From Mermis nigrescens (lineage: Eukaryota; Nematoda; Enoplea; Mermithida; Mermithidae), in NCBI GenBank assembly GCA_036768485.1, contig JAVLUZ010000151.1, forward strand, positions 1,582,419 to 1,646,418: a stretch of 64,000 nucleotides of DNA. The letters run 5' to 3'. Under the pieces are notes generated by a model. That model was not told the origin of the DNA. It searched no databases and worked only from the letters and a program-made list of their open reading frames with translations. This document shows, piece after piece, positions 1 through 64,000 of this stretch. The position numbers were made by a program, and so were the translations under genes. Position 1 is the stretch's first letter. The number at the start of each line of letters is the position of its first letter.

Positions 1-2495
1 ATACTTCGATTTTTTGCATTGCTTAGAGAAAGTGTGATTTTTAGCAGATTTTGCGACTTTAGGTAGATTCTTCCTAGTCCCTTCCTTTTACATCCTTAAT
101 AATCCACAATTCCAAGTATATTCATCTTTTTTGTTCCATCGGAGCATTTTTCTTTGCTAGTACCCTACTTTTAATTAGCATGATTTCAGTACATCAGTCA
201 GCAAACACATACAGTAACATACCACAATAATGACAGCAGTCCAAGAACGCGGAAAACAATATTGTTCTTGACATAAATTAATTGCCTCAAAATTAAAAAA
301 ATATTGTTTAAAAAAAGACTCCCTAGATTTTATAACCGTCTTCCTTTTGAAATCAATCAGACTGCATAGAATTTGAAACTGTGTTAGATATGCTCTTGAT
401 TGTCGGAAGTATAAAGTTTACTGTTTTTATTAGCTATAGTAAATATATGCTACATTCTAAACAGTCCTGTAAGTTATAGAGGTCGTTCCACATTTAAATT
501 AACTTGGAAACAACATATAACGTGCCTACGGGACTTACTTAAGTACCTGGCTACAATTAGCGCTGGTCAGGTTGCTAGGCCGAAACACCGGACTCAACCA
601 CCTGACCCTCAATAACTACAGTCTCAAACTCCTCGGACCTAAATTCGTCCGTACCTATGGAGCTATTGGCAGCTATGCCCTAAAAACTTAATGCAGTAGT
701 AATTAAGTAAACCCGGAATTTTGCACTAGGTCAGTTGACCTATTTTGGACCAAAATAATGATTAACGCAAAAAGCTTTGTTAACTTGCTTTCGCCAGAGA
801 ATACCTATGGCTAAAAACTATTTCTTTTCTGGTTCTTACGAGCACAATGAACAATAAAAATAACAAAAAAGAGCTCTCAACCAGCCAGTCATCTTACATG
901 AAAATTATGAAATAAGTTTTATGATTTTTAAATTGAAATTTGGGTGTTTGAATTTGCGATAAAAAAAATAATCAAAAGACAGTCACTTGGATTATTTAAG
1001 CCGAGTAATAAAATTAGGGCCGTCCACCAATTCCGAACTAAACGCGATTGATCACTATGAAAAAGTTTTGAAAAATGAGCTTGCTAAGCGAGTTGTAAAC
1101 CAAGAGAAACTTAAAGTTTAAACCTACCATTAAATTATGAAGAGAATTATAAAAGATTTTAAACTATAAGAAAATTTAAAAGGTGGGATGTTGGTAAATT
1201 AGAAAAACAAAGTTTTTCGGCAAAAATTCCAAAATTTTACGCAAATATCAAGTTTAAGGAACACTAACGCTCAGATTTGGTAGTAAAATAAATTTGTAGT
1301 ATAAACTACATATTAACAACAAATGAACTGTGCAAACTTTACAAAACTACTAAGTGTAGAGAATACTAACAGTCAGATTCCCAATTCTGATTTTACGTTA
1401 AAAAAACTAGAATTTTACTCTATTTTTATCCTATTCGACCTCGCCCGACTTCTGAACAGAGAAAGTGGCGAACAAAAAAATGTACAAACACGTATTTTCC
1501 ACTGTCCACCACATTGTAAACTTTGAAAATCTGAACCTAACGCCCATTGAATGTAAATAAATTTGGTTCGGGTCAGTTTGTTGCCCTTTGATTGTAGTAA
1601 GTTTGTATCGGCCAAACTTATGTTCTGCAAAATATTTGATATGATTTATCAATCAAAATACGAAAAAAACCTGTTTTTTTCGCCCACTTTACACCTCAGA
1701 TTTCAAACTTTACACCCCATAAACTCAATATAACGTTTTTTTGAACGCGGCTCGCTTCGACGTGCAGCCGTTAGAAGTTACTTTATTTATATTTTATTTA
1801 ATTGACCCCAACTTTTGGCAGAGAAATCTTGGACAAAATCTGTTTTTTACTAATCCACTAGAGAGTAAAGTTTAAAACCCTAGTACTAACTGTGTATTGA
1901 TTGTAGAAAAGTTTGCTGGTAAGCACAAGATAGCCCTTGATCCGAAGTACATTTCTGTCAGAGAAAATTTCTAGTCGGATTCGTAATTTTGATATTGCTC
2001 CGATATTACTTTCAACATTTATGGAAAAATGAGTCTCCATAATGTTTTAAAGACAAATAAACATTAGGTTTAAACCACTTTGCAATACTGCTAAGTGTAA
2101 GCAAGCGCGCCTATCTGACGTATATATTTCATTCCCTGTAAATTTTTAGATCTCAGGAAAAAATTTCGGTTTTTGCAATGCTCTAGAACAAAGGCTAACA
2201 TGCAGTGTAAAAACTTACTCGGATATTATGATCAACATTCATGAAAAAGTCTCTACAATGGTCTGAGGACAAATAAACAATGAGTGTAAACTACTTTACA
2301 TCACTGTTGGATGTAAACAAACGCGCCCACGTGACGTCTCACATTTGATCCTTTGAAAATTTTTAGACTCCAGGAAAAAATTAGGTTTCTGGAATGCTCA
2401 AAAACGAAGATAAATACATATGTAGTGTAAACTTCATGTAAACACCTAGTGTAAAGAAAATTTTGGTCAGATTCGTAATTTTGATATTGTTCCGA
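1..2495. repeat. Left arm of a large, interrupted inverted repeat
   Basis: Blocks of this segment read as the reverse complement of 45503-47441. Positions 1-268 match about 47162-47437, about 900-1400 match about 46450-46880, and about 1980-2495 match 45503-46030. Positions 270-880 and about 1530-1850 have no counterpart in the right arm. The right arm starts exactly at an assembly gap, so its true extent is unknown. It could be two copies of one large repeat in opposite orientation or a very long foldback. No protein-coding gene is convincing in it. Confidence 0.7.
490..900. repeat. Dispersed repeat copy, related to 43330-43710 and 34510-34560
   Basis: A diverged copy of sequence found again around 43330-43710. 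Both have a TTACTTA-GTACCT start, a CTATGCCCTAAA or CTACGCCCTAAA block and a GAGCTCTCA...CAGTCATC end. Its first part is the reverse complement of about 34500-34540 (AGCGCTAATTGTAGC). It is probably an LTR or 3' piece of an unidentified retroelement. No coding content was recognised. Confidence 0.4.
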
Positions 2496-3660
2496 TATTA
2501 CAATTAATATTTATGAAAAAAATTAAGTCTCCATAATGTTCTATGGGCAAACTAACAATTGGTGTAAACCACTTTACAACACTGTAGAGTGTAAACATAT
2601 GCGCCAGACAGGCATATCAAATTTGGTTCCTGGTCCACTTCTAGACTTGATAATCGTGTCCCTGACTCATAACCGAAGAAGCAGGGAGAAAAAACAAGAC
2701 AGAAAAGCATTTTAAACACCAAATTTTTGACTTTACACTCGCTAAATATTAATGTATAGACAATTTGCTTAGACATGCACCCGATATAAAGCACTTTATT
2801 TTTATTCTATTAGACTTATCCCGACTTCTGGACGGAGAAAGTGGCGAACAAAAAACGCAACAAAAACGTATTTTCCATCATTTAGAACACTGTAAACTTT
2901 AAAATTCCGTACCGAACTCCCCATTGAGTTTAAAGAAATTCGGTTTGGTACAATTTGTAGCTTTTAAATCGTAGTACATTCCTGTGTGTCAAAATTCTCT
3001 TGTAAAAATTATTTGGTATGATTTATTAATCAAAATTCGAAAAAAACGTGTTTTTTCGCTCATTTTTTACCTCTGATTTCGAACTTTACACCCCCATAAA
3101 TAACTCAATACTGCGTTTTTTAAATGCGGTTTGCTGCGATGTGTAGCCCCTGAGAGGCACTTTATTACTGCTGTATTCAATTTACCCTGACTCATAAGCG
3201 GGAAAATTTGGCAGAGAAATCTTAGTTAAAATCCGTTTTTTACACCATCCACTAGAGTGTAAACTTTAAACCCAAGTATCTAACTCACTATAGAGCATAG
3301 AAGTCTTTGCTTATATGCAGAATGTAGCCCTTGATCCGCTCTACATTTCTGTCAGAAAACATTTTAAAAAACTCATAACCGGAGTAAGTATCGGACATAA
3401 GCAGGTTGAAAAACTCGACCAAAAAGTGCTTTTTCACCCCCAGATTTTCTCACTCTTTACACTGCCATTCGATAACTAATGCGAATTTCAAAAAACAAAA
3501 AGTGCCATCTGTAAAATTCATCCCTCTATTATCCTATGCTGTTCAATTCTTCGAGTCATTAATACTCAGTTGTCCACATGCCGCAGTAAAAAGGTCCCAA
3601 AATTTGTCCTATGTTATAACGTTACGCAAAAACTTTACACCTTCTTTACACAGTCAGTTT
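1200..3660. repeat. Degenerate tandem repeat block rich in GTGTAAA/TTTACAC
   Basis: The segment at about 1400-1870 recurs diverged at about 2790-3250, a period near 1.37 kb. Shorter blocks also repeat: 1970-2060 resembles 2460-2560, and 2090-2330 resembles parts of 2560-2620. The heptamer GTGTAAA and its complement occur dozens of times, often as inverted pairs within a few tens of bases. No ORF resembles a known protein. It looks like the subterminal region of a DNA element or a degenerate satellite. Confidence 0.55.
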
Positions 3661-3826
3661 TGAGTTTCAAGAAAAACAAAAAAACATGGGCAGCGAATTT
3701 TTTATTATCGTTCTTTTAAAAAAACCGCACCTTCCAGAAGTGTCTCGCTAGTTATAGCTGTAGAGGGGGTGCACAGGTGTTAGGGGTACCCAAGTATGTT
3801 TTAGGTACGCGCTAACACGCTACCTA

Positions 3827-4076
<250 letters not shown>

Positions 4077-4684
4077 CACGTAATTGAAGCGTGCCTGAAA
4101 CAGTGTAATGCTGTTTTTTGGCTAGCCAGACACCAAGGACGATTTGGCCGCAGTCCGCAAGCTGTTGGTTGCTAACAAAGGAAATGAGGAATTTGAAAAC
4201 ACCCAACCATCGGAGATTCAGTACGTTTTCCGTGAAGGGCCGGTTGATCCGTTGATCCAGAAGGCAAGGGACTCCAGCTCCTTAAAATTGTTTGCGTGAT
4301 GACAAGGGTAAAACAAAACTTTATAACTTACATAAACAAGGTAGTCAAACAGGTAGATGATAAGTACATTGCATTGATAGCCCTCAAGACCTGACGTACA
4401 GGCAACGTCAGGACGGACAAAAATTGCATGAAAATAATGAAATATTATGCACTTCCGATCATTTTGTTGATTATCGTAGAGGCGTCATTATACGTAAAAG
4501 TGACCGCAAAATTGTTTTTTCAACATCTAACATGTCAGCATAGGAACGTACGCCCCTGATAAAACCTCAGAAGTCTAAACAGAGTATAAAACCAGCAAAA
4601 AAACAGTGTAAAAACAGATTTTTTGGTCATTCTCAGATTCACTTAGATTCCCATTCCAGCCTTCCTGTTTGTGAAGTGTAGAAG

Positions 4685-6177
4685 TGTGTTTTATTCAATG
4701 CTAGAAGCATATGTAATAACCTTAAACATTTTCACTACCTCTTAGACCTATCAACGTATGACATAATTTTTATTATAGAAACATGGTTAAATGAATTATA
4801 TGCTGATTCTTTACTACTCTTAAACTCTGGGTACAGTATCATTTATTGTGACAGAAAAAATCGGACAGGAGGAGGTGTCACCATAGTATTTGAATAATTT
4901 TTACAGCTAAAAAACGTAGACATCTCGGATGAGTTTTCTCCACTTGAAGTAACTATATGCGACATGACTGTTTTCGACTCAAAATAGAAAGTTATTTTGT
5001 GTTACAGGCCTCCCAATCAAAATGAAATTGATCAGCAGTTTTTAAGATTCTTAGAGTGGGCCACTGATACAACTAGGATAATTATAGCTGTAGGTGATTT
5101 CAATTTTCCAGAAATTAAATGGGATAAACAATCTTCTCTCCCTGAAAATAGTATTTCTTCACAATTTTTTGAGCTTACAAACGATATAGGGTTACATCAG
5201 TTTACTTGACACCCTACTCTAGGTAATAATATATTGGATCTGATGTTCTGTTCACACAAATCATGCATTTTTATCGTCAAAAACATTGAGCCTTTTCCAA
5301 CTAGTGACCATGATGCCTAACTTTCGATCTTCTTATTCCCAAAAAATAAAAAAATAGAAAATTATTCTCCTGAAGAAAACTATGATTTTAGAAAAGGTGA
5401 TTACGTTTCTATTATACATGATCTATCACTTGTTAGCTGGCCTGATATTTTTTCAATGTGTGTTACTGTTGATGATTTTTATTCTGTATTTTTTGATATT
5501 TTAAATTCGACAATTAAATACCACATTCATTTGAAAAAATTATTCTCAAAAAAATGCAAATTTCAGAAATACATTTTGAATTTATAAGGAAAGAAACACA
5601 GACTTTGGCAAAACTTAAAGAAGGACACAAGTTTGTCGGATAACTATAAAATTGCTTGTAAAAATGTTGATAATGCAATTTCGGATTTTTATGCCAGTGA
5701 AGAGAATGAAGTCATTAAAAAGGGTTCATCACTGAAAAACTTTTATAATTTTGTCAACACCAGATTAAAACTGAAACGTTCCATACCTGATCTTGAGTTC
5801 AATGGGCAACTTATTTCTGATGAGACTGAAATAACCAACGTTTTAAACAATTTTTTTGGTTCTATTTTCACTTCGGATAACAACATTCAACCACTAAATA
5901 TGGAACCCGTAAAGGTAAAGGATCGCCCTCCTTTGGTTAAGTTTGAGCCCAGTATTGTATCCTCGGCTTTAAATAAGCTGAAGACCACTCACTCAAATGG
6001 GGCTCTCAGCTTACTTTTTAAAACAGATTAAAATTGTCTTAATTAAACCACTTTCAAGCATTTTCAAAGTTTCATATCAGACTGGCAGGCTCCCACGTTT
6101 ATGTTTAGAAGCACTGGTTACACCCTTTTTAAAAACAGAGACCCCCACTTTGTCGAAAAAATCTGCCAAATTACAGT
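4685..6177 (+). pseudogene. CR1/jockey-like LINE fragment (endonuclease and start of RT)
   Basis: Three frames together encode a degraded non-LTR retrotransposon ORF2. At 4685-4900 the translation shows FNARSI and TWLN-like endonuclease motifs. At 4997-5209 there is YRPPNQNE followed by VGDFNFP, the typical APE-type endonuclease core, which nicks target DNA. At 5633-6031 lies the linker upstream of RT (FYNFVNTRLK, NNFFGSIFTSDN). At 5997-6218 the first RT block has YFLKQI and YQTGRLPRLWLEALV-like text. Stops and frameshifts separate the pieces, and everything after the first RT block is missing, cut where the LTR of gypsy-like element A begins. Family assignment rests on motif memory. It is certainly an APE-type LINE, but the clade is uncertain. 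Confidence 0.8.
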
Positions 6178-6905
6178 TGTTGCAGGAAGTCTATTCATCT
6201 TTTACAATGTACATTTAACGTATTTACAAGCAAACACGTAATTTCTAAATCTAACATATGATATTTAATTTGTTTATTCAATTCAAAGCAATTTACAGTG
6301 CCTATATCTTGTTATCTTTATCACATGTAGATTCTGTTTTCCAACACTTTTTCCATGTGCTTCGATATTATGTACCTGAATAATTTTCACTAGCACGTAT
6401 TGAAGAACCTACACTTGGGGTCAAATTGATAAGCAGCAGTTTTCTCGTTGGGACGGCCGGTCAACTGGATGGCGGCAGAGCAAGACAGGATGATTAGTTT
6501 TTTCCCATCTGATTGTCCTATGTACAGCGTCCTTTGTTTAATATTGTTAGTGTAGATTTTTTGGTGGAAGCATAGTAAAACAAGAAAAGCCAAAGCTTTT
6601 GGATTGATTGCTTAGCAGCTTGGGGTCTTAGGGCGGACCTGAGATATTATCTATTTCATTCATATTTCAACGGATATATAGAAATTGGCAAAGTTAGCTA
6701 GAGGCCCCGCCCCTCACGCGACATGGCGAGCGCGTATTGCTCGATTTACATTGTACCTACCTTTCCAGACTTCTTGTCTTTTTTTTCTGTGTGCATCGAC
6801 TTTTTGAGACATGCTTGGAGCGAGCAACTCGCATCATTTTTGGAATTATGGAAATAAATCCGTAAGTTCTCTTATATTGTGAATGATAATGATGATGCTT
6901 GTACA
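6178..6905 (+). repeat. 5' LTR of element A
   Basis: The start TGTTGCAGGAAGTCT aligns with TGTCATGGGAAGTCT at 13741, and homology runs on through about 6560 (right LTR 14140). The part at 6561-6720 matches 48829-48985. An AATAAA lies at about 6852. The exact 3' boundary and primer binding site were not identified, so the end is approximate within about 50 bases. Confidence 0.65.
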
Positions 6906-7028
6906 CAATAATTGTTTACATGCAAATCGTATATAGCAGTGTAATTAAAAATTGAGCGCCCTAAGACATTGTTCAAGCAGTTTGATCATAGTTGAAAAGC
7001 AAGCAAGAGAATAGATTTTGTCAGAAAT

Positions 7029-8150
7029 GCGGCAGGCAGATGAATTAGAAAAGATTATAACAGATAGGCTAGGAATAGTCCTACAGGAGCAGCTAAGAGA
7101 TATTTGACAGCAAATAATGAATAATGATAATGACATTGCAAACACATCAGCACTTAACGATCTTTGTTTGTGCAATATAAGAAATAACTTTGGTTTAATG
7201 GTTTGTACATCAAAACCATTTTTGGGAACTCTTGGCAAACATTTTGGTGGATAGATTGCTAAATTTGAAGATTATTTAGCAATGCAAGGAATTAAAAACA
7301 CTTATGATAAACTAAAAAAACATTTTTAGAGTCATTTTTAAGAGGAGCAGCTTTAGTGCATATTGAAGATTTGAAGCATGCCTTTAATCCATCTTTAATG
7401 TATGATGCATATAAGCTTGCATGACAGAATGCATTTCCTAGTAATAAGGACTGTGATAGACAGCAAATCGTTTTAATGGAACAAAAGCAAAAACGTTCTG
7501 AGTCAGTTTCTGAATATCTTTTGGAGCTTAAAAGTTGGCATGTTTATCATATCCGGGTTTAGACATACAGACACGTGAAAACATTGTCAAACCATTATTT
7601 CAAAGAGGCATGCTAAGTGAAATTTGAGATGCAGTGAAATTTTGTGAATTTGCAAATTTAACTTTATTAGCTCAAGCTGCTAATAATGTTGAGTCACAAA
7701 TTTTGCATGCTGATATTTTACCGCATACAGCCGTGCAAAAAACGCAGCAAGTTTCTCATGTAAATGCACAAAGCAATGTTGAGCATACTTTAGAAAACGT
7801 TGTTAAGCAGCTAGAAATTTTAACGTCAATCACACTGAATAATACCAAAAGCAGTAATGCAGATGCTAAGGATTTTTGGCAAAACACACAAATGCCTGAA
7901 AATCACATTAGATTACAGTACCAAACTAATTGGAATCAAATGCAGGCAGATCAAAACTAACAAACAAATCAATTTTGTATCATCTGTGAGCGTAATAATC
8001 ACTCAACAAAAGAATGTAGAGCTTTATGTCAGTATTATAAATTAACTGGACATAAATCTGAGAGCTGTTGGAAAAAATCTTTAACTTCCATTACGTGTTT
8101 CAAATGTAACCAAAAAGGTCATCTTGCACATACATGTAGAAGTAATTTTC
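7029..8150 (+). pseudogene. gag: Gag of element A, with three zinc knuckles
   Basis: This is the structural protein of the retroelement, which would form the capsid and bind genomic RNA. A broken frame from ATG 7029 carries several stops. The central part (about 7260-7540) has capsid-like text including FEDYLAMQGI, FLRGAAL and RSESVSEYLLEL, which parallels the Gag of element B (AAKAAF and SESVNEYVEEL). The C-terminal part (about 7972-8143) contains three CCHC-type knuckles: CIICERNNHSTKEC, a variant CQYYKLTGHKSESC in which the second Cys is Tyr, and CFKCNQKGHLAHTC. The intact stretch at 7634-7960 links capsid and knuckles. It is clearly a Ty3/gypsy-type Gag and clearly inactive. Confidence 0.75.
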
Positions 8151-9230
8151 AGCAAATTACAAATACAAATAGACAAAGAAATATAATGCAGTCGCACCTC
8201 ACAAATTACAATCGTCTTAATTTCATCAATTTGACCGAGTCTGATAATCTGAAAATTCAGTTGCAGATGACAAATTCAGAAATTTTGACTATCAAGCTGA
8301 ATCATCCAGTCAATTTGAGTCAATTTGATGCCCTCGCCAAAGTACTGGATGGCACGCCCATATGAAATGTCAATCGTTTTTTCTCAGCCAAGCATCGCCT
8401 AACAAAAGATCCACAAGTTAAAGAATTGAAATGATTTGACATCAATACGTCACATAGCAAATCAGACAACAATGCATCCACGAAATGAAGCTATTTGCCA
8501 AGCGTTAGCCAGAAACCGGAAATTACGACCAACGTAGACAACCAGAGCACAAAAATTACGGAAGAATCAATAGTGTAGGATCATTTAATTGAGCCAAAAG
8601 CGGATGCACTTTCTTCAACGGATTATGGTCAAAGGGAAAGGAAAATTTTGTTACCTATGCTGTCTGAATACACTATTGCGCCATGACCATATAACTGGCC
8701 CCCAAATACAGCCAATGGTATGTATTATAGAAAGCATGCTGCTCAAAACTCGTATCTCACACCAAGTAATGCTTTGAGAATTCAAAATTTACTAAGCAGC
8801 AAACACAATCAAAAGGTCTCTAAAAAACCGGAAAATTTGGCTTCATCTCACAGTACTCGCTCAAAGAGTCCTCTAAAATTTTTTCCAATGTTTTTTTCAA
8901 TTTTTGCGATACTTGCTTTTACAGAAGCTAACAAATATCAGATTTGTTCACCTAATAAGTATGGTCATCCACTCGAAATTCCAAAAATATTTTGTGTGTT
9001 TTACCTGCCCTTGACCAGAAACCTATATTTTTGTCAGCTGTCATTTTTGTGCCTCACACTAAGCCATTCAGTGTACCAGCATATAAGTGTTCCATTAGAT
9101 CAAATACTGTGTCCACAAATGTTGGGTTCTTTGGGTCAAAGGGGATCACAGCGGAAAAACTGATTTTCAGATAGTCACTCCGCAATTGTGCAATAAAATT
9201 GCTTTTCAAAAAACTTTTTTTAATCAGTCT

Positions 9231-9740
9231 TTGAATGAAACATTTTATAACATCTGGTCTACACAAAATAAATTAGAAGTCTTATTTCACTAGTGCTGCA
9301 AAACTTTCTGCCATTCAGTTACAAATGCTATACTTGAATTTGGGAAAGTAGCAACTTACGATGGAAAAACAATTCTCAGCAACTTAGGGGATGTCAATCT
9401 TTGAATGAAACGTTTTATAACATCTGGTCTACACAAAATAAATTAGAAGTATTATTTCACTAGTGCTGCAAAACTTTCTGCCATTCAGTTACAAATGCTA
9501 TACTTGAATTTGGGGAAGTAGCTACTTACAACGGAAAAACAATTCTCAGCAACTTAGGGGATGTCAATCTTCAAATGAAACGTTTTATAACATCTGGTCT
9601 ACACAAAATAAATTAGAAGTCTGATTTCACTAGTGCTGCAAAACTTTCTGCCATTCATTTACAAATACTATACTTGAATTTGGGGAAGTAGCAACTTACG
9701 ACGGAAAAACAATTCTCAGCAACTTAGGGCATGTTGGAGG
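9231..9740 (+). repeat. Three tandem copies of a 170-bp unit within env A
   Basis: Unit starts are at 9231, 9401 and 9571, each beginning near TGAATGAAAC and ending AACTTAGGG. The copies differ by only a few substitutions, much less than the surrounding element differs from element B. The amplification is therefore more recent than the insertion. 170 is not a multiple of three, so each copy shifts the frame. Confidence 0.9.
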
Positions 9741-10196
9741 ATGCAGCCCTAACATTGGATTTTGCATCGCGCAAACTAACATTATTGTTTGGGATAGATC
9801 AAAGTTAATAAAATTATATCCATTCAAACGTAAAGGTGCTTATAATGTTTTGCTCACATGTTCTCACATAGTCGTAGAAGCATTACAAAGCGCATTTTGT
9901 GTAAAAAGAGGATATTTCTTTGATCCTAGATGCCGTTTTCTTAGCGCTTCTATTGAGACAGATCAAGGAATTTTAATACACACAGGTATGAATGTATCCA
10001 CATATTAACATCAAACGCAGCCTTATTTGCTTATTTCACCGGATAATACAGACCTGATAAAAGCAAAATTGAACTATTTGGAACAAAAATTGATTCAGTA
10101 CGAAGTACAGAATTTCAGACTAATTTGGTCAGAATTATGCATGCAGGCGCAATGCCATCTTGATCTAGTTTGGCAACTCTCAAAATTGGACGCAAC

Positions 10197-10465
10197 CATA
10201 CATGGGCAGCAAGAAAATTTTAAAGGGGGTCCAAGATTTTTTGAAGGTCAAAAAATGGCCTTAAAAATGGTGATATGGCAATAAAAACACCATTTTGCGA
10301 CATTTCTCATCAAGCACTATCCATTGGCATCAAAAAATTGCGAAAAAAACGAAAAAATTTTCAAAAATTGATTTCTGGCGGAGGGGGTCTTTTGATTTCT
10401 GGGGGGGGGGTCTTTTGGTTTCTGGGGGGTCCAGACCCCCCCAGATCCCCCCACGCCCATGTGTG
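10197..10465 (+). mobile_element. hAT-type MITE, family R1 (copy 1)
   Basis: A 269-bp element with ends CATACATGGGC and GCCCATGTGTG, flanked by the perfect 8-bp target duplication GACGCAAC (10189-10196 and 10466-10473). The interior has G-runs near both ends and a conserved centre (ATTGGCATCAAAAAATTGC). It interrupts env of element A within an Asp-Ala-Thr triplet that is duplicated by the TSD. Confidence 0.92.
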
Positions 10466-11166
10466 GACGCAACGCTAGGTGCTCAAGCAATTTTGCAACA
10501 CACAGACATCGCTGATTTTTGGGGTGAAGCCCTAGTATTTTGGAGCTGTCAGACTGTAAATGTTACACAAATGTACACAAATTTTTGAGTAAATGATACA
10601 TGCTACCTATATTTACCCGTAAAAGCAGGGGGTAAGATCATGTTTTTGATTCCAGGTAGCAACAATTTACCCTCTTCAAGTCCTACTATACCGTGTAATG
10701 TTGAGAAATTTGCATTTAATAAGAAACACGGAAATTGATGTACACATGCAGGTATCGCCCATACTAGTCTCATACCTGTACAAGTTGCATGGCATGGTAA
10801 TTTTTCGCTATTTTACTTTAATTTGTTGCAGATTGTTAATTTTGCTGCAGACCCTGTATATATTGTAAATAGTTTACAGCAATATGTTTTTTGCATGCAT
10901 CACATAGATAATCTCATTAATAACCTGATTAATTATATGTCTGAAATGGTGCTTAATGGTTTGTTATATGCTGCATTAACTGGCGGCAGAAAAGCCGTAG
11001 GGAATACACTTCTGAGGGCTGGAGAAGCTCCCAAACATGTCATTTATGGTCTACAAAAAGGATTTACAGAAAGTCTAAATAATTTATTAAAGGGCCCGCT
11101 TCAGATAATTATAAATATCGCCGTTATTGCTTTTATACTTGCTGGTATCATTTTTGTAGTTATTTG

Positions 11167-11170
<4 letters not shown>

Positions 11171-11225
<55 letters not shown>
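11171..11225. repeat. (CA)n microsatellite
   Basis: About 27 CA units immediately after the transmembrane coding segment of env A. It reads as a His-Thr tract and shifts or extends the cytoplasmic-tail coding region. Confidence 0.97.
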
Positions 11226-11228
<3 letters not shown>

Positions 11229-11292
11229 TTTTTGCTTTTCATGAAAAAGCGCATCAACGCATGAAACAGCCAATAATCAAGATAATTTTTCA

Positions 11293-11790
11293 TTGGGCCA
11301 AGCGTTAATTCAGTTAGCAAGAATTCACGCTCAAGCACCAAACAACAGACAGCAAAATGAGCGCAATACTGTAACCGCTCTTTGTGTAAACTCCTCAATA
11401 AAACGTTGGCCACATGTTTGTATCACTATTAACGATATACTTCAGATGGAGGCTATGATTGACTCTGGCGCAGCTCATTTGCTCATCAATAAAACGGTTT
11501 TAAACAAACTAGATGATGTGAAAGTGCTTCCATCTGTTATCAATGCATATGCAGCTAACAATCTCCTGATTACTCTCACTAGTTGTGCATATATTATTGT
11601 AGAAGTTGCGGATGTACAAGAAACAATTGTTGTGCACATACAAGCAAATTGTCCATCACCTGTTGTTTTAGGACAAAATTTTTTGAATCGTTTTTGCGGC
11701 TATACTGTAAATAATGAAAAATCATACGCAATATTCAGAAATGAGAAAATCGCATGTGAGGGACTGGCTTACAATCCTCTAAAATGTTGA
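11293..11790 (+). pseudogene. Retropepsin-like protease of element A
   Basis: This is the aspartic protease that would cut the Gag and Pol polyproteins. The active-site motif is IDSGAAH near residue 56 (about 11460). The flap and C-terminal half follow, with VVLGQNFLNRF, the typical hydrophobic-hydrophobic-G-x-x-F/W-L motif, near residues 133-143. The first 25 residues (MGQALIQLARI) align with the stretch between the TM segment and protease in element B (LGTALLNLVGM), confirming that protease follows env directly. The frame overlaps the end of the env frame by 16 bases, probably because of the (CA)n expansion. It ends at a stop where the RT part should follow. Confidence 0.8.
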
Positions 11791-12631
11791 GGAGCAGTAA
11801 GCCTTGATGATCACATTCTTTTGCCACCACATAGCATTTCTGAATTTTCAGCACTTTTTTCATCTCTTTATGAGCATGTTTCCACAGTCATATTTTAACC
11901 TACGCAAGCATTGTATGAAAAATTCGGAATTCGCTTCACAAATTTGATTGCACAACCAACTCAGCAGAGTATCATGATATCTGCATTAAATCAATTTAAT
12001 TGCAAAGTGTTACTGTATAAGAGCATGCACATAGATAGGCAGTGTAAAGTCCGTTTCGGAATCAGACATCAAAATACCGGAAACCTCAGCAAAGCAGTCA
12101 GACGCATCCACTGACAATTGGTTTAAACAGGTTGTAGATTTACAGGAAACCAATTTATCAGACGCACTAAAGAAACTTTATTAAAAACTTCGGCTAAATA
12201 TCCTAATTTATATGCTAAAAGTGATACAGAAGTAGGACAAGCTACTACAGTTGAGCATAGCATAAAAACAGGTAATAGTAAACCTATTTGCCGAGTTCCT
12301 TCCCGCATTTCCCCAAAAGGACGTGAAATTATACAAAAATAAGTCCAAAAGTTAGAAAAGCGAGGAATTATTCAAAAAAGTCAGTCGCCATGGTGCACTA
12401 ATGTAGTTTTGGTCCCAAAAAAGTAGATGGATTTTGAATGTGCATCGACTTTCAAGCATTAAATAAAGTCACCAAGAAAGACAGCTATCCGATTCTAAGG
12501 ATAGACAGCATATTTGATACTTTAGCAGGGGTTAAATATTTAGTACCCTAGATCAGGCAAGCACATATCATACAGTACCTATAAGTTCAGGTGATCAAGA
12601 AAAAACTTCCTTTAACACGCTGGATGGCATG
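11791..12631 (+). pseudogene. RT N-terminal remnant of element A
   Basis: Several frames carry Ty3/gypsy RT text. TTVEHSIKTGNSKPI at about 12246 corresponds to the usual H.I.TG...PI motif. It is followed by ISPKGREII, LEKRGIIQKSQSPW and a VVLVPKK block (about 12400), then an ECASTFK block in place of CIDYR. Sequence similar to DQEKTSFNT is reached at about 12595. The catalytic YxDD region, RNase H and the start of integrase are missing, removed at the boundary of the MITE at 12632. Stops are frequent and the fragment is inactive. Confidence 0.75.
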
Positions 12632-12894
12632 CACACATGGGCGTGGGAGGGGGGGGTTTGGGGGGTATGCACCCCCCAGAAGTTGAAATACCGAAATAAC
12701 CTCCCCCCAGAAATCAAAATACCCCCTCAGAATTTTTTTTTGCTTTTTTAGCAATTTTTTGATGCCATTGGATAGAGCTTGATGAGAAACGTCGAAAAAT
12801 GGTGTTTTTTGCCATACGACCACTTTTAAGACCATTTTTTGACCTTTAAATATTTTTCACCCCCCCCCCAGAATTTCGGTGCTGCCCACCTATG
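12632..12894 (-). mobile_element. hAT-type MITE, family R1 (copy 2, at a deletion junction)
   Basis: Reverse orientation of the copies at 10197 and 20240, with ends CACACATGGGC and GCCCACCTATG. The flanking 8-mers differ (ATGGCATG on the left, ATGGATAT on the right), unlike the other complete copies. The left flank is RT coding sequence and the right flank is integrase coding sequence. The element therefore sits exactly where about 1.5-2 kb of pol is missing. Confidence 0.88.
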
Positions 12895-13734
12895 ATGGAT
12901 ATTATTGCCGCAACAGTAGCAAGCATTTTTGTTACAAATATTGTATGCAAACATGGCGCGCCTCAAATAATTCATTGTGACCATGGCACAAATTTCACCT
13001 CCTCATTGTTCACTAAAGTCACTCGTTTGTGTAATACAATTAAGGTGCATACTGAACCATATCACCCAATTTCCAACAGGGAAATAGAACGTATGAACCA
13101 AACTTTAATCACTTGTATTCATATGTTTATTGATGATGAGTGGCAAAAAGATTGGGATATCTTTTTACCATTTGCCGCTTTTGCAACAAACATACATGTT
13201 AATGAAAGCACTGGGTTTTCAGCATTTGAACTCACCTATGGTCGCCAACCGTTATTACTGACTGACATAGCTTTCACCTATACACCTCTCACTCGCAACA
13301 ATCTTACCAATTTCACAAATCAATTGAAGCATTTTTTCTCTATTGCTAATGCAAAAGCAAATATAAACATCCTAAATTCACAAGAAAAATACACTAAGCA
13401 GAACAGAAAATCCTATTCTGTGCCATACAAAGTCGGAGACCTCGTACTCCAAATTTCACATACTGTCTTATCAGGCCAAACACCAAAAATTGCACACAAA
13501 CATAAAGGTCCTGTCAAAATCATAAATATTTCTTATCCGAATATTGAAATCGAAAATTTGCAAACACATACTGCACATGTTATTCACATAAATCATAGTT
13601 TGCCATATTATTCACATGTTCAAATTTTTTGTCTAGCTAGGCCACTTATATCACGTCTTCCAATTAGGGTTACTTCTTTCATGACTTGTGTACAGTGTTT
13701 TGATCAACAAACGAGGGTGTTTGTTGGTGGATGA
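12892..13734 (+). pseudogene. Integrase (C-terminal two thirds) of element A
   Basis: DDE integrase that would insert element cDNA. The fragment starts inside the catalytic core. IAATVASIFV, CKHGAPQIIHCDHGTNF (second catalytic Asp), YHPISNREIERMNQTL (catalytic Glu in the usual G.xER.N context) and ESTGFSAFELTYGRQP are all canonical Ty3/gypsy blocks. After about residue 180 comes a C-terminal domain with YKVGDLVL and HKGPVKI. The first catalytic Asp and the zinc domain are lost with the upstream deletion. The first codons come from the adjoining MITE, so the apparent start is not native. It ends shortly before the PPT and 3' LTR. Confidence 0.88.
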
Positions 13735-13740
13735 CGGGGA

Positions 13741-14140
13741 TGTCATGGGAAGTCTCATATTAATCTTTTACGATGTGCTTTTAATGTATTTACAAGCAAA
13801 CACTTAAGTTCTGAATCTAACATATTTTAATTAATTTGTTTATTCAATTCAAAGCAATTTACAGTGCCTATATCTTGTTATCTTTATCATACTGTACTAG
13901 ATCCTGTTTTGCAAAACTTTTTCTGAATGCTTTGATATTATGTACATAAATAATTTCCACAAGCACATATTGAACAACCTACGGTCAGGGTCAAATTGAT
14001 AAGCAGCGGTTTTTTTGTTGGGATGGCCGGTCAACTGGACAGCAGCAGAGCAGGACAGGATGATTAGTTTTTTTCCCATCTGATTGTCCTATGTACAGCG
14101 TCCTTGGTTTAATATTGTTAGTGTAGATTTTTGGTGGAAG
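13741..14140 (+). repeat. 3' LTR of element A (left part)
   Basis: Parallel to 6178-6560, including TTTACAAGCAAACAC, TTTACAGTGCCTATATC, GGCCGGTCAACTGGA and CCTATGTACAGCGTCC. Homology stops at GGTGGAAG (14140), where a TGTAAC...GTTACA segment begins. The remainder of such an LTR occurs separately at 48827-48985. Confidence 0.85.
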
Positions 14141-14355
14141 TGTAACTGGGCAACTAGTTACAACAGAGAAATTTAATAGAGAATTGAGAAAGAGAGCGTA
14201 CATTAGAATAAACACTGATATTTATATGCAAAAATAAGTTGTTCCCGTCACCTGTATCAATAATAACATACGTACTACTTAACTAGTTACCTATTAACAC
14301 AGTAAACGCAATTTATTACTTGGCGCTAATTATGGAAGCGTTGAGTATTGTTACA
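14141..14355. repeat. Possible solo LTR (TGTAAC...GTTACA) inserted in the LTR of element A
   Basis: 215 bp with inverted ends TGTAAC/GTTACA. Its right 55 bp recur at 48773-48826, there followed directly by the LTR-A sequence (AAGCATAGTAAAAC) that would be expected to the right of this insertion. The parent element was not recognised. Confidence 0.5.
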
Positions 14356-15779
14356 TTCCTTCCCTTTTTGGATCCAATATTTCCCAGACTTTTTTTTAAT
14401 GTTGAATTATAAAATTATTATATACGTTGGACAGCGAATTTGCCTTTTTACACCATTTGGGGGAAAATGAAATCAGTTTTGGGGTAGCAGTTGTCGCCTA
14501 GTTTGGTTTTTGACAATTGATCAATGGCGCGTAGTCAAAATTGAGTGCAGAATGTTTTTAATCGAGAAAAAGTTGATCTTCTGAAAGCCAAAAATGACAA
14601 GTTTGAATAATTTTATGCAAAATATGAATCGAGTTTGAGCCAGAAATGAAGAAATTTGACATTCTAGTTCGGATTGTCCATCATTGTTGTAGTAAAATAG
14701 TGAGCTATATTTTTTGTGCAAAAAGTCAATGCAAAATTTTATGTCGACACCTTAAATTATGGAAAGTAATATGATAAATTGACCAAAAATGAGGCTGATA
14801 TGGGCTTTCTGGTATAAAAGCTCAGTGCCCAGGAAAATAAGTACAATTTTCGTATTGACCCAAAGAAGTTGACAAATTTAGGGTCTTAGCTTATGTTTAT
14901 AAAGCTTAATAGTATAGCAAACATTATAAGATTTCTCACTGCCAAGATTTTCAAAATCATTTACACAGTAGATTGCTTGCTACGCTTTTCAATTCCATTT
15001 GACAGCTTTGAGCAATTCATAAATTCATTTGAGCCCGGAACATAGCATCTACACAAAATTTGTTCGGAAGCCTTTGTGTCAAATGACCTATAAATACATA
15101 AGATTAATCTTCTGTAGGGCAGGGCCGCCTTGACGGTCTGACCCTAAATTCTCTTGCTGCATGATAATGCTGGTTGCAGCTTCATCAGCTGTCCATTTGG
15201 ACGTGAGTCAATAATTTTGGTATTCTAAAGATATAAAACAATGCCATATTAGAGCACCAGCAGATCATAGCTAATATTCAACTGATAATTCGAAATCCGT
15301 TATCCAAAATAATATGTGTGATTAACGCTGTTTTTTTAGATGTTAAATAATGAGTAGTCCATAAGGTAGCATAAAGCAATAGCTATTTGAATGTACGCTG
15401 AGATAATAAATATTCAAACAATTGTCTTTTGATCTTGTGCAATGTTTAAGTATCTTTTGGACATTAAATAGAGGTCAATGAAAATCATGAGATATTTCTG
15501 ATATTCAAACGCTGTTGAAGAACTTATTTAATGCCAAAATAATATTAGGTCGTGCAAAACCATAAATATCAATATTTATCAAAATGTTCATGGTTTACTT
15601 TCTGACATGCTTGAATAAGCACATGCATGTTGTCAGTGAAGCGGTTTATAAATATTATTAATTTGAACAAATCAAAACTGCGCACCTCAGTTACCTCTAA
15701 GGCACAGACATTCTTACCAGAGCTTCTATCTGAGCGAGATTGATTCTTAATCCATTGCAATCATATGATATGGCTCGGG
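14356..15779. other. No recognisable feature
   Basis: AT-rich sequence without a convincing gene, structured repeat or RNA. It may include decayed downstream parts of the minus-strand retroelement relic that follows, but no protein motif could be secured. Confidence 0.4.
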
Positions 15780-15990
15780 ATAACTCACTTTGGTCGATCC
15801 AAATTCGCGCTTCAGCACCATGTGGTCGATTGAAAATCTGAAGCTGCCCTAGATGACTTATCTGGATCAGAACTGTGTAATAAAATGTCATCTAAATATA
15901 CAAAACAATTATATCAGCTTAAACGTTGCACGAAAGGTTCTCTGACAAAAATAGCTGATCTGTTGGAGACCGAAGGACATTCTACAAACA
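15780..15990 (-). pseudogene. Reverse transcriptase relic with YLDD motif
   Basis: On the minus strand the translation CFVYLDDILLHSSDPDKS (YLDD at about 15886-15897) matches the catalytic motif of Ty3/gypsy-type RT. About 90 bases upstream, in another frame, comes MSFGLQQ, the expected M.FGL block. Frames are broken between and after these blocks. No LTR, protease or integrase was found nearby, so this is an isolated fragment. Confidence 0.6.
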
Positions 15991-17906
15991 AACAAATAAA
16001 AAGTTATGACCTCATTTAACTACCAGGCGGCTGGGATAGCGATCAAGTTAATCCCGCGCTGAATATGAAAATTCCGCTCTGAGGGTCGATTTAAGCTGAA
16101 AATTTGGAAAATTCAAAATTTGTACTCCATGCATTTTCCTCCCCTATTTTGTTATGAGCAAGGTTTCCAAAATATGAAAATATTAATGTCTTTATATTAT
16201 TCAAATTATTCCTTTAAAATATTGATCGATCACAAATTTGAATGATGATGAGTTAAATGACAGAATTTTTTTGTAGTCAAAATGCTTGATGATCGAAGTT
16301 CAATATTCCACTGGTTTTTAACTTGAATACAAACAAATGACCATATATGTTAAAATCGAGCATTATATGTCTGCTTTTGGGCTACTGAAACCCTAGAGTT
16401 TGATTACCACAATGGCATTATTAATGAAGAATGTGGTAGAGCCACAATCAAAAGGGCTTCTACTCGCCATTGGAGGAATTTGACACAAATTTTCGGGTTC
16501 AACCACTTTTTGTTTATAATTGTATTGATTAATGCATAAATTTGGGCTTCCTTGGTTTGTTGGCAGAGGGTCAGGGCAAAGTTCTTATCGCATTTAGTGG
16601 TGGATAATCAAAAACACTATGTCACGCATTGTGTCCGAGAGATGAGATTTTGACATTTTGATCTAATTCAACATCACTCAAAAATCTCAGATTAAAGGAC
16701 CTGAGTATTCAACAAACATGGCATGTCATTCTTGAACCCATGACACCTTAAGCCGCACCTCCCAAATCTTTTTTGAAGAATGACGCAAGGCGCGTTTCAT
16801 TTCAAATGAATAATAATTAAGCAAATCATAATCTTTGATTAGATTTCAAATGTCAGTGAAAGTCGTCAAAAGGAAGCAGAATTGATATAATAATGATTAA
16901 AGGAATAAATTGTCTATACTTTCTGGTTTCTAAATTTTTGGAAATGACTATCCACAAAGTTTGAAAAAACGTAAATCAATTAGTAACGTAGGTAAAATGA
17001 TGATGTTGATGTTCGAAATTTTTGAACAATTAATAGAATATTATAAATTAATCATAGTTCAGAATTGAGATTTTATGTTTGAGAATAATTGTAAATCATA
17101 ATAAATGATATTGTTCCATTTGAAAGTCAATATATGTAAGTCAATGTTGATATTTAACGCTGAAATCTGTTCAGATTGTCAAAAATTAAATTTCATCAAG
17201 CATTGAATAAATTAGAAATTATATGGCAAAATGCTATTAATTTCAAGCATTCTTATCAATCAATTTATTGGATTCCTGGGATTCCCGCATTATCCCTGCA
17301 GGATCTCGGAAATCAGCATAATTGTAGTTTATAAATGCTGTCATTTTTCCCAAAAATGCAGGAATTTTACAGATTCCTGTATTTTCGTTAGCATAAATGA
17401 CTTTATATTTTAAAAGTTACCCAACTGTGCAACAGCACAGATTTTGGACTCCACTGCATCCAGGGCCTGGTGATGGGAATATTTCTAAACCAGTTATGTC
17501 TGGGCCGGCTGTTGACCAGACATACGGTTACACACAGGCAAACCTTCAATTAGAGAGTTACAGGGCTACTTTCTGATTAAATCGGCAGCCACTCCACTCT
17601 CCAGGATCCAGGGTTCACTTTAGGCATCGGTCAATTGTATAGTGAATGACCGAGATAACAAATAAAACTTAATTACCGTTGTCAAAATGCACACATGGGC
17701 CCAAAGAAAACTATGTTGGTGCATAATAAACAAATAAAGGGTGCACACGGTGTATTCATGACAAAATGGGTTGTAGAGCCATACACAGCAAAATAAAACA
17801 ATAAAAACTAATTCATATTTAAAGATTAATTTGTATCAGGCGTGATTCATTATAAAAACCAACACCAGCAATTCTAATCATAAAAAGCAAGCATTATGGG
17901 ATAGGC
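15991..17906. other. No recognisable feature
   Basis: AT-rich anonymous sequence. Short ORFs here do not resemble known proteins. There is no tandem repeat or inverted repeat of note. Confidence 0.4.
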
Positions 17907-18254
17907 CTAGGGCTGATGGGGCACTAGGGAATCCCAAACGCACAGTTGGAATTCACATTTCAGATAGGGTAGGGTTCCCCAGTCGCTCCATAGAGCCCAG
18001 TAATATCCAGCTTCTTCTTTGAATAATTGATACAACTGTTCAGCCGCATCGAGGGAGGGAATTTTGATTTCCATTATCATATGCCAAATAAACTGATTAA
18101 GATATTGAACGGCACATTGGCCTGGGCGGTAACCAATTCCGAGTTGGGTTAGGCCATTCTCCACAGGCATCATTCGCCTGAATGGTTCGCCTAAAATTTG
18201 GATGGCTAGCTCTTTGTTGAAATAGAACACCATGCAACCCACCATCAAGTGCAC
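17907..18254 (-). CDS. Unrecognised 115-residue ORF
   Basis: The ORF has balanced amino-acid composition, unlike most chance ORFs here. It contains GYRPGQCAVQYLNQFIW and a helix-like SLDAAEQLYQLFKEEAGYYW. The surrounding 400 bases are less AT-rich than their neighbours and lack stops in a second frame (18097-18297). No family was recognised. It could be an exon, a retroelement Gag fragment or chance. No splice sites were established. Confidence 0.2.
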   Translation of the reverse strand: MHLMVGCMVFYFNKELAIQILGEPFRRMMPVENGLTQLGIGYRPGQCAVQYLNQFIWHMIMEIKIPSLDAAEQLYQLFKEEAGYYWALWSDWGTLPYLKCEFQLCVWDSLVPHQP

Positions 18255-20231
18255 GCCAACAATAAAAATTGATAGGGCCTCTAAGGCCGCTGACCATTAA
18301 CCTCTTTCATTGGCTCAACCTTAGCAATGAAATTCCTTAACATTTCACGAACCAGAAGAGAGTCTAACATGTATGTACATGATTAAAGGTTTGTTTCTTT
18401 ACTCTCTTATTTTTAACTGCTAAACCTATTTAACATTTACATTGCCAGATTCAAATGTAAATGGAAAGTCATTGAATTATACAGTCTTTATCTGCTATTC
18501 TTTAGTAAATATCAACATTGTTAATTTAAAAGTTAGAATTTCTCGGACATTTTGAAAAGCCCCTTTTTAAATGTAAGCATAATTTGACATTTCAAATATA
18601 AGAAAAGCTTATGTATTCATATCGGCGGTATTATAACTGGTAACTGTTGGAAATAATCGTGTACAGTTTCAAGCATTTCGGAGTAAAATGTTCTTCAAAT
18701 AACAGTATATTTTTGTAGCGCACTGATAGAATAATTTTTGCTGCAGATTTGTAATTTAATTATTCTTTATCTCCAAATGAACTCCATATTAATTTCGAGC
18801 TCCCAAGTGCTGCCTTCACTCCATACAAAAACAGGGCACATATCAAGCCCGCAAACAATACCTATCCCAAGGGTAATGAGTTTGCATTCGAAATTCAGTC
18901 ATTGCAACTGACACGCAAGCTACGGCACTTCCAAACACAACGCTGCGCTCCAGGTCAGTTGCAAATTCCAAAAACTTTGCAGTTTTATTAGACGACCAGA
19001 ATTCTGTGCGTTTTAATTTAATAGGGTACACCAATTTTGCAAAAATGCAGCAAAATGAGCTAGCTTTCCGATTGTGAAAACCCTAAGGGGCGCCCTGGTT
19101 CTTTGCGATTAAACTAACAAACCCCAAAAATCTTACGCCTAAGCAGCGAACACATATATGCATATGCGATTTTTCTTTAAACAAACTTTTGCTCCAATTT
19201 GGGCTCATCGTAGTTGCACGCCAACTTATCATAAACAAATAAATAAAAGTTCAGTGGAGCAAATTAACTAGAGCGCCAGCTCGCTCTACAACAAGAGCTC
19301 TTTTGGCTCAAAATTCAACATGAAAACAGAGACCGGTCTCAACATTGCTGGATGCAGAATTTGGGGCGAAAAAGGAATTCAATTCAATCCATGGATATCA
19401 CAAAATATTATAAGACAATCGACCAAATTCTCTAAAATGTGTTCCATTTCCTGATTCAAATCTACAAAAATTATTGCAGGTAGCATTTCTAATTCATAAA
19501 AATATTTTTAAATAGAACATTCCGTCCCCATTTTTGCTGATTTGCTCACGGCTTCACGCTTCTACAACCCATAGAACACTGTAAAAAGAAAAATATATAC
19601 GGATCTCATGATCACCAAACTTTGGCCCCAGGGCGTACAATAACGCAAAAGAAATGAAATGAACAGTCAAGCACAACAAATATTAAGCATAATGTGAACA
19701 GCTTTGCAGGTGTTATTAGTACATTACCTTTGATGAATCTTTAATATCTTATTAAGCTTAAATTAAACTAGCTTATAACTTGTGTGGCAGTTTCATTATT
19801 CATAGCAAGTTCAAGTTGTTGTCTTTGAAATATTAATCAGTAAAATGCGATCACAGCAATTTCCAAGTGCCCAAAAATGTCAGTGAATCGAATTCCAAAA
19901 ACAAAGCAAAGCAGAATTAGGAAAGCAATAGCAGGAATGCAGCAGAAACAACAACTGCACCAAGAAAAGCAGTAATTACAGCATTGACATACCTTACACC
20001 AGGAAGAGAAGCAGCATTTACAACATTGTAAAATTTGAGAAGTCATTTTTCGTCACGAAGTTATGTGAAACAGACTCTAGACCATGTGCGTAGGTACGAA
20101 TATTATATGGGCAAATTCAGCTGTTGACGAAAGTAGTCCACTATAAATTAAATTATATACAAAATTTACACATTAATGCAAGAGGTCTACCTTTTGCATT
20201 AATCTGTAAGGTAACCTGTATCAGTCATTGC
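18255..20231. other. No recognisable feature
   Basis: Anonymous AT-rich sequence. On the minus strand near 19920-20046 short frames are either Cys-rich or strongly hydrophobic, but no start, splice or homology supports a gene. Confidence 0.35.
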
Positions 20232-20239
20232 GTCGTCAG

Positions 20240-20511
20240 CATAGGTGGGCAGCACCAAAATTCTGGGGGGTGGGAGTGAAAAAATTTCTGGAGGGGGTGA
20301 AAAAATTTTTAAAGGTCAAAAAATGGTCTTAAAAGTGGTCATATGGCAAAAAAACACCATTTTTCGACGTTTCTCATCGAGCACTATCCAATGGCATCAA
20401 AAAGTTGCTAAAAAAGCAAAAAAAAATTTCTGTGGGGGTATTTTGATTTCTGGGAGGGGGTTTTCAACTTCTGGGGGGTGCATACCCCCCAAACCCCCAT
20501 GCCCATGAGTG
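20240..20511 (+). mobile_element. hAT-type MITE, family R1 (copy 3)
   Basis: 272 bp with ends CATAGGTGGGC and GCCCATGAGTG, flanked by the perfect 8-bp duplication GTCGTCAG (20232-20239 and 20512-20519). Same interior as the copies at 10197 and 40564. Confidence 0.93.
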
Positions 20512-20638
20512 GTCGTCAGTTTACTCTGCGGGCCATTTGTTGGCCAAGTCAGCTATAAGAATTGTAATACTGACAGCGAGACCCTGATTCTGGCCATCGG
20601 CATTCTCTTCTTGTAAAGTATAGAATGGTGAAATATAG

Positions 20639-20937
20639 TGTAAGAAAGATAGGATACAAAGATGTGATTAAAGATAAAAAGATATGATTAAATTGGGTTT
20701 TTGTATTAATATCGTTTATCATATAACTATGCATGTTATAATCCTGTTTTTAGGTGGCGGGTTTGTAATATGATAAAGTAGGTAGGTACAAATCAAGTAG
20801 GCGGATACTTCAATGGGGTATTTATACTCCATGCACCATAGTAGAATGGTTAGTTTTCCGGTATTCTAACTTTATGCAGAGTACATACGGTAGGCATGAA
20901 TTAAGATCCCTTGTGTAAGACTGACCATGGTCTTACA
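20639..20937 (+). repeat. Solo LTR-like element (TGTAAGA...TCTTACA), copy 1
   Basis: 299 bp with inverted ends TGTAAGA and TCTTACA. It is over 90% alike by eye to 35272-35566. It lacks coding capacity. The flanking bases (TATAG and TATTG) do not give a clear duplication. Confidence 0.65.
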
Positions 20938-23548
20938 TATTGGGGGGGGCAATCTGGGAATCTGATCACTTCTCAAGACCTCTCGCCACCTACCATACAC
21001 CGGAACTACCCGGCAACCAACACGTGTAGTGCCAGTTTACGCTGATTAGCTCGACCTTTTGTGTCAATCCCTTTCCCTGCTGCTCGATTGATGTTTATAT
21101 CATTTTTAAAATCCGCCTGTATGTGTGATGGGGAAAATTCGTTCTTAATTTCATTAGCTCGATCATCGGCATCAAACCCATGTGCCTGATGTAGGCGATG
21201 CCTGTTTTTGTGGGTGGTCCGATAAAAATATGTGCTATCAAATATTTTTGATTCTTTTTAACATAATTATGTGCGTAATTTTCACTATGTTGTTTCATAT
21301 GGCTGTGATGAGCAATAAGCTGGCGATATCTAATTTGAACCTTGCAATATTGGTTTTACTCCTTGTTGATGCAAAATACTTCTCAGTAATTCCCGAAAAA
21401 AACACAAAAACTATGAAGTTTTGGCTGAAAAAGGTACAAAATGTGTAAGTAACTAGTTTATTTCGAAAATCTCTGCATAATCCAATTGTGACTATTTTAC
21501 TGAACTCGCATTTGCATATGTTTGCTAATAACTGAACGGATTTCAAATAATTTTTGCAATACGAAAATCAGATTTTTCGTTGAAAATGCAACACGTATTA
21601 AGTGTGCTAACTTACACCAAAGTTTATATCTGGTTGTGAGCTGTTTACTCGATTTTGTTGCTGTGCGTGCTCGTATCCTTTGCTGCCACTAATATTCGAA
21701 CCCCTTTAAATTGTTTTTGCGAACTCAATGTAAATACCAGTAATAATTTTAAAAATCATGTCAGTTACTTTATTGTGCATGCTAATTGCATTAACTGAGC
21801 AAGAACAAATAATTTGAATAATTTTACCTAATAAGTAAATTAATACTTTCGCAAAATCTTTTGCAAACATGTTAATTGTGTTAGCTCGATTACAATTTTC
21901 ACTTTACCCCAGTCATAACCTGCTCATTTCAGTTCGTACATATGTGTATGTTGTGCTTTATACTGTACCAATTGTCAAAGCACTTTTGGGGTAGTTTTTG
22001 TGAATTCATTGCAATAACCTTGAAAAGTAAATATGCAAAGTTTCTTATATTATTCTAAACATTATGCAATTTTAGAAATCCTCAGATATTTGACCGCTTG
22101 TGCCCTGTCAGGCCGTTCACTTCATCACGCATGCAAAATTATTTGTTTATACCTATCTCCACGACCTTCTCCAAGCCAGGCGCACCTGCTAGGTTAGCGA
22201 GATTTTGAGAGAGTGAGATCCAATTTGTTATTCGTAATATTTGGTTGAACAATTTCATATTATCAAGGACAACATTTCAATTTTGAATGCTATTTTTCAT
22301 TCTATTTTCCGAAGTACCCGAGAAATTGTACCATTTTTGGTCATTTCACCTTATCACTTTTAAATGCAACCTAAACTTACCAATTTTGTTTACCTTAAAA
22401 ATTACCTATGGTTACTTTTAATGTGATCTAAAGAGTTCACTAAAAATTCACAGACTGACACGTTCAACCCGAAACTCAATTCTCGGACACTTTTTGATCA
22501 CTGAATGCATTTTCACTTCATAATGTCAAACGGTCAAAACCAAAAAGGATAATCAAAATACGTAATTTTGCCCTTTAATAATTGCATAATTTCTATTTGA
22601 AACTTTGCAACCTAATTTGCGGGATTAGAAGAGCGATCCCCAAAACGCACATCTTGAATCATGCACACTATATGCATGTGCCTTACCTGTGATACTGTGT
22701 TTTGTATACACTATTGCCCGCCAGCCATTTGTAGTCCGTCATAGGTGATGTAGACGTAGTGGACCGGTCAATTGCGTAGCAAGCTGGCCACTACTGTATG
22801 CCCCATTGTTTATTAATTAGTGAATTGGCATGAGGTTACATTGAAACTGTTTGGGGGCATTTTTTTGTGTTGACACACATGTGTACGCTGTAGTAGTGCA
22901 GTTGTATGCTTGCCCGCGATGACCTACATAAATTGCAATATGGCACGGTCGGTGGTCACTCGGAACATGAAACCGTGCGGTTCATAAAAATTGTTTTAAT
23001 GTGTTGCTCGCCTTATAAATGTGATGCTGACGGAAACAGTGTAAAACAGAATATGTAACCTAGTAATAAGCATAAGGGCAACACTTCTTATGGTAAGCGC
23101 ATATTTCAGCAGCAGCATATTGGTCTCAGGCGGTGACCATAACTAGTTTCCGAGTGAATGTATAAAGATTTAATGAGAGCATGTCAACCGGTAGATTTAT
23201 TAATTGCTTGTAAAATTTCAGAGGTTCACTCAATATAGTGTATATTTGCCTTTATTTGACATGTCAGCCAAAATGCATTACATTTAACAGTGTGTTCCTT
23301 AATTTTGAAACTTTGCTTCAATATACTTTGCCAAATTTTGTTTCAAAAGCAAGCTGGAAATTGTATGATTATAAAAATTCTTTTGGCGCTATATTTCAGT
23401 ATATAATTCGATGAGAAGCCACAAGATATCTACAAGCATGCGATTTTTAATATTGTTCTCATGCTGTTTTTTTGGATAGCTGACAATGCACTTTGCAACA
23501 TAAAATGTCCACAATTTTGCGGTCAATTAGTTTAAAATTCAAAATCCA
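20938..23548. other. No recognisable feature
   Basis: Anonymous AT-rich sequence with a G-run at 20941. A short inverted repeat (GTAGTGG ... CCACTAC) lies at about 22757-22796. No gene or mobile-element signature was identified. Confidence 0.4.
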
Positions 23549-24310
23549 ATGAGCAGTTGTAAGGTCTCTACGAGCTTACGGCCAACTAATACCATGGAAC
23601 AAATGAGAGAAGAATTAGAGCGCTTAGAAGTAACGGTAAGATGCCAGCAGCGTCAAATGGAAGACGCTCAGCAGCTGGCGCCACCGTCGCCCCCTGTAGT
23701 TTCTGCTAGCACAGGTGAATCTGCTATCATAGGTGAGTATTTTCATGGGCGGTCGGACAAAAATTTTGACTGGTGGACCAATCGTTTAATTTGCGTTGCT
23801 GTGGCCAATGGTTGGGATAACCAAAAACAAAGAGTAATACTCCCAACCTATTTAAGAGATTTTCCTGAAGTGGCTTACAAATCCATCCCTGACGAGGAGC
23901 GGCTTGTTCTAGACTTTAATGCCTTGATTGAGCAACTCCGTCGTCATTTTGTACCTGTGGAAAACACGGAATTAAAAGCCTTACAATTGCATAATCGTAG
24001 ACAGGGGCCCCGGGAACCCATTATCAGGTATGCCCTTGAGCTACAGCAATTAACTCTGCAAGCTTATCCGAGGGTAACAGCCAATATTTTAGATGCATTG
24101 AGTTGCCGTTTCTTTGTTGGTGGTTTAAATAGCAATCTTTGGCGCTTTATTTCAGATCGAAGACCAAATACTTTTGCAGAGGCCAAAATGTTAGCTCAGC
24201 AGGCTGAGATGCAACTCCAGCTAGAGGCTGAACAACAGCCGTCTGGTAGCTCATTTGTGATGAGCCCTCATAGTTCGGTTGGATGGAGGTCACTGTCCAT
24301 TCCGCAGTGA
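23549..24310 (+). CDS. Isolated retrotransposon Gag-like protein, 253 residues
   Basis: An uninterrupted ORF. Residues 15-45 form a likely coiled coil (EQMREELERLEVTV). Residues 65-215 resemble the Ty3/gypsy gag capsid domain: EYFHGRSDKNFDWWTNRL, then LIEQLRRHFVPVENTEL, then PIIRYALELQQL and FVGGLNSNLWRFI. It ends in a short Gln-rich tail (LAQQAEMQLQLEAEQQ) without a zinc knuckle. No protease, RT or LTR was found on either side, although 24311-24700 might include decayed C-terminal gag text. It is either the 5' remnant of a gypsy element that happens to be open or a gag-derived host gene. Its open frame contrasts with the broken frames elsewhere in the window. Confidence 0.7.
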   Translation: MSSCKVSTSLRPTNTMEQMREELERLEVTVRCQQRQMEDAQQLAPPSPPVVSASTGESAIIGEYFHGRSDKNFDWWTNRLICVAVANGWDNQKQRVILPTYLRDFPEVAYKSIPDEERLVLDFNALIEQLRRHFVPVENTELKALQLHNRRQGPREPIIRYALELQQLTLQAYPRVTANILDALSCRFFVGGLNSNLWRFISDRRPNTFAEAKMLAQQAEMQLQLEAEQQPSGSSFVMSPHSSVGWRSLSIPQ

Positions 24311-25355
24311 AAAACGCGATGCTTTAGATGATGCAGACACCCTGAGTGACGGCTGTGTTGAGTACTAAAGTTTTGGCTTATTATATGCATATATTTCTAG
24401 ATAGTGTACCTACACGAGCCGTTACTTGTACAGCCTTTGCGCACATTAGTGCGCCAATTCCGACCATCCAGTTGTTTGGTTCCACTTTGGCAATCCAGCC
24501 ATATTTTCAGATCGACGATATGACATGCGGAGGCATTCCGACCACGCAGTGTCAATTGGTTGGACTCTTGTCGCTAGGTGTCACGAGGAATACTATGATG
24601 CGACCTTTTACTGTGGAACCCCCCACAAGTCCCCTATCATTTCTTTACAATTGAAACATAGGCGACATGACCGCTATTCACATTGAGCCTGTGCAGAGAC
24701 CGGAAAAATCCATGCGCAAGTAGCGCCAATTTCTTATAAATAACATTTCTTTCTATTTCTCTTTTTATATTACTGTAGGCCAATCCGCCTTAGGATGATT
24801 AGTCAGATTAGTTAGTTGGTGGCAGTTTTAGCCTTGCGTTTTTTGGCGTGTTGTTTCCGACTTTATCAGCGCCATTGCCTGTACATTGTTTTTGATTTGG
24901 TAAAAGCACAAAAATTAACTGCCTAGAGGTGCAATATATTGCAGGCAGTTAGGAATTGGGAATAGGCCGGCCTCTACATTATAAATTGCCGGATTTTGTT
25001 GGGTAAAATCTTTATTTATCATTTCGTGCAAAATTCACAATTCCTTTTTCAAACCAAAAATCTATAAAAATTATTACATAATTTTTATAGTGGATGACAG
25101 CCCAGAGTAGAGCTCTTTGTTGTTGTGGTTTAAGTACAGAGTGCTATTGGAACCAAAATTCATAAGTAGTTTCACCATAGGTAATCTGGCGCGAAACCTT
25201 TTCAATTCTTTTCGCGAAAAATTATTCTTTTGGTCTAAAAAGGTCTAAGGACCTAGGGCAAATACCGGGGTTATCTAATTACTCCTGTGTTAGGAACCGC
25301 GGTCGGCATCTCCTTCCCTTAATGTCCATAGGTACCGGACCTATAACGTCCGTGG
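24311..25355. other. Intergenic, with a strong inverted repeat
   Basis: Contains an inverted repeat at 24916-24951 (TAACTGCCT ... AGGCAGTTA) with an inner palindrome TGCAATATATTGCA. Nothing else was recognised. It ends at the start of the BEL/Pao left LTR. Confidence 0.4.
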
Positions 25356-25888
25356 TGTTGCAAAATACGCAAAATTTGGTCAATTATTCAGCGAAAAATG
25401 ATTAAACTAAGCTTTAAATATGACCTTTTGCGAAATATTCACTTTCTGATCGGTTTTGAAATTATGCAACCACGCAAAATGGTCACGCTTTCTTAGCAAG
25501 CAAATGAACAATCTTCCGCGTAATGACATTTAGCAAAATATATTTTGAACGCTAAAACCAGCAACAGCATGATACAGCAACGTGACACAGTGATTCAGTA
25601 TGATTTTTTGTTTTGTTTTATTATATAAACGTGTTTAATATTGAATCTATCAGTGACAGCAGGAGAATAATAGTTGTGTTGTGATTGATTCATAAGAAAA
25701 GTGTCGTAGCTTGTAGCTTGGAGCGAATGACTTTAGATTTATAGCTTGTAGTTTGTATTCAACTTAGATTGAATTTTTTGTATTAGCGAAGAAGTAAGCT
25801 ACATTCAAATACTTAAATACTCAAATAATTTAAATACGTCGCGATGCGCCAAATTCGAACCTACGCTGAGCTTCAAGAATTTGCGACA
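25356..25888 (+). repeat. 5' LTR of the BEL/Pao element
   Basis: 533 bp, TGTTG...GCGACA. Near-identical to 33912-34445. It is followed within a few bases by a TTTGGCACCTAGATTG segment beginning with TGG (25895) that could be the primer binding site. Confidence 0.92.
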
Positions 25889-26007
25889 ACCAATTTGGCA
25901 CCTAGATTGTCGGGGAAATAATCAAACAATCAAAGAATGTCGTTGGAAGATTTGGATCAAAGCAAATAATCGCAAAAAACGAAGTTTAGTTTAGCTGGCC
26001 ACAAATA

Positions 26008-29000
26008 ATGTCAAATACTGGTCAGAACTTTGTTTCTAAATCGAGTCCGATACGGCAAATAATAAATTTGACGCAGAAAAGATTGTCGTCATATTTGGAC
26101 GAGCTGTCAAATACTGATTTACGTTTTTCCTTGCGACTCAATGCGTCAAACGAAGAAAGAATAGTTGATTTGCAAGATGGCTTGTATCTAACGAGGAACT
26201 TGCTAAAAAAGATAGCTGGATCAATCGCTATTCTTAAAGAACAAAATACTGAATGGGCTTCGCTACAAAAAGTATTAGCAGACGAAGAATTAGTGCAAGA
26301 GGTAAAGCTATACAACGATTGTATTAGCATGCCACAAAATTACGTGGAAATTATGGATCAAGGCATTGAAGCGACTTATCTGCTTGAATCGAAGATCCTA
26401 GAAATACAAGACAGTTTACTACAATTACGATCTTCAAATTCACAACAAATACAACTTGGACAAAGCATTTTATCACCAGCTAGTGCTTTTGCTGAGCCAG
26501 CGATTCAGGTTCAAGTACCAAAATTACAATTGCCTGTCAACTATGGGGATCCACTGAAGTGGACAGAATTCTGGGACGCTTTCAATGCTTCCATAAATCA
26601 ACAACATATTCCGCCAGTGCAAAAATTCAGCTACTTGCTAAGCACGTTGAAAAGTAGTGCTTACAAAGCGATCGAGGGAATAGCTGTTACAAATGCAAAC
26701 TACAAAGATGCATTAGATATCTTGCATAAACGATTTGGCGATCAAAATATAATAAAAAGGACACTATACGTTGAATTGCGTTCATTACCTAATGCTAGTG
26801 GGCGCATAAATGAGCTAAGAAGAACCCTTGAAGGCATTGATTGCATAATTAGGCAACTTAAAGCACTTGGCGAAGATTTAGATCAGCCTACCCTAATAAT
26901 GCTGATTCTCGAAGAACTGCCAGCCAAAATTTTGCTAGAAATAAACAAGCTTAAAGGGCCTGGAATAACTTGGCATATCGATGATCTGAGTAAGAAATTG
27001 AATGAAATAATAACCATGAAAGGAGAAGTGTATCAAATTGTTCATAATGCATCAAATTCGAACGCTAGATTTCAAAATCAAGCAAAGCAAAGCTCAAATA
27101 CATTAAGTATGATTGAGGGTCATGCTGCCATGCCAGTAAACGAAAGAAGCAGTCAAACAGCTTCAAAACAAAAACGTTTTCCGTGTGCTTTCTGTTCTGG
27201 GGATCATTTAAATGATCAGTGCAATAAATACATAAGTTCTGATGAAAGAAAGAGAAAAATTCAAGAAAATGGGCTTTGTTTTCGATGCCTAAGACCTGGC
27301 CACAATGCAAAAACTTGCCGTTTTACATGTCCGTGCTCACATTGCAAAGGCAATCACAACCGTGCTTTATGCTTTAAGAAAAATGAAAACGGTCAAAATA
27401 TGCAACAAGCTGTGCTTCAAAATAGCAATATAATTGTGCAAAGCGATTTTTTGACAGCTTTTCAGCAAAATGCTGATCCAACAAATGAAGTAATGCAAAA
27501 TGAAAAGACAGAAAGTCAAAATGCGTGCCATTTAGCAAGTTCTGAAATTTTCGAACCAGTTCAAAATGCATCTGAAAAAGCATTAGCTTCACAAGTAACA
27601 CTTATGGTTTCTGAAGTTAATGTCTTGAATCCAATGAAACACAATGACGAATACCAAAGCATTTGCGCTTTCTTTGACTCAGGTAGTCAACGAACATTTA
27701 TTACAAACAAACTAAAACAAGCGTTAAACCTGAAAACGATTGAAAACAAAGTATTAAGCATTCACACGTTTGCTTCAAAAACACCGCAACAAATAAAATC
27801 GTCGCTAGTTAAGCTAGGTATCCATCAAAACGATGGAAAAATAAAAGAAATGTACTTAAATGCGGTTCCAACCTTAACAGAAAGACTGCAATTTGCAAAA
27901 ATTAATAGCTCAGAAGTTAAGACATTTGATGAAATGTTAAGCGGAAAATGGTTGAGTTCCGAATGGAAAAAACCCCATTTGCTGATTGGCATAGATTATT
28001 TCTGGGATTTTCTCGAATCTTGTCAGTCAGCTAAATTGCCTTCTGGATTATTTCTGATCCAGTCAAAAATTGGCCTGATTTTTTCTGGCAAAGAAATAGT
28101 GGCTAAAAATAATGCAGATTCTGAGTCAGCTTTAAGTATTTTGAAATCAGTGCCTGAAAATGAAACGTGCAATGAGTCTACTATGCTTAAAGCTGAGAAT
28201 CTAGAATATTTTTGGGACCTAGAAACAATAGGAATAAAAGATTCGCCACAAATCAATGACAAAGAGCTAGCATTAAAGAAATTCAATGATACAATAATAT
28301 TCAAAAACGGGCATTATCATATAAAATGGCCATGGAAAGATACATTGCCTGATTTGAAAGAAAATTTTGGCCTAGCTTATGGTCGTTTAAAATCGTTACT
28401 ACAGCGACTTGCTAGCTATCCTGAATTGCTCAAAAATTACAATGACATTATTCAAGAACAGCTAACGAAGGGAATAATAGAAAAGGTGGAAGATGTGAAA
28501 AATGACAATCTTCATCACTATCTCCCGCATCATGCAGTAATAACGCCGCTAAAAAATACAACAAAAATAAGGATTGTATACGACACTTCTGCAAAAGCAA
28601 GAAAAAACGAGAAAAGTCTTAATGACTGTCTTTACGCAGGTCCTGCTCTTATCCTTGACCTGTGCGGACTTTTACTTCATTTTCGAATGAACAAAATAGC
28701 AATAATTGCTGACATAGAAAAGGCATTTTTGCAGATCGCAATTCAAACACCGGACAGAGACGTTACTCGTTTCTTGTGGCTAACTGATCCAACAAAAGCA
28801 ACAACTGAGCAAAACGTGCAAGTATGCCGTTTTTGACGAGTAACATTTGGGGTTATCTCTAGCCCTTTTTTGCTAAACGCGACCTTACAATATCATCTGA
28901 ATAAGATTGATACCGAAAATGCTCAAAAAATAGCTAAGCACTTGTACATGGATAATTTAATAACTGGCGTAAACACAAACGATGATGCTGTGAAGCTCTA

Positions 29001-30045
29001 TAAAGAAGCAAAAAGTGATTTTTTAGCAGCTTCTTTCAATCTCAGAGAATGGACGTCAAATTCAGCTGAATTTAGAAATCAGCTGCCAGAAAATGACTTG
29101 CTGAAACAAATTGAAGTCAAAATTTTAGGCATTCCATGGAACGTAAATGATGACACCATAAAATTAGAAATCCAAATAAATGAACGAACAAATACAGCTA
29201 ATATGACAAAACGAACAGTTCTTAAAGAACTGGCGAGTATTGACGATCCTTTAGGCCTCATTGCGCCTCTCATAGTTCAAGCAAAAATTTTCATCCAAAA
29301 ATTGTGGAAATTAAAGTTATCCTGGGATGAAAATTTACCAGAAAACCTAGAAAATGAGTGGAATGAAATAAAAGCTACCTGGAAAATGGCTGAGCCATTT
29401 ATTATTCAACGAATCGTGCCTTATTTTTCTGAGAGCCCAATTTTTGAGCTAATAGCATTTGTAGATGCATCTAAGTCTGCATATGCGACGGCTATTTATC
29501 TTAGAATAAGCGGTCAAAATCGAGCTACAAAAGCAGAAATTATTTTTGCAAAAAGTCGATTAGCGCCAATTAAACAAGTAACTTTACCGCGCCCAGAGTT
29601 ACTTTCAGCAATAATTGGGCTAAAAGCCACCAAATTTGTCGAAAAACAAATAAAGGTACCTATAACACAAAAAATATTGTTTACTGACTCAGAGTGCGTC
29701 CTACATTGGATAAAATTGCCAAAACCACTGAGCACTTTTGTCAGAAACAGAATCAACAAACTTAAAGAAGCAAAAGATTTCACTTTTCGCTACACAAACA
29801 CAAGACAGAAGCCAGCTGACATCGCTACACGGCCTTATCAACTTGCTGATCTTCAGTTTAATGAGCTCTGGTGGCATGGCCCGCCATGGATAGCTCAAGA
29901 TCAAAACACATGGCCAGAAGGAAATCTACCTGAAGTAAAACCTGAACTAATGGAATATTTTATGGCTGAAACAGCTAGTGAAGTAAAAACATATACAGAA
30001 ATTAATCAAGAAATAGTGAAGCCACTGATTTTGGATCTGAATTGA
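26008..30045 (+). pseudogene. BEL/Pao Gag-protease-RT-RNase H polyprotein, with an in-frame stop
   Basis: The first open segment is 942 residues (26008-28836). After the TGA at 28834 the same frame continues to a second TGA at 30043. The N-terminal 160 residues are coiled-coil-like. Residues about 165-310 match DUF1759 (KLQLPVNYGDPLKWTEFWDAF). Residues about 388-455 hold Cys/His knuckles (CAFCSGDHLNDQC, CFRCLRPGHNAKTC). The protease active site is FFDSGSQRTFI near residue 557. RT begins at about residue 850 (KIRIVYDTSAKA), with IADIEKAFLQIAI near 902. The stop falls just before FGVISSPFLLNATLQYH, and the catalytic YMDN follows at 28944. RNase H text is at about 29450-29840 (FVDASKSAYATAIY, FTDSECVLHWI). 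This is the normal BEL order and spacing. The nonsense changes make it non-functional as assembled. Confidence 0.93.
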
Positions 30046-30075
30046 ATATCAAGCTTTGCTAAAGCAACGCGAATT

Positions 30076-31500
30076 ATGGTGTACGTTTTAAGGTTCCTAA
30101 AAGCGAAAATCGAACACTTTTTGCCAGAAAGACATGCTGAATTAAATTTCACAAACGCTCAAAATTGTGGAACACAAATTACCACAGACAAAATAAAATT
30201 AGCAGAAGAAATGCTGATACACCAAATGCAAAAACGCCATTATGCTGCATTCTTTGATAAATTTTCGAAAAATTCAGAAAAGAAAAATATGCAAAATCTA
30301 GGAATAAAATCATATCAGAAAGGCATACTACGTTGTTATGGTCGTCTTGAAAATGCAGATATTATTGAGTCAGCTAAATTTCCAATCTTATTGCCAAAAG
30401 ACAATCGTTTAACAGAGCTAATCATTATGGCGAAACACAAAAAAGTGATGCACTTTGGAGTAAGCCATACATTAGCAGAAATTCGGCAAGAATGATTCCT
30501 AAAGGACGCAGCACTATAAAAAAGGTCCTGAACAAATGCTTTATATGTCGAAAATACAATTTGGGTCCTTACAAATTACCAAAAATGCCTGCTTTACCAA
30601 AAGAAAGAGGAAAAAGAACAAAGCTATTTGAATTTATTGGTCTAGATTATCTTGGACCAATGAATGTCAAAATCAACGAAAAAATTGTTCGAATGTGGAT
30701 ATGCTTGCTCACATGCTTAACTACGAGAGCTATACACTTAGAACACGTTCAAAGTTTAAAAGCGACGGATTTTTTGAACTGCATAAGACGCTTTATTGCA
30801 AGGAGGGGAAGACCAGCAAAAATAATTTCAGACAATGCCCCCCAGTTCAAATTAACTTCAAAAGCAGTTCATACAGTTTGGGAAAACCCACTGAATGACG
30901 ATTCTGTATTGCTATACTTTGCAACTGAAAAAATTGAATGGAAATTTATCACAGAAATGGCACCTTGGCAAGGCGGCTTCTACGAACGCTTGATAGGCTT
31001 AACAAAACAAGCAATTAAAAAATCAGTAGGTCGAATATTGTTGGAACACGAAGAATTCATAACATTACTGTCAGAAGTTGAAGCAGTGATCAATTCGAGA
31101 CCTCTAATGTACATAGTTGATGAATTGACAGAAATCTGTGCTCTACGACCCATTGATTTTCTTATTCCCTTCAGAAAAATAGGGACTCCTCAGCTTTTAG
31201 AGGAAGAGAATGATCCTAGCTATTTACCAGAGCTAAATTCAAAACAAAAGCTTTTGGAGTATTGGCAGTCAAGTCAACAAATTCTTGACAAATTCTGGTC
31301 AATATGGCACCGTGAATATTTAGTAAATATAAGAGAAAAGCAACAATTGGAACAGGCATCCAAGAATTCAAGCAGCTAATGAGCCTAAAGAAAACAAACT
31401 AGTCTTAAATAAGGAAGACAATTTGCCTCAAGGTTCCTGGAAAATAGGAAAAATCACTGAACTAAACAATAGTTCTGATGACAAAGTTTGATCTGCAAAA
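30076..31500 (+). pseudogene. BEL/Pao integrase, frameshifted
   Basis: Integrase for cDNA insertion, continuing the pol frame after the TGA at 30043. The zinc-binding HHCC domain is split by an apparent one-base loss near 30491: HFGVSHTLAEIRQE lies in one frame and CFICRKYN in the next. The core is intact in the second frame (30492-31379). It has GLDYLGPM with the first Asp at about 30647, IISDNAPQF with the second Asp, and APWQGGFYERLIGLTKQAI with the catalytic Glu at about 30984. The C-terminal region moves to a third frame after about 31360 (ENKLVLNKEDNLPQGSWKIG). It has a TGA at 31489 and joins the env-bearing frame (LLPSGNMLNRPVNHLFPLE, DUF5641-like). Confidence 0.92.
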
Positions 31501-31650
31501 GTATTGCTACCTAGTGGCAATATGCTAAATCGGCCTGTTAATCATTTGTTCCCCCTAGAAATAGTTGAAAATGAATCTGAAATAAATAATGATGAATCTG
31601 TTGGGACCATAAAGATATTATCATCGGCAATTGCGACAGAATTCAGAAGC

Positions 31651-33957
31651 ATGGTTTCAAAATCAATGATACTTTTTGTGCTCATAATTATCTGCCTTAT
31701 TGGTCACGTTAGCAATGAAAACGGACCGCATTACTGCAAAGAAAACTCGCGTGGAAAAATAATTCATGCAGAAACCTGTGTTCGAATCGGGATTGTCATA
31801 AAAAACTTGACAAATGGAAATTTGTGCTGGACAAAAATAGCGTGTTCAAGTGGCCACCTAAGAAAAGATGCTACATGCGGTTCATTATGTTGCTGTCCGT
31901 CCTGGGCAAGTGACTGTGTTAAAAATCATAAAATAATACCAGAAACAATAGGCAATTTAACAGAAATACTAACTTCGGCAAAACCAAATATTTGTTCTAT
32001 GACTGAAACGTCAGATTGCGATCCTATTGCAACTCATGCAATGATACCTCAAATACAGCTTTACAATAATAAAACTTATTTTGTCAAAAACCTTCAGTTA
32101 ACTTATCAAACTGGGCAAAAAATTCGATACGTTTGCGTGGGGAGGGTTGGTCCACAAATAGGGACCCCTGAATTTTGCCAAAATCACAAATGCGAAAATC
32201 AAGGTTCGAAGCTATGTTACCACAAACAAAAGGAAATAGTTAGATATACAAATGATGATGGCTCAGTTCCTATCAAAGCTTGGGGTCTTATGCCTTTAAC
32301 CTTTTATGGAACGAAAAAATTGAAACCGCAAGAAACAGATTGTTCAAAATGCGATCTGCAATGTATTCAAGGTGGCATTAATGTAACAACGGAACAAAAT
32401 GTGGGCTAATTGAAATCTGCTCTCGTCCTTATTTTTACAAAGTAAGCTTGCCAGAAAGAATCGAAAGCTTACAGTTTCCAAAAGACGTCATTATTGTGAA
32501 TCATGAATTTGATGTCAAATTTTGGTCAAACGGTCTTTTAGTTAAACACACAGGTATCCACTGCACAGCCTCGCCTTTTTGCGAAATGATAAAGTGTTAC
32601 ATGTGCACGCAAATGCTCTTAAATCCTCATTGCGCTCCAACCACTTACCTATTGCTATTTTTTGTAATAGTCTACTTTACAGCAGGAACATTCAATTTCT
32701 TGCTTTAAATCCTTTGATCAATTACAAAAACTACGATATGCCTGCTACGTTTCATCTTAAGTATCGCAAAATTATTCAGAATGTGCATTTGTGCAATGAA
32801 TAGAACTTATGCATCAAACAATGAATCTCAACCATTTTTACCAAAAATCTTGAGTGCTAATCAGTCTAGTTCAAGATTCATATATCGCCCTTCAGCAAAA
32901 ACTTCAATACTCATTATTTTCATTCTACTTGCAATAATACAATCGAATTTATCCTGCACTGAAGTAACAACACTAACTGCTCAAAAATCAGTGTGCTCAC
33001 TCTCAGAAAATCAGTCAATGTCATGCATATTAACAGAAACAACTAGACTTTCTCTGGTACCCCAGGGACAAGATGCCTGCTTACTTGTAAAAAATCCGAA
33101 TTCTGAGCCACTTGGAACAATTGCAGTAGAAGTCGAAAAAATTAAACTTCGTCTGTTTAGCACATAGTGATTACTTCACGCGCTCTTTTTCTATGAAAGT
33201 AGAATCTGTAAAGCGATGTGGAGGAATGGGATCATGTTCTGGCAAAATATGTGCTTTGACAATGACAGAGACAAAAATCGAAGAACTCGCTGGAGCAAAT
33301 AAAACTCCAGGCTTTACTTATTGCGCCGAAAGCTGCAGATGCGCGGCATGTGGTTGATTTACTTGCTCTTCTGCATGCTTATTTTACCGCACATACGCCT
33401 CAGCTGAAACACCGACGGTTTACAAAATTTTTAGCTGTCCTGTATGGGAATTTAATGTAGACATAACAGTTTGGCTTAATTTGCAAGATGAAAATAGTCA
33501 ACACGCTTTTACACTCAGACCAGGAGGAAGCAAAGAATGGAAAAACCTAAAAATAAATTTGCCTAAAATATCTAATCCACCGGTACCTATATTAGGAATA
33601 CAATTTTTGACAGATGGGGTTAAAACTGTTATGGTAAGAGCTTCAGCATCTGGTCAGCCCATCTCAGATACCGTTGGCGCCTTGCAATGCAAAACCAAAG
33701 AAAAGGCTGAAATTTTTGATTGTTATTTCCCTCACGATGTCTGCAACTGTCAGAATAGGGATACCAGAGCTAGCTGTTCATGCGCCAAAATGGTTTTGGA
33801 ACCCCTATTTAACAAAATTGATAATGTTTTACCTATAAAGAGCCAAGGAATTTTAATATCTGGCTTAGGAGCAAGAAGCGAACGTTGTAATCAAACTTCT
33901 TATGGCCGGAATGTTGGAAAATACGCAAAATTTGGTCAATTATTCAGCGAAAAATGA
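31651..33957 (+). pseudogene. env: Env-like glycoprotein of the BEL/Pao element (phlebovirus G2-like)
   Basis: An endogenous viral-type glycoprotein, described as it stands. An internal Met at 31651 begins a good signal peptide (MILFVLIIICLIGHVS). A Cys-rich N-terminal half follows to 32409, including TCGSLCCCPSWASDC and CSKCDLQC. Frames then change at about 32410 and 32709. The segment 32781-33167 has a hydrophobic stretch (SILIIFILLAIIQSN) that could be the signal for the second subunit. About 33200-33400 shows CSGKIC, PGFTYCAESC and SACLFYRTYA. This Cys-dense pattern is typical of phlebovirus Gc/G2-like class II fusion proteins carried by BEL elements. 33481-33957 continues with CNCQNRD and SCSCAKM. 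The last open frame runs into the 3' LTR without a clear C-terminal membrane anchor. Stops and frameshifts make it inactive. Confidence 0.8.
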
Positions 33958-34445
33958 TTAAACTAAGCTTTAAATATGACCTTTTGCGAAATATTCACTT
34001 TCTGATCGGTTTTGAAATTATGCAACCACGCAAAACAGTCACGCTTTCTTAGCAAGCAAATGAACAATCTACCGCGTAATGACATTCAGCAAAATATATT
34101 TTGAACGCTAAAACCAACAACAGCATGATACAGCAACGTGACACAGTGATTCAGTATGATTTTTTGTTTCGTTTTATTATATAAACGTGTTTAATATTGA
34201 ATCTATCAGTGACAGCAGGAGAATAATAGTTGTGTTGTGATTGATTCGTAAGAAAAGTGTCGTAGCTTGTAGCTTGGAGCGGATGACTTTAGATTTATAG
34301 CTTGTAGTTTGTATTCAACTTAGATAGAATTTTTTGTATTAGCAAAGAAGTAAGCCACATTCAAATACTTAAATACTCAAATAATTTAAATACGTCAGCG
34401 ATGCGCCAAATTTGAACCTACGCTGAGCTTCAAGAATTCGCGACA
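33912..34445 (+). repeat. 3' LTR of the BEL/Pao element
   Basis: 534 bp, TGTTG...GCGACA. It differs from the 5' LTR at only a few positions (for example AACAGTCAC versus AATGGTCAC near 34034 and a one-base insertion near 34398). Confidence 0.93.
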
Positions 34446-35271
34446 CATGTAGATTTTAGGTAGTAATTATTTAGGGTAATTTGGAAAAGTGCAGGTGAAT
34501 TGCCGCAGTTTCCTATCCAGCGCTAATTGTAGCAAAGGTACTTAGGTAAGCCCCAAAGGTACTTATTGGAGTTCGTTGCTTTGGTAGTTGTTGTGTGTTG
34601 GGTATCTTCCCCGGCGGTGTGCTGTCGGCTTAGTTATCCGTACATACTTCAAGTACTTAATCAGCAAACTTGTCTGCGCGCGCTAATACAACTCCAAGGT
34701 AAATAAAGCCCTAAAAGTTACATATTTGATATCTACATGCAGATATTCCGACTTAATTGTTTAATCTTGTGATATGTCTAATTCTTTAGTGCGTCAAAGA
34801 TACATTATGTTGATATGCACCAAAAATAGTATTCAATATTACGTTATTATTAATATTTACAGTGGCAGAGGCGCAATATGCCGCGCCACTGTCAACGTCC
34901 TATTGGCAGAGGCAGTGTACGCCGCGAGAATTGCGTTATGTGAATTTATATGCTATTTAGGGAGCTGGACTAGACTAGAGCCGAGAATGGCAAGAAATTT
35001 TATGACACCAACATGGGAGCTGGATTGGACCAGAGCCCGGGTTAAAAGAGACGCATTTTTATTAAATTTAGTGTTATACACATCTACAGTACATAATATT
35101 TAATCAATGTTTCAATAACTTCATTATGCCCCGTTCTCAATATTTTGCATATTTGTCACCACCCAGCAATTTTTGGCTTCTAACATTCCAACTTTGCGAC
35201 AAAAACGATATTACTCAAAATGCAGCTACACTACTCTTCAGCCGAACAATCAAACTTAAGAAGGGAGGAAT
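34446..35271. other. Retroelement-derived debris, no gene
   Basis: Positions about 34500-34560 are the reverse complement of 520-560 (AGCGCTAATTGTAGC, GTACTTAGGTAAG), so part belongs to the dispersed repeat noted at 490-900. The motif TGGCAGAGGC occurs at 34862 and again at 34903. No gene was recognised. Confidence 0.4.
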
Positions 35272-35566
35272 CAAGAAAGATAGGATACAAAGATGTGATT
35301 AAAGATACAAAGATATGATTAAATTGGGTTTTCGTATTAATATCGTTTATCACACAACTATGCATGTTATAATCCTGTTTTTAGATGGCGGGTTCGTAAT
35401 ATGATAAAGTAGGTAGGTACAAATCAAGTAGGCGGATACTTCAAAGGGGTATTTATACTCCATGCACCATAGTAAAATGTTAGTTTTCCGGCATACTAGC
35501 TTTATGCGAGTACGTACCGTAGGTAAGAATTAAGATCCCTTGTGTAAGACTGACCATGGTCTTACA
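35272..35566 (+). repeat. Solo LTR-like element, copy 2 (5' end eroded)
   Basis: Direct repeat of 20639-20937, sharing AAGAAAGATAGGATACAAAG at the left and GACCATGGTCTTACA at the right. The terminal TGTA is lost at the left. It abuts the upstream edge of element B. Confidence 0.7.
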
Positions 35567-35661
35567 ATAGAATGAATTGAATTGGGGTGTACTTGATGAT
35601 GGAAGATTTTTGATGTGATGGGAGATATGATGGAAGTGAAATGAAAAAAAAAATTTTAATA

Positions 35662-36370
35662 TGATGGAAGACAAAATACGTGACTTGAGGTAGCCATCGA
35701 ACAAGCGAGGCAAAAAGTTAAATATGTGAGGGATTGAGGAAAGTGATTTGAGTGAATTTCGTTTGTTGCCTAAATTAGTTTTTGGTTTGTTGCCTGATGT
35801 CACGTAGCCCATCAAATATTTAAGTCGCGTGTTTTATTGATTGTGGGGCATTGTTTGTTATTGGTTTGGTATTGATTCAGTTTTGTCTTCGGTTCGGTTT
35901 TGGTTTGTCTTTTGAGTTAGCTTGTTTGTCTTAGTAAAACATGTGTTGGAAAATGAGATAAAAAAAATTTTTGATATGATGGAAGACAAAATACGTGACT
36001 TGAGGTAGCTGTCGAACAAGCGAGGCAAAAAGTGAAATACGTGAGGGATCGACGAAAGTGATCTGAGTGAATTTCGTTTGTTGCCTAAATTAGCTCTTTC
36101 GTTTGTTGCCTGATGGCACGTAGCCCATCAAATATTTAAGTCGCGTGTTTTATTGATTGTGGGGCATTGTTTGTTATTGGTTTGGTATTGATTCAGTTTT
36201 GTCTTTGGTTCGGTTTTGGTTTGTCTCTTGAGTTAGCTTGTTTGTCTTAGTAAAACATGTGTTGGAATATTCTCGGTACTTACCACATAAGTCTTAACCT
36301 TAAGACCTCCAAACTAGCTGAAGTCCCCGACCGCAACTCAGTCCCCCACACCTAAACCACGACCGTAACA
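35662..36370 (+). repeat. 5' LTR of element B, with an internal ~315-bp tandem duplication
   Basis: The end (CACCTAAACCACGACCGTAACA) immediately precedes a primer-binding-site-like sequence. The copy at 48373-48769 is a single-length version of about 397 bp (TGATGGCGG...CCGTAACA). Here the block starting ATGATGGAAGACAAAATACG occurs at 35661 and again at 35976, both running to ACATGTGTTGGA. Confidence 0.8.
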
Positions 36371-36372
36371 AG

Positions 36373-36390
36373 TGGCGAGACTGACAGTGG
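36373..36390 (+). promoter_or_regulatory. Primer binding site of element B
   Basis: TGGCGAGACTGACAGTGG lies two bases after the LTR terminus CA. The TGG start is expected for complementarity to a tRNA 3' CCA end. The tRNA species was not determined. Confidence 0.7.
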
Positions 36391-36395
36391 TTAAG

Positions 36396-36404
36396 AAAGG
36401 TAAG
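36396..36404 (+). promoter_or_regulatory. Candidate 5' splice site in the leader of element B
   Basis: AAAG|GTAAGG, near-consensus, with GT at 36400-36401, only 10 bases after the PBS. It is the position retroviruses use for their major splice donor. Pairing with the acceptor at 38781 is inferred. Confidence 0.5.
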
Positions 36405-36492
36405 GAAAACCGTGTGTTTTGACTTGGTTTATTTGTGTGTTCATTTACTGACAGGGTGTGAGGGAAATTCCCCATACATCCGCTCTAAAACG

Positions 36493-37024
36493 TTTCAAAG
36501 GAAATGTAAAACAGACAAAGGTCTGGAAAGTCAAAAAATTGACAAATTTTCAAATTTTCAGCTCTCTTCGGGCACAGACCCAAAAACAAAATAGACAGAG
36601 GTCTAAAAAGTTAAAAAATCGACATAAAACGTTTCAAAGGAAATGCAAAACAGACAAAGGTCTGAAAAGTCGAAAAATCGACTAACTTTCAAAAAATTCA
36701 TTTATTTCTCAGGGTGACGACCCATATTTCAGGCAAAGGCCACAAAACCCCCAGACAAAGGTCTACAGAGGGAAATAATTCTCAGACAAAGGTCTGCTAA
36801 TTTTACTAGAGCATAGACTCAGTAATCGAAGGAACAAAGGTTCCCAATTAATTCTCAGACAAAGGTCTGCTATTTTACTAGAGCGTAGACTCAGTAATAA
36901 AAGGAACAAAGGTTCCCAATTAAGCAAAGGCTTATTGAGGGCAAATCTCCCCGCATTCTTAAAATTAAGCAAAGGCTTATTATATAAAGGGAAAATTATC
37001 CCCAAAAAATTAACAAAGGTTAAT
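36493..37024 (+). ncRNA. Array of 16 short hairpins with a fixed AAAG-type loop (leader RNA of element B)
   Basis: Perfect hairpins C-AAAG-G occur at 36493, 36512, 36632, 36651, 36732, 36753, 36783, 36831, 36856, 36903, 36921, 36966 and 37009. Stems are TTTC/GAAA (twice), (C)AGAC/GTCT(G) (five times), GGC/GCC, GGAAC/GTTCC (twice), TAAGC/GCTTA (twice) and ATTAAC/GTTAAT. Variants with AAAA loops are GTCAA/TTGAC (36530) and AGTCGA/TCGACT (36668). One with an AGAG loop is TAGAC/GTCTA (36592). Six stem sequences around one invariant loop indicate selection on RNA structure, or a very unusual repeat mechanism. The array lies between the splice donor and gag, so it would be present only in unspliced RNA. 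A role in packaging or Gag binding is inference. Confidence 0.7.
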
Positions 37025-37225
37025 ATTCATATTGAGAGCTGATTTAATTTCAATTTCATTGCTAAACTAAGCAAATACCTTTTATTGGTAAAATCCGTGA
37101 ATAAAATACGGTAAATATCGAATTATTTTAATCGAGTAAACTAAGTGTTTCATAATATCACTCTGGATCCTGATCATCATTCGGATACCCCAGCAAAAAA
37201 CACTCGTCAAGCAGTAATCGATAAA

Positions 37226-38761
37226 ATGACATCGCAAACTGCAGCTTCAGTAATCGATTCCACTGTAAAGAACGCATTAAAATCGCTTCTTTCAGCTCTA
37301 CATGATAAACTAGACACGATAGAGCAGGGGTTGCAAAATACGATCACACCCACCAACCCACCGACTCGGACACCTCGAGGTCCCACCCATCTGTTTAATT
37401 TACGCCCTCCATCCATATATTCTGGAAATTTTGGCGATAATTTTACAGAATGGGAAGAAGAATTTTCGAAATTTATGCTTTTACAGGGTATTAACCCTCA
37501 AGATGATGAATTTTGCATAAATTATCTCGAAACGAATTTAGGTGGAGCAGCAAAAGCAGCTTTTAAGCGAATTCAAAATAACCGACCCAAGCCCACCACA
37601 TATGCAGAATATATACAACATCTAAAAACTGTTTTTCCTGATGGACGCGATAGTGACGTATATCAGCAGTTAATCTATGATAAAAAACAGAAAAATTCAG
37701 AGTCTGTAAATGAATATGTTGAAGAACTCAGAAAATTTGCACGAGTTGCTTATACTACTTTGGATGAAGATTCGAGAGAAAATATATTAAAACCGATTTT
37801 TCTTAGGGGTCTACTCCCTCACATAAGGGACAAAATTAAATATAGAGAATATAACTCCTTAAACGAAGTTCTTAAATGTGCTCATTTTGTAGAGTCACAA
37901 GTATTACGTGACAATTTAAACCATGTCGTATCTGAAAATATATTCACTAATTCAGAAAAAATATAATGCATGGAGTTGATGGAGGCCCAAATGAGGGAGA
38001 TGGCGTGGCGTTTGGCCCGCCAGGAGCGAGGAAATGGGCATCAGGCGTCTAATCGTCCACCTTTTTGGCCGGCAACCGCCGAACGACGCCAGTGGTGCAA
38101 GAGGTGTTGCACTAATCGAAGCCACACAATGGCTACATGCTGGCATATTCACGGCCAGCAGCCGCAGCATGTCAGTCGGCCAATTTGGCGCCACAACGGC
38201 AACAGAATATCGCTGGTGGAGCAGCGCCCTAAGCCGCGCTTTATAAGTGAGTCACAAATACCGTCTGACACTCAAATGAGGCAGCAATCTACCTCCCAGG
38301 GGAGATGCCCATTGTTGTCACAAAATCGACAACAAAATCGCCCATTTTACCGTCAACCAACAAATAATTTGATTTCTCACGACCCCCTAGAAAATATCGA
38401 TAATGATGACTGTAATTACGGCATCATGACCAACATGGTCCCACAAATGTTTTCGAGCAATGACCCACAGGAAAATTTTCCGATACATATTAATACAAGT
38501 GAAAAATACATAAATATTGAATCTGACATGGGAAAATATCGATTAAAAACTATTCAAAACTATTCGGAAAATATCGAATCTGAAATTGGAAAATTTCGAT
38601 TAATAACTATTCAACACGATTCTGAAAATTTCAAATCAGATATCGAAAAATTTCGATCAGAAACAACTCAGATTGATCTCGAAAAGATTGAATCGATAGA
38701 AATTGACAAAATTAATTCAAAAGCACCAAAAAATCTTTGTCAATTGAACACCAGAAACTGA
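37226..38761 (+). pseudogene. gag: Gag of element B, with an in-frame stop before the nucleocapsid part
   Basis: Capsid and nucleocapsid precursor. The first ATG in the open frame is 37226, as the frame opens upstream only at a GTG. Residues (from 37226) about 65-230 carry the Ty3/gypsy gag domain: FTEWEEEFSKFML, then NEYVEELRKFARV, then FLRGLLPHIRDKI. The frame meets TAA at 37964 and then continues in the same frame to 38761. That second part has a basic stretch and one Cys/His cluster (CKRCCTNRSHTMATC, close to CCHC spacing). A repetitive acidic tail follows in which ESDMGKYRLKTIQ-type units recur about four times (38520-38710). The TAA may be a lesion or a read-through site. It precedes a candidate splice acceptor for env. 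Confidence 0.8.
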
Positions 38762-38762
38762 A

Positions 38763-38781
38763 TTTTCCACTTCTATTACAG
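38763..38781 (+). promoter_or_regulatory. Candidate 3' splice site upstream of env in element B
   Basis: TTTTCCACTTCTATTACAG, pyrimidine-rich and ending in AG, lies 2-20 bases after the gag stop codon and 32 bases before the env ATG at 38814. It is the expected location for an acceptor producing a spliced env mRNA. Confidence 0.5.
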
Positions 38782-40339
38782 AGTGCTGGTGCGGCAAGTG
38801 CGAGTGCAAGCCCATGGCACCAAACCCACCGGTGCCCGCCTTGGAAAGCCTGACGACAGAAATGGACGCTGAGCCAATCACATTTGCCCAGCTCATGGAT
38901 GAGGTAATGAGGGAAACCCCCGTTGAAGAACCCTCCATGGAGCTGCAAGCAGGTGTGCTGACTCAGATGGTGGCGGCTCAACCCTCACCACCGCAGGAGG
39001 CCATCAGCAAGCCGCAGACCAAGCTCACACAGTCGTCAGAGCAGCCAGATGCCAACCAGGCGCAGGTACCAGCAGAGGCTCCATACTGGATTCCCAGAAT
39101 CCCGGTTTGTTTCGACCTGGAGGCAGAAGATGATCTTGCTGCCGCACTGCAATCAGCTGAGCTCGAATCAGAAGGGCAGATGACGACCCGAGAGATGTCA
39201 GAATCGCCTGCCCATGTTTTGGATGCCGGCGAGTCCCGTTTCAAACTCGCCAGCTCCACTGATTCGAGCAAAAGCATTGCATGCAGGCAGCAACGGGACG
39301 CGCAACGCCAGCAGCGAAAATGTTACTGCCAGCATTGTGACGCAGAGTACGAGCAAGAAACTTGGCTCAGCAAGGAAAGCCAAGTTCTCAACATCGGCCT
39401 GGATATATTACACTGGAAGCAAAAGTTGCTCCACGCTTTGGGCCCTACAGAGAAAACCGGTCTGCAACAGCAGATCGATAATGCGAACCAAGAGATTCGG
39501 CGCATTAGTAAGCTAGTTTTTCTATCTTTTACTAGCGTATTGATTCTTGCTATAACCTGCACATTTAAGGGTACACACAGCAGGCCCGCAAGCAAAAGCG
39601 GCGGAGAAATGAATAGGCGAATTCGCCGTGGCAGCAAGCAGATACCAAGTTACATCATATTAATTTTCTCTTGTGTATTTGGTTTATCTTGCGTTGCTGC
39701 CAATAAAAATGACAATTTATTTGATAATAAAAGAGACACAGAATATTTAATGTGTGGCAAAAGCAGTAGTGGGACAGCTCTGGATATCCCCAGATCCCTA
39801 GACTGTAAATTTGTTGTTAAAAGCCAAAAATCGGCTCAAACTTTTGATGCAACAGTTTACACTCCAAAAAGTACTCCCACCATGGAATTAGCATATAAAT
39901 GCTATACCCGAACACAAACTGTGTGCACGAATATGGGATTTTTTGGCTCAAAAGGTATAGTGCGAGATACCATGCAAATTGAACCTTTACATCATAAAGT
40001 TTGTGAAGGTATTTTTCACTCGAAAACGCACAATGAGCGTAAACTTTTCAAACTCCCAAATGGTTTTTGGTCCACAGACAACACTTTAAAAGTGGATTAT
40101 ACGTACTGTTGTCACGACTCATGTACTACAGTAGCAAACACTATTCTTGAAGAGGGTACAGTAGCCACATTTGATGGTAAAGTATTAACTTCTGACCTCG
40201 GAGATGTAGGAAACTGTACGTACAATATGGGGATGTGCACTCGAAATAACCAAACCATTAATTGGGAAACGAACCAGAGGGACATGGACTGCCCCGTTAT
40301 TTTGAAAGGTACCTATGAAGCCAAATATTCTCACCCTTA

Positions 40340-40538
40340 CAGTCAAGACCACAAGTAACGTGACTCAAGCGCAGGCATGACAGGCAACAGGCGCCTGTGA
40401 CCTGCCTGTGAATCGGCCAGAATTTTATATTGGTAAACACGCGCATCAAAAGAAAATTGCCTGTGCAATGCGTGTCACATTGACTGCCAGGCGCCTGTAG
40501 GACATGCGCTTGAGTGACGTTACTTGTGGTCTTGACTG
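40340..40538. mobile_element. Tc1/mariner-type MITE in env B
   Basis: 199 bp with inverted ends CAGTCAAGACCACAAGTAACG and its complement. It is preceded by TA, and followed by AA where TA is expected (one change). The right half recurs at 48043-48146, there followed by TA. Internal short palindromes (CAGGCGCCTG) are present. The flanks form one continuous reading frame if the insertion is ignored. Confidence 0.75.
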
Positions 40539-40563
40539 AACGTAGTAATTGAGGACTTACAAG

Positions 40564-40825
40564 CATACATGGGCAGCAAGAAATTTCTGGGGGGGGTGCA
40601 AGATTTTTTTGAAGGTCAAAAAATGGCCTTAAAAATGGTGGTATGGTGATAAAAACACCATTTTTCGACGTTTCTCATCAAGCACTATCCATTGGCATCA
40701 AAAAATTGCGAAAAAAGCGAAAAAATTTTCAAAAATTGAATTCTGGGGAGGGGGGTATTTTGATTTCTGGGGGGTATTTTGGTTTCTGGGGGTGCATACC
40801 CCCAAACCCCCTACGCCCAGGTGTG
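40564..40825 (+). mobile_element. hAT-type MITE, family R1 (copy 4)
   Basis: 262 bp with ends CATACATGGGC and GCCCAGGTGTG, flanked by the perfect 8-bp duplication CTTACAAG (40556-40563 and 40826-40833). Inserted in env of element B only 25 bases from the Tc1-type MITE. Confidence 0.93.
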
Positions 40826-41563
40826 CTTACAAGCCTCCTTAACCTTGCGAACCAGCTTTAAACTGTGTAAACACATAAAGCGAGAATGGCTAACAAGGCA
40901 AGGCTTAGTTATACAACTTGCCCCGGGTAAACCGAACCCTTTTAACTTTACATCACCAATCACTGCACCTTCTAAGGATGCAGCCATAATAATTAACGCT
41001 GATCCTGTCGATGCAAAATTGGACTATTTAGAATCCAAATTGCTCGAACTCGAACAGCATAAATTCAAAAAATTATGGCTAAAAATGTGCCATATGTCTC
41101 AAAACACACTAGACATTGTCTGGCAACTTTTAAGCTTTGACGCCACGATGGGCGCCAGAGCATTGCTCCAACGTACTGATATAACCGCTGAGTTTACAGG
41201 GGAAGCACTAACAGTTTGGAAATGTAACAAAGTCAAACCGCATAAAATCTATTGGGACCTAAAGGTCAATAATACTTGTTACAAAAATTTACCGGTCATT
41301 GTAAACGACCAGATTTATTATGTACTTCCTGGTTCCCAAGAGCTCACAACTTTTTCACCAAAAGTAGACTGCAACCATCGTACATTACCAATCTATAAAG
41401 ATCAAGGTAAATGGTTCAGCCTTTCGGGACCAACCCATGTAAACCAATTTCATGTTAGCATGCTATGGAGTGGAAATGATAGTTTCGTGGACTTTACAAC
41501 CCCCAGATTTACCACGATAGACTATCAGACCAGCCATATGCCCCAGCAGCATTAGCTCATTAT

Positions 41564-42238
41564 GTGGCAAAAACGCAGCAAATAGAGCAAACTTTAGCTA
41601 ATTTAGTCCGCTACACAGCAGACATATCTTTACAACCAAATCTTGTGCATGATAGCTTAACTGGCGCAGGAGCAGCCATTAAGAGCACACTCGAAGGAGC
41701 AGAAAATGTTCTCGAGCGAATTACCTCACACACAGGTAATAATATAAATTCTGGCCTGACAAATATTTTGCAGGGTCCAGTACAGCTACTACTTAATGCA
41801 ATTATAATTGTAGCGCTGATCGCTGGTTCTGGTTATCTAGCATATTTCATTTTAATGTGCTATTTAAACCATCGGCGAACTAGGCGAACTTATCGCCCAC
41901 AAACACCATCACCACTCATTCAACCCAGACGACCGCCGCGCAGATCACATATTATGCGTGCACGTACACCCAGTATACAATCCCATTCTCTGGGAACAGC
42001 CTTACTGAATTTAGTAGGTATGACAAAACAGGAAAATCAAGCACAGCGAACTCCTCTTACACAAGAGCAACAAACTACTGTAATGACAATTACACAAAAT
42101 CCCCAGACCAAAAGGTCACCATATATTGATGTCCTTATACAGAATCAAATATGGGCAACAGCTATGATTGATACTGGAGCTACTTACTCCTTAATATCAT
42201 CATGCATAGCTGACCAAATCAACAGACAGAATGAATAA
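41564..42238 (+). pseudogene. Env transmembrane part fused in frame to retropepsin (element B)
   Basis: One open frame of 224 residues. Residues 1-70 are a membrane-proximal helical region (EQTLANLVRYTADI, TGAGAAIKSTLEGAENVLERI). Residues about 76-101 are a transmembrane segment (LLLNAIIIVALIAGSGYLAYF). Residues about 103-140 are a basic, Pro-rich tail. About 150-165 (LGTALLNLVGMTKQ) matches the start of the protease frame in element A. Residues about 185-224 begin the aspartic protease, with catalytic IDTGATYSLI at Asp203. The frame ends at 42238, and protease-like text continues for about 80 bases in another frame (LKAIGTWSFND). The fusion means protease, and presumably RT and integrase, would be made downstream of Env in the same polyprotein unless separately expressed. 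It parallels 10940-11790 in element A. Confidence 0.78.
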
Positions 42239-42842
42239 ACTTACCATCAACAGGCAATTAAAAGCTATTGGAACTTGGTCATTCAATGACATCACTATTA
42301 GCCTTTGGCTAAAATTGATATAATGGATATTCTAGTTCTCTGCCTATAAAATGAAAGCTTTCATTTCATTTCAATTTTTCAACTCGGCTAAGCTTTGCAA
42401 TGATAATGAGTCTGAATCTGTGCTCAAAATATTCGTATGTCGTGGATACAATAACTTGTTCTCCCATCCTCTCGTACCCACACAAGATATTGAAACATGG
42501 GACAAGGGCGTCCACGGCTGAAAAAGGTGCAATGGACTGCCCCAGCCTGGTAGCTCTTCGAAGAGACCTTTAATCCGTACAGAACTTTTGATGCTGAAAA
42601 GTACCTCTGGTGTCGCAGAGGGAAGCAGATCATTCAACAAGGACTTTGTCGCTTTGACTCACAGTTCTGATGAATTATGGAACAAGTACAGATGAGTGGA
42701 TTCGCCAATCCCGACGGACAAGATTTGGACAAAATTTCCAATTTGAAGAAGAGGAATGTCAGGACGACACAAGGACTGATGCAGATAACAATGCAAGCAT
42801 CAAACATTAATGATTTGCACAGTTAGAGTCGACTGAGCATTT
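42239..42842 (+). pseudogene. Remnant of 3' pol end of element B
   Basis: After the protease start, RT, RNase H and the integrase core are absent. Positions about 42680-42830 parallel 48215-48350, where the frame encodes an acidic tail (FEEEECQDGQGTDDSDDAD) just before the LTR. This segment is therefore the extreme C-terminus of pol or the last ORF. The sequence between about 42300 and 42680 is unassigned. Confidence 0.5.
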
Positions 42843-43210
42843 GATGGCAAAAGATGAAATATCTGACTCAAGGCAGCCGTTGAAAGGGGAGGCAAAAAAG
42901 CGAAATATGTGAGGGATCGGCGAAAGCGATCTGAGTGAATTTAAATCGTTTGTTGCCTAAATTAGCTCTTTTGTTTCTTGCATGATGGCACCTAGCGCAT
43001 CAAGTATTTAAGTTGCGTGTTTTGTTCATTTGTTTGGTTCGGTTTTGGGTCATCTCTTTAGTTAGCTTGTTTGTCTTGAGTAAAGCAGTGTGTTGGAATA
43101 TTCTCGGTACTTACCACATTTTAACCTTTAGGCGTTGAACCTAATAGCAATCTCTCTCCCAAGCATAGTATGTACCCCAACTGTACCAGCAGGAGAACCC
43201 AGACCGTAAT
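42843..43210 (+). repeat. 3' LTR copy of element B type (diverged)
   Basis: Starts TTTGATGGCAAAAGATGAAAT. It shares GTGAGGGATCGGCGAAAG, TTTGTTGCCTAAATTAGCTC and TGTTGGAATATTCTCGGTAC with 35662-36370 and 48373-48769. The last 80 bases are more diverged (CCAGACCGTAATA). Confidence 0.7.
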
Positions 43211-44640
43211 AATACAAAATTTGATTCAAGACGATCATGTTCAATTGTATGACTAAATTATAACAACTATAAATACAATGGATCCGCTCTATGTCCTACA
43301 AAATCAATATAGAAACGGATGTATGTATTCACCTTTGGGATTTACTTAGGTACCTAAATCTGCTCTTAACGCTTGGTCCCAATTGCGCCCAGTCAAATAA
43401 CAACTTCGATTCTCTGGACCCTTGTAGACCTGCGGCTTCGACTCCCTCAGGATCTACTATTGCTGACCGACTTTGAGTCGGGAGTCATCAGCAGCTACGC
43501 CCTAAATCCTAACACTCGTACCTACTTAAATCCTGCGATCTGCTGCCAGGTCGAGTTGACCTGTCTCGCCCCAGCTCAAGTTGATAAATTAACTTATTTT
43601 CTTAGTTCAAAGGCTGGCTTGAAATGTTTTTGGTTCACAATTAGTGTAGCACTCCTAAACTTTAAATACAGCAACAGCGAGCTCTCATCTGGTCAATCAT
43701 CATAAATAATTAAATAAGATTTACCTGGCTAATTTCAGGATTGATAAAAGAATGTGGAATTTCCATGAAAGATAGAAACCAAATGTTATTACCCTATCCT
43801 TCTTGTGCCGTAACTTGGAGAAGCAAATTACTAGTAATCGACGACTCATCCAATTTACCAGCAATCATACACTGCCATCTAATTGGCAATAAACTCACTA
43901 ACATCGACCAATTTATAAATGCCAAATTTACATGTCTCAATTGGCGTCCATGGATGCTCACAAAAAATAGAACTGAAGGATATTACAGGTTATGTAAAAA
44001 CTAATATGGAACACGAACGTTGGCGTCCATCGGCGCTCACAAAAAAATAGAGCTGAAGGTAAAATAATACAATATACACGTTTTACTAAAATGATCATAA
44101 TAATGCAATGAAATCGTACATTCAATAACTCTTACAAAGCAAATTACTGATGTTAGCATATGCGTAGCTTAGCTGGTTTACCGGACAAGTCTCTAGGAAA
44201 TTTCTGTAATAAAAATTAGATTAGGATAAAGTGGGATAGACCGAAGGCATAGCCCACAGTGCACTGCTGTAGATAGCTACTAGTGATTGGCTGTAGTGAG
44301 TGGTTACCGCGAACTGATAAAACAAGTTCGCAAAATTGTGTAACTCTCGTAGTTACACTCCCCCACGTTTCGGAAAAAAATTCGAAACGCAGTATCGAAA
44401 TTTTCCAAAACAAACGGCGGCTAGTGCGCCTCAAAATAAGCAATCGTATCTACTGATCCTCGCGCCAAACGTTTTAATAAAACAAATAGTGACATAGGCA
44501 AGTCACTAAACACAAGCATCCTCGCATAAACGTCATGGTACACCAATGGTCAACTCAACCGTGCAATGGACTTTTGCACGGTTTGATAGCTTTTATCACT
44601 CCTTCAGTCCTTGGGGTAGGAAAAAATTTTGAGAAGAGGA
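43211..44640. other. Dispersed repeat copy and anonymous sequence
   Basis: 43330-43710 is a diverged copy of 490-900. A block around 43920-43985 (TTGGCGTCCATGGATGCTC) recurs at 44016-44060 (TTGGCGTCCATCGGCGCTC), a short local duplication. A palindrome GTGTAACTCTCGTAGTTACAC lies at 44338-44358. No gene was recognised. Confidence 0.4.
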
Positions 44641-44649
44641 AAAATTTTT

Positions 44650-44712
44650 AGGTTGGGTTTGAACCCTTGTCCGTTAAAGAGTTGCGACCTCTTAGCGCTA
44701 ACATCGCTCTGA
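44650..44712 (-). repeat. tRNA-like (Pol III A/B box) sequence, possible SINE head
   Basis: On the minus strand TAGCGCTAAGAGG resembles an A box and GGTTCAAACCC a B box, about 33 bases apart. No convincing acceptor stem was found, so a functional tRNA is unlikely. Confidence 0.35.
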
Positions 44713-44907
44713 CGTGTGAGCACATAGGACTGTAAACGCTAGATTGTAAAGCACTTTTTATAAGGTCATAATGCAAGAGAAAATTAAGAGAAATGATGAA
44801 AAATTAACACAACGCGAATAAAAGTCCGGGAATCCACATCCGGAAAGCGAACTGCTGGTCGATGGGGTGACGATCCAAATACCACTTCGCAACTTTTTCG
44901 GATTTCG

Positions 44908-45168
44908 ATCTGGGCAGAAATCTCCAAATCTTAAGCCCTCGATTTTCTGATTTCGATTTGGAGCGAGAAATATCAGAATCTTTATCCTCGTTTTTCTGAT
45001 TTCGATTTGGGCAGAAATCTCCAAATCTTTATCCTCATTTTCTGATTTTGATTTGGGCAGAAATCTCCCAAATCTTTATCCTCGTTTTGTGATTTCGATT
45101 TGGGCAGAAATCTCCAAATCTTCATCCTCGTTTTCTGATTTCGATTTGGGCGAAATCTCCAAACTGAC
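44908..45168. repeat. Minisatellite, ~47-bp unit, about 5.5 copies
   Basis: The unit contains GATTTCGATTTGGGCAGAAA followed by TCTCCAAATCTTTATCCTCG. Starts are at about 44911, 44944, 44992, 45039, 45085 and 45133. Charged, repetitive ORFs on the minus strand are by-products. Confidence 0.9.
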
Positions 45169-45207
45169 GACATACCTGTGTACTTTACGCGGCAGAAACG
45201 CGCGTTG

Positions 45208-45402
45208 CCATGGGCGTGGGGAGGGGCTGGGGGCGGTTTGGGGGGGTTTGAAGGGGTTTGGGGGGTTTGGAGGGTTCGGGAGGTTTCAAGGGTTTGTATG
45301 AACCCCAGAAGTCAAGAAATACCTCTCGAAAATCAAAATACCCCAAAAAATTTTTTTTATTTTTTTTTTGAAAAGGGGTTTTTCAGCAAAGGAGAAATGT
45401 CA
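45208..45402 (-). mobile_element. hAT-type MITE, family R1 (copy 5, cut by the gap)
   Basis: Starts CCATGGGCGTGGGG, with G-runs, AACCCCAGAAGTCAAG and AATCAAAATACCCC, as in the reverse copy at 12632. The other end lies in the gap. Confidence 0.75.
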
Positions 45403-45502
45403 NNNNNNNNNNNNNNNNNNNNNNNNNNNNNNNNNNNNNNNNNNNNNNNNNNNNNNNNNNNNNNNNNNNNNNNNNNNNNNNNNNNNNNNNNNNNNNNNNN
45501 NN
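45403..45502. other. Assembly gap (100 N)
   Basis: Exactly 100 N, a conventional placeholder for a gap of unknown size. It separates a truncated MITE from the right arm of the large inverted repeat. Confidence 0.99.
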
Positions 45503-47441
45503 TCGGAACAATATCAAAATTACGAATCTGACTAAATCTTCTTTACACTAGGTGTTTACATGAAGTTTACACTACATATATATTTATCTTCGTTTTTGAG
45601 CATTCCTGAAACCTAATTTTTCTTGGAGCCTAGAAGTTTTCAAAGGATCAAATGTGAGACGTCACGTAGGCGCGTTTGTTTACATCCAACAGTGATGTAA
45701 AGTAGTTTACATTCATTGTTGATATGTCCTCAGACCATTGTAGAGACATAATTTTTTCATGAATTTTGATCATAATATCCGAGTAATTTTTTACACTGCA
45801 TGTTAGCCTTTGTTCTAGAGCATTGCAAAAATCGAAATTTTTTCCTGAGATATAAAAATTTACAGGGAATGAAATATATACGTCAATTGGGCGCGCTTGC
45901 TTACACTCAGCAGTATTGCAAAGTGGTTTAAACGTAATGTTTATTGTCTTTAAAACATTATGGAGACTCATTTTTCCATAAATGTTGAAAGAAATATCAG
46001 AGCAATGTCAAAATTACGAATCCGACTAAAATATTCTTTACGCTATGTGTTTGTGTAAAGTTTACGTTACGTGTTAACCCTAATTCGATAGACTTGCAGA
46101 GACTTTGTAACTGAAGTCAAGAAATTTTCAAGGATTCATATGTGAGACATCAATTAAGTGAGTTTGTTTACCCTCAAAAGTAATCTAAAGTGATTTAAAA
46201 ATTATGTTCAAGTGTCCTTAGATCATTGAAGAGATATAATTTTGTCTTAAATGGGTTGCATTAAAGTTAAACCTTTCTTAGCCGTGTTTATAATATGTTT
46301 CACAAAATCTTGCACATGGAGAGCTATCGTTTAATTGATGTAAATTGCCTGCAAAAGTGGTTTAAAATGAACCAGCAATCACACTGCAGTACAGAAGTCG
46401 ACAAAGATATACAGCTTTATTGTAATCATGTACATTAATAAGCCGTAAACTGTTAGTATTCTCTACACCTAGTAGTTGTGTAAAGTTTGCACTATTCATT
46501 TGTTGTTAATATGTAGTCTATACTACAAATTTATTTTACTACCAAATCAAAGCGTTAGTGTTCCTTACATTTGATATTTGCGTGAAGTTTTTGAATTTTT
46601 GCCGAAAATCTTTGCCTTCTAATTTACCAACATCCCGCCTTTTCCATTTTCTTGAAGTTTAAAATCTTTATAATTCTCTCATAATTTAATGGTAGGTTTT
46701 AACTTTAAGTTTCTCTTGGTTTACAACTCTCGCTTAGCAAGCTCATTTTTCAAAACTTTTTCATAGTGATCAGATTAGTTGCGTTTAGTTTGGAATTGGT
46801 GGACGGTCGTTATTTTATTACTCGGCTTAAATAAACCAAGTGACTATCTTTTGATTATTTTCTTCATCGCAAATTCAAACACCCAATTTTTCAATTTGAA
46901 AATTGACCCAATTTTCAATTTGAAAATTGATCAATTTTAAATTTGAAAATTGAAAATTGGGTGTTTTCAATTTCCAAAAGTCACAACACATTGTGCTTGT
47001 GTATTGATTGAGTGAGGATTTGCAATGTGAATTCGTTGGTTAAATTTTTGTGCTTGATTATAAGTGAACTGCACATTAAGAAGAAATAACTTAATGCAGT
47101 TTTAATTTGAAAATGGATGGTGTCAATAAGGTTGTCTTGTTTAAAAAGGATAATGCTGATGTTAAGAACAATATTGTTTTCCGCGTTCTTGGACTGTTGT
47201 CATTATTGTGGCATGTTACTGATTGTGTTTACTGACTGATGTACTGAAATCACGCTAATTAAAAGTAGTGTACTAGCAAAGAAAAATGCTCCGATGGAAC
47301 AAAAAAGATGAATATACTTGGAATTGTGGATTATTATGGATGTAAAAGGAGGGGACTAGGAAAAATCTACCTAAAGTCGGAAAATCTGCTAAAAATCACA
47401 CTTTCTCTAAGCAACGCAAAAAATCGATGTATATTCTGCGG
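45503..47441. repeat. Right arm of the large inverted repeat
   Basis: Reverse-complement counterpart of blocks in 1-2495 (see that entry). It contains an AT-rich inverted cluster at about 46886-46975 in which CAATTTTCAATTTGAAAATTG-type palindromes repeat. The arm ends near 47441, inside the foldback at 47273-48036. Confidence 0.7.
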
Positions 47442-48036
47442 CCTCTAAAAAAGTGTCTTTTTTAAATAATGTTCGAAGTTTCAGATAAGAGTGTATAAAC
47501 GAAATCTATCAAGGTTACTTTTTTTAAATTGCTGGCACCTGATTGATAGAAAACTAAGAGGTATTGTATTTAAAGTTGTTTTGTTTTATGGGCATTACAG
47601 CAAGCAAAGCAGGAGCCGATTGATTAGTGCACACAATCATTTCGGGCATGCTAGTGTACCTACATAGAAGTCTGTTTCGAGTCAACTTACGTGTTTCCTA
47701 CTGTTTTTAACCAACCATGTCTTCAATTGTCTTCGATGTTTGCTATTTCATTCAATTGGCTTGGAAGACTGTTAGTTTACTTAATATCATTTCCCATAGC
47801 TACTGCATAGCTAACGTGCTGCTGTTTCAATCATTGTTATGGTTGAATATTTATTTTAATCTGTTGGCCGCAGGATATACATCGATTTTTTGCGTTGCTT
47901 AGAGAAAGTGTGATTTTTAGCAGATTTTCCGACTTTAGGTAGATTTTTCCTAGTCCCCTCCTTTTACATCCATAATAATCCACAATTCCAAGTATATTCA
48001 TCTTTTTTGTTCCATCGGAGCATTTTTCTTTGCTAG
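47273..48036. mobile_element. Foldback element with ~165-bp inverted ends
   Basis: CTAGCAAAGAAAAATGCTCC at the left is the complement of the sequence ending CATTTTTCTTTGCTAG at 48036. Complementarity runs about 165 bases, to GGCCGCAGRATATACATCG at 47441 and 47866. The loop of about 424 bp has no recognisable gene. The left arm is also the outer edge of the large inverted repeat. Confidence 0.8.
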
Positions 48037-48042
48037 TTGGTA

Positions 48043-48146
48043 AATATGCGCGTCGAAAGAAAATTGCCTGTGTGATGCCTGTCACTTTGACTGCCAGGCG
48101 CCTGTAGGACATGCGCTTGAGTGACGTTACTTGTGGTCTTGACTGT
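48043..48146. mobile_element. Right half of the Tc1-type MITE
   Basis: Matches 40436-40538 from CGCGTCGAAAGAAAATTGCC through GTGGTCTTGACTG, followed by TA. The left half is absent; the foldback element lies immediately to the left. Confidence 0.8.
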
Positions 48147-48769
48147 ACGTTTGCGAGGTTTTGTGCCGGGCTCCTTTGGTTCTCTAAGTGGATGGGAGCC
48201 AAGAGCAGATGAGGTGGATTCGCCAATCCCGACGGACAAAGATTTGGACAAGGGCGTCCAATTTGAAGAAGAAGAATGTCAGGACGGCCAAGGGACTGAT
48301 GACAGCGATGATGCCGATAGCTGCGCAAGCGTCGAACATTAATGAATTGCGCAGTTAGGGTCGACGTGCATTTGATGGCGGAAGACGAAATACGTGACTT
48401 GAGGCAGCCGTCGAACAAGCGAGGCAAAAAGCGAAATACATGAGGGATCGATGAAAGTGATCTGAGTGAATTTCGTTTGTTGCCTAAATTAGCTCTTTCA
48501 TTTGTTGCCTGATGGCACATAGCCTATCAAGTATTTAAGTCACGTGTTTTATTCATTGTGGGGCATGTTTGTTATTGGTTTGGTATTGATTCAGGTTTGT
48601 CTTTGGTTCGGTTTTGGTTCATCTCTTGAGTTAGCTTGTTTGTCTTGAGTAAAACGTGTGTTGGAATATTCTCGGTACTTACCACATAAGTCTTAACCTT
48701 AAGACCTCCGAACTAGCTGAAGTCCCCGACCGCAACTCAGTCCCCCACACCTAAACCACGACCGTAACA
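48147..48769 (+). repeat. 3' end and LTR of an element B-type copy
   Basis: 48147-48342 is a coding remnant with an acidic C-terminus (FEEEECQDGQGTDDSDDAD). 48373-48769 is a single-length LTR ending CACGACCGTAACA. This copy gives the likely native LTR length, about 397 bp. Confidence 0.75.
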
Positions 48770-48772
48770 ACA

Positions 48773-48985
48773 GTAAACCCAATTTATCACTTGGCGCCGA
48801 TTATGGAAGCATTGAGAATTGTTACATAAGCATAGTAAAACTAGAAAAGCCAAAGCTTTCGGATTGTTTACTTAGCGGCTTGGGGGTCTTAGGGCGGACC
48901 TGAGATATTGTCTATTTAATTCATATTTCGACGGATATTTTGAAATCGGCAAAGTTAGCTAAAGGAGGCGCCCCCACTCGACACA
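48773..48985 (+). repeat. Fragment: right end of the TGTAAC element plus right part of LTR A
   Basis: 48773-48826 matches 14300-14355. 48827-48985 matches 6561-6716 (AAGCATAGTAAAAC, GGCTTGGGGGTCTTAGGGCGG). It is joined directly to the LTR end at 48769. Confidence 0.75.
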
Positions 48986-50017
48986 GTAAATGGTCCTGTT
49001 TTGCCTACTGTATCCTTTATAAAATTGACTAACAAGCTCTCGATTAAATGAAACAGACTATACCTATGTAAATAAATACCTATAGATATGTATAAATACC
49101 TACCTACCTACCTACCTAATGTATGTATGTATGAATTTATATTTTATCCGTTTTTATAGCGCATGGAATTCGCACGGCAAACAGATTCTCTTATTACTGT
49201 TAGCATTCAATTTTTTCATTGTTATTTCGACAAACTATTCAAAATTTGTTCCTACTCCGCCGTGCAAGGGAAAATCCTAGTGCTACAGTAATAAGTAAAT
49301 TAGTTTTCCGAAATTGGAAAAAACAATAACAATGATCATAGCAAACATTTTGCGGACAAATAGAAAATAATGAAGTACAATAAAAATTGTATCAGAGTGA
49401 TAGGAATACATAAACAATTCTAGGTCACAACAAGCACTGATCAGCAGGCGAATAGATAATAATGATGAGCAGACGATAAAAACCGTAACAGAGCGATAGA
49501 ATATATTTTCGTGTGAGAAAAATACGTGAACAGAGACAGCAGGTACAGACCTTCGGACAATTACAATTAACATATAGTTTACTGTATAACGTGCACCAAC
49601 GTCAATTTCAGTACACGGCCGTGCACTGAACCAGCGCCTTTCCAACAGCAAATAGAGCATTCTGCTTTTTTTCCACGCCTGGATATCCCCTCGACTGCTT
49701 TTTTCACTTATCTCAATGCTACAATCGCGCTTCACTAATTGATTACAATGAGAGTCCAACGAAATGGAGGATTAGAACAGTGATTGGTGTAAAAACATGT
49801 TTGCTAACCATTTGGTTGTGCTTACCACAGACTAAGGTTAAGGCTTAGTTATGTGCATTCACATTGATACTAGGAAATGATCTAAGCCTGTGTCAAACGG
49901 GGCGAAAATTGCTTGGCTTGCTTTGCTTGCTTCACAATTTTTGCCCCATCTTTGCCTAGTACTTATGCAGTTAAGGAGGACAAAAATTCTGAGAATTTTA
50001 AAAAAATTTCACAATCC
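48986..50017. other. Intergenic with a short CCTA/TGTA microsatellite
   Basis: 49080-49133 is a (TACC)n followed by (ATGT)n tract. A 158-residue minus-strand ORF at 49283-49759 is open, but its hydrophobic, low-information text resembles no family and it is not called a gene. Confidence 0.5.
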
Positions 50018-50255
50018 TAGCATCCGGAACAACGTAAATCACTCATATGATTGAAAGAAAGTTGCATAGAAAAGCAACATCGACTTTCACGTGAGCATAA
50101 GGTTACTAATTTAAACCTATCTGTAATAAATAATTCTCGCGTCCAAACAAGCGCCTATTACGTAAATCACTCATGATCATAAAAAAATTTGCATAGAAAA
50201 CCTACGTCGACTTCCACGTAAGCAAAAGATTACTAATCTAAGACCCTACAGTACA
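50018..50255. repeat. Dispersed repeat, two tandem copies, also at 55315
   Basis: GTAAATCACTCATATGATT...GCATAGAAAAGCAACATCGACTT occurs at about 50034 and again at about 50162, and a third copy is at 55334-55460. CAAACAAGCGCCTATTACGT is shared by copies 1 and 3. Confidence 0.8.
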
Positions 50256-50352
50256 TGAGTATTGTTGAGTTACATTTGCTCCACAGATCACCTGCCTGTC
50301 ATGTTAAGCACAACTTTTATCGAATTCATTAGCAACGGAGTGTTCTATCAAG

Positions 50353-50552
50353 CAGGGGCGGATTTAGGGGGGGGGGGCGGGGGGGGCGGCCGCCCCCATT
50401 GGCTCAAAGAATGCGCAAAATTAAGGATTTTTGAGCGAGTTTTAGCGATTTTCGGGTTAAAACGGCTAATTTTTCCGCCCAAGTCAGGGTTCCGCCTCCC
50501 CCCTTAGGGGTACCGCCCCCTCCCCCTTAGGAAAATCCTAGATCCGCCACTG
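50353..50552. mobile_element. hAT-type MITE, family R3, complete
   Basis: 200 bp with ends CAGGGGCGGATTTAG and CTAGATCCGCCACTG, flanked by the perfect 8-bp duplication CTATCAAG (50345-50352 and 50553-50560). It is very G/C-rich near the ends. Truncated or decayed relatives are at 59990-60360, 61820-61880 and 63596-63636. Confidence 0.93.
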
Positions 50553-50789
50553 CTATCAAGGTAACAGTGACTGCGCATAAGTTCCATTCTTTTATATTTC
50601 AGTCCTGCTAGAAAGATCGACCGTTTGCAATTTATTCATATCAGTACATCAAGCTCTACATAAAAACCAATAAACGCATTGTGGATAGTTTCCTATGTAT
50701 TTACTTCATATATGCTCCTCTTGTGCCCGTCTGTACGAATATTCCTGTTGTCTTTTCCTTCATCATAGAGTAATCGGCTAAACTTTACT

Positions 50790-51780
50790 ATATGGTGTGA
50801 ACGGCAAACTTGCAGATGTACGTGGAAAGGAACAATATTTATTGAAATGGGGAGGACATGCATAAAGAAAGTGCGGAAAAAAATTTTATGAAAAACGGAC
50901 CAATATTGGTGAAGATAGAGTTACTCAGGATTAGCTACATTAAAGTGAGGTATTTTACAGTTTACCAAAAATGTTCCTAATTTAGGCTGAAAACATATGT
51001 ATCTGACATTTTCAAGGTCGCTGATTACGAAAAATAACTTTAATTTTACGGAAAAAAATTTTTGTTCGAAAATTTTCAAATTTGAAAAAAACTATTTTTT
51101 GCATGTTCTTTCTGTCGAGATAATGTGAAAATTCAAGGTTCTGCTTAAATGACGCTTAGGCTTAGGCTTAGTTTATCTGAGAAGGTGTTTTCGGCTGCTT
51201 AGGTCGAGGTCGCTCCCGCTCAGGTCGAGGTATAGATGCTTAGGTCAACGTATAGATGCTTAGGTCGATGTATAGATGCTGAGGTCGATGTATAGATGCT
51301 TAGGTCGACCTAAGTTGGGTACATGTTATTCTGCAACTTCCAATGGTTGGAACTTTAAGATAATCCAAAAATGGTGTTTGAATCGTATTTAAGTAGAAAT
51401 CTTTAACTGGATGTAAACAATGCTAAAAATAGTGAGATTAAAAAAAAAATTCTTGAAAATTTGGGCAAAAAATTACAAAAAAATTTTTCTTTGATCTTGG
51501 TTTCCACGCAGTATAACTTAATTTTTTGTAATCTGCGACCTTGAAAATGGCAGGAAAATATTAATTAGTAAAAATTGGAAACCTTTGATAAACTGCTAAA
51601 ATTCCTTAAAGTGGCTCAAAATGGTGAATGTCAAAGTATGATGTTTGAAGTACCGTAACTGTAAGTTTTGTATGGATTTGGTTTATTATTTTTTCCGCGT
51701 CTTTAAGTGACACAAAGTATCGTTTTTGTGCAATTGTATGGCAGTTCTGCCGGAATGGCGCAAAATCGGTTCACACCATA
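50790..51780. mobile_element. Foldback element with a 20-bp minisatellite loop
   Basis: Outer ends include TATGGTGTGAACGGCAAA on the left and GGTTCACACCATA on the right. Arms of about 330 bases are imperfect complements: CATTTTCAAGGTCGCTGATTAC at 51009 pairs with GTAATCTGCGACCTTGAAAATG at 51529. The loop at 51195-51310 carries about 5 units of TAGGTCGATGTATAGATGCT. No gene. Confidence 0.78.
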
Positions 51781-51872
51781 TTGTTCAAAAACTCCAAGTA
51801 ATCTATCATCAGCTTTGTCACCGTCGCCTTTGCTGATGTATGCACATACTCCCTATGTACCTATGTACATAC

Positions 51873-54253
51873 TAGTGATCGACCGGGGCCCCGGCCCCGG
51901 CAATCCCCGGCCATTTTTCAGCATCCCCGGCCCCGGCCGGGGCAAGGTCAAAAAATGGCCGGGGCCGGGGAAAAATTTAGTGTAATTCGTATTTTGTACA
52001 GGCTGTGATACTGGCACTTATTTATCAATGAGCAAGTGTTAATTTTGAGAACTGTACTGATTAGACCATATGTATACTTACTTAGTCCTTGTCATAAGTT
52101 TTCTACTGTGTATAAATGAGCTTTTAATGAATGAATGTTCAGGAAAATCTGCATATTTTCGATTCCTCCACTTAACTTATTTAAACTAAATGCTACTTTT
52201 AACTCATTCATTCATAGCTATGGCTAAAAGATTTAGAGTTGACAAATACGTTCTATTTCTAGTTAGAAATTGTACGTTTTTAACAAACTATTTCTACAAA
52301 AAACACTTTTAAATTCATTTGAATGGGAACCGTGTGCTTTAAAACGCGTTTCCTGTGTAATAGTTATTAGGACCGAGGTTAATTATAGGCGAATATAAAC
52401 TACGCTGCAGAATTGCGTCCGATCCGATAAACTAAATATGTCTCAAATAGTTTCCTAGGGTCCAGAGTTGAGGGAGGGGTGAAATCCCAAATTGGAGGAC
52501 CAGAAAATTAGTGGCAAAACAGGGTCTTTTGACTTTTAATTGTATATTTTAGCTAATTTCTGAGTTTCTAACGCCAAGAATTACTAAAATTGTCTCAAAA
52601 CGGCGCGAAGCGCCTAAAAATTTGACATTTCTGCATTCTAAATTTAAATTTTGCAATTTAAAAGATGTATAGGACAGACAATTTTTCATATCGGAGGGAA
52701 ATGCCGAAAAATTTTTGGAATTTTATACCTTTTTACAGTTTTTATCTTCTCAAAAATCTTTGTACATGTACAAAGATAGTCCTGGTCTTTGTACATCGGG
52801 AAAAATCTTTGGCGAATACAAAAAACACTCTTTTGTACATGCAAATTTTTGTATACTTTAATATGGTACAGTAACGATTTCAGTGTGGTAGTAGAACATA
52901 GTTTTCCGACCTTTAGTAGTGTATTTGGCTAATTTTTGGGTTCCTAAATATTTGACATTTTTCCATTTTTCCATTCTAAGCGCAGTGTTGCTTATTACAA
53001 GATTTAATTCGCATATTACAATTTTTGTAATATTTCTCATTTTTGTAGTACAAGTTGTTTTAGCTTTCTCAGTCGAGTTTTATGTGTGAATTCCATCAGA
53101 AGCTCATAAAAATTTCGACACTTCGCGCCGAACTATCAACTAAATTCAGGCCGAATTATCACATTTAGAAGCATGGTCTTTTTGTATTCGGGGAAGATTT
53201 TTGCTGATGTACATAGACGTTTCAGGACCGTCTTTGTACATGTACAAAAGATTTTTGAAGAACAAAAACTGTAAAAAGGTGTAGAATTCCTTATTGAAAA
53301 TTCTACCATTTTAAAGATTTTCAAAGGGGGGGTAAGCGGCTGCAAAAATGGAGCCGCTTACCCCCTCCCCTGAAAATAGCCGAGGAATATACATGTGACA
53401 GAGGATTTGGGCCATCCCCCATCTCCGCTTTGAAGCCCCGAACTTCCTTGAAAGTCAGAAAATATTTAACCACCCTCCCCCATTTTTTGGCGAAAGCCTG
53501 TGCTTTTTTGGCTATTTTTATGTGTTTTTACCATTTTTGATCTAGTCGCTAACCCCCTCCTTCTAAAAATGGCGCGGGACCCCTACCCTAGATTTCCAGC
53601 CGTTACATGTAGGTATACTGAGGGAACCTCATAAAATTTTAAGCGATTACATGCATGTTTTATAGTGATAGTTTATCTATTTACTCTAGCTCACATAATA
53701 AAATAATGTATCACTTCGTGAAATTCTAATAGTTAGGTACACTTTTGCCATACTAAAAAATTAAGTTCAAAAAATTCAAAAGGTTTTCACCAAAAATCGT
53801 CTGACAATGACTTGTGTCTTGGACCCTGAGGGGTAATACCCATCCCCCATATGGGAATGTGTGATGTCTCATTTATTACATCCAATACCTATTGCATCCA
53901 ATTGCTACAGCAGCAGTAGCCGTAGCTAAGATTCGAATGATACAGAGTGTGCTAATAGCAGCGACATAGACCTTATTGATGATTCAGACAATGAAACACT
54001 AGACTAAATTTGTTTCTTGTGACATAAATAGTAATAAAACTTGATATGAAAAGCCATTTACTACTGAATGGAGCAATCGCTCATTATTTCTTTCCTATGC
54101 CCCCCACCCCAAGTATGTGTCATGCAATAATATTTTCCTTGTCTGACCCCGGCCAGCCCCGGCCCCGGCCCGGCCGGGCCGGGGCCGGGGATTTGTTTCC
54201 AGCCCCGGTACCGCCCCGGCCCCGGCCAAAAAAGTCGCCCCGGTCGATCACTA
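51873..54253. mobile_element. hAT element, 2.38 kb, apparently non-autonomous
   Basis: Terminal inverted repeats TAGTGATCGACCGGGGC and complement, each followed by about 80 bp of CCCCGG/CCGGCC-rich subterminal sequence. The 8-bp target duplication GTACATAC is perfect (51865-51872 and 54254-54261). No transposase was recognised. The interior includes an inverted pair of repeat blocks (about 52600-52880 and 53030-53320) related to 56520-57250 and G/C-rich tracts at 53325-53600. Confidence 0.92.
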
Positions 54254-54261
54254 GTACATAC

Positions 54262-55314
54262 CTATGTTCCTATTGTACATACCTATGCACACACAGTCAA
54301 TTCGATCAATTGTTTCGACAATTTTTGCAATCGCCTTCCTGAAACATTGCATACCTACATACAAACAAATGTAGGTATCTTGTGTCAGTATACATTAAAT
54401 AATCAATGCACTGTTTACAGCTATCGCCTTCCCATGCTTTGTGCTTCTATCACTTTACAACTTCATAATCGCATTTCTCCCCTTCTATATGCTTTCCGTC
54501 GAAAATTTCTTTTGAATATCTTCTTAACTCCTTCTTATCTTTTGATGAATACCCATTAATTTGAATTCTATTACTTCTATCTATTCTAGAATTAAGCCAA
54601 CAATCCTACTTGAATTTGCATAAAATTGCTATCCTCTTATTAATCAAAATTATCCTTGGGCTCTGTGTGTCTTCAGATTGGTGCCAGGAGGGGGCTTAGA
54701 TTATTCTTTGGCACCAATGTGAAGGTACATAAGTTAGCCTAAGCTTAAGAAATAAATAATAAAAGAGACAGGAAGAAAATGACACTAGCACCATTATTTG
54801 TTAAAATATACACAATCCACCCCTTTCTATATAACACTAACAAAAAAGATTGATCACAGAATGGTTTGCATGACTTAATTATTATAATTACTGAAGTCAA
54901 AATTCTCATTCACTTTTATATGCTGATATCCATGCTGATCCAGACAGTCATACGCCTTTCAACAGTCACTGGATAAAATTTAGTATATCAATAGTTTTGA
55001 GCATCTGAAAAATGTGCCCCGTCAAAACAAAATCTGATTTCGTATCAATAACTGCTTTCAATACGGCCAATTTCAATGCTCCGCCACACCTATCAGATTT
55101 TTAATCCAGCTCCTTTGGTGCTAATTATCAATCTTGTACCAATTGACAGTTTTTGTCAAATCGTCTGATAGTTCCTTATTTCTGCAAGATTAAGGTATAT
55201 GCTTAGAACACAGCAACTGCACAAAGCATAATCAACCTTGATCACAATCCAATATACGAAATGAGTATTACTCAGCAGCATGGTAGGGTTGAACGTAAAC
55301 AACCAGAATAAGCA
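54262..55314. other. No recognisable feature
   Basis: Anonymous AT-rich sequence without a gene. A short GTGCCAGGAGGGGG...TTGGCACC inverted pair lies at about 54682-54717. Confidence 0.4.
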
Positions 55315-55462
55315 ATTCTAGCATCCGGAAAAATGTAAATCACTGATATGATTAAAAAAAATTTGCAAAGAAAAGCAACATCGACTTCCACATGAGCATA
55401 AGGTTAGTAATCTAACACCAACCATAATAAACAATTCTCGCATTCAAACAAGCGCCTATTAC
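55315..55462. repeat. Dispersed repeat, third copy of the 50018 family
   Basis: Parallels 50024-50160, from AGCATCCGGAAAAATGTAAAT to AACAAGCGCCTATTACGT. Confidence 0.8.
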
Positions 55463-55484
55463 GTCCCTGTAGCTATAGCGGGTA

Positions 55485-56440
55485 CATATGTTGGTTTGGG
55501 GAATATTCGCCCCGGACATTTTGCCCCCAACTTTTCGCTCCCGACAGTTTGCCCCCGACATTTCGCCTGCAGGTACGTTTTGCCCCCAGAACTTTCGCCC
55601 CCAAACATTTCGCCTCTCGGATGTTTCGCCCTCAAACATTTTGCCCCTCAGATGTTTTGCCCCCACATGAGCTGTACAATAAACGGGAGTATGCATTATA
55701 CATTGACAGCGCCAAAATTCGGGAGGACACTATGTCCGCTTTACTTCTATTTTGTTTTCAATCTTTTTTGATATAAACTACAAAGAATTTTATTTTTTCA
55801 TTTTCAATCTTGATAAGTTTTCAATATTTTTGTTTTTCATTTTCAGATTTCTTTAAACAATTTCCTAACCATATTTCAACCATATTGCTGCTTTAATTTT
55901 TATTGCCAACAATGTAATGCCAAATAAAAAAATGACCCATTTGAATGATGTACTTAACGTCTGGTTGCAAACAAAAGGTCCTGGATGAAAATATTACTAC
56001 AAAGACAATGTAATTGTGTAAGGTCAAGCCAAACTCTCCGAAAATCTTTATCAAATAAATAAAAAATTATGTCTTTGCTTGCTGACTGGGAGAAATTATA
56101 ATTATGTATATAAAAAATAGGCTTACGAAGGTCAAGCAAATTCCTTGGAAAGTAATGGCAAATAAAAAAAATTAGGGCAAGCGAAATTTCAGAGACATGT
56201 TTATTGGTAGAGTATAACGAGATATTTATTGGGGGTGAAACATCCGAGGGACGAGATGTTTGGGGGTGAAACATCCGAGGGGCAAAATGTCTGGGGACGA
56301 AAGTTCATGGGGCAAAACGTTCCTGGGGCAAAATGTCGGGGGCAAAATATTGGGGGCAAAAAGTCGGGGGCGAAATGTTGGGGGCAAACCTTCCGGATGC
56401 CCATATGTTGGGGTACCCAACCAAACTATAGGTATGCACT
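55485..56440. mobile_element. Foldback element with opposed short-unit arrays
   Basis: Left array (about 55495-55670) repeats TTTCGCCCCCAACATT-like units of 16-19 bp. Right array (about 56226-56410) repeats the complement, GGGGGCAAAATGT. Outer ends ATGTTGGTTTGGGG and CCCAACCAAAC are complementary. The 550-bp centre is AT-rich without a gene. Pro/Phe- or Gly-rich ORFs across the arrays are artefacts. Confidence 0.8.
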
Positions 56441-56519
56441 AATGCCTACCTATGATTTGACGTAAACAATTTTATACAAATTCCTTCAGCAGATATTATT
56501 TCAACTACATCCAGTGTTT

Positions 56520-57250
56520 TTTTGTACAAGCTCCGTTTGTACATGTACAAAGATGGTCCGCAAAAAACTAAGTACATTTTGTATATGCAAATTTTTATGT
56601 ACTATATAGTGCAGTAGCGATTTTAGTGTGGCAAAACAGCATTTTCGATATTTGATAGTGTATTTTAGTTAATTTCTGGGTTTCTGAGCCAAAAATTTCT
56701 AAAAATTGTCTCAAAACGGTGGGAAGCGCTGAAAAATTTGACATTTCCCCTTTCGGAATGCAATTTCTGCCATTTATAGAACAGATTTATACTCATTTCA
56801 GCGCAAAGCGCCGAATATTTTTGGGAATTTTACGCCTTTTTACAGTTTTGTCTTCCCAAAAATCTTTGTATATTTTGTACACACTAATTTTTGGGTACTA
56901 TAATCTGGTGCAGTAGCGATTTTAATGTGGTAAAAACAGAGTTGCTCGATTTTTGGTAGTGTATTTTTGCTATTTTCTGGATCTCTAAGGGCAAAAATCA
57001 CTAGGAATCGTATTTTAGTTAATTTCTGGGTTTCTGAGCCAAAAATTTCTAAAAATTGTCTCAAAACGGTGGGAAGCGCTGAAAAATTTGACATTTTCTG
57101 CTATTATAAAGATCTATAGAACACACAATTACTCATTTCGGCGCGAAACGCAAAATTTTTGGCGAATTTCAGACTTTTGCAATTTTTGTCTTTCCATGTT
57201 CATGTAGATAGACATTCCCAAAAAGTCTTTGTACATCAAGAAAATCTTAG
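56520..57250. repeat. Repeat block with an ~360-bp tandem unit and a TTTGTACATGTACAAA palindrome
   Basis: The stretch GTATTTTAGTTAATTTCTGG through GAAGCGCTGAAAAATTTGAC at about 56650-56743 is repeated nearly identically at about 57010-57103. The palindrome TTTGTACATGTACAAA occurs at 56537. The block is related to the interior of the hAT element at 51873-54253. Confidence 0.82.
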
Positions 57251-57259
57251 CTGAGTACA

Positions 57260-57835
57260 AAAAAATCACTGACTACATCACATCTTTTTATTTTATATAC
57301 TTCACATATTTTTAGGAATCAATGGCTAATCAAGTGCGCTTGAAGCTGACATATCAACTTGAAATAAGCTGCTTAAGTTTTTAATTAAAAAAAAATATGT
57401 CTGATGTAAGGGTATGGTTTACGATAAGATATTTGTAAAAGGCGTCTGTAACAAGGCTTAATTTTATACGAATCGGATTTGCGAGAGCCGCTAAAATCAG
57501 GTTCGCCCAGGACTGCTAGAACCCAAAGCACGACTGTGCAGCTAACTACATTATGTACATATATTTAATATTATAAATGTTGTATTTAATATTATTTATC
57601 ATTGATAATTTTTTAATTTGCGTCCATTTCGTTCAATAATATATTGCAATTTTTTAAAGCTATTCTATCATTTTATTGATTAAATATTAAAAATTAATGT
57701 GGTAATCAAATATTTTATTTCAATTATTTTTTACGTATTTATTTTAAATTCTTATAGTATCCATGCGTTAAAGTGTAATTGAATGACGCATTGATGTGGT
57801 CGCTCGCAGCTTGTATTTGACGTTTACCGATAATA
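57260..57835 (+). other. AMACR upstream region
   Basis: Very AT-rich (57560-57760), then a short moderately GC segment before the start codon. No TATA box position or other promoter element can be assigned with confidence. Confidence 0.3.
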
Positions 57836-57943
57836 ATGGCCTTAGCTGGTATAAAAGTACTTGAGTTTGCTGGCCTTGCCCCCGCGCCATTCTGCGGAAT
57901 GATTTTAGCTGATTTTGGAGCCAGTGTTACTCGCATCGATCGG
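57836..57943 (+). CDS. AMACR: Alpha-methylacyl-CoA racemase, exon 1
   Basis: AMACR interconverts (2R)- and (2S)-methylacyl-CoA esters, allowing peroxisomal and mitochondrial beta-oxidation of branched fatty acids and bile-acid-type intermediates. It belongs to the CaiB/BaiF family III CoA-transferase fold. The first 36 codons read [16 protein letters not shown], then [15 protein letters not shown] and TRIDR. This is the conserved N-terminus of animal AMACR, including the AGLAPxPFC segment that starts the Rossmann-type fold. ATG 57836 sits in GATAATAATGG. Family similarity stops at about VTRIDR. GT dinucleotides at 57944 (GTTGGT) and 57948 (GTGTCA) are donor candidates, so the exon end is approximate. 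The following ORF text is MITE sequence, not protein. Later exons were not found in the remaining 6 kb. This is the only clear host gene in the window. Confidence 0.82.
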
Positions 57944-57949
57944 GTTGGT

Positions 57950-58270
57950 GTCATGCTGTACACCATGAGAATTCTGGGGGAGGTCAGGCCCAAAAATTTT
58001 TTAAAAGTGCCTTTTTATGCTAAAAAAACGATAGGTGCACGTCAAAATCACTGTTTCTTTGACATTTCAGACAATGCTCGTTCCCTTTAGAGGATAAAAA
58101 ATTCATAATAATTTGGACTAATTGGGTAAATTGAACAAAATATGGTCATGAAAATGTTTGTGTGGCGCGAAGCGCCAAAAATTTGAAATTTTTGAACTAA
58201 AAATTGGCTAAAAACGCTTAAGAAGGCTCACTTCACAATTTTTACCAACTTTTACAGAAGAACGATAATT
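57950..58270 (-). mobile_element. MITE family R2 copy in the putative AMACR intron 1
   Basis: Reads as the reverse complement of 61101-61472 with divergence. It shares AGAATTCTGGGGG, AAAGTGCCTTTTT, a TCTAGAG/TTTAGAG block and TGGCGCGAAGCGCCAAAAATTTG. It begins within 10 bases of the likely splice donor of exon 1. Ends are not exact. Confidence 0.7.
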
Positions 58271-58284
58271 CTGGGGGTCACAGC

Positions 58285-58518
58285 CATAGGTGAATGCCAC
58301 CAAAATTATGGGGGGTGCAAGATTTTTTTCAAAGGTCCAAAAATGGCCTTTAAATGGAGGTATGGCGAAAAAACACAATTTTTCAACGTTTTTCATCGAG
58401 CACTATCCATTGGCATCAAAAAATTGCAAGAAAACAAAAAATTCAATAATTGAATTTTGAGGGGAGTATTTTTGTTTATGGGGGGCTGCATATCCTAAAC
58501 CTTCCACGCAAAGGTATG
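58285..58518 (+). mobile_element. hAT-type MITE, family R1 (copy 6, diverged)
   Basis: 234 bp with ends CATAGGTGAATG and CAAAGGTATG, flanked by GTCACAGC (58277-58284) and GTCGCAGC (58519-58526), 7 of 8 identical. The core AGCACTATCCATTGGCATCA is shared with the other copies. Confidence 0.88.
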
Positions 58519-58526
58519 GTCGCAGC

Positions 58527-59989
58527 CATTTTGAGGGGGTCAGTTGCCATCCTGGGCTCTAAACCCCTCCCCCAAGAACGCGTCTGGTTGGTATACCCTT
58601 AATAATTGCCTGTAAATCTATGCTTTTTTGAAAGTACAGTAATTAAGAGAGCTTATCTGATCTCGTGCTATTTTTCCGATCATAAAAATGATTTTGTTAT
58701 GCTGTGTCATATCATGAAAGCTGAAATTTCCAAAAAGGATTTTCTAGTAGATAAATAATTATCATGAAATAATTAATCAATTATCTATAGATTATAATAA
58801 AAATTTATTAGTTAAGCACCAACGATCGCTGATTCATTTCTAATGTATCGCATGGGCACGCTCAGGTTTTCCAGGGTCAAATGACTTCCCTGGAACATGC
58901 GGGGTTGCTCATGCATGACTATACCTACATAGATGAAGAGCATCGTCAATGTGGGGTTTTTTGAAATTTAGCTTTTGTTGGACTAAAATGACCTCAAAAA
59001 ATAGAATAAATGCTAATATAGCGTCAAAACTATGTTGTCCCACAATTTATAGTAAATTTCAAGCACTTTTTAACGAAATTTTCAATTTTCATACATTTTT
59101 GGCCTTGATTTTGTCTTAGTTTTTCCAGATAATTTTCAAAATCTTGCTGGGTTGGTTCGGTTTCTCCTGCGGGGTAGCGGTGTTCCAGGGTTAACTCACT
59201 TGACCCTGTATTGACCATGTGCTCATGTTTGTAATGTATTGACATATTTACACAAAGGGGTGGGAGGATGAGGGGGTATCACTGTCCAGAGATTTAAGGT
59301 TGATAAAACCTTTTCTGCGTCATTTTTGATGACAAAGCAGTTATAATGTCAAATTTTTCTTGTGCTTCTGTGTGCGTTTTCATTAAGAGGCGTCCCAAAA
59401 GTGACCAATTTATAAATTTTTCAGTGTTAAAGGCGATATAATGCAGCCGAAACGGACTATAAATGCATTAAAAATGAGGGGTTAGCTCGAAAAAGCACTT
59501 TATAGTCTATGCATTACCGTTTCCGTTGATTGAATCGGAAAAATAACGTAAACACTAAATGTAGTGATTTGTATTTCTGAAATTTAAGCCCCCCATATAT
59601 ACACATGTAACGGCTCAAAATTTTGATGGGGTCCCTGGCCATTTCCAGTTGAGTGGGGGATAAATGACCCCTAGTCATTGGCCTAGAAACACCTAAAAAC
59701 GGCCGCGAAATTCGATTTTTTCTAAAAATTGGGGTGGGAGGGGTCAAAGATTTTCCGGCTCTTTGAGGATAGGAGGATCCCCATCTTCCTTCTTGTATGC
59801 CCCCTGCCGATCCTGACGTTGTAGATATATAATTCATGACTTTACAGAACGGAATGCTATCATTACTGACTGATCCTAATATCATCTCTTCAATATAATC
59901 GATAGTTTGCAATAATTTTGTTATTTATAGCATAAATGAATTAAAATTCGGTTATAAAACAGAATTCGTGAAATTAATGGCATGTCTTA
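58527..59989. other. No recognisable feature
   Basis: Intronic or intergenic AT-rich sequence with several G- or C-rich runs of MITE type. ORFs at 59030-59245 and 59514-59912 (minus) show no family resemblance. Confidence 0.35.
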
Positions 59990-60360
59990 GTGGCGTATCT
60001 AAGATTGTCGTAAGAGGGGCGGTACCCCAACTTTTTTGAAGACAGTCAAGAATAGGTCCAAGAATTTTCCCATCACTTACGAGACGGCGTTTTCCGGCGC
60101 TTTGCATTGTCTACTTTTATTTAAAATACCTTTTCGCGCAACATTTTTTCCCAAAATATTTTAATTTTCTACAAATTTGAGCAAAAAAATTATGAAATTT
60201 CTTAAACTTTATACAAAAATCCGGCGTGAAGCGCCGGAAAACTAGAGAAATTATGATCATTGTCGGCTAATCCTTGCAAATTACATATCCATTCTTTATA
60301 TCGCTAACTATTTTGGGTTAATGGGGGAGGGAGTAGGCCGCCCTTGCTACGTCTGGAAAA
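59990..60360. mobile_element. Probable decayed MITE of family R3
   Basis: The left end AGTGGCGTATCTAAGATT resembles CAGTGGCGGATCTAGGATT. GGGGCGGTACCCC follows. The right end contains GTAGGCCGCCCTTGCTACGTC. The interior has GGCGTGAAGCGCCGG. The target duplication was not identified. Confidence 0.45.
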
Positions 60361-61092
60361 AAGCAATGAAAATACTATAAAATTTCCTGAAACCTTCTGT
60401 GACTTGAAATTTATTAGGTGAAATGATTCGATTTGTCAATTTAGCTCATAATATTTTGAGTTGTACCTGCCACTCTGCTTTCCAGATGCAAGAATAATCA
60501 ATAACGGTAAAAGATGTCACTGTGTAAAGGTCTCTTGAAATGTGGTTTAAAGTATAGCTGGGATATTGTAAACCATGTAACCAATTCTATCCGGGTGTTC
60601 TCCCTACGTATGCTACGGGTTTTGGTCTTTTTGAACGACCCTCTGGAATGACTACTGATCCCGGTAAAATGGTTACGAACCCTAGGAGTGTCTATTTTCC
60701 GAAAATTTTTTTGAAAATGTGCTTTTTTGAGCGTTTTTAACTAACTTTTAGCTCAGAATTGTCAAGTTTCTGGCCTTTGGCGCGACATACATATTTTGTT
60801 CAATTTTCTTAAATTTTTCGATATTTTTTTAGGTTTTTAAGTCCTGGAAAGAAGTAGCATTGTGATGTACCTATGGTTTTTAGCCTAAAAATGCGTTATT
60901 TGTTTATTTTGCTGGCTGAAATTATAATGCTCCATATTTATGATTTTTTGCTGTGCAGTAATTCCTTAGATTTGCTTTTGCCCCCGGGATATTTTTATGG
61001 TACCGATTTTGTTGTATGCGTGAATATCCTTCCTACTTTTTCTTCTTAGTCTAAAATTTCTCTTCCTATTTAGTAATACTGGATTATGACTA
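60361..61092. other. No recognisable gene
   Basis: AT-rich sequence. About 60680-60850 has text distantly like the R2/R3 interiors (CTTTGGCGCGACATAC, TTCTTAAATTTTTCG). Nothing else was recognised. Confidence 0.35.
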
Positions 61093-61100
61093 ATGATCAG

Positions 61101-61472
61101 CATACATGATCTTGGGGGGTTTCACCCCCGCAGAATCATTTTTCACCCCCGCAAAAAATTTTTCACCCCGTCCCAGAATTGGCGATTTTTCAAAAGTTTC
61201 CTGAACTTACCTGAAAATTGGTAGAAAAAGTGTCTTTTTAAGGGTTTTTGGCTATGTATTTGCTCAAAATCGCCAAATTTTCGGCGCTTCGCGCCATGGT
61301 CAATTTATTCGACTTTTTCGGAAATTTTTTTTCATGATTTCATGCTCTAGAAGGATAGAGTATCGTCAGAAACGCCAAAACACGATGTTTTTTGACGCGT
61401 ACCGGCCATTTTTGGGCCCAAAAAAGGCACTTTAGGTTTTCACCCCCAGAATTCCTATACTATGCATGTATA
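61101..61472 (+). mobile_element. hAT-type MITE, family R2, complete
   Basis: 372 bp with ends CATACATG and CATGTATA, flanked by the perfect 8-bp duplication ATGATCAG (61093-61100 and 61473-61480). The interior has TTTCACCCCCGCA repeats and GGCGCTTCGCGCC. The terminal CATACATG matches the R1 family, suggesting mobilisation by the same transposase. Confidence 0.85.
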
Positions 61473-61484
61473 ATGATCAGTATA

Positions 61485-61815
61485 GTCTAGCATGCACACA
61501 CAGCATAGGGATTTGTGGGAGGGTGAAAGTTTAAAGTGCCTTTTTAGCGCTATAAAATTGTGGAAATGCGTCAGAAAGATCGTTTTTAGCTTATCCCGAT
61601 CATTTGTTATCTTTTTTAAACGTAAAAACTTGAAAAAATTGGAATAAATTGACGAAAATATAACGAAAAACGAGTGTATGATGCGATGCGCCAAAAATTT
61701 AATACTTTAGACCAAACAGATAGCTAAGAAATTTTAAAACGGTGCCTATATGACGAATTTCTCGGAAAAGCGTATTCAGGGGTGAGTTGAATGAATTTTT
61801 GGGGAGTGAAAACTT
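61485..61815 (-). mobile_element. Probable decayed R2-like MITE
   Basis: Opposite-orientation relative of 61101-61472. It shares AGTTTAAAGTGCCTTTTTAGCGC, GCGATGCGCCAAAAATTTAA and terminal GGGGAGTGAAAAC. No duplication was identified. Confidence 0.5.
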
Positions 61816-61817
61816 TA

Positions 61818-61890
61818 CTGGTCAACGGGTGGATTTAAGAGGGTCGGCCGCACCCCCCTTTCCCATTGGCTAAAAATAATTGGCAAGATA
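61818..61890. mobile_element. Left end of an R3-type MITE (truncated)
   Basis: CGGGTGGATTTAAGAGGGTCGGCCGCACCCCCC followed by CCCATTGGCTAAAAATAATT resembles 50354-50420 (GGGGCGGATTTAGGG, GGCCGCCCCCATTGGCTCAA). Confidence 0.6.
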
Positions 61891-62404
61891 TAGAATTGAT
61901 ATGTAATTTGCAATGATTTTTGGCCGTCTTGCCAGATTTTTCCATCGCGTGACATTTATTTACCTTCTTGACGACCTAGAAGCCATTTTATTATTCTTGG
62001 ACTTTATATTAAAACTATTTCAAATGAAGAAACAGCCATTTAAGCATAAATTTAATTCTATTTTCAAGCACAATTTTTTAAGATTTTCGACTTTCCGCGT
62101 TAAATACTCAAAATACAGCAAATCGAGCAGTGAATCAAGTTTCTGAACGTCTTTTCGCCTATATTTCTAGAATTTTTTGACGCCTCGCACAAGATTTTCG
62201 CTAATATCGAGAACTTTAACGATTATTTTGCAGTAAATTGCCGAAAATTATATGAAAATTTAAAAAAATGTTGCGTCAAATGTGATAACTGACTTCTAAA
62301 TGTTTGTGACTGGTTCATATCTAAAGAAAGTGTATTTTTGGCCTATTGGCAGTCACATAAAATAATAATAATGCTTTATTCAAACCCGTAGGTACAATAC
62401 AATG

Positions 62405-62460
62405 TTAAGGATAATACGCAACGTTTCGACAGTTAACCTACCGTCGTCGTCAGGCTCTTA
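62405..62460 (-). ncRNA. Hammerhead-like core in the Penelope-like element 3' region
   Basis: On the minus strand CTGACGA is followed by a possible hairpin (GACGGT / AACTGTC) and then GAAAC. This is the order of conserved hammerhead blocks (CUGANGA, stem II, GAAA). Penelope-like elements are known to carry hammerhead ribozymes. The stem II closing pair is imperfect and stems I and III were not established. Confidence 0.35.
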
Positions 62461-62477
62461 CAGAATATAAGAAGTTG

Positions 62478-62560
62478 TGGGCACCAGGAATCGAACCTCA
62501 CAGCTAAGTATCATTTATTTCTAGAGTCTGTGGTTTTACCAACTGAGCTTCACTGGGCCA
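62478..62560 (-). repeat. tRNA-like sequence with good A and B boxes
   Basis: On the minus strand AAGCTCAGTTGGTA (A box) and AGGTTCGATTCCT (B box) fit consensus. CACAG/CTGTG can form an anticodon-type stem around a 24-nt loop. The outer ends pair only partly (GGCCCAG with CTGGTGCC). The D-stem and variable loop are defective, so it is a tRNA-derived sequence (SINE head or pseudogene) rather than a good tRNA. It lies directly downstream of the Penelope-like ORF. Confidence 0.5.
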
Positions 62561-62571
62561 GTTGTATAATA

Positions 62572-63595
62572 TTATGTGTTCTTTTTAAAGTAACATAATA
62601 ATATTTTTAGTCTGGGGGCCAAGGGCCTCTTCACATGGTGTATTCTCCTCAATAGGGCTCTATTCCATATATGACTGATCTCAATACTTCTTGAACCGAC
62701 AATCTGTTCATTAGACCTCTCCATCTCCAGGGTCTCCCGTATTTTCCTACGGTACCCATTGCTTTCTTCTGCGAGTATTGATGTATGCTCGAAATCTGGT
62801 CTACACCCACATGCTATGCAGTGTTCAGCAACCCCACTCCGTTCTTCTTTTAAATTCCTTAGTGCACTCTTATGTTCCCCAAGTCTTTTCTTAAGACTTC
62901 TACCAGTTTCCCCAATGTACTCCTTCCCACATTGTAGTGGTACTTTATACACTATGCCCTGCCGTAGATCTAGGGTCTCTTTGGGGCAACACTTTGTAGT
63001 CTTTTTCTGATGGTGTCTTCACTCTTTGCCACAAGGCGCACTCCATATGCTTTGCACACTCGCTTAAGCTTCATGGTTAATGCCCCACTAAATGGTACTA
63101 CTGCTGTTGCAATGTAGTTAGTTGCATCACCCCTTGAGGTGCAAGTTGTAAACTCTTTGTATTAATGGACCAGGGTATCATTAGCTTGAAACTCCTTAAG
63201 TATTTTCTGATGTTCACCTTCTTTACTGTGATTTGTTTGGCATATGCTCCTACATCTCATGGCCATTCCTCTGGCTATACCTGCCTTTGTGCATCTCTGA
63301 TGTCGGTAGTTTAGGTATTGACCTGTATGTGTTGGCTTACGGTACACTGATGTCTCTAGATGGTCATGGGATCTCTTAACTAGTACATCCAGGAAAGGCA
63401 GTGTGCCTTCCACCTCCTCCATGGTAAACTGAATTGCAAGATTTTGACTATTCATGTGCTGGAGGAAAGCTTCTAACTCCCGATCTCCATGATCCCACAA
63501 GATGAATGTGTCATCAACGCACCTGTCATCAAATGTGATGTCGGGAGTGAAAGGCAAATTTTCGAACCTATTTTTGGCTGTCTGAGGAAAAGTTG
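62572..63595 (-). pseudogene. Penelope-like element: RT C-terminal part and GIY-YIG endonuclease
   Basis: Read on the minus strand from 63595. 63557-63162 encodes the end of a Penelope-type RT: RCVDDTFILWDHG (catalytic VDD), LEAFLQHMNSQN, LPFLDVLVKR and VYRKPTHTGQYLNY, all characteristic of the clade. After a stop at about 63162 and a frame change, text of the C-terminal linker continues. 62952-62572 encodes the GIY-YIG domain: YKVPLQCGKEYIGETGRSLKKRLGEH (core Gly, Tyr, Ile, Gly and catalytic Arg) and HCIACGCRPDFEHTSILAEE (Cys/His and the later Glu region). It would act in nuclear target-primed retrotransposition. The N-terminal RT is missing, cut by an R3-type MITE end at 63596. Inactive. 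Confidence 0.9.
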
Positions 63596-63636
63596 GGGTA
63601 CCCCTTCCCCTTAGGAAAATCCTAGATCTGCCGCTG
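63596..63636. mobile_element. Right end of an R3-type MITE (truncated)
   Basis: GGTACCCCTTCCCCTTAGG followed by AAAATCCTAGATCTGCCGCTG parallels the right 50 bp of the complete element at 50353-50552. Confidence 0.75.
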
Positions 63637-63904
63637 CAAGGGGAGGTGAACCAGTGTTAAGCTCAATGATCATGTATGGAGTTGATTGTCAAAATACGGT
63701 TTAAATTTATTACCTAAGGTGCACGGAAGCTCGCTGAAAACAGATTCATTGTGTCGAGGTAAACGATCCATTTCGTTGAATTTAAAAGATAAGGCGGGTA
63801 TCGAAATCGCAAAGAAGTTGGATCGAAACGCTGATGTGCTTTTAGAGCCCTTCAGGCCCGGTATAAATGTATTAAATCAGGAAAAAATTTACATTTTACT
63901 AGTA
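63637..63904. other. No recognisable feature
   Basis: Anonymous sequence between the MITE end and the terminal microsatellite. Confidence 0.35.
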
Positions 63905-63913
63905 TCTACATAC

Positions 63914-64000
<87 letters not shown>
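63905..64000. repeat. (TACA)n then (TA)n microsatellite, runs off the window
   Basis: Four TACA units followed by at least 70 bases of TA repeats up to the window end. Confidence 0.97.

Follow-up and report, generated by a model that had tools for sequence, protein, structure and literature searches.

To our knowledge, the order gag-pol-env is regarded as fixed wherever an env exists. The locus described here, a window of 64,000 nucleotides from the nematode Mermis nigrescens, contains two elements, A and B (Table 1), in which an env-like gene stands between gag and the protease (PR), and a lineage built in this way would show that the order can change. A and B very probably come from two diverged members of a single retrovirus-like LTR lineage, both now decayed, whose order gag-env-PR-RT-IN can be followed to the integrase (IN) in A and to PR in B; both copies are broken, and only A has an LTR pair. 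The matches listed from open-licence PMC papers included no description of a gag-env-pol order.

Table 1. Positions of the features of elements A and B within the window.
Element	Feature	Position	Strand	Evidence
A	5' LTR	6185..6570	+	bounds of alignable repeat; 87.8% identity to 13748-14140 (394 columns)
A	Gag capsid region, internal stops	7323..7717	+	tblastn with B Gag, 33-42% identity
A	zinc-knuckle (nucleocapsid) frame	7961..8365	+	PF00098 3e-4, 21.2 bits, cut-off 20.8
A	splice-acceptor-like site behind gag, AG ends 8387	8366..8387	+	rank 5 of 395 AG sites
A	env ectodomain	9037..10819	+	tblastn with B env ORFs, 35-53% identity
A	env C-terminal region	10847..11188	+	tblastn, 26% identity to B
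A	linker and aspartic protease (DSGA)	11245..11790	+	PF13975 1.6e-6, above cut-off
A	RT fragments	12127..12613	+	weak, colinear matches to PDB RT structures, E 0.25-0.97
A	mobile insert	12631..12894	-	repeat of 10193-10465 in inverted orientation
A	integrase core and C-terminal region	12850..13734	+	PDB integrase chains 6.8e-7, Ty3 2.3e-5
A	3' LTR	13748..14140	+	pair of 6185-6570
B (likely)	LTR-like sequence upstream	35639..36371	+	95% identity to 48380-48770
B	Gag capsid ORF	37145..37966	+	PF03732 3.3e-7
B	gag frame continued after one stop	37967..38761	+	ORF
B	env ORF, first part, first ATG 38814	38748..40358	+	C-terminal third matches A
B	splice-acceptor-like site behind gag	38762..38781	+	rank 1 of 359 AG sites
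B	mobile insert	40560..40825	+	same family as A inserts; own 8- to 9-base duplication
B	env fusion-protein core	40764 (or 40866)..41555	+	PF24664 Monjiviricetes_fusion, about 2e-20
B	TM (41801-41857), linker and protease start (DTGA), one open frame	41483..42238	+	ORF, hydropathy, A match

Gene order in two damaged elements

For element A, the parts named in the initial annotation (a Gag with knuckle, a glycoprotein with TM segment, a DSGA protease, RT and integrase) were recovered at or near the coordinates claimed, with RT appearing only weakly. The start of the element had been set at 7029; the Gag homology to B covers 7323-7717 and leaves out 7029-7322. One LTR pair encloses gag and pol, in which PR, RT fragments and IN follow each other in that order. 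RNase H is gone beside the mobile insert at 12631-12894, together with the integrase start and the larger part of RT; this insert shows no matching duplication at either end, and the integrase frame opens within it. In Pfam, both the RT region (RVT_1, 0.062) and the integrase (rve, 0.0027) stay below the cut-off. A PDB sequence search matched the integrase to those of PFV and Ty3. Stops interrupt the env ectodomain, as do a triplication of 170 bases (9224-9734) and a further mobile insert (10193-10465), and the TM segment occupies 11105-11161 with a hydropathy of 3.13. We also looked for a target-site duplication and a primer site of A, and none was resolved. Since the 3' LTR begins only 13 bases after the integrase ORF, no env lies behind the integrase at this one locus; an env in that position, in copies with intact LTR pairs, is what the initial annotation had named as refuting its proposal.

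Element B was likewise found to carry the claimed Gag, glycoprotein with TM segment and DTGA protease, the protease start matching PF13975 below the cut-off (0.0048). It spans 37145-42238 and then breaks off in the protease, so that the protease is cut off, RT and integrase are absent and a 3' LTR is unproven. The continued gag frame holds a knuckle-like C/H cluster, seen by eye only, and gave neither a significant Pfam match nor a tblastn match to A. In the first env ORF, which matched no Pfam family, a furin-like motif lies between two hydrophobic segments (39504-39560 and 39642-39698). A signal-peptide-like segment is present in B, and none was found in the A frame 8687-9160 at the hydropathy cut-off used. 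The LTR-like sequence upstream, which contains a 316-base tandem duplication, likely belongs to B, though this is not proven. A pairing of it with 42683-43131 as the LTRs of B was considered and rejected: their mutual identity is 73-79%, but 48380-48770 is far closer to the upstream copy, which makes it improbable that 35639-36371 and 42683-43131 bound a single insertion.

Of five B pieces, four found a match in A by tblastn, with order and strand kept and at 26-53% identity. The best score per matching piece was 52.8-91.3 bits (n=4), whereas 300 dinucleotide shuffles of A reached a maximum of only 25.0-28.9 bits for the same four. Because A and B are colinear from Gag through env, TM and linker to PR (29% identity for linker and PR start), the gag-env-PR order is older than both insertions. 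This agrees with the earlier proposal that the order is not the product of one chimera, as does the self-comparison of the window, in which no repeat pair brackets env as if it had inserted separately. The mobile inserts within both env genes are later events, and their flanking duplications differ between A and B.

Type and probable origin of the glycoprotein

The env core of B matched PF24664 with 72.8 bits at a curated cut-off of 27, and PF06208 (BDV_G) at 2.5e-5, below cut-off. The equivalent piece of A touched this related family, BDV_G, with an E of 0.044 in an overlapping part of the model; at significance, the A env pieces matched no glycoprotein family in Pfam and did not reach the PF24664 cut-off. 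On these matches, the env of B very probably belongs to the Monjiviricetes (chuvirus/bornavirus) glycoprotein type, i.e. to a type found in negative-strand RNA viruses. A structure model of this core, built from 4 alignment rows, had a mean pLDDT of 36.6 and is not interpretable. The identity of the env core is a second unusual feature of the locus, absent from the initial annotation.

By the integrase and protease of A, we infer that the lineage is of the Ty3/gypsy type, and its glycoprotein would then have been captured by such an element from a negative-strand RNA virus. We regard the order, the Monjiviricetes type of env and the capture, taken jointly, as probable. If true, a chuvirus/bornavirus-type fusion protein has been taken up by a gypsy-type element; a 2023 survey found no clear capture of such glycoproteins by Gypsy, though it did find gypsy fragments in their vicinity (PMC10084718).

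Database searches brought up no relatives. Three B pieces gave nothing at E up to 1 in a protein database in which candidates were limited to 0.55-1.75 times the piece length, and full-length polyproteins were therefore beyond the reach of this search. Viral contigs scanned with three pieces yielded no relative, and phage records no match to the B env core. PHROGs had none for the env core and only weak transposase matches for the integrase, a PDB search by sequence returned nothing meaningful for env core, Gag or protease, and Rfam gave 0 matches.

The order might instead have arisen secondarily, either through an internal deletion in a tandem dimer of a gag-pol-env element or through recombination of a stray glycoprotein gene into a single element. 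The damage in both A and B would suit such a history, as would the glycoprotein fossils of Jingchuvirales that lie near gypsy fragments in insects, as reported in PMC10084718. A dimer deletion, however, should leave LTR or gag sequence between env and PR, where none is seen, and since two copies of only 26-53% identity share the junction, it must predate them both and have been propagated, which renders a secondary rearrangement improbable. Even less credible is that a gene of the host, or a viral fossil standing alone, came to lie by chance inside two damaged elements. Solo fossils of chuvirus glycoproteins do exist, as described in PMC7642597 and PMC10084718, but here the env-like part of each copy has the same neighbours on both sides, at a matching position, and its junction to PR is conserved; we consider such a coincidence highly improbable.

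Proposed expression of Env and Pol

Acceptor-like sites lie 20 (B) and 22 (A) bases past the end of the gag frame; their ranks (Table 1) come from a home-made score, at a place chosen after looking. Candidate donor-like sites (GT[AG]AG) occur in the 5' regions of both elements. As judged from the acceptor-like sites, it is somewhat more likely than not that env is made from a spliced RNA: the full-length RNA would serve for Gag, and an RNA spliced to the acceptor directly behind gag would serve for Env.

In B, TM and PR share one frame without a stop, and the linker between them is partly conserved in A, whose TM and PR are out of frame with each other and have a CA repeat between them. By chance, about 2% of linkers of 84 codons would be open, and another frame of this B linker carries just one stop. 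Translation may possibly run on from the Env tail into PR-RT-IN, giving an Env-Pol precursor. Pol is normally packaged as Gag-Pol; here, Env would bring it into the particle, where its own protease would release it at the inner face of the membrane, and the particle would enter cells via the captured fusion protein. Such an Env-Pol fusion is a tentative reading of the sequence, which we hold to be somewhat short of likely. The same applies to the wider model in which the enzymes form the cytosolic tail of a glycoprotein derived from a negative-strand virus (Env-PR-RT-IN), expressed from spliced RNA, with Pol packaged with Env and not as Gag-Pol. A lineage with env between gag and pol would turn the packaging of Pol through Env into a testable question.

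With the same gene order, Env and Pol could also be separate products, Pol being made in the manner of foamy viruses from a second spliced RNA, or else through internal initiation or recoding from gag. In that case the open TM-PR frame of B would be just the N-terminal part of Pol. ATG codons within the B linker and the change of frame in A are in line with this alternative, as is the use of a spliced RNA for Pol by foamy viruses described in PMC7828637, but the uninterrupted frame of B stands against it, and we judge the case for it to be evenly balanced.

Relation to known elements

Element A shares with Metaviridae and Errantivirus its LTR pair, knuckle Gag, retropepsin and an integrase closest to those of Ty3 and foamy viruses. 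In the ICTV profile, as far as excerpted, the env of Metaviridae is encoded downstream of the integrase (PMC7879559), whereas in A and B it lies between gag and PR. The env of errantiviruses is of the baculovirus type (PMC12440569). In contrast, the B env core is of the probable Monjiviricetes type, and no F or errantivirus env family was matched.

In foamy viruses env lies behind pol, unlike the env of A and B, which is of another type and placed before pol. Likenesses to this group are a possible spliced RNA that would yield pol independently of gag, and an extended Env leader with a furin-like motif in B; for Spumaretrovirinae, PMC7828637 describes pol made in that way and a long leader of Env that carries a furin site.

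Captured glycoproteins are also known from other elements. Atlas and other nematode belpaoviruses resemble our lineage in a captured RNA-virus glycoprotein and in a possible joining of Env and Pol, as Gag-Pol-Env form one polyprotein according to sections of PMC9094657, but their Env comes last and is of the class II phlebovirus type, and their pol is BEL/Pao. The TelKA elements of bdelloid rotifers captured a fusion protein from a negative-strand RNA virus (PMC5408684, in part); it differs in being a paramyxovirus F, encoded by ORF3 behind pol. Anakin of mosquitoes, a BEL/Pao element with a chuvirus glycoprotein (PMC7642597), is alike as an LTR element whose glycoprotein belongs to the same broad group of viruses; unlike its BEL/Pao pol, A has PF13975 and a Ty3/PFV-like integrase and lacks DUF1758 and Peptidase_A17. 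The window also holds a further element, C, which matches the BEL/Pao families DUF1758 and Peptidase_A17 and served as a control.

Position of env in elements A and B

The two related copies in the window, the LTR-bounded retrovirus-like element A and its diverged relative B, both carry an env-like glycoprotein between gag and the protease (PR), as the initial annotation had claimed for a gypsy-like lineage. In A, the glycoprotein is placed after the zinc knuckle and ahead of the aspartic protease, and the open frame of the integrase (IN) ends at 13734, with the 3' LTR starting at 13748. For the comparison, five pieces of B were searched against the whole window using tblastn, and four of them match A, all on one strand and in the same order: Gag (33-42% identity), env (A 9037-9162 and 9183-9843, 43-53%; 9931-10200 and 10466-10819, 35-40%), the transmembrane (TM) region (10847-11188, 26%) and the linker with PR (11290-11514, 29%). 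The piece 37967-38758 of B found no match in A by tblastn, and, apart from a B Gag match at 23741-24217 (E 7e-4), the remaining window matches of the B pieces have E-values of 0.09 or worse, some arising via a mobile insert within one query. On A, the best scores of the four matching pieces are 52.8, 73.9, 91.3 and 52.8 bits, far above the best scores on 300 dinucleotide shuffles of the A interior (25.0, 25.4, 28.9 and 25.4 bits, respectively). A self-comparison of the window (E 1e-8) revealed no repeat pair framing env as a separate insertion. Support for the order comes from two copies, both broken, with an LTR pair in one.

Features of elements A, B and C
Element	Feature	Position	Strand	Evidence
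A	LTRs (direct repeats)	6185-6570 and 13748-14140	+	87.8% identity, 394 columns
A	Gag region	7323-7717	+	matched by B Gag
A	zinc knuckle	within 7961-8365	+	PF00098, 21.2 bits (cut-off 20.8)
A	aspartic protease	11245-11790	+	PF13975, 1.6e-6
A	RT fragments	within 12127-12613	+	weak matches, PDB E 0.25-0.97
A	integrase	12850-13734	+	PDB integrases 6.8e-7; PFV-named 2.7e-6; Ty3 2.3e-5
B	Gag	37145-37966	+	PF03732, 3.3e-7
B	env ORFs	38748-40358 and 40764-41555	+	open frames
B	TM segment and protease start (DTGA)	41483-42238	+	one open frame; PF13975, 0.0048 (below cut-off)
C	BEL/Pao element	25356-34445		LTRs 25356-25888 and 33912-34445, 97.2% identical

The LTR pair, the protease and the integrase mark A as a Ty3/gypsy-type element. 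Its reverse transcriptase (RT) stretch (RVT_1 0.062, Spuma_A9PTase 0.0036) and its integrase (rve 0.0027) stay below the Pfam cut-offs, and its env contains a 170-base triplication (9224-9734). In B, the gag frame is interrupted by one stop, the reading frame shifts between env core and TM, and the sequence ends abruptly within PR. The C-terminal end of the B gag frame holds a 57-base tandem repeat (2.7 copies, 38512-38664).

Identity of the glycoprotein and comparison with known elements

The env core of B (40764-41552) matches PF24664 Monjiviricetes_fusion (2e-20, 72.8 bits versus a cut-off of 27) and, below a cut-off that is likewise 27 bits, PF06208 BDV_G (3.4e-5, 22.9 bits). Its counterpart in A gives a marginal hit to BDV_G (E 0.044), in an overlapping part of the profile. 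No glycoprotein family was matched by the other env pieces of A or the first env ORF of B. In B env, a furin-like motif separates two hydrophobic segments located upstream of the A-matching part, and a TM lies at the C-terminus; at the same cut-off, the N-terminal env frame of A shows no hydrophobic segment of that kind. The structure model of the B env core (four rows; mean pLDDT 36.6) is too poor for use.

According to the ICTV profile of the Metaviridae, env, if present, lies downstream of integrase (PMC7879559), a feature that A does not share. The usual order is found in the same window in C, the younger element, which served as a control and in which a phlebovirus-G2-type env stands behind integrase (PF07245 3.4e-44, Peptidase_A17 6e-48); its RT motif is YMDN, and nematode belpaoviruses are marked by an atypical Env and YVDN (PMC9094657). 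On these features, a nematode host is a plausible guess. A chuvirus glycoprotein is carried by the BEL/Pao element Anakin (PMC7642597), and the excerpted follow-up reports insect gypsy fragments near such glycoproteins and no clear Gypsy capture (PMC10084718). The rotifer TelKA elements have a paramyxovirus-type F as ORF3 (PMC5408684), and Troyka has no env (PMC12440569). A gag-env-pol order is not described for Cer1 in the excerpts of PMC10309623, nor in those of PMC8672886 and PMC12583693. Protein-database searches with three B pieces (E up to 1, candidates 0.55-1.75 times as long as the piece), scans of viral contigs with three pieces and a search of phage records with the env core of B returned no relative.

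Possible expression of Env and Pol

Env would be translated from a spliced RNA with an acceptor just behind gag. Using a simple, home-made acceptor score applied to every AG dinucleotide, the best of 359 sites in B lies at 38781, 20 bases past the gag-frame stop; the first ATG of env follows 33 bases later. In A, the site at 8387, 22 bases past the end of the knuckle frame, ranks fifth of 395, and two of the four higher-scoring sites fall within a later insert. The rough joint chance of both positions is 4e-4, for a place picked after looking.

For Pol, we tentatively consider a fusion to Env, at slightly less than even weight. In B, a single frame runs from the TM through a linker of 84 codons into the start of PR; since, given the local base composition, chance alone would keep such a linker open about 2% of the time and a second frame has just one stop, openness alone is a weak argument, and the partial conservation of the linker in A is the better one. 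In A itself, TM and PR are in different frames, separated by a CA repeat (11171-11225). Pol may instead be made separately from Env, at about even weight. Foamy viruses produce their Pol from a spliced transcript (PMC7828637); the hookworm element Atlas encodes a single Gag-Pol-Env polyprotein (PMC9094657).

Later inserts and surrounding sequence

One short mobile-insert family occupies five sites: 10193-10465 (A env), 12631-12894 (A pol, inverted), 40560-40825 (B), 20281-20515 and 58311-58485. By eye, the inserts of A env and B are flanked by differing direct duplications of 8 to 9 bases, which argues that they entered independently and after the gene order was set; no matching duplication was seen at the ends of the A pol insert. 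From duplication length and end repeats, we would tentatively class them as hAT-like MITEs. Next to the pol insert, A is missing RNase H as well as the greater part of RT and the integrase start, which we read as a deletion adjoining the insert.

The window is repeat-rich animal DNA (G+C 36.75%) with a single gap of 100 bases (45403-45502). Several blocks from its left end (1-2495) recur inverted and 90-95% identical just past the gap (45503-47432), as the result of either an extensive inverted duplication or the assembly itself. A further gag-like ORF lies at 23531-24310 (PF03732 0.0049, below cut-off), and B Gag weakly matches the frame 23741-24217 (tblastn, E 7e-4). Within an LTR-like stretch (48200-48983), 48380-48770 is 95% identical to LTR-like sequence upstream of B and is followed by 48828-48983, 88.5% identical to the A leader (6568-6723); on this likeness it is possibly a third family member, and no coding part of the family was found there. 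On the minus strand, 62572-63656 holds two ORFs, presumably, by eye, the GIY-YIG end and part of the RT of a Penelope-like element.
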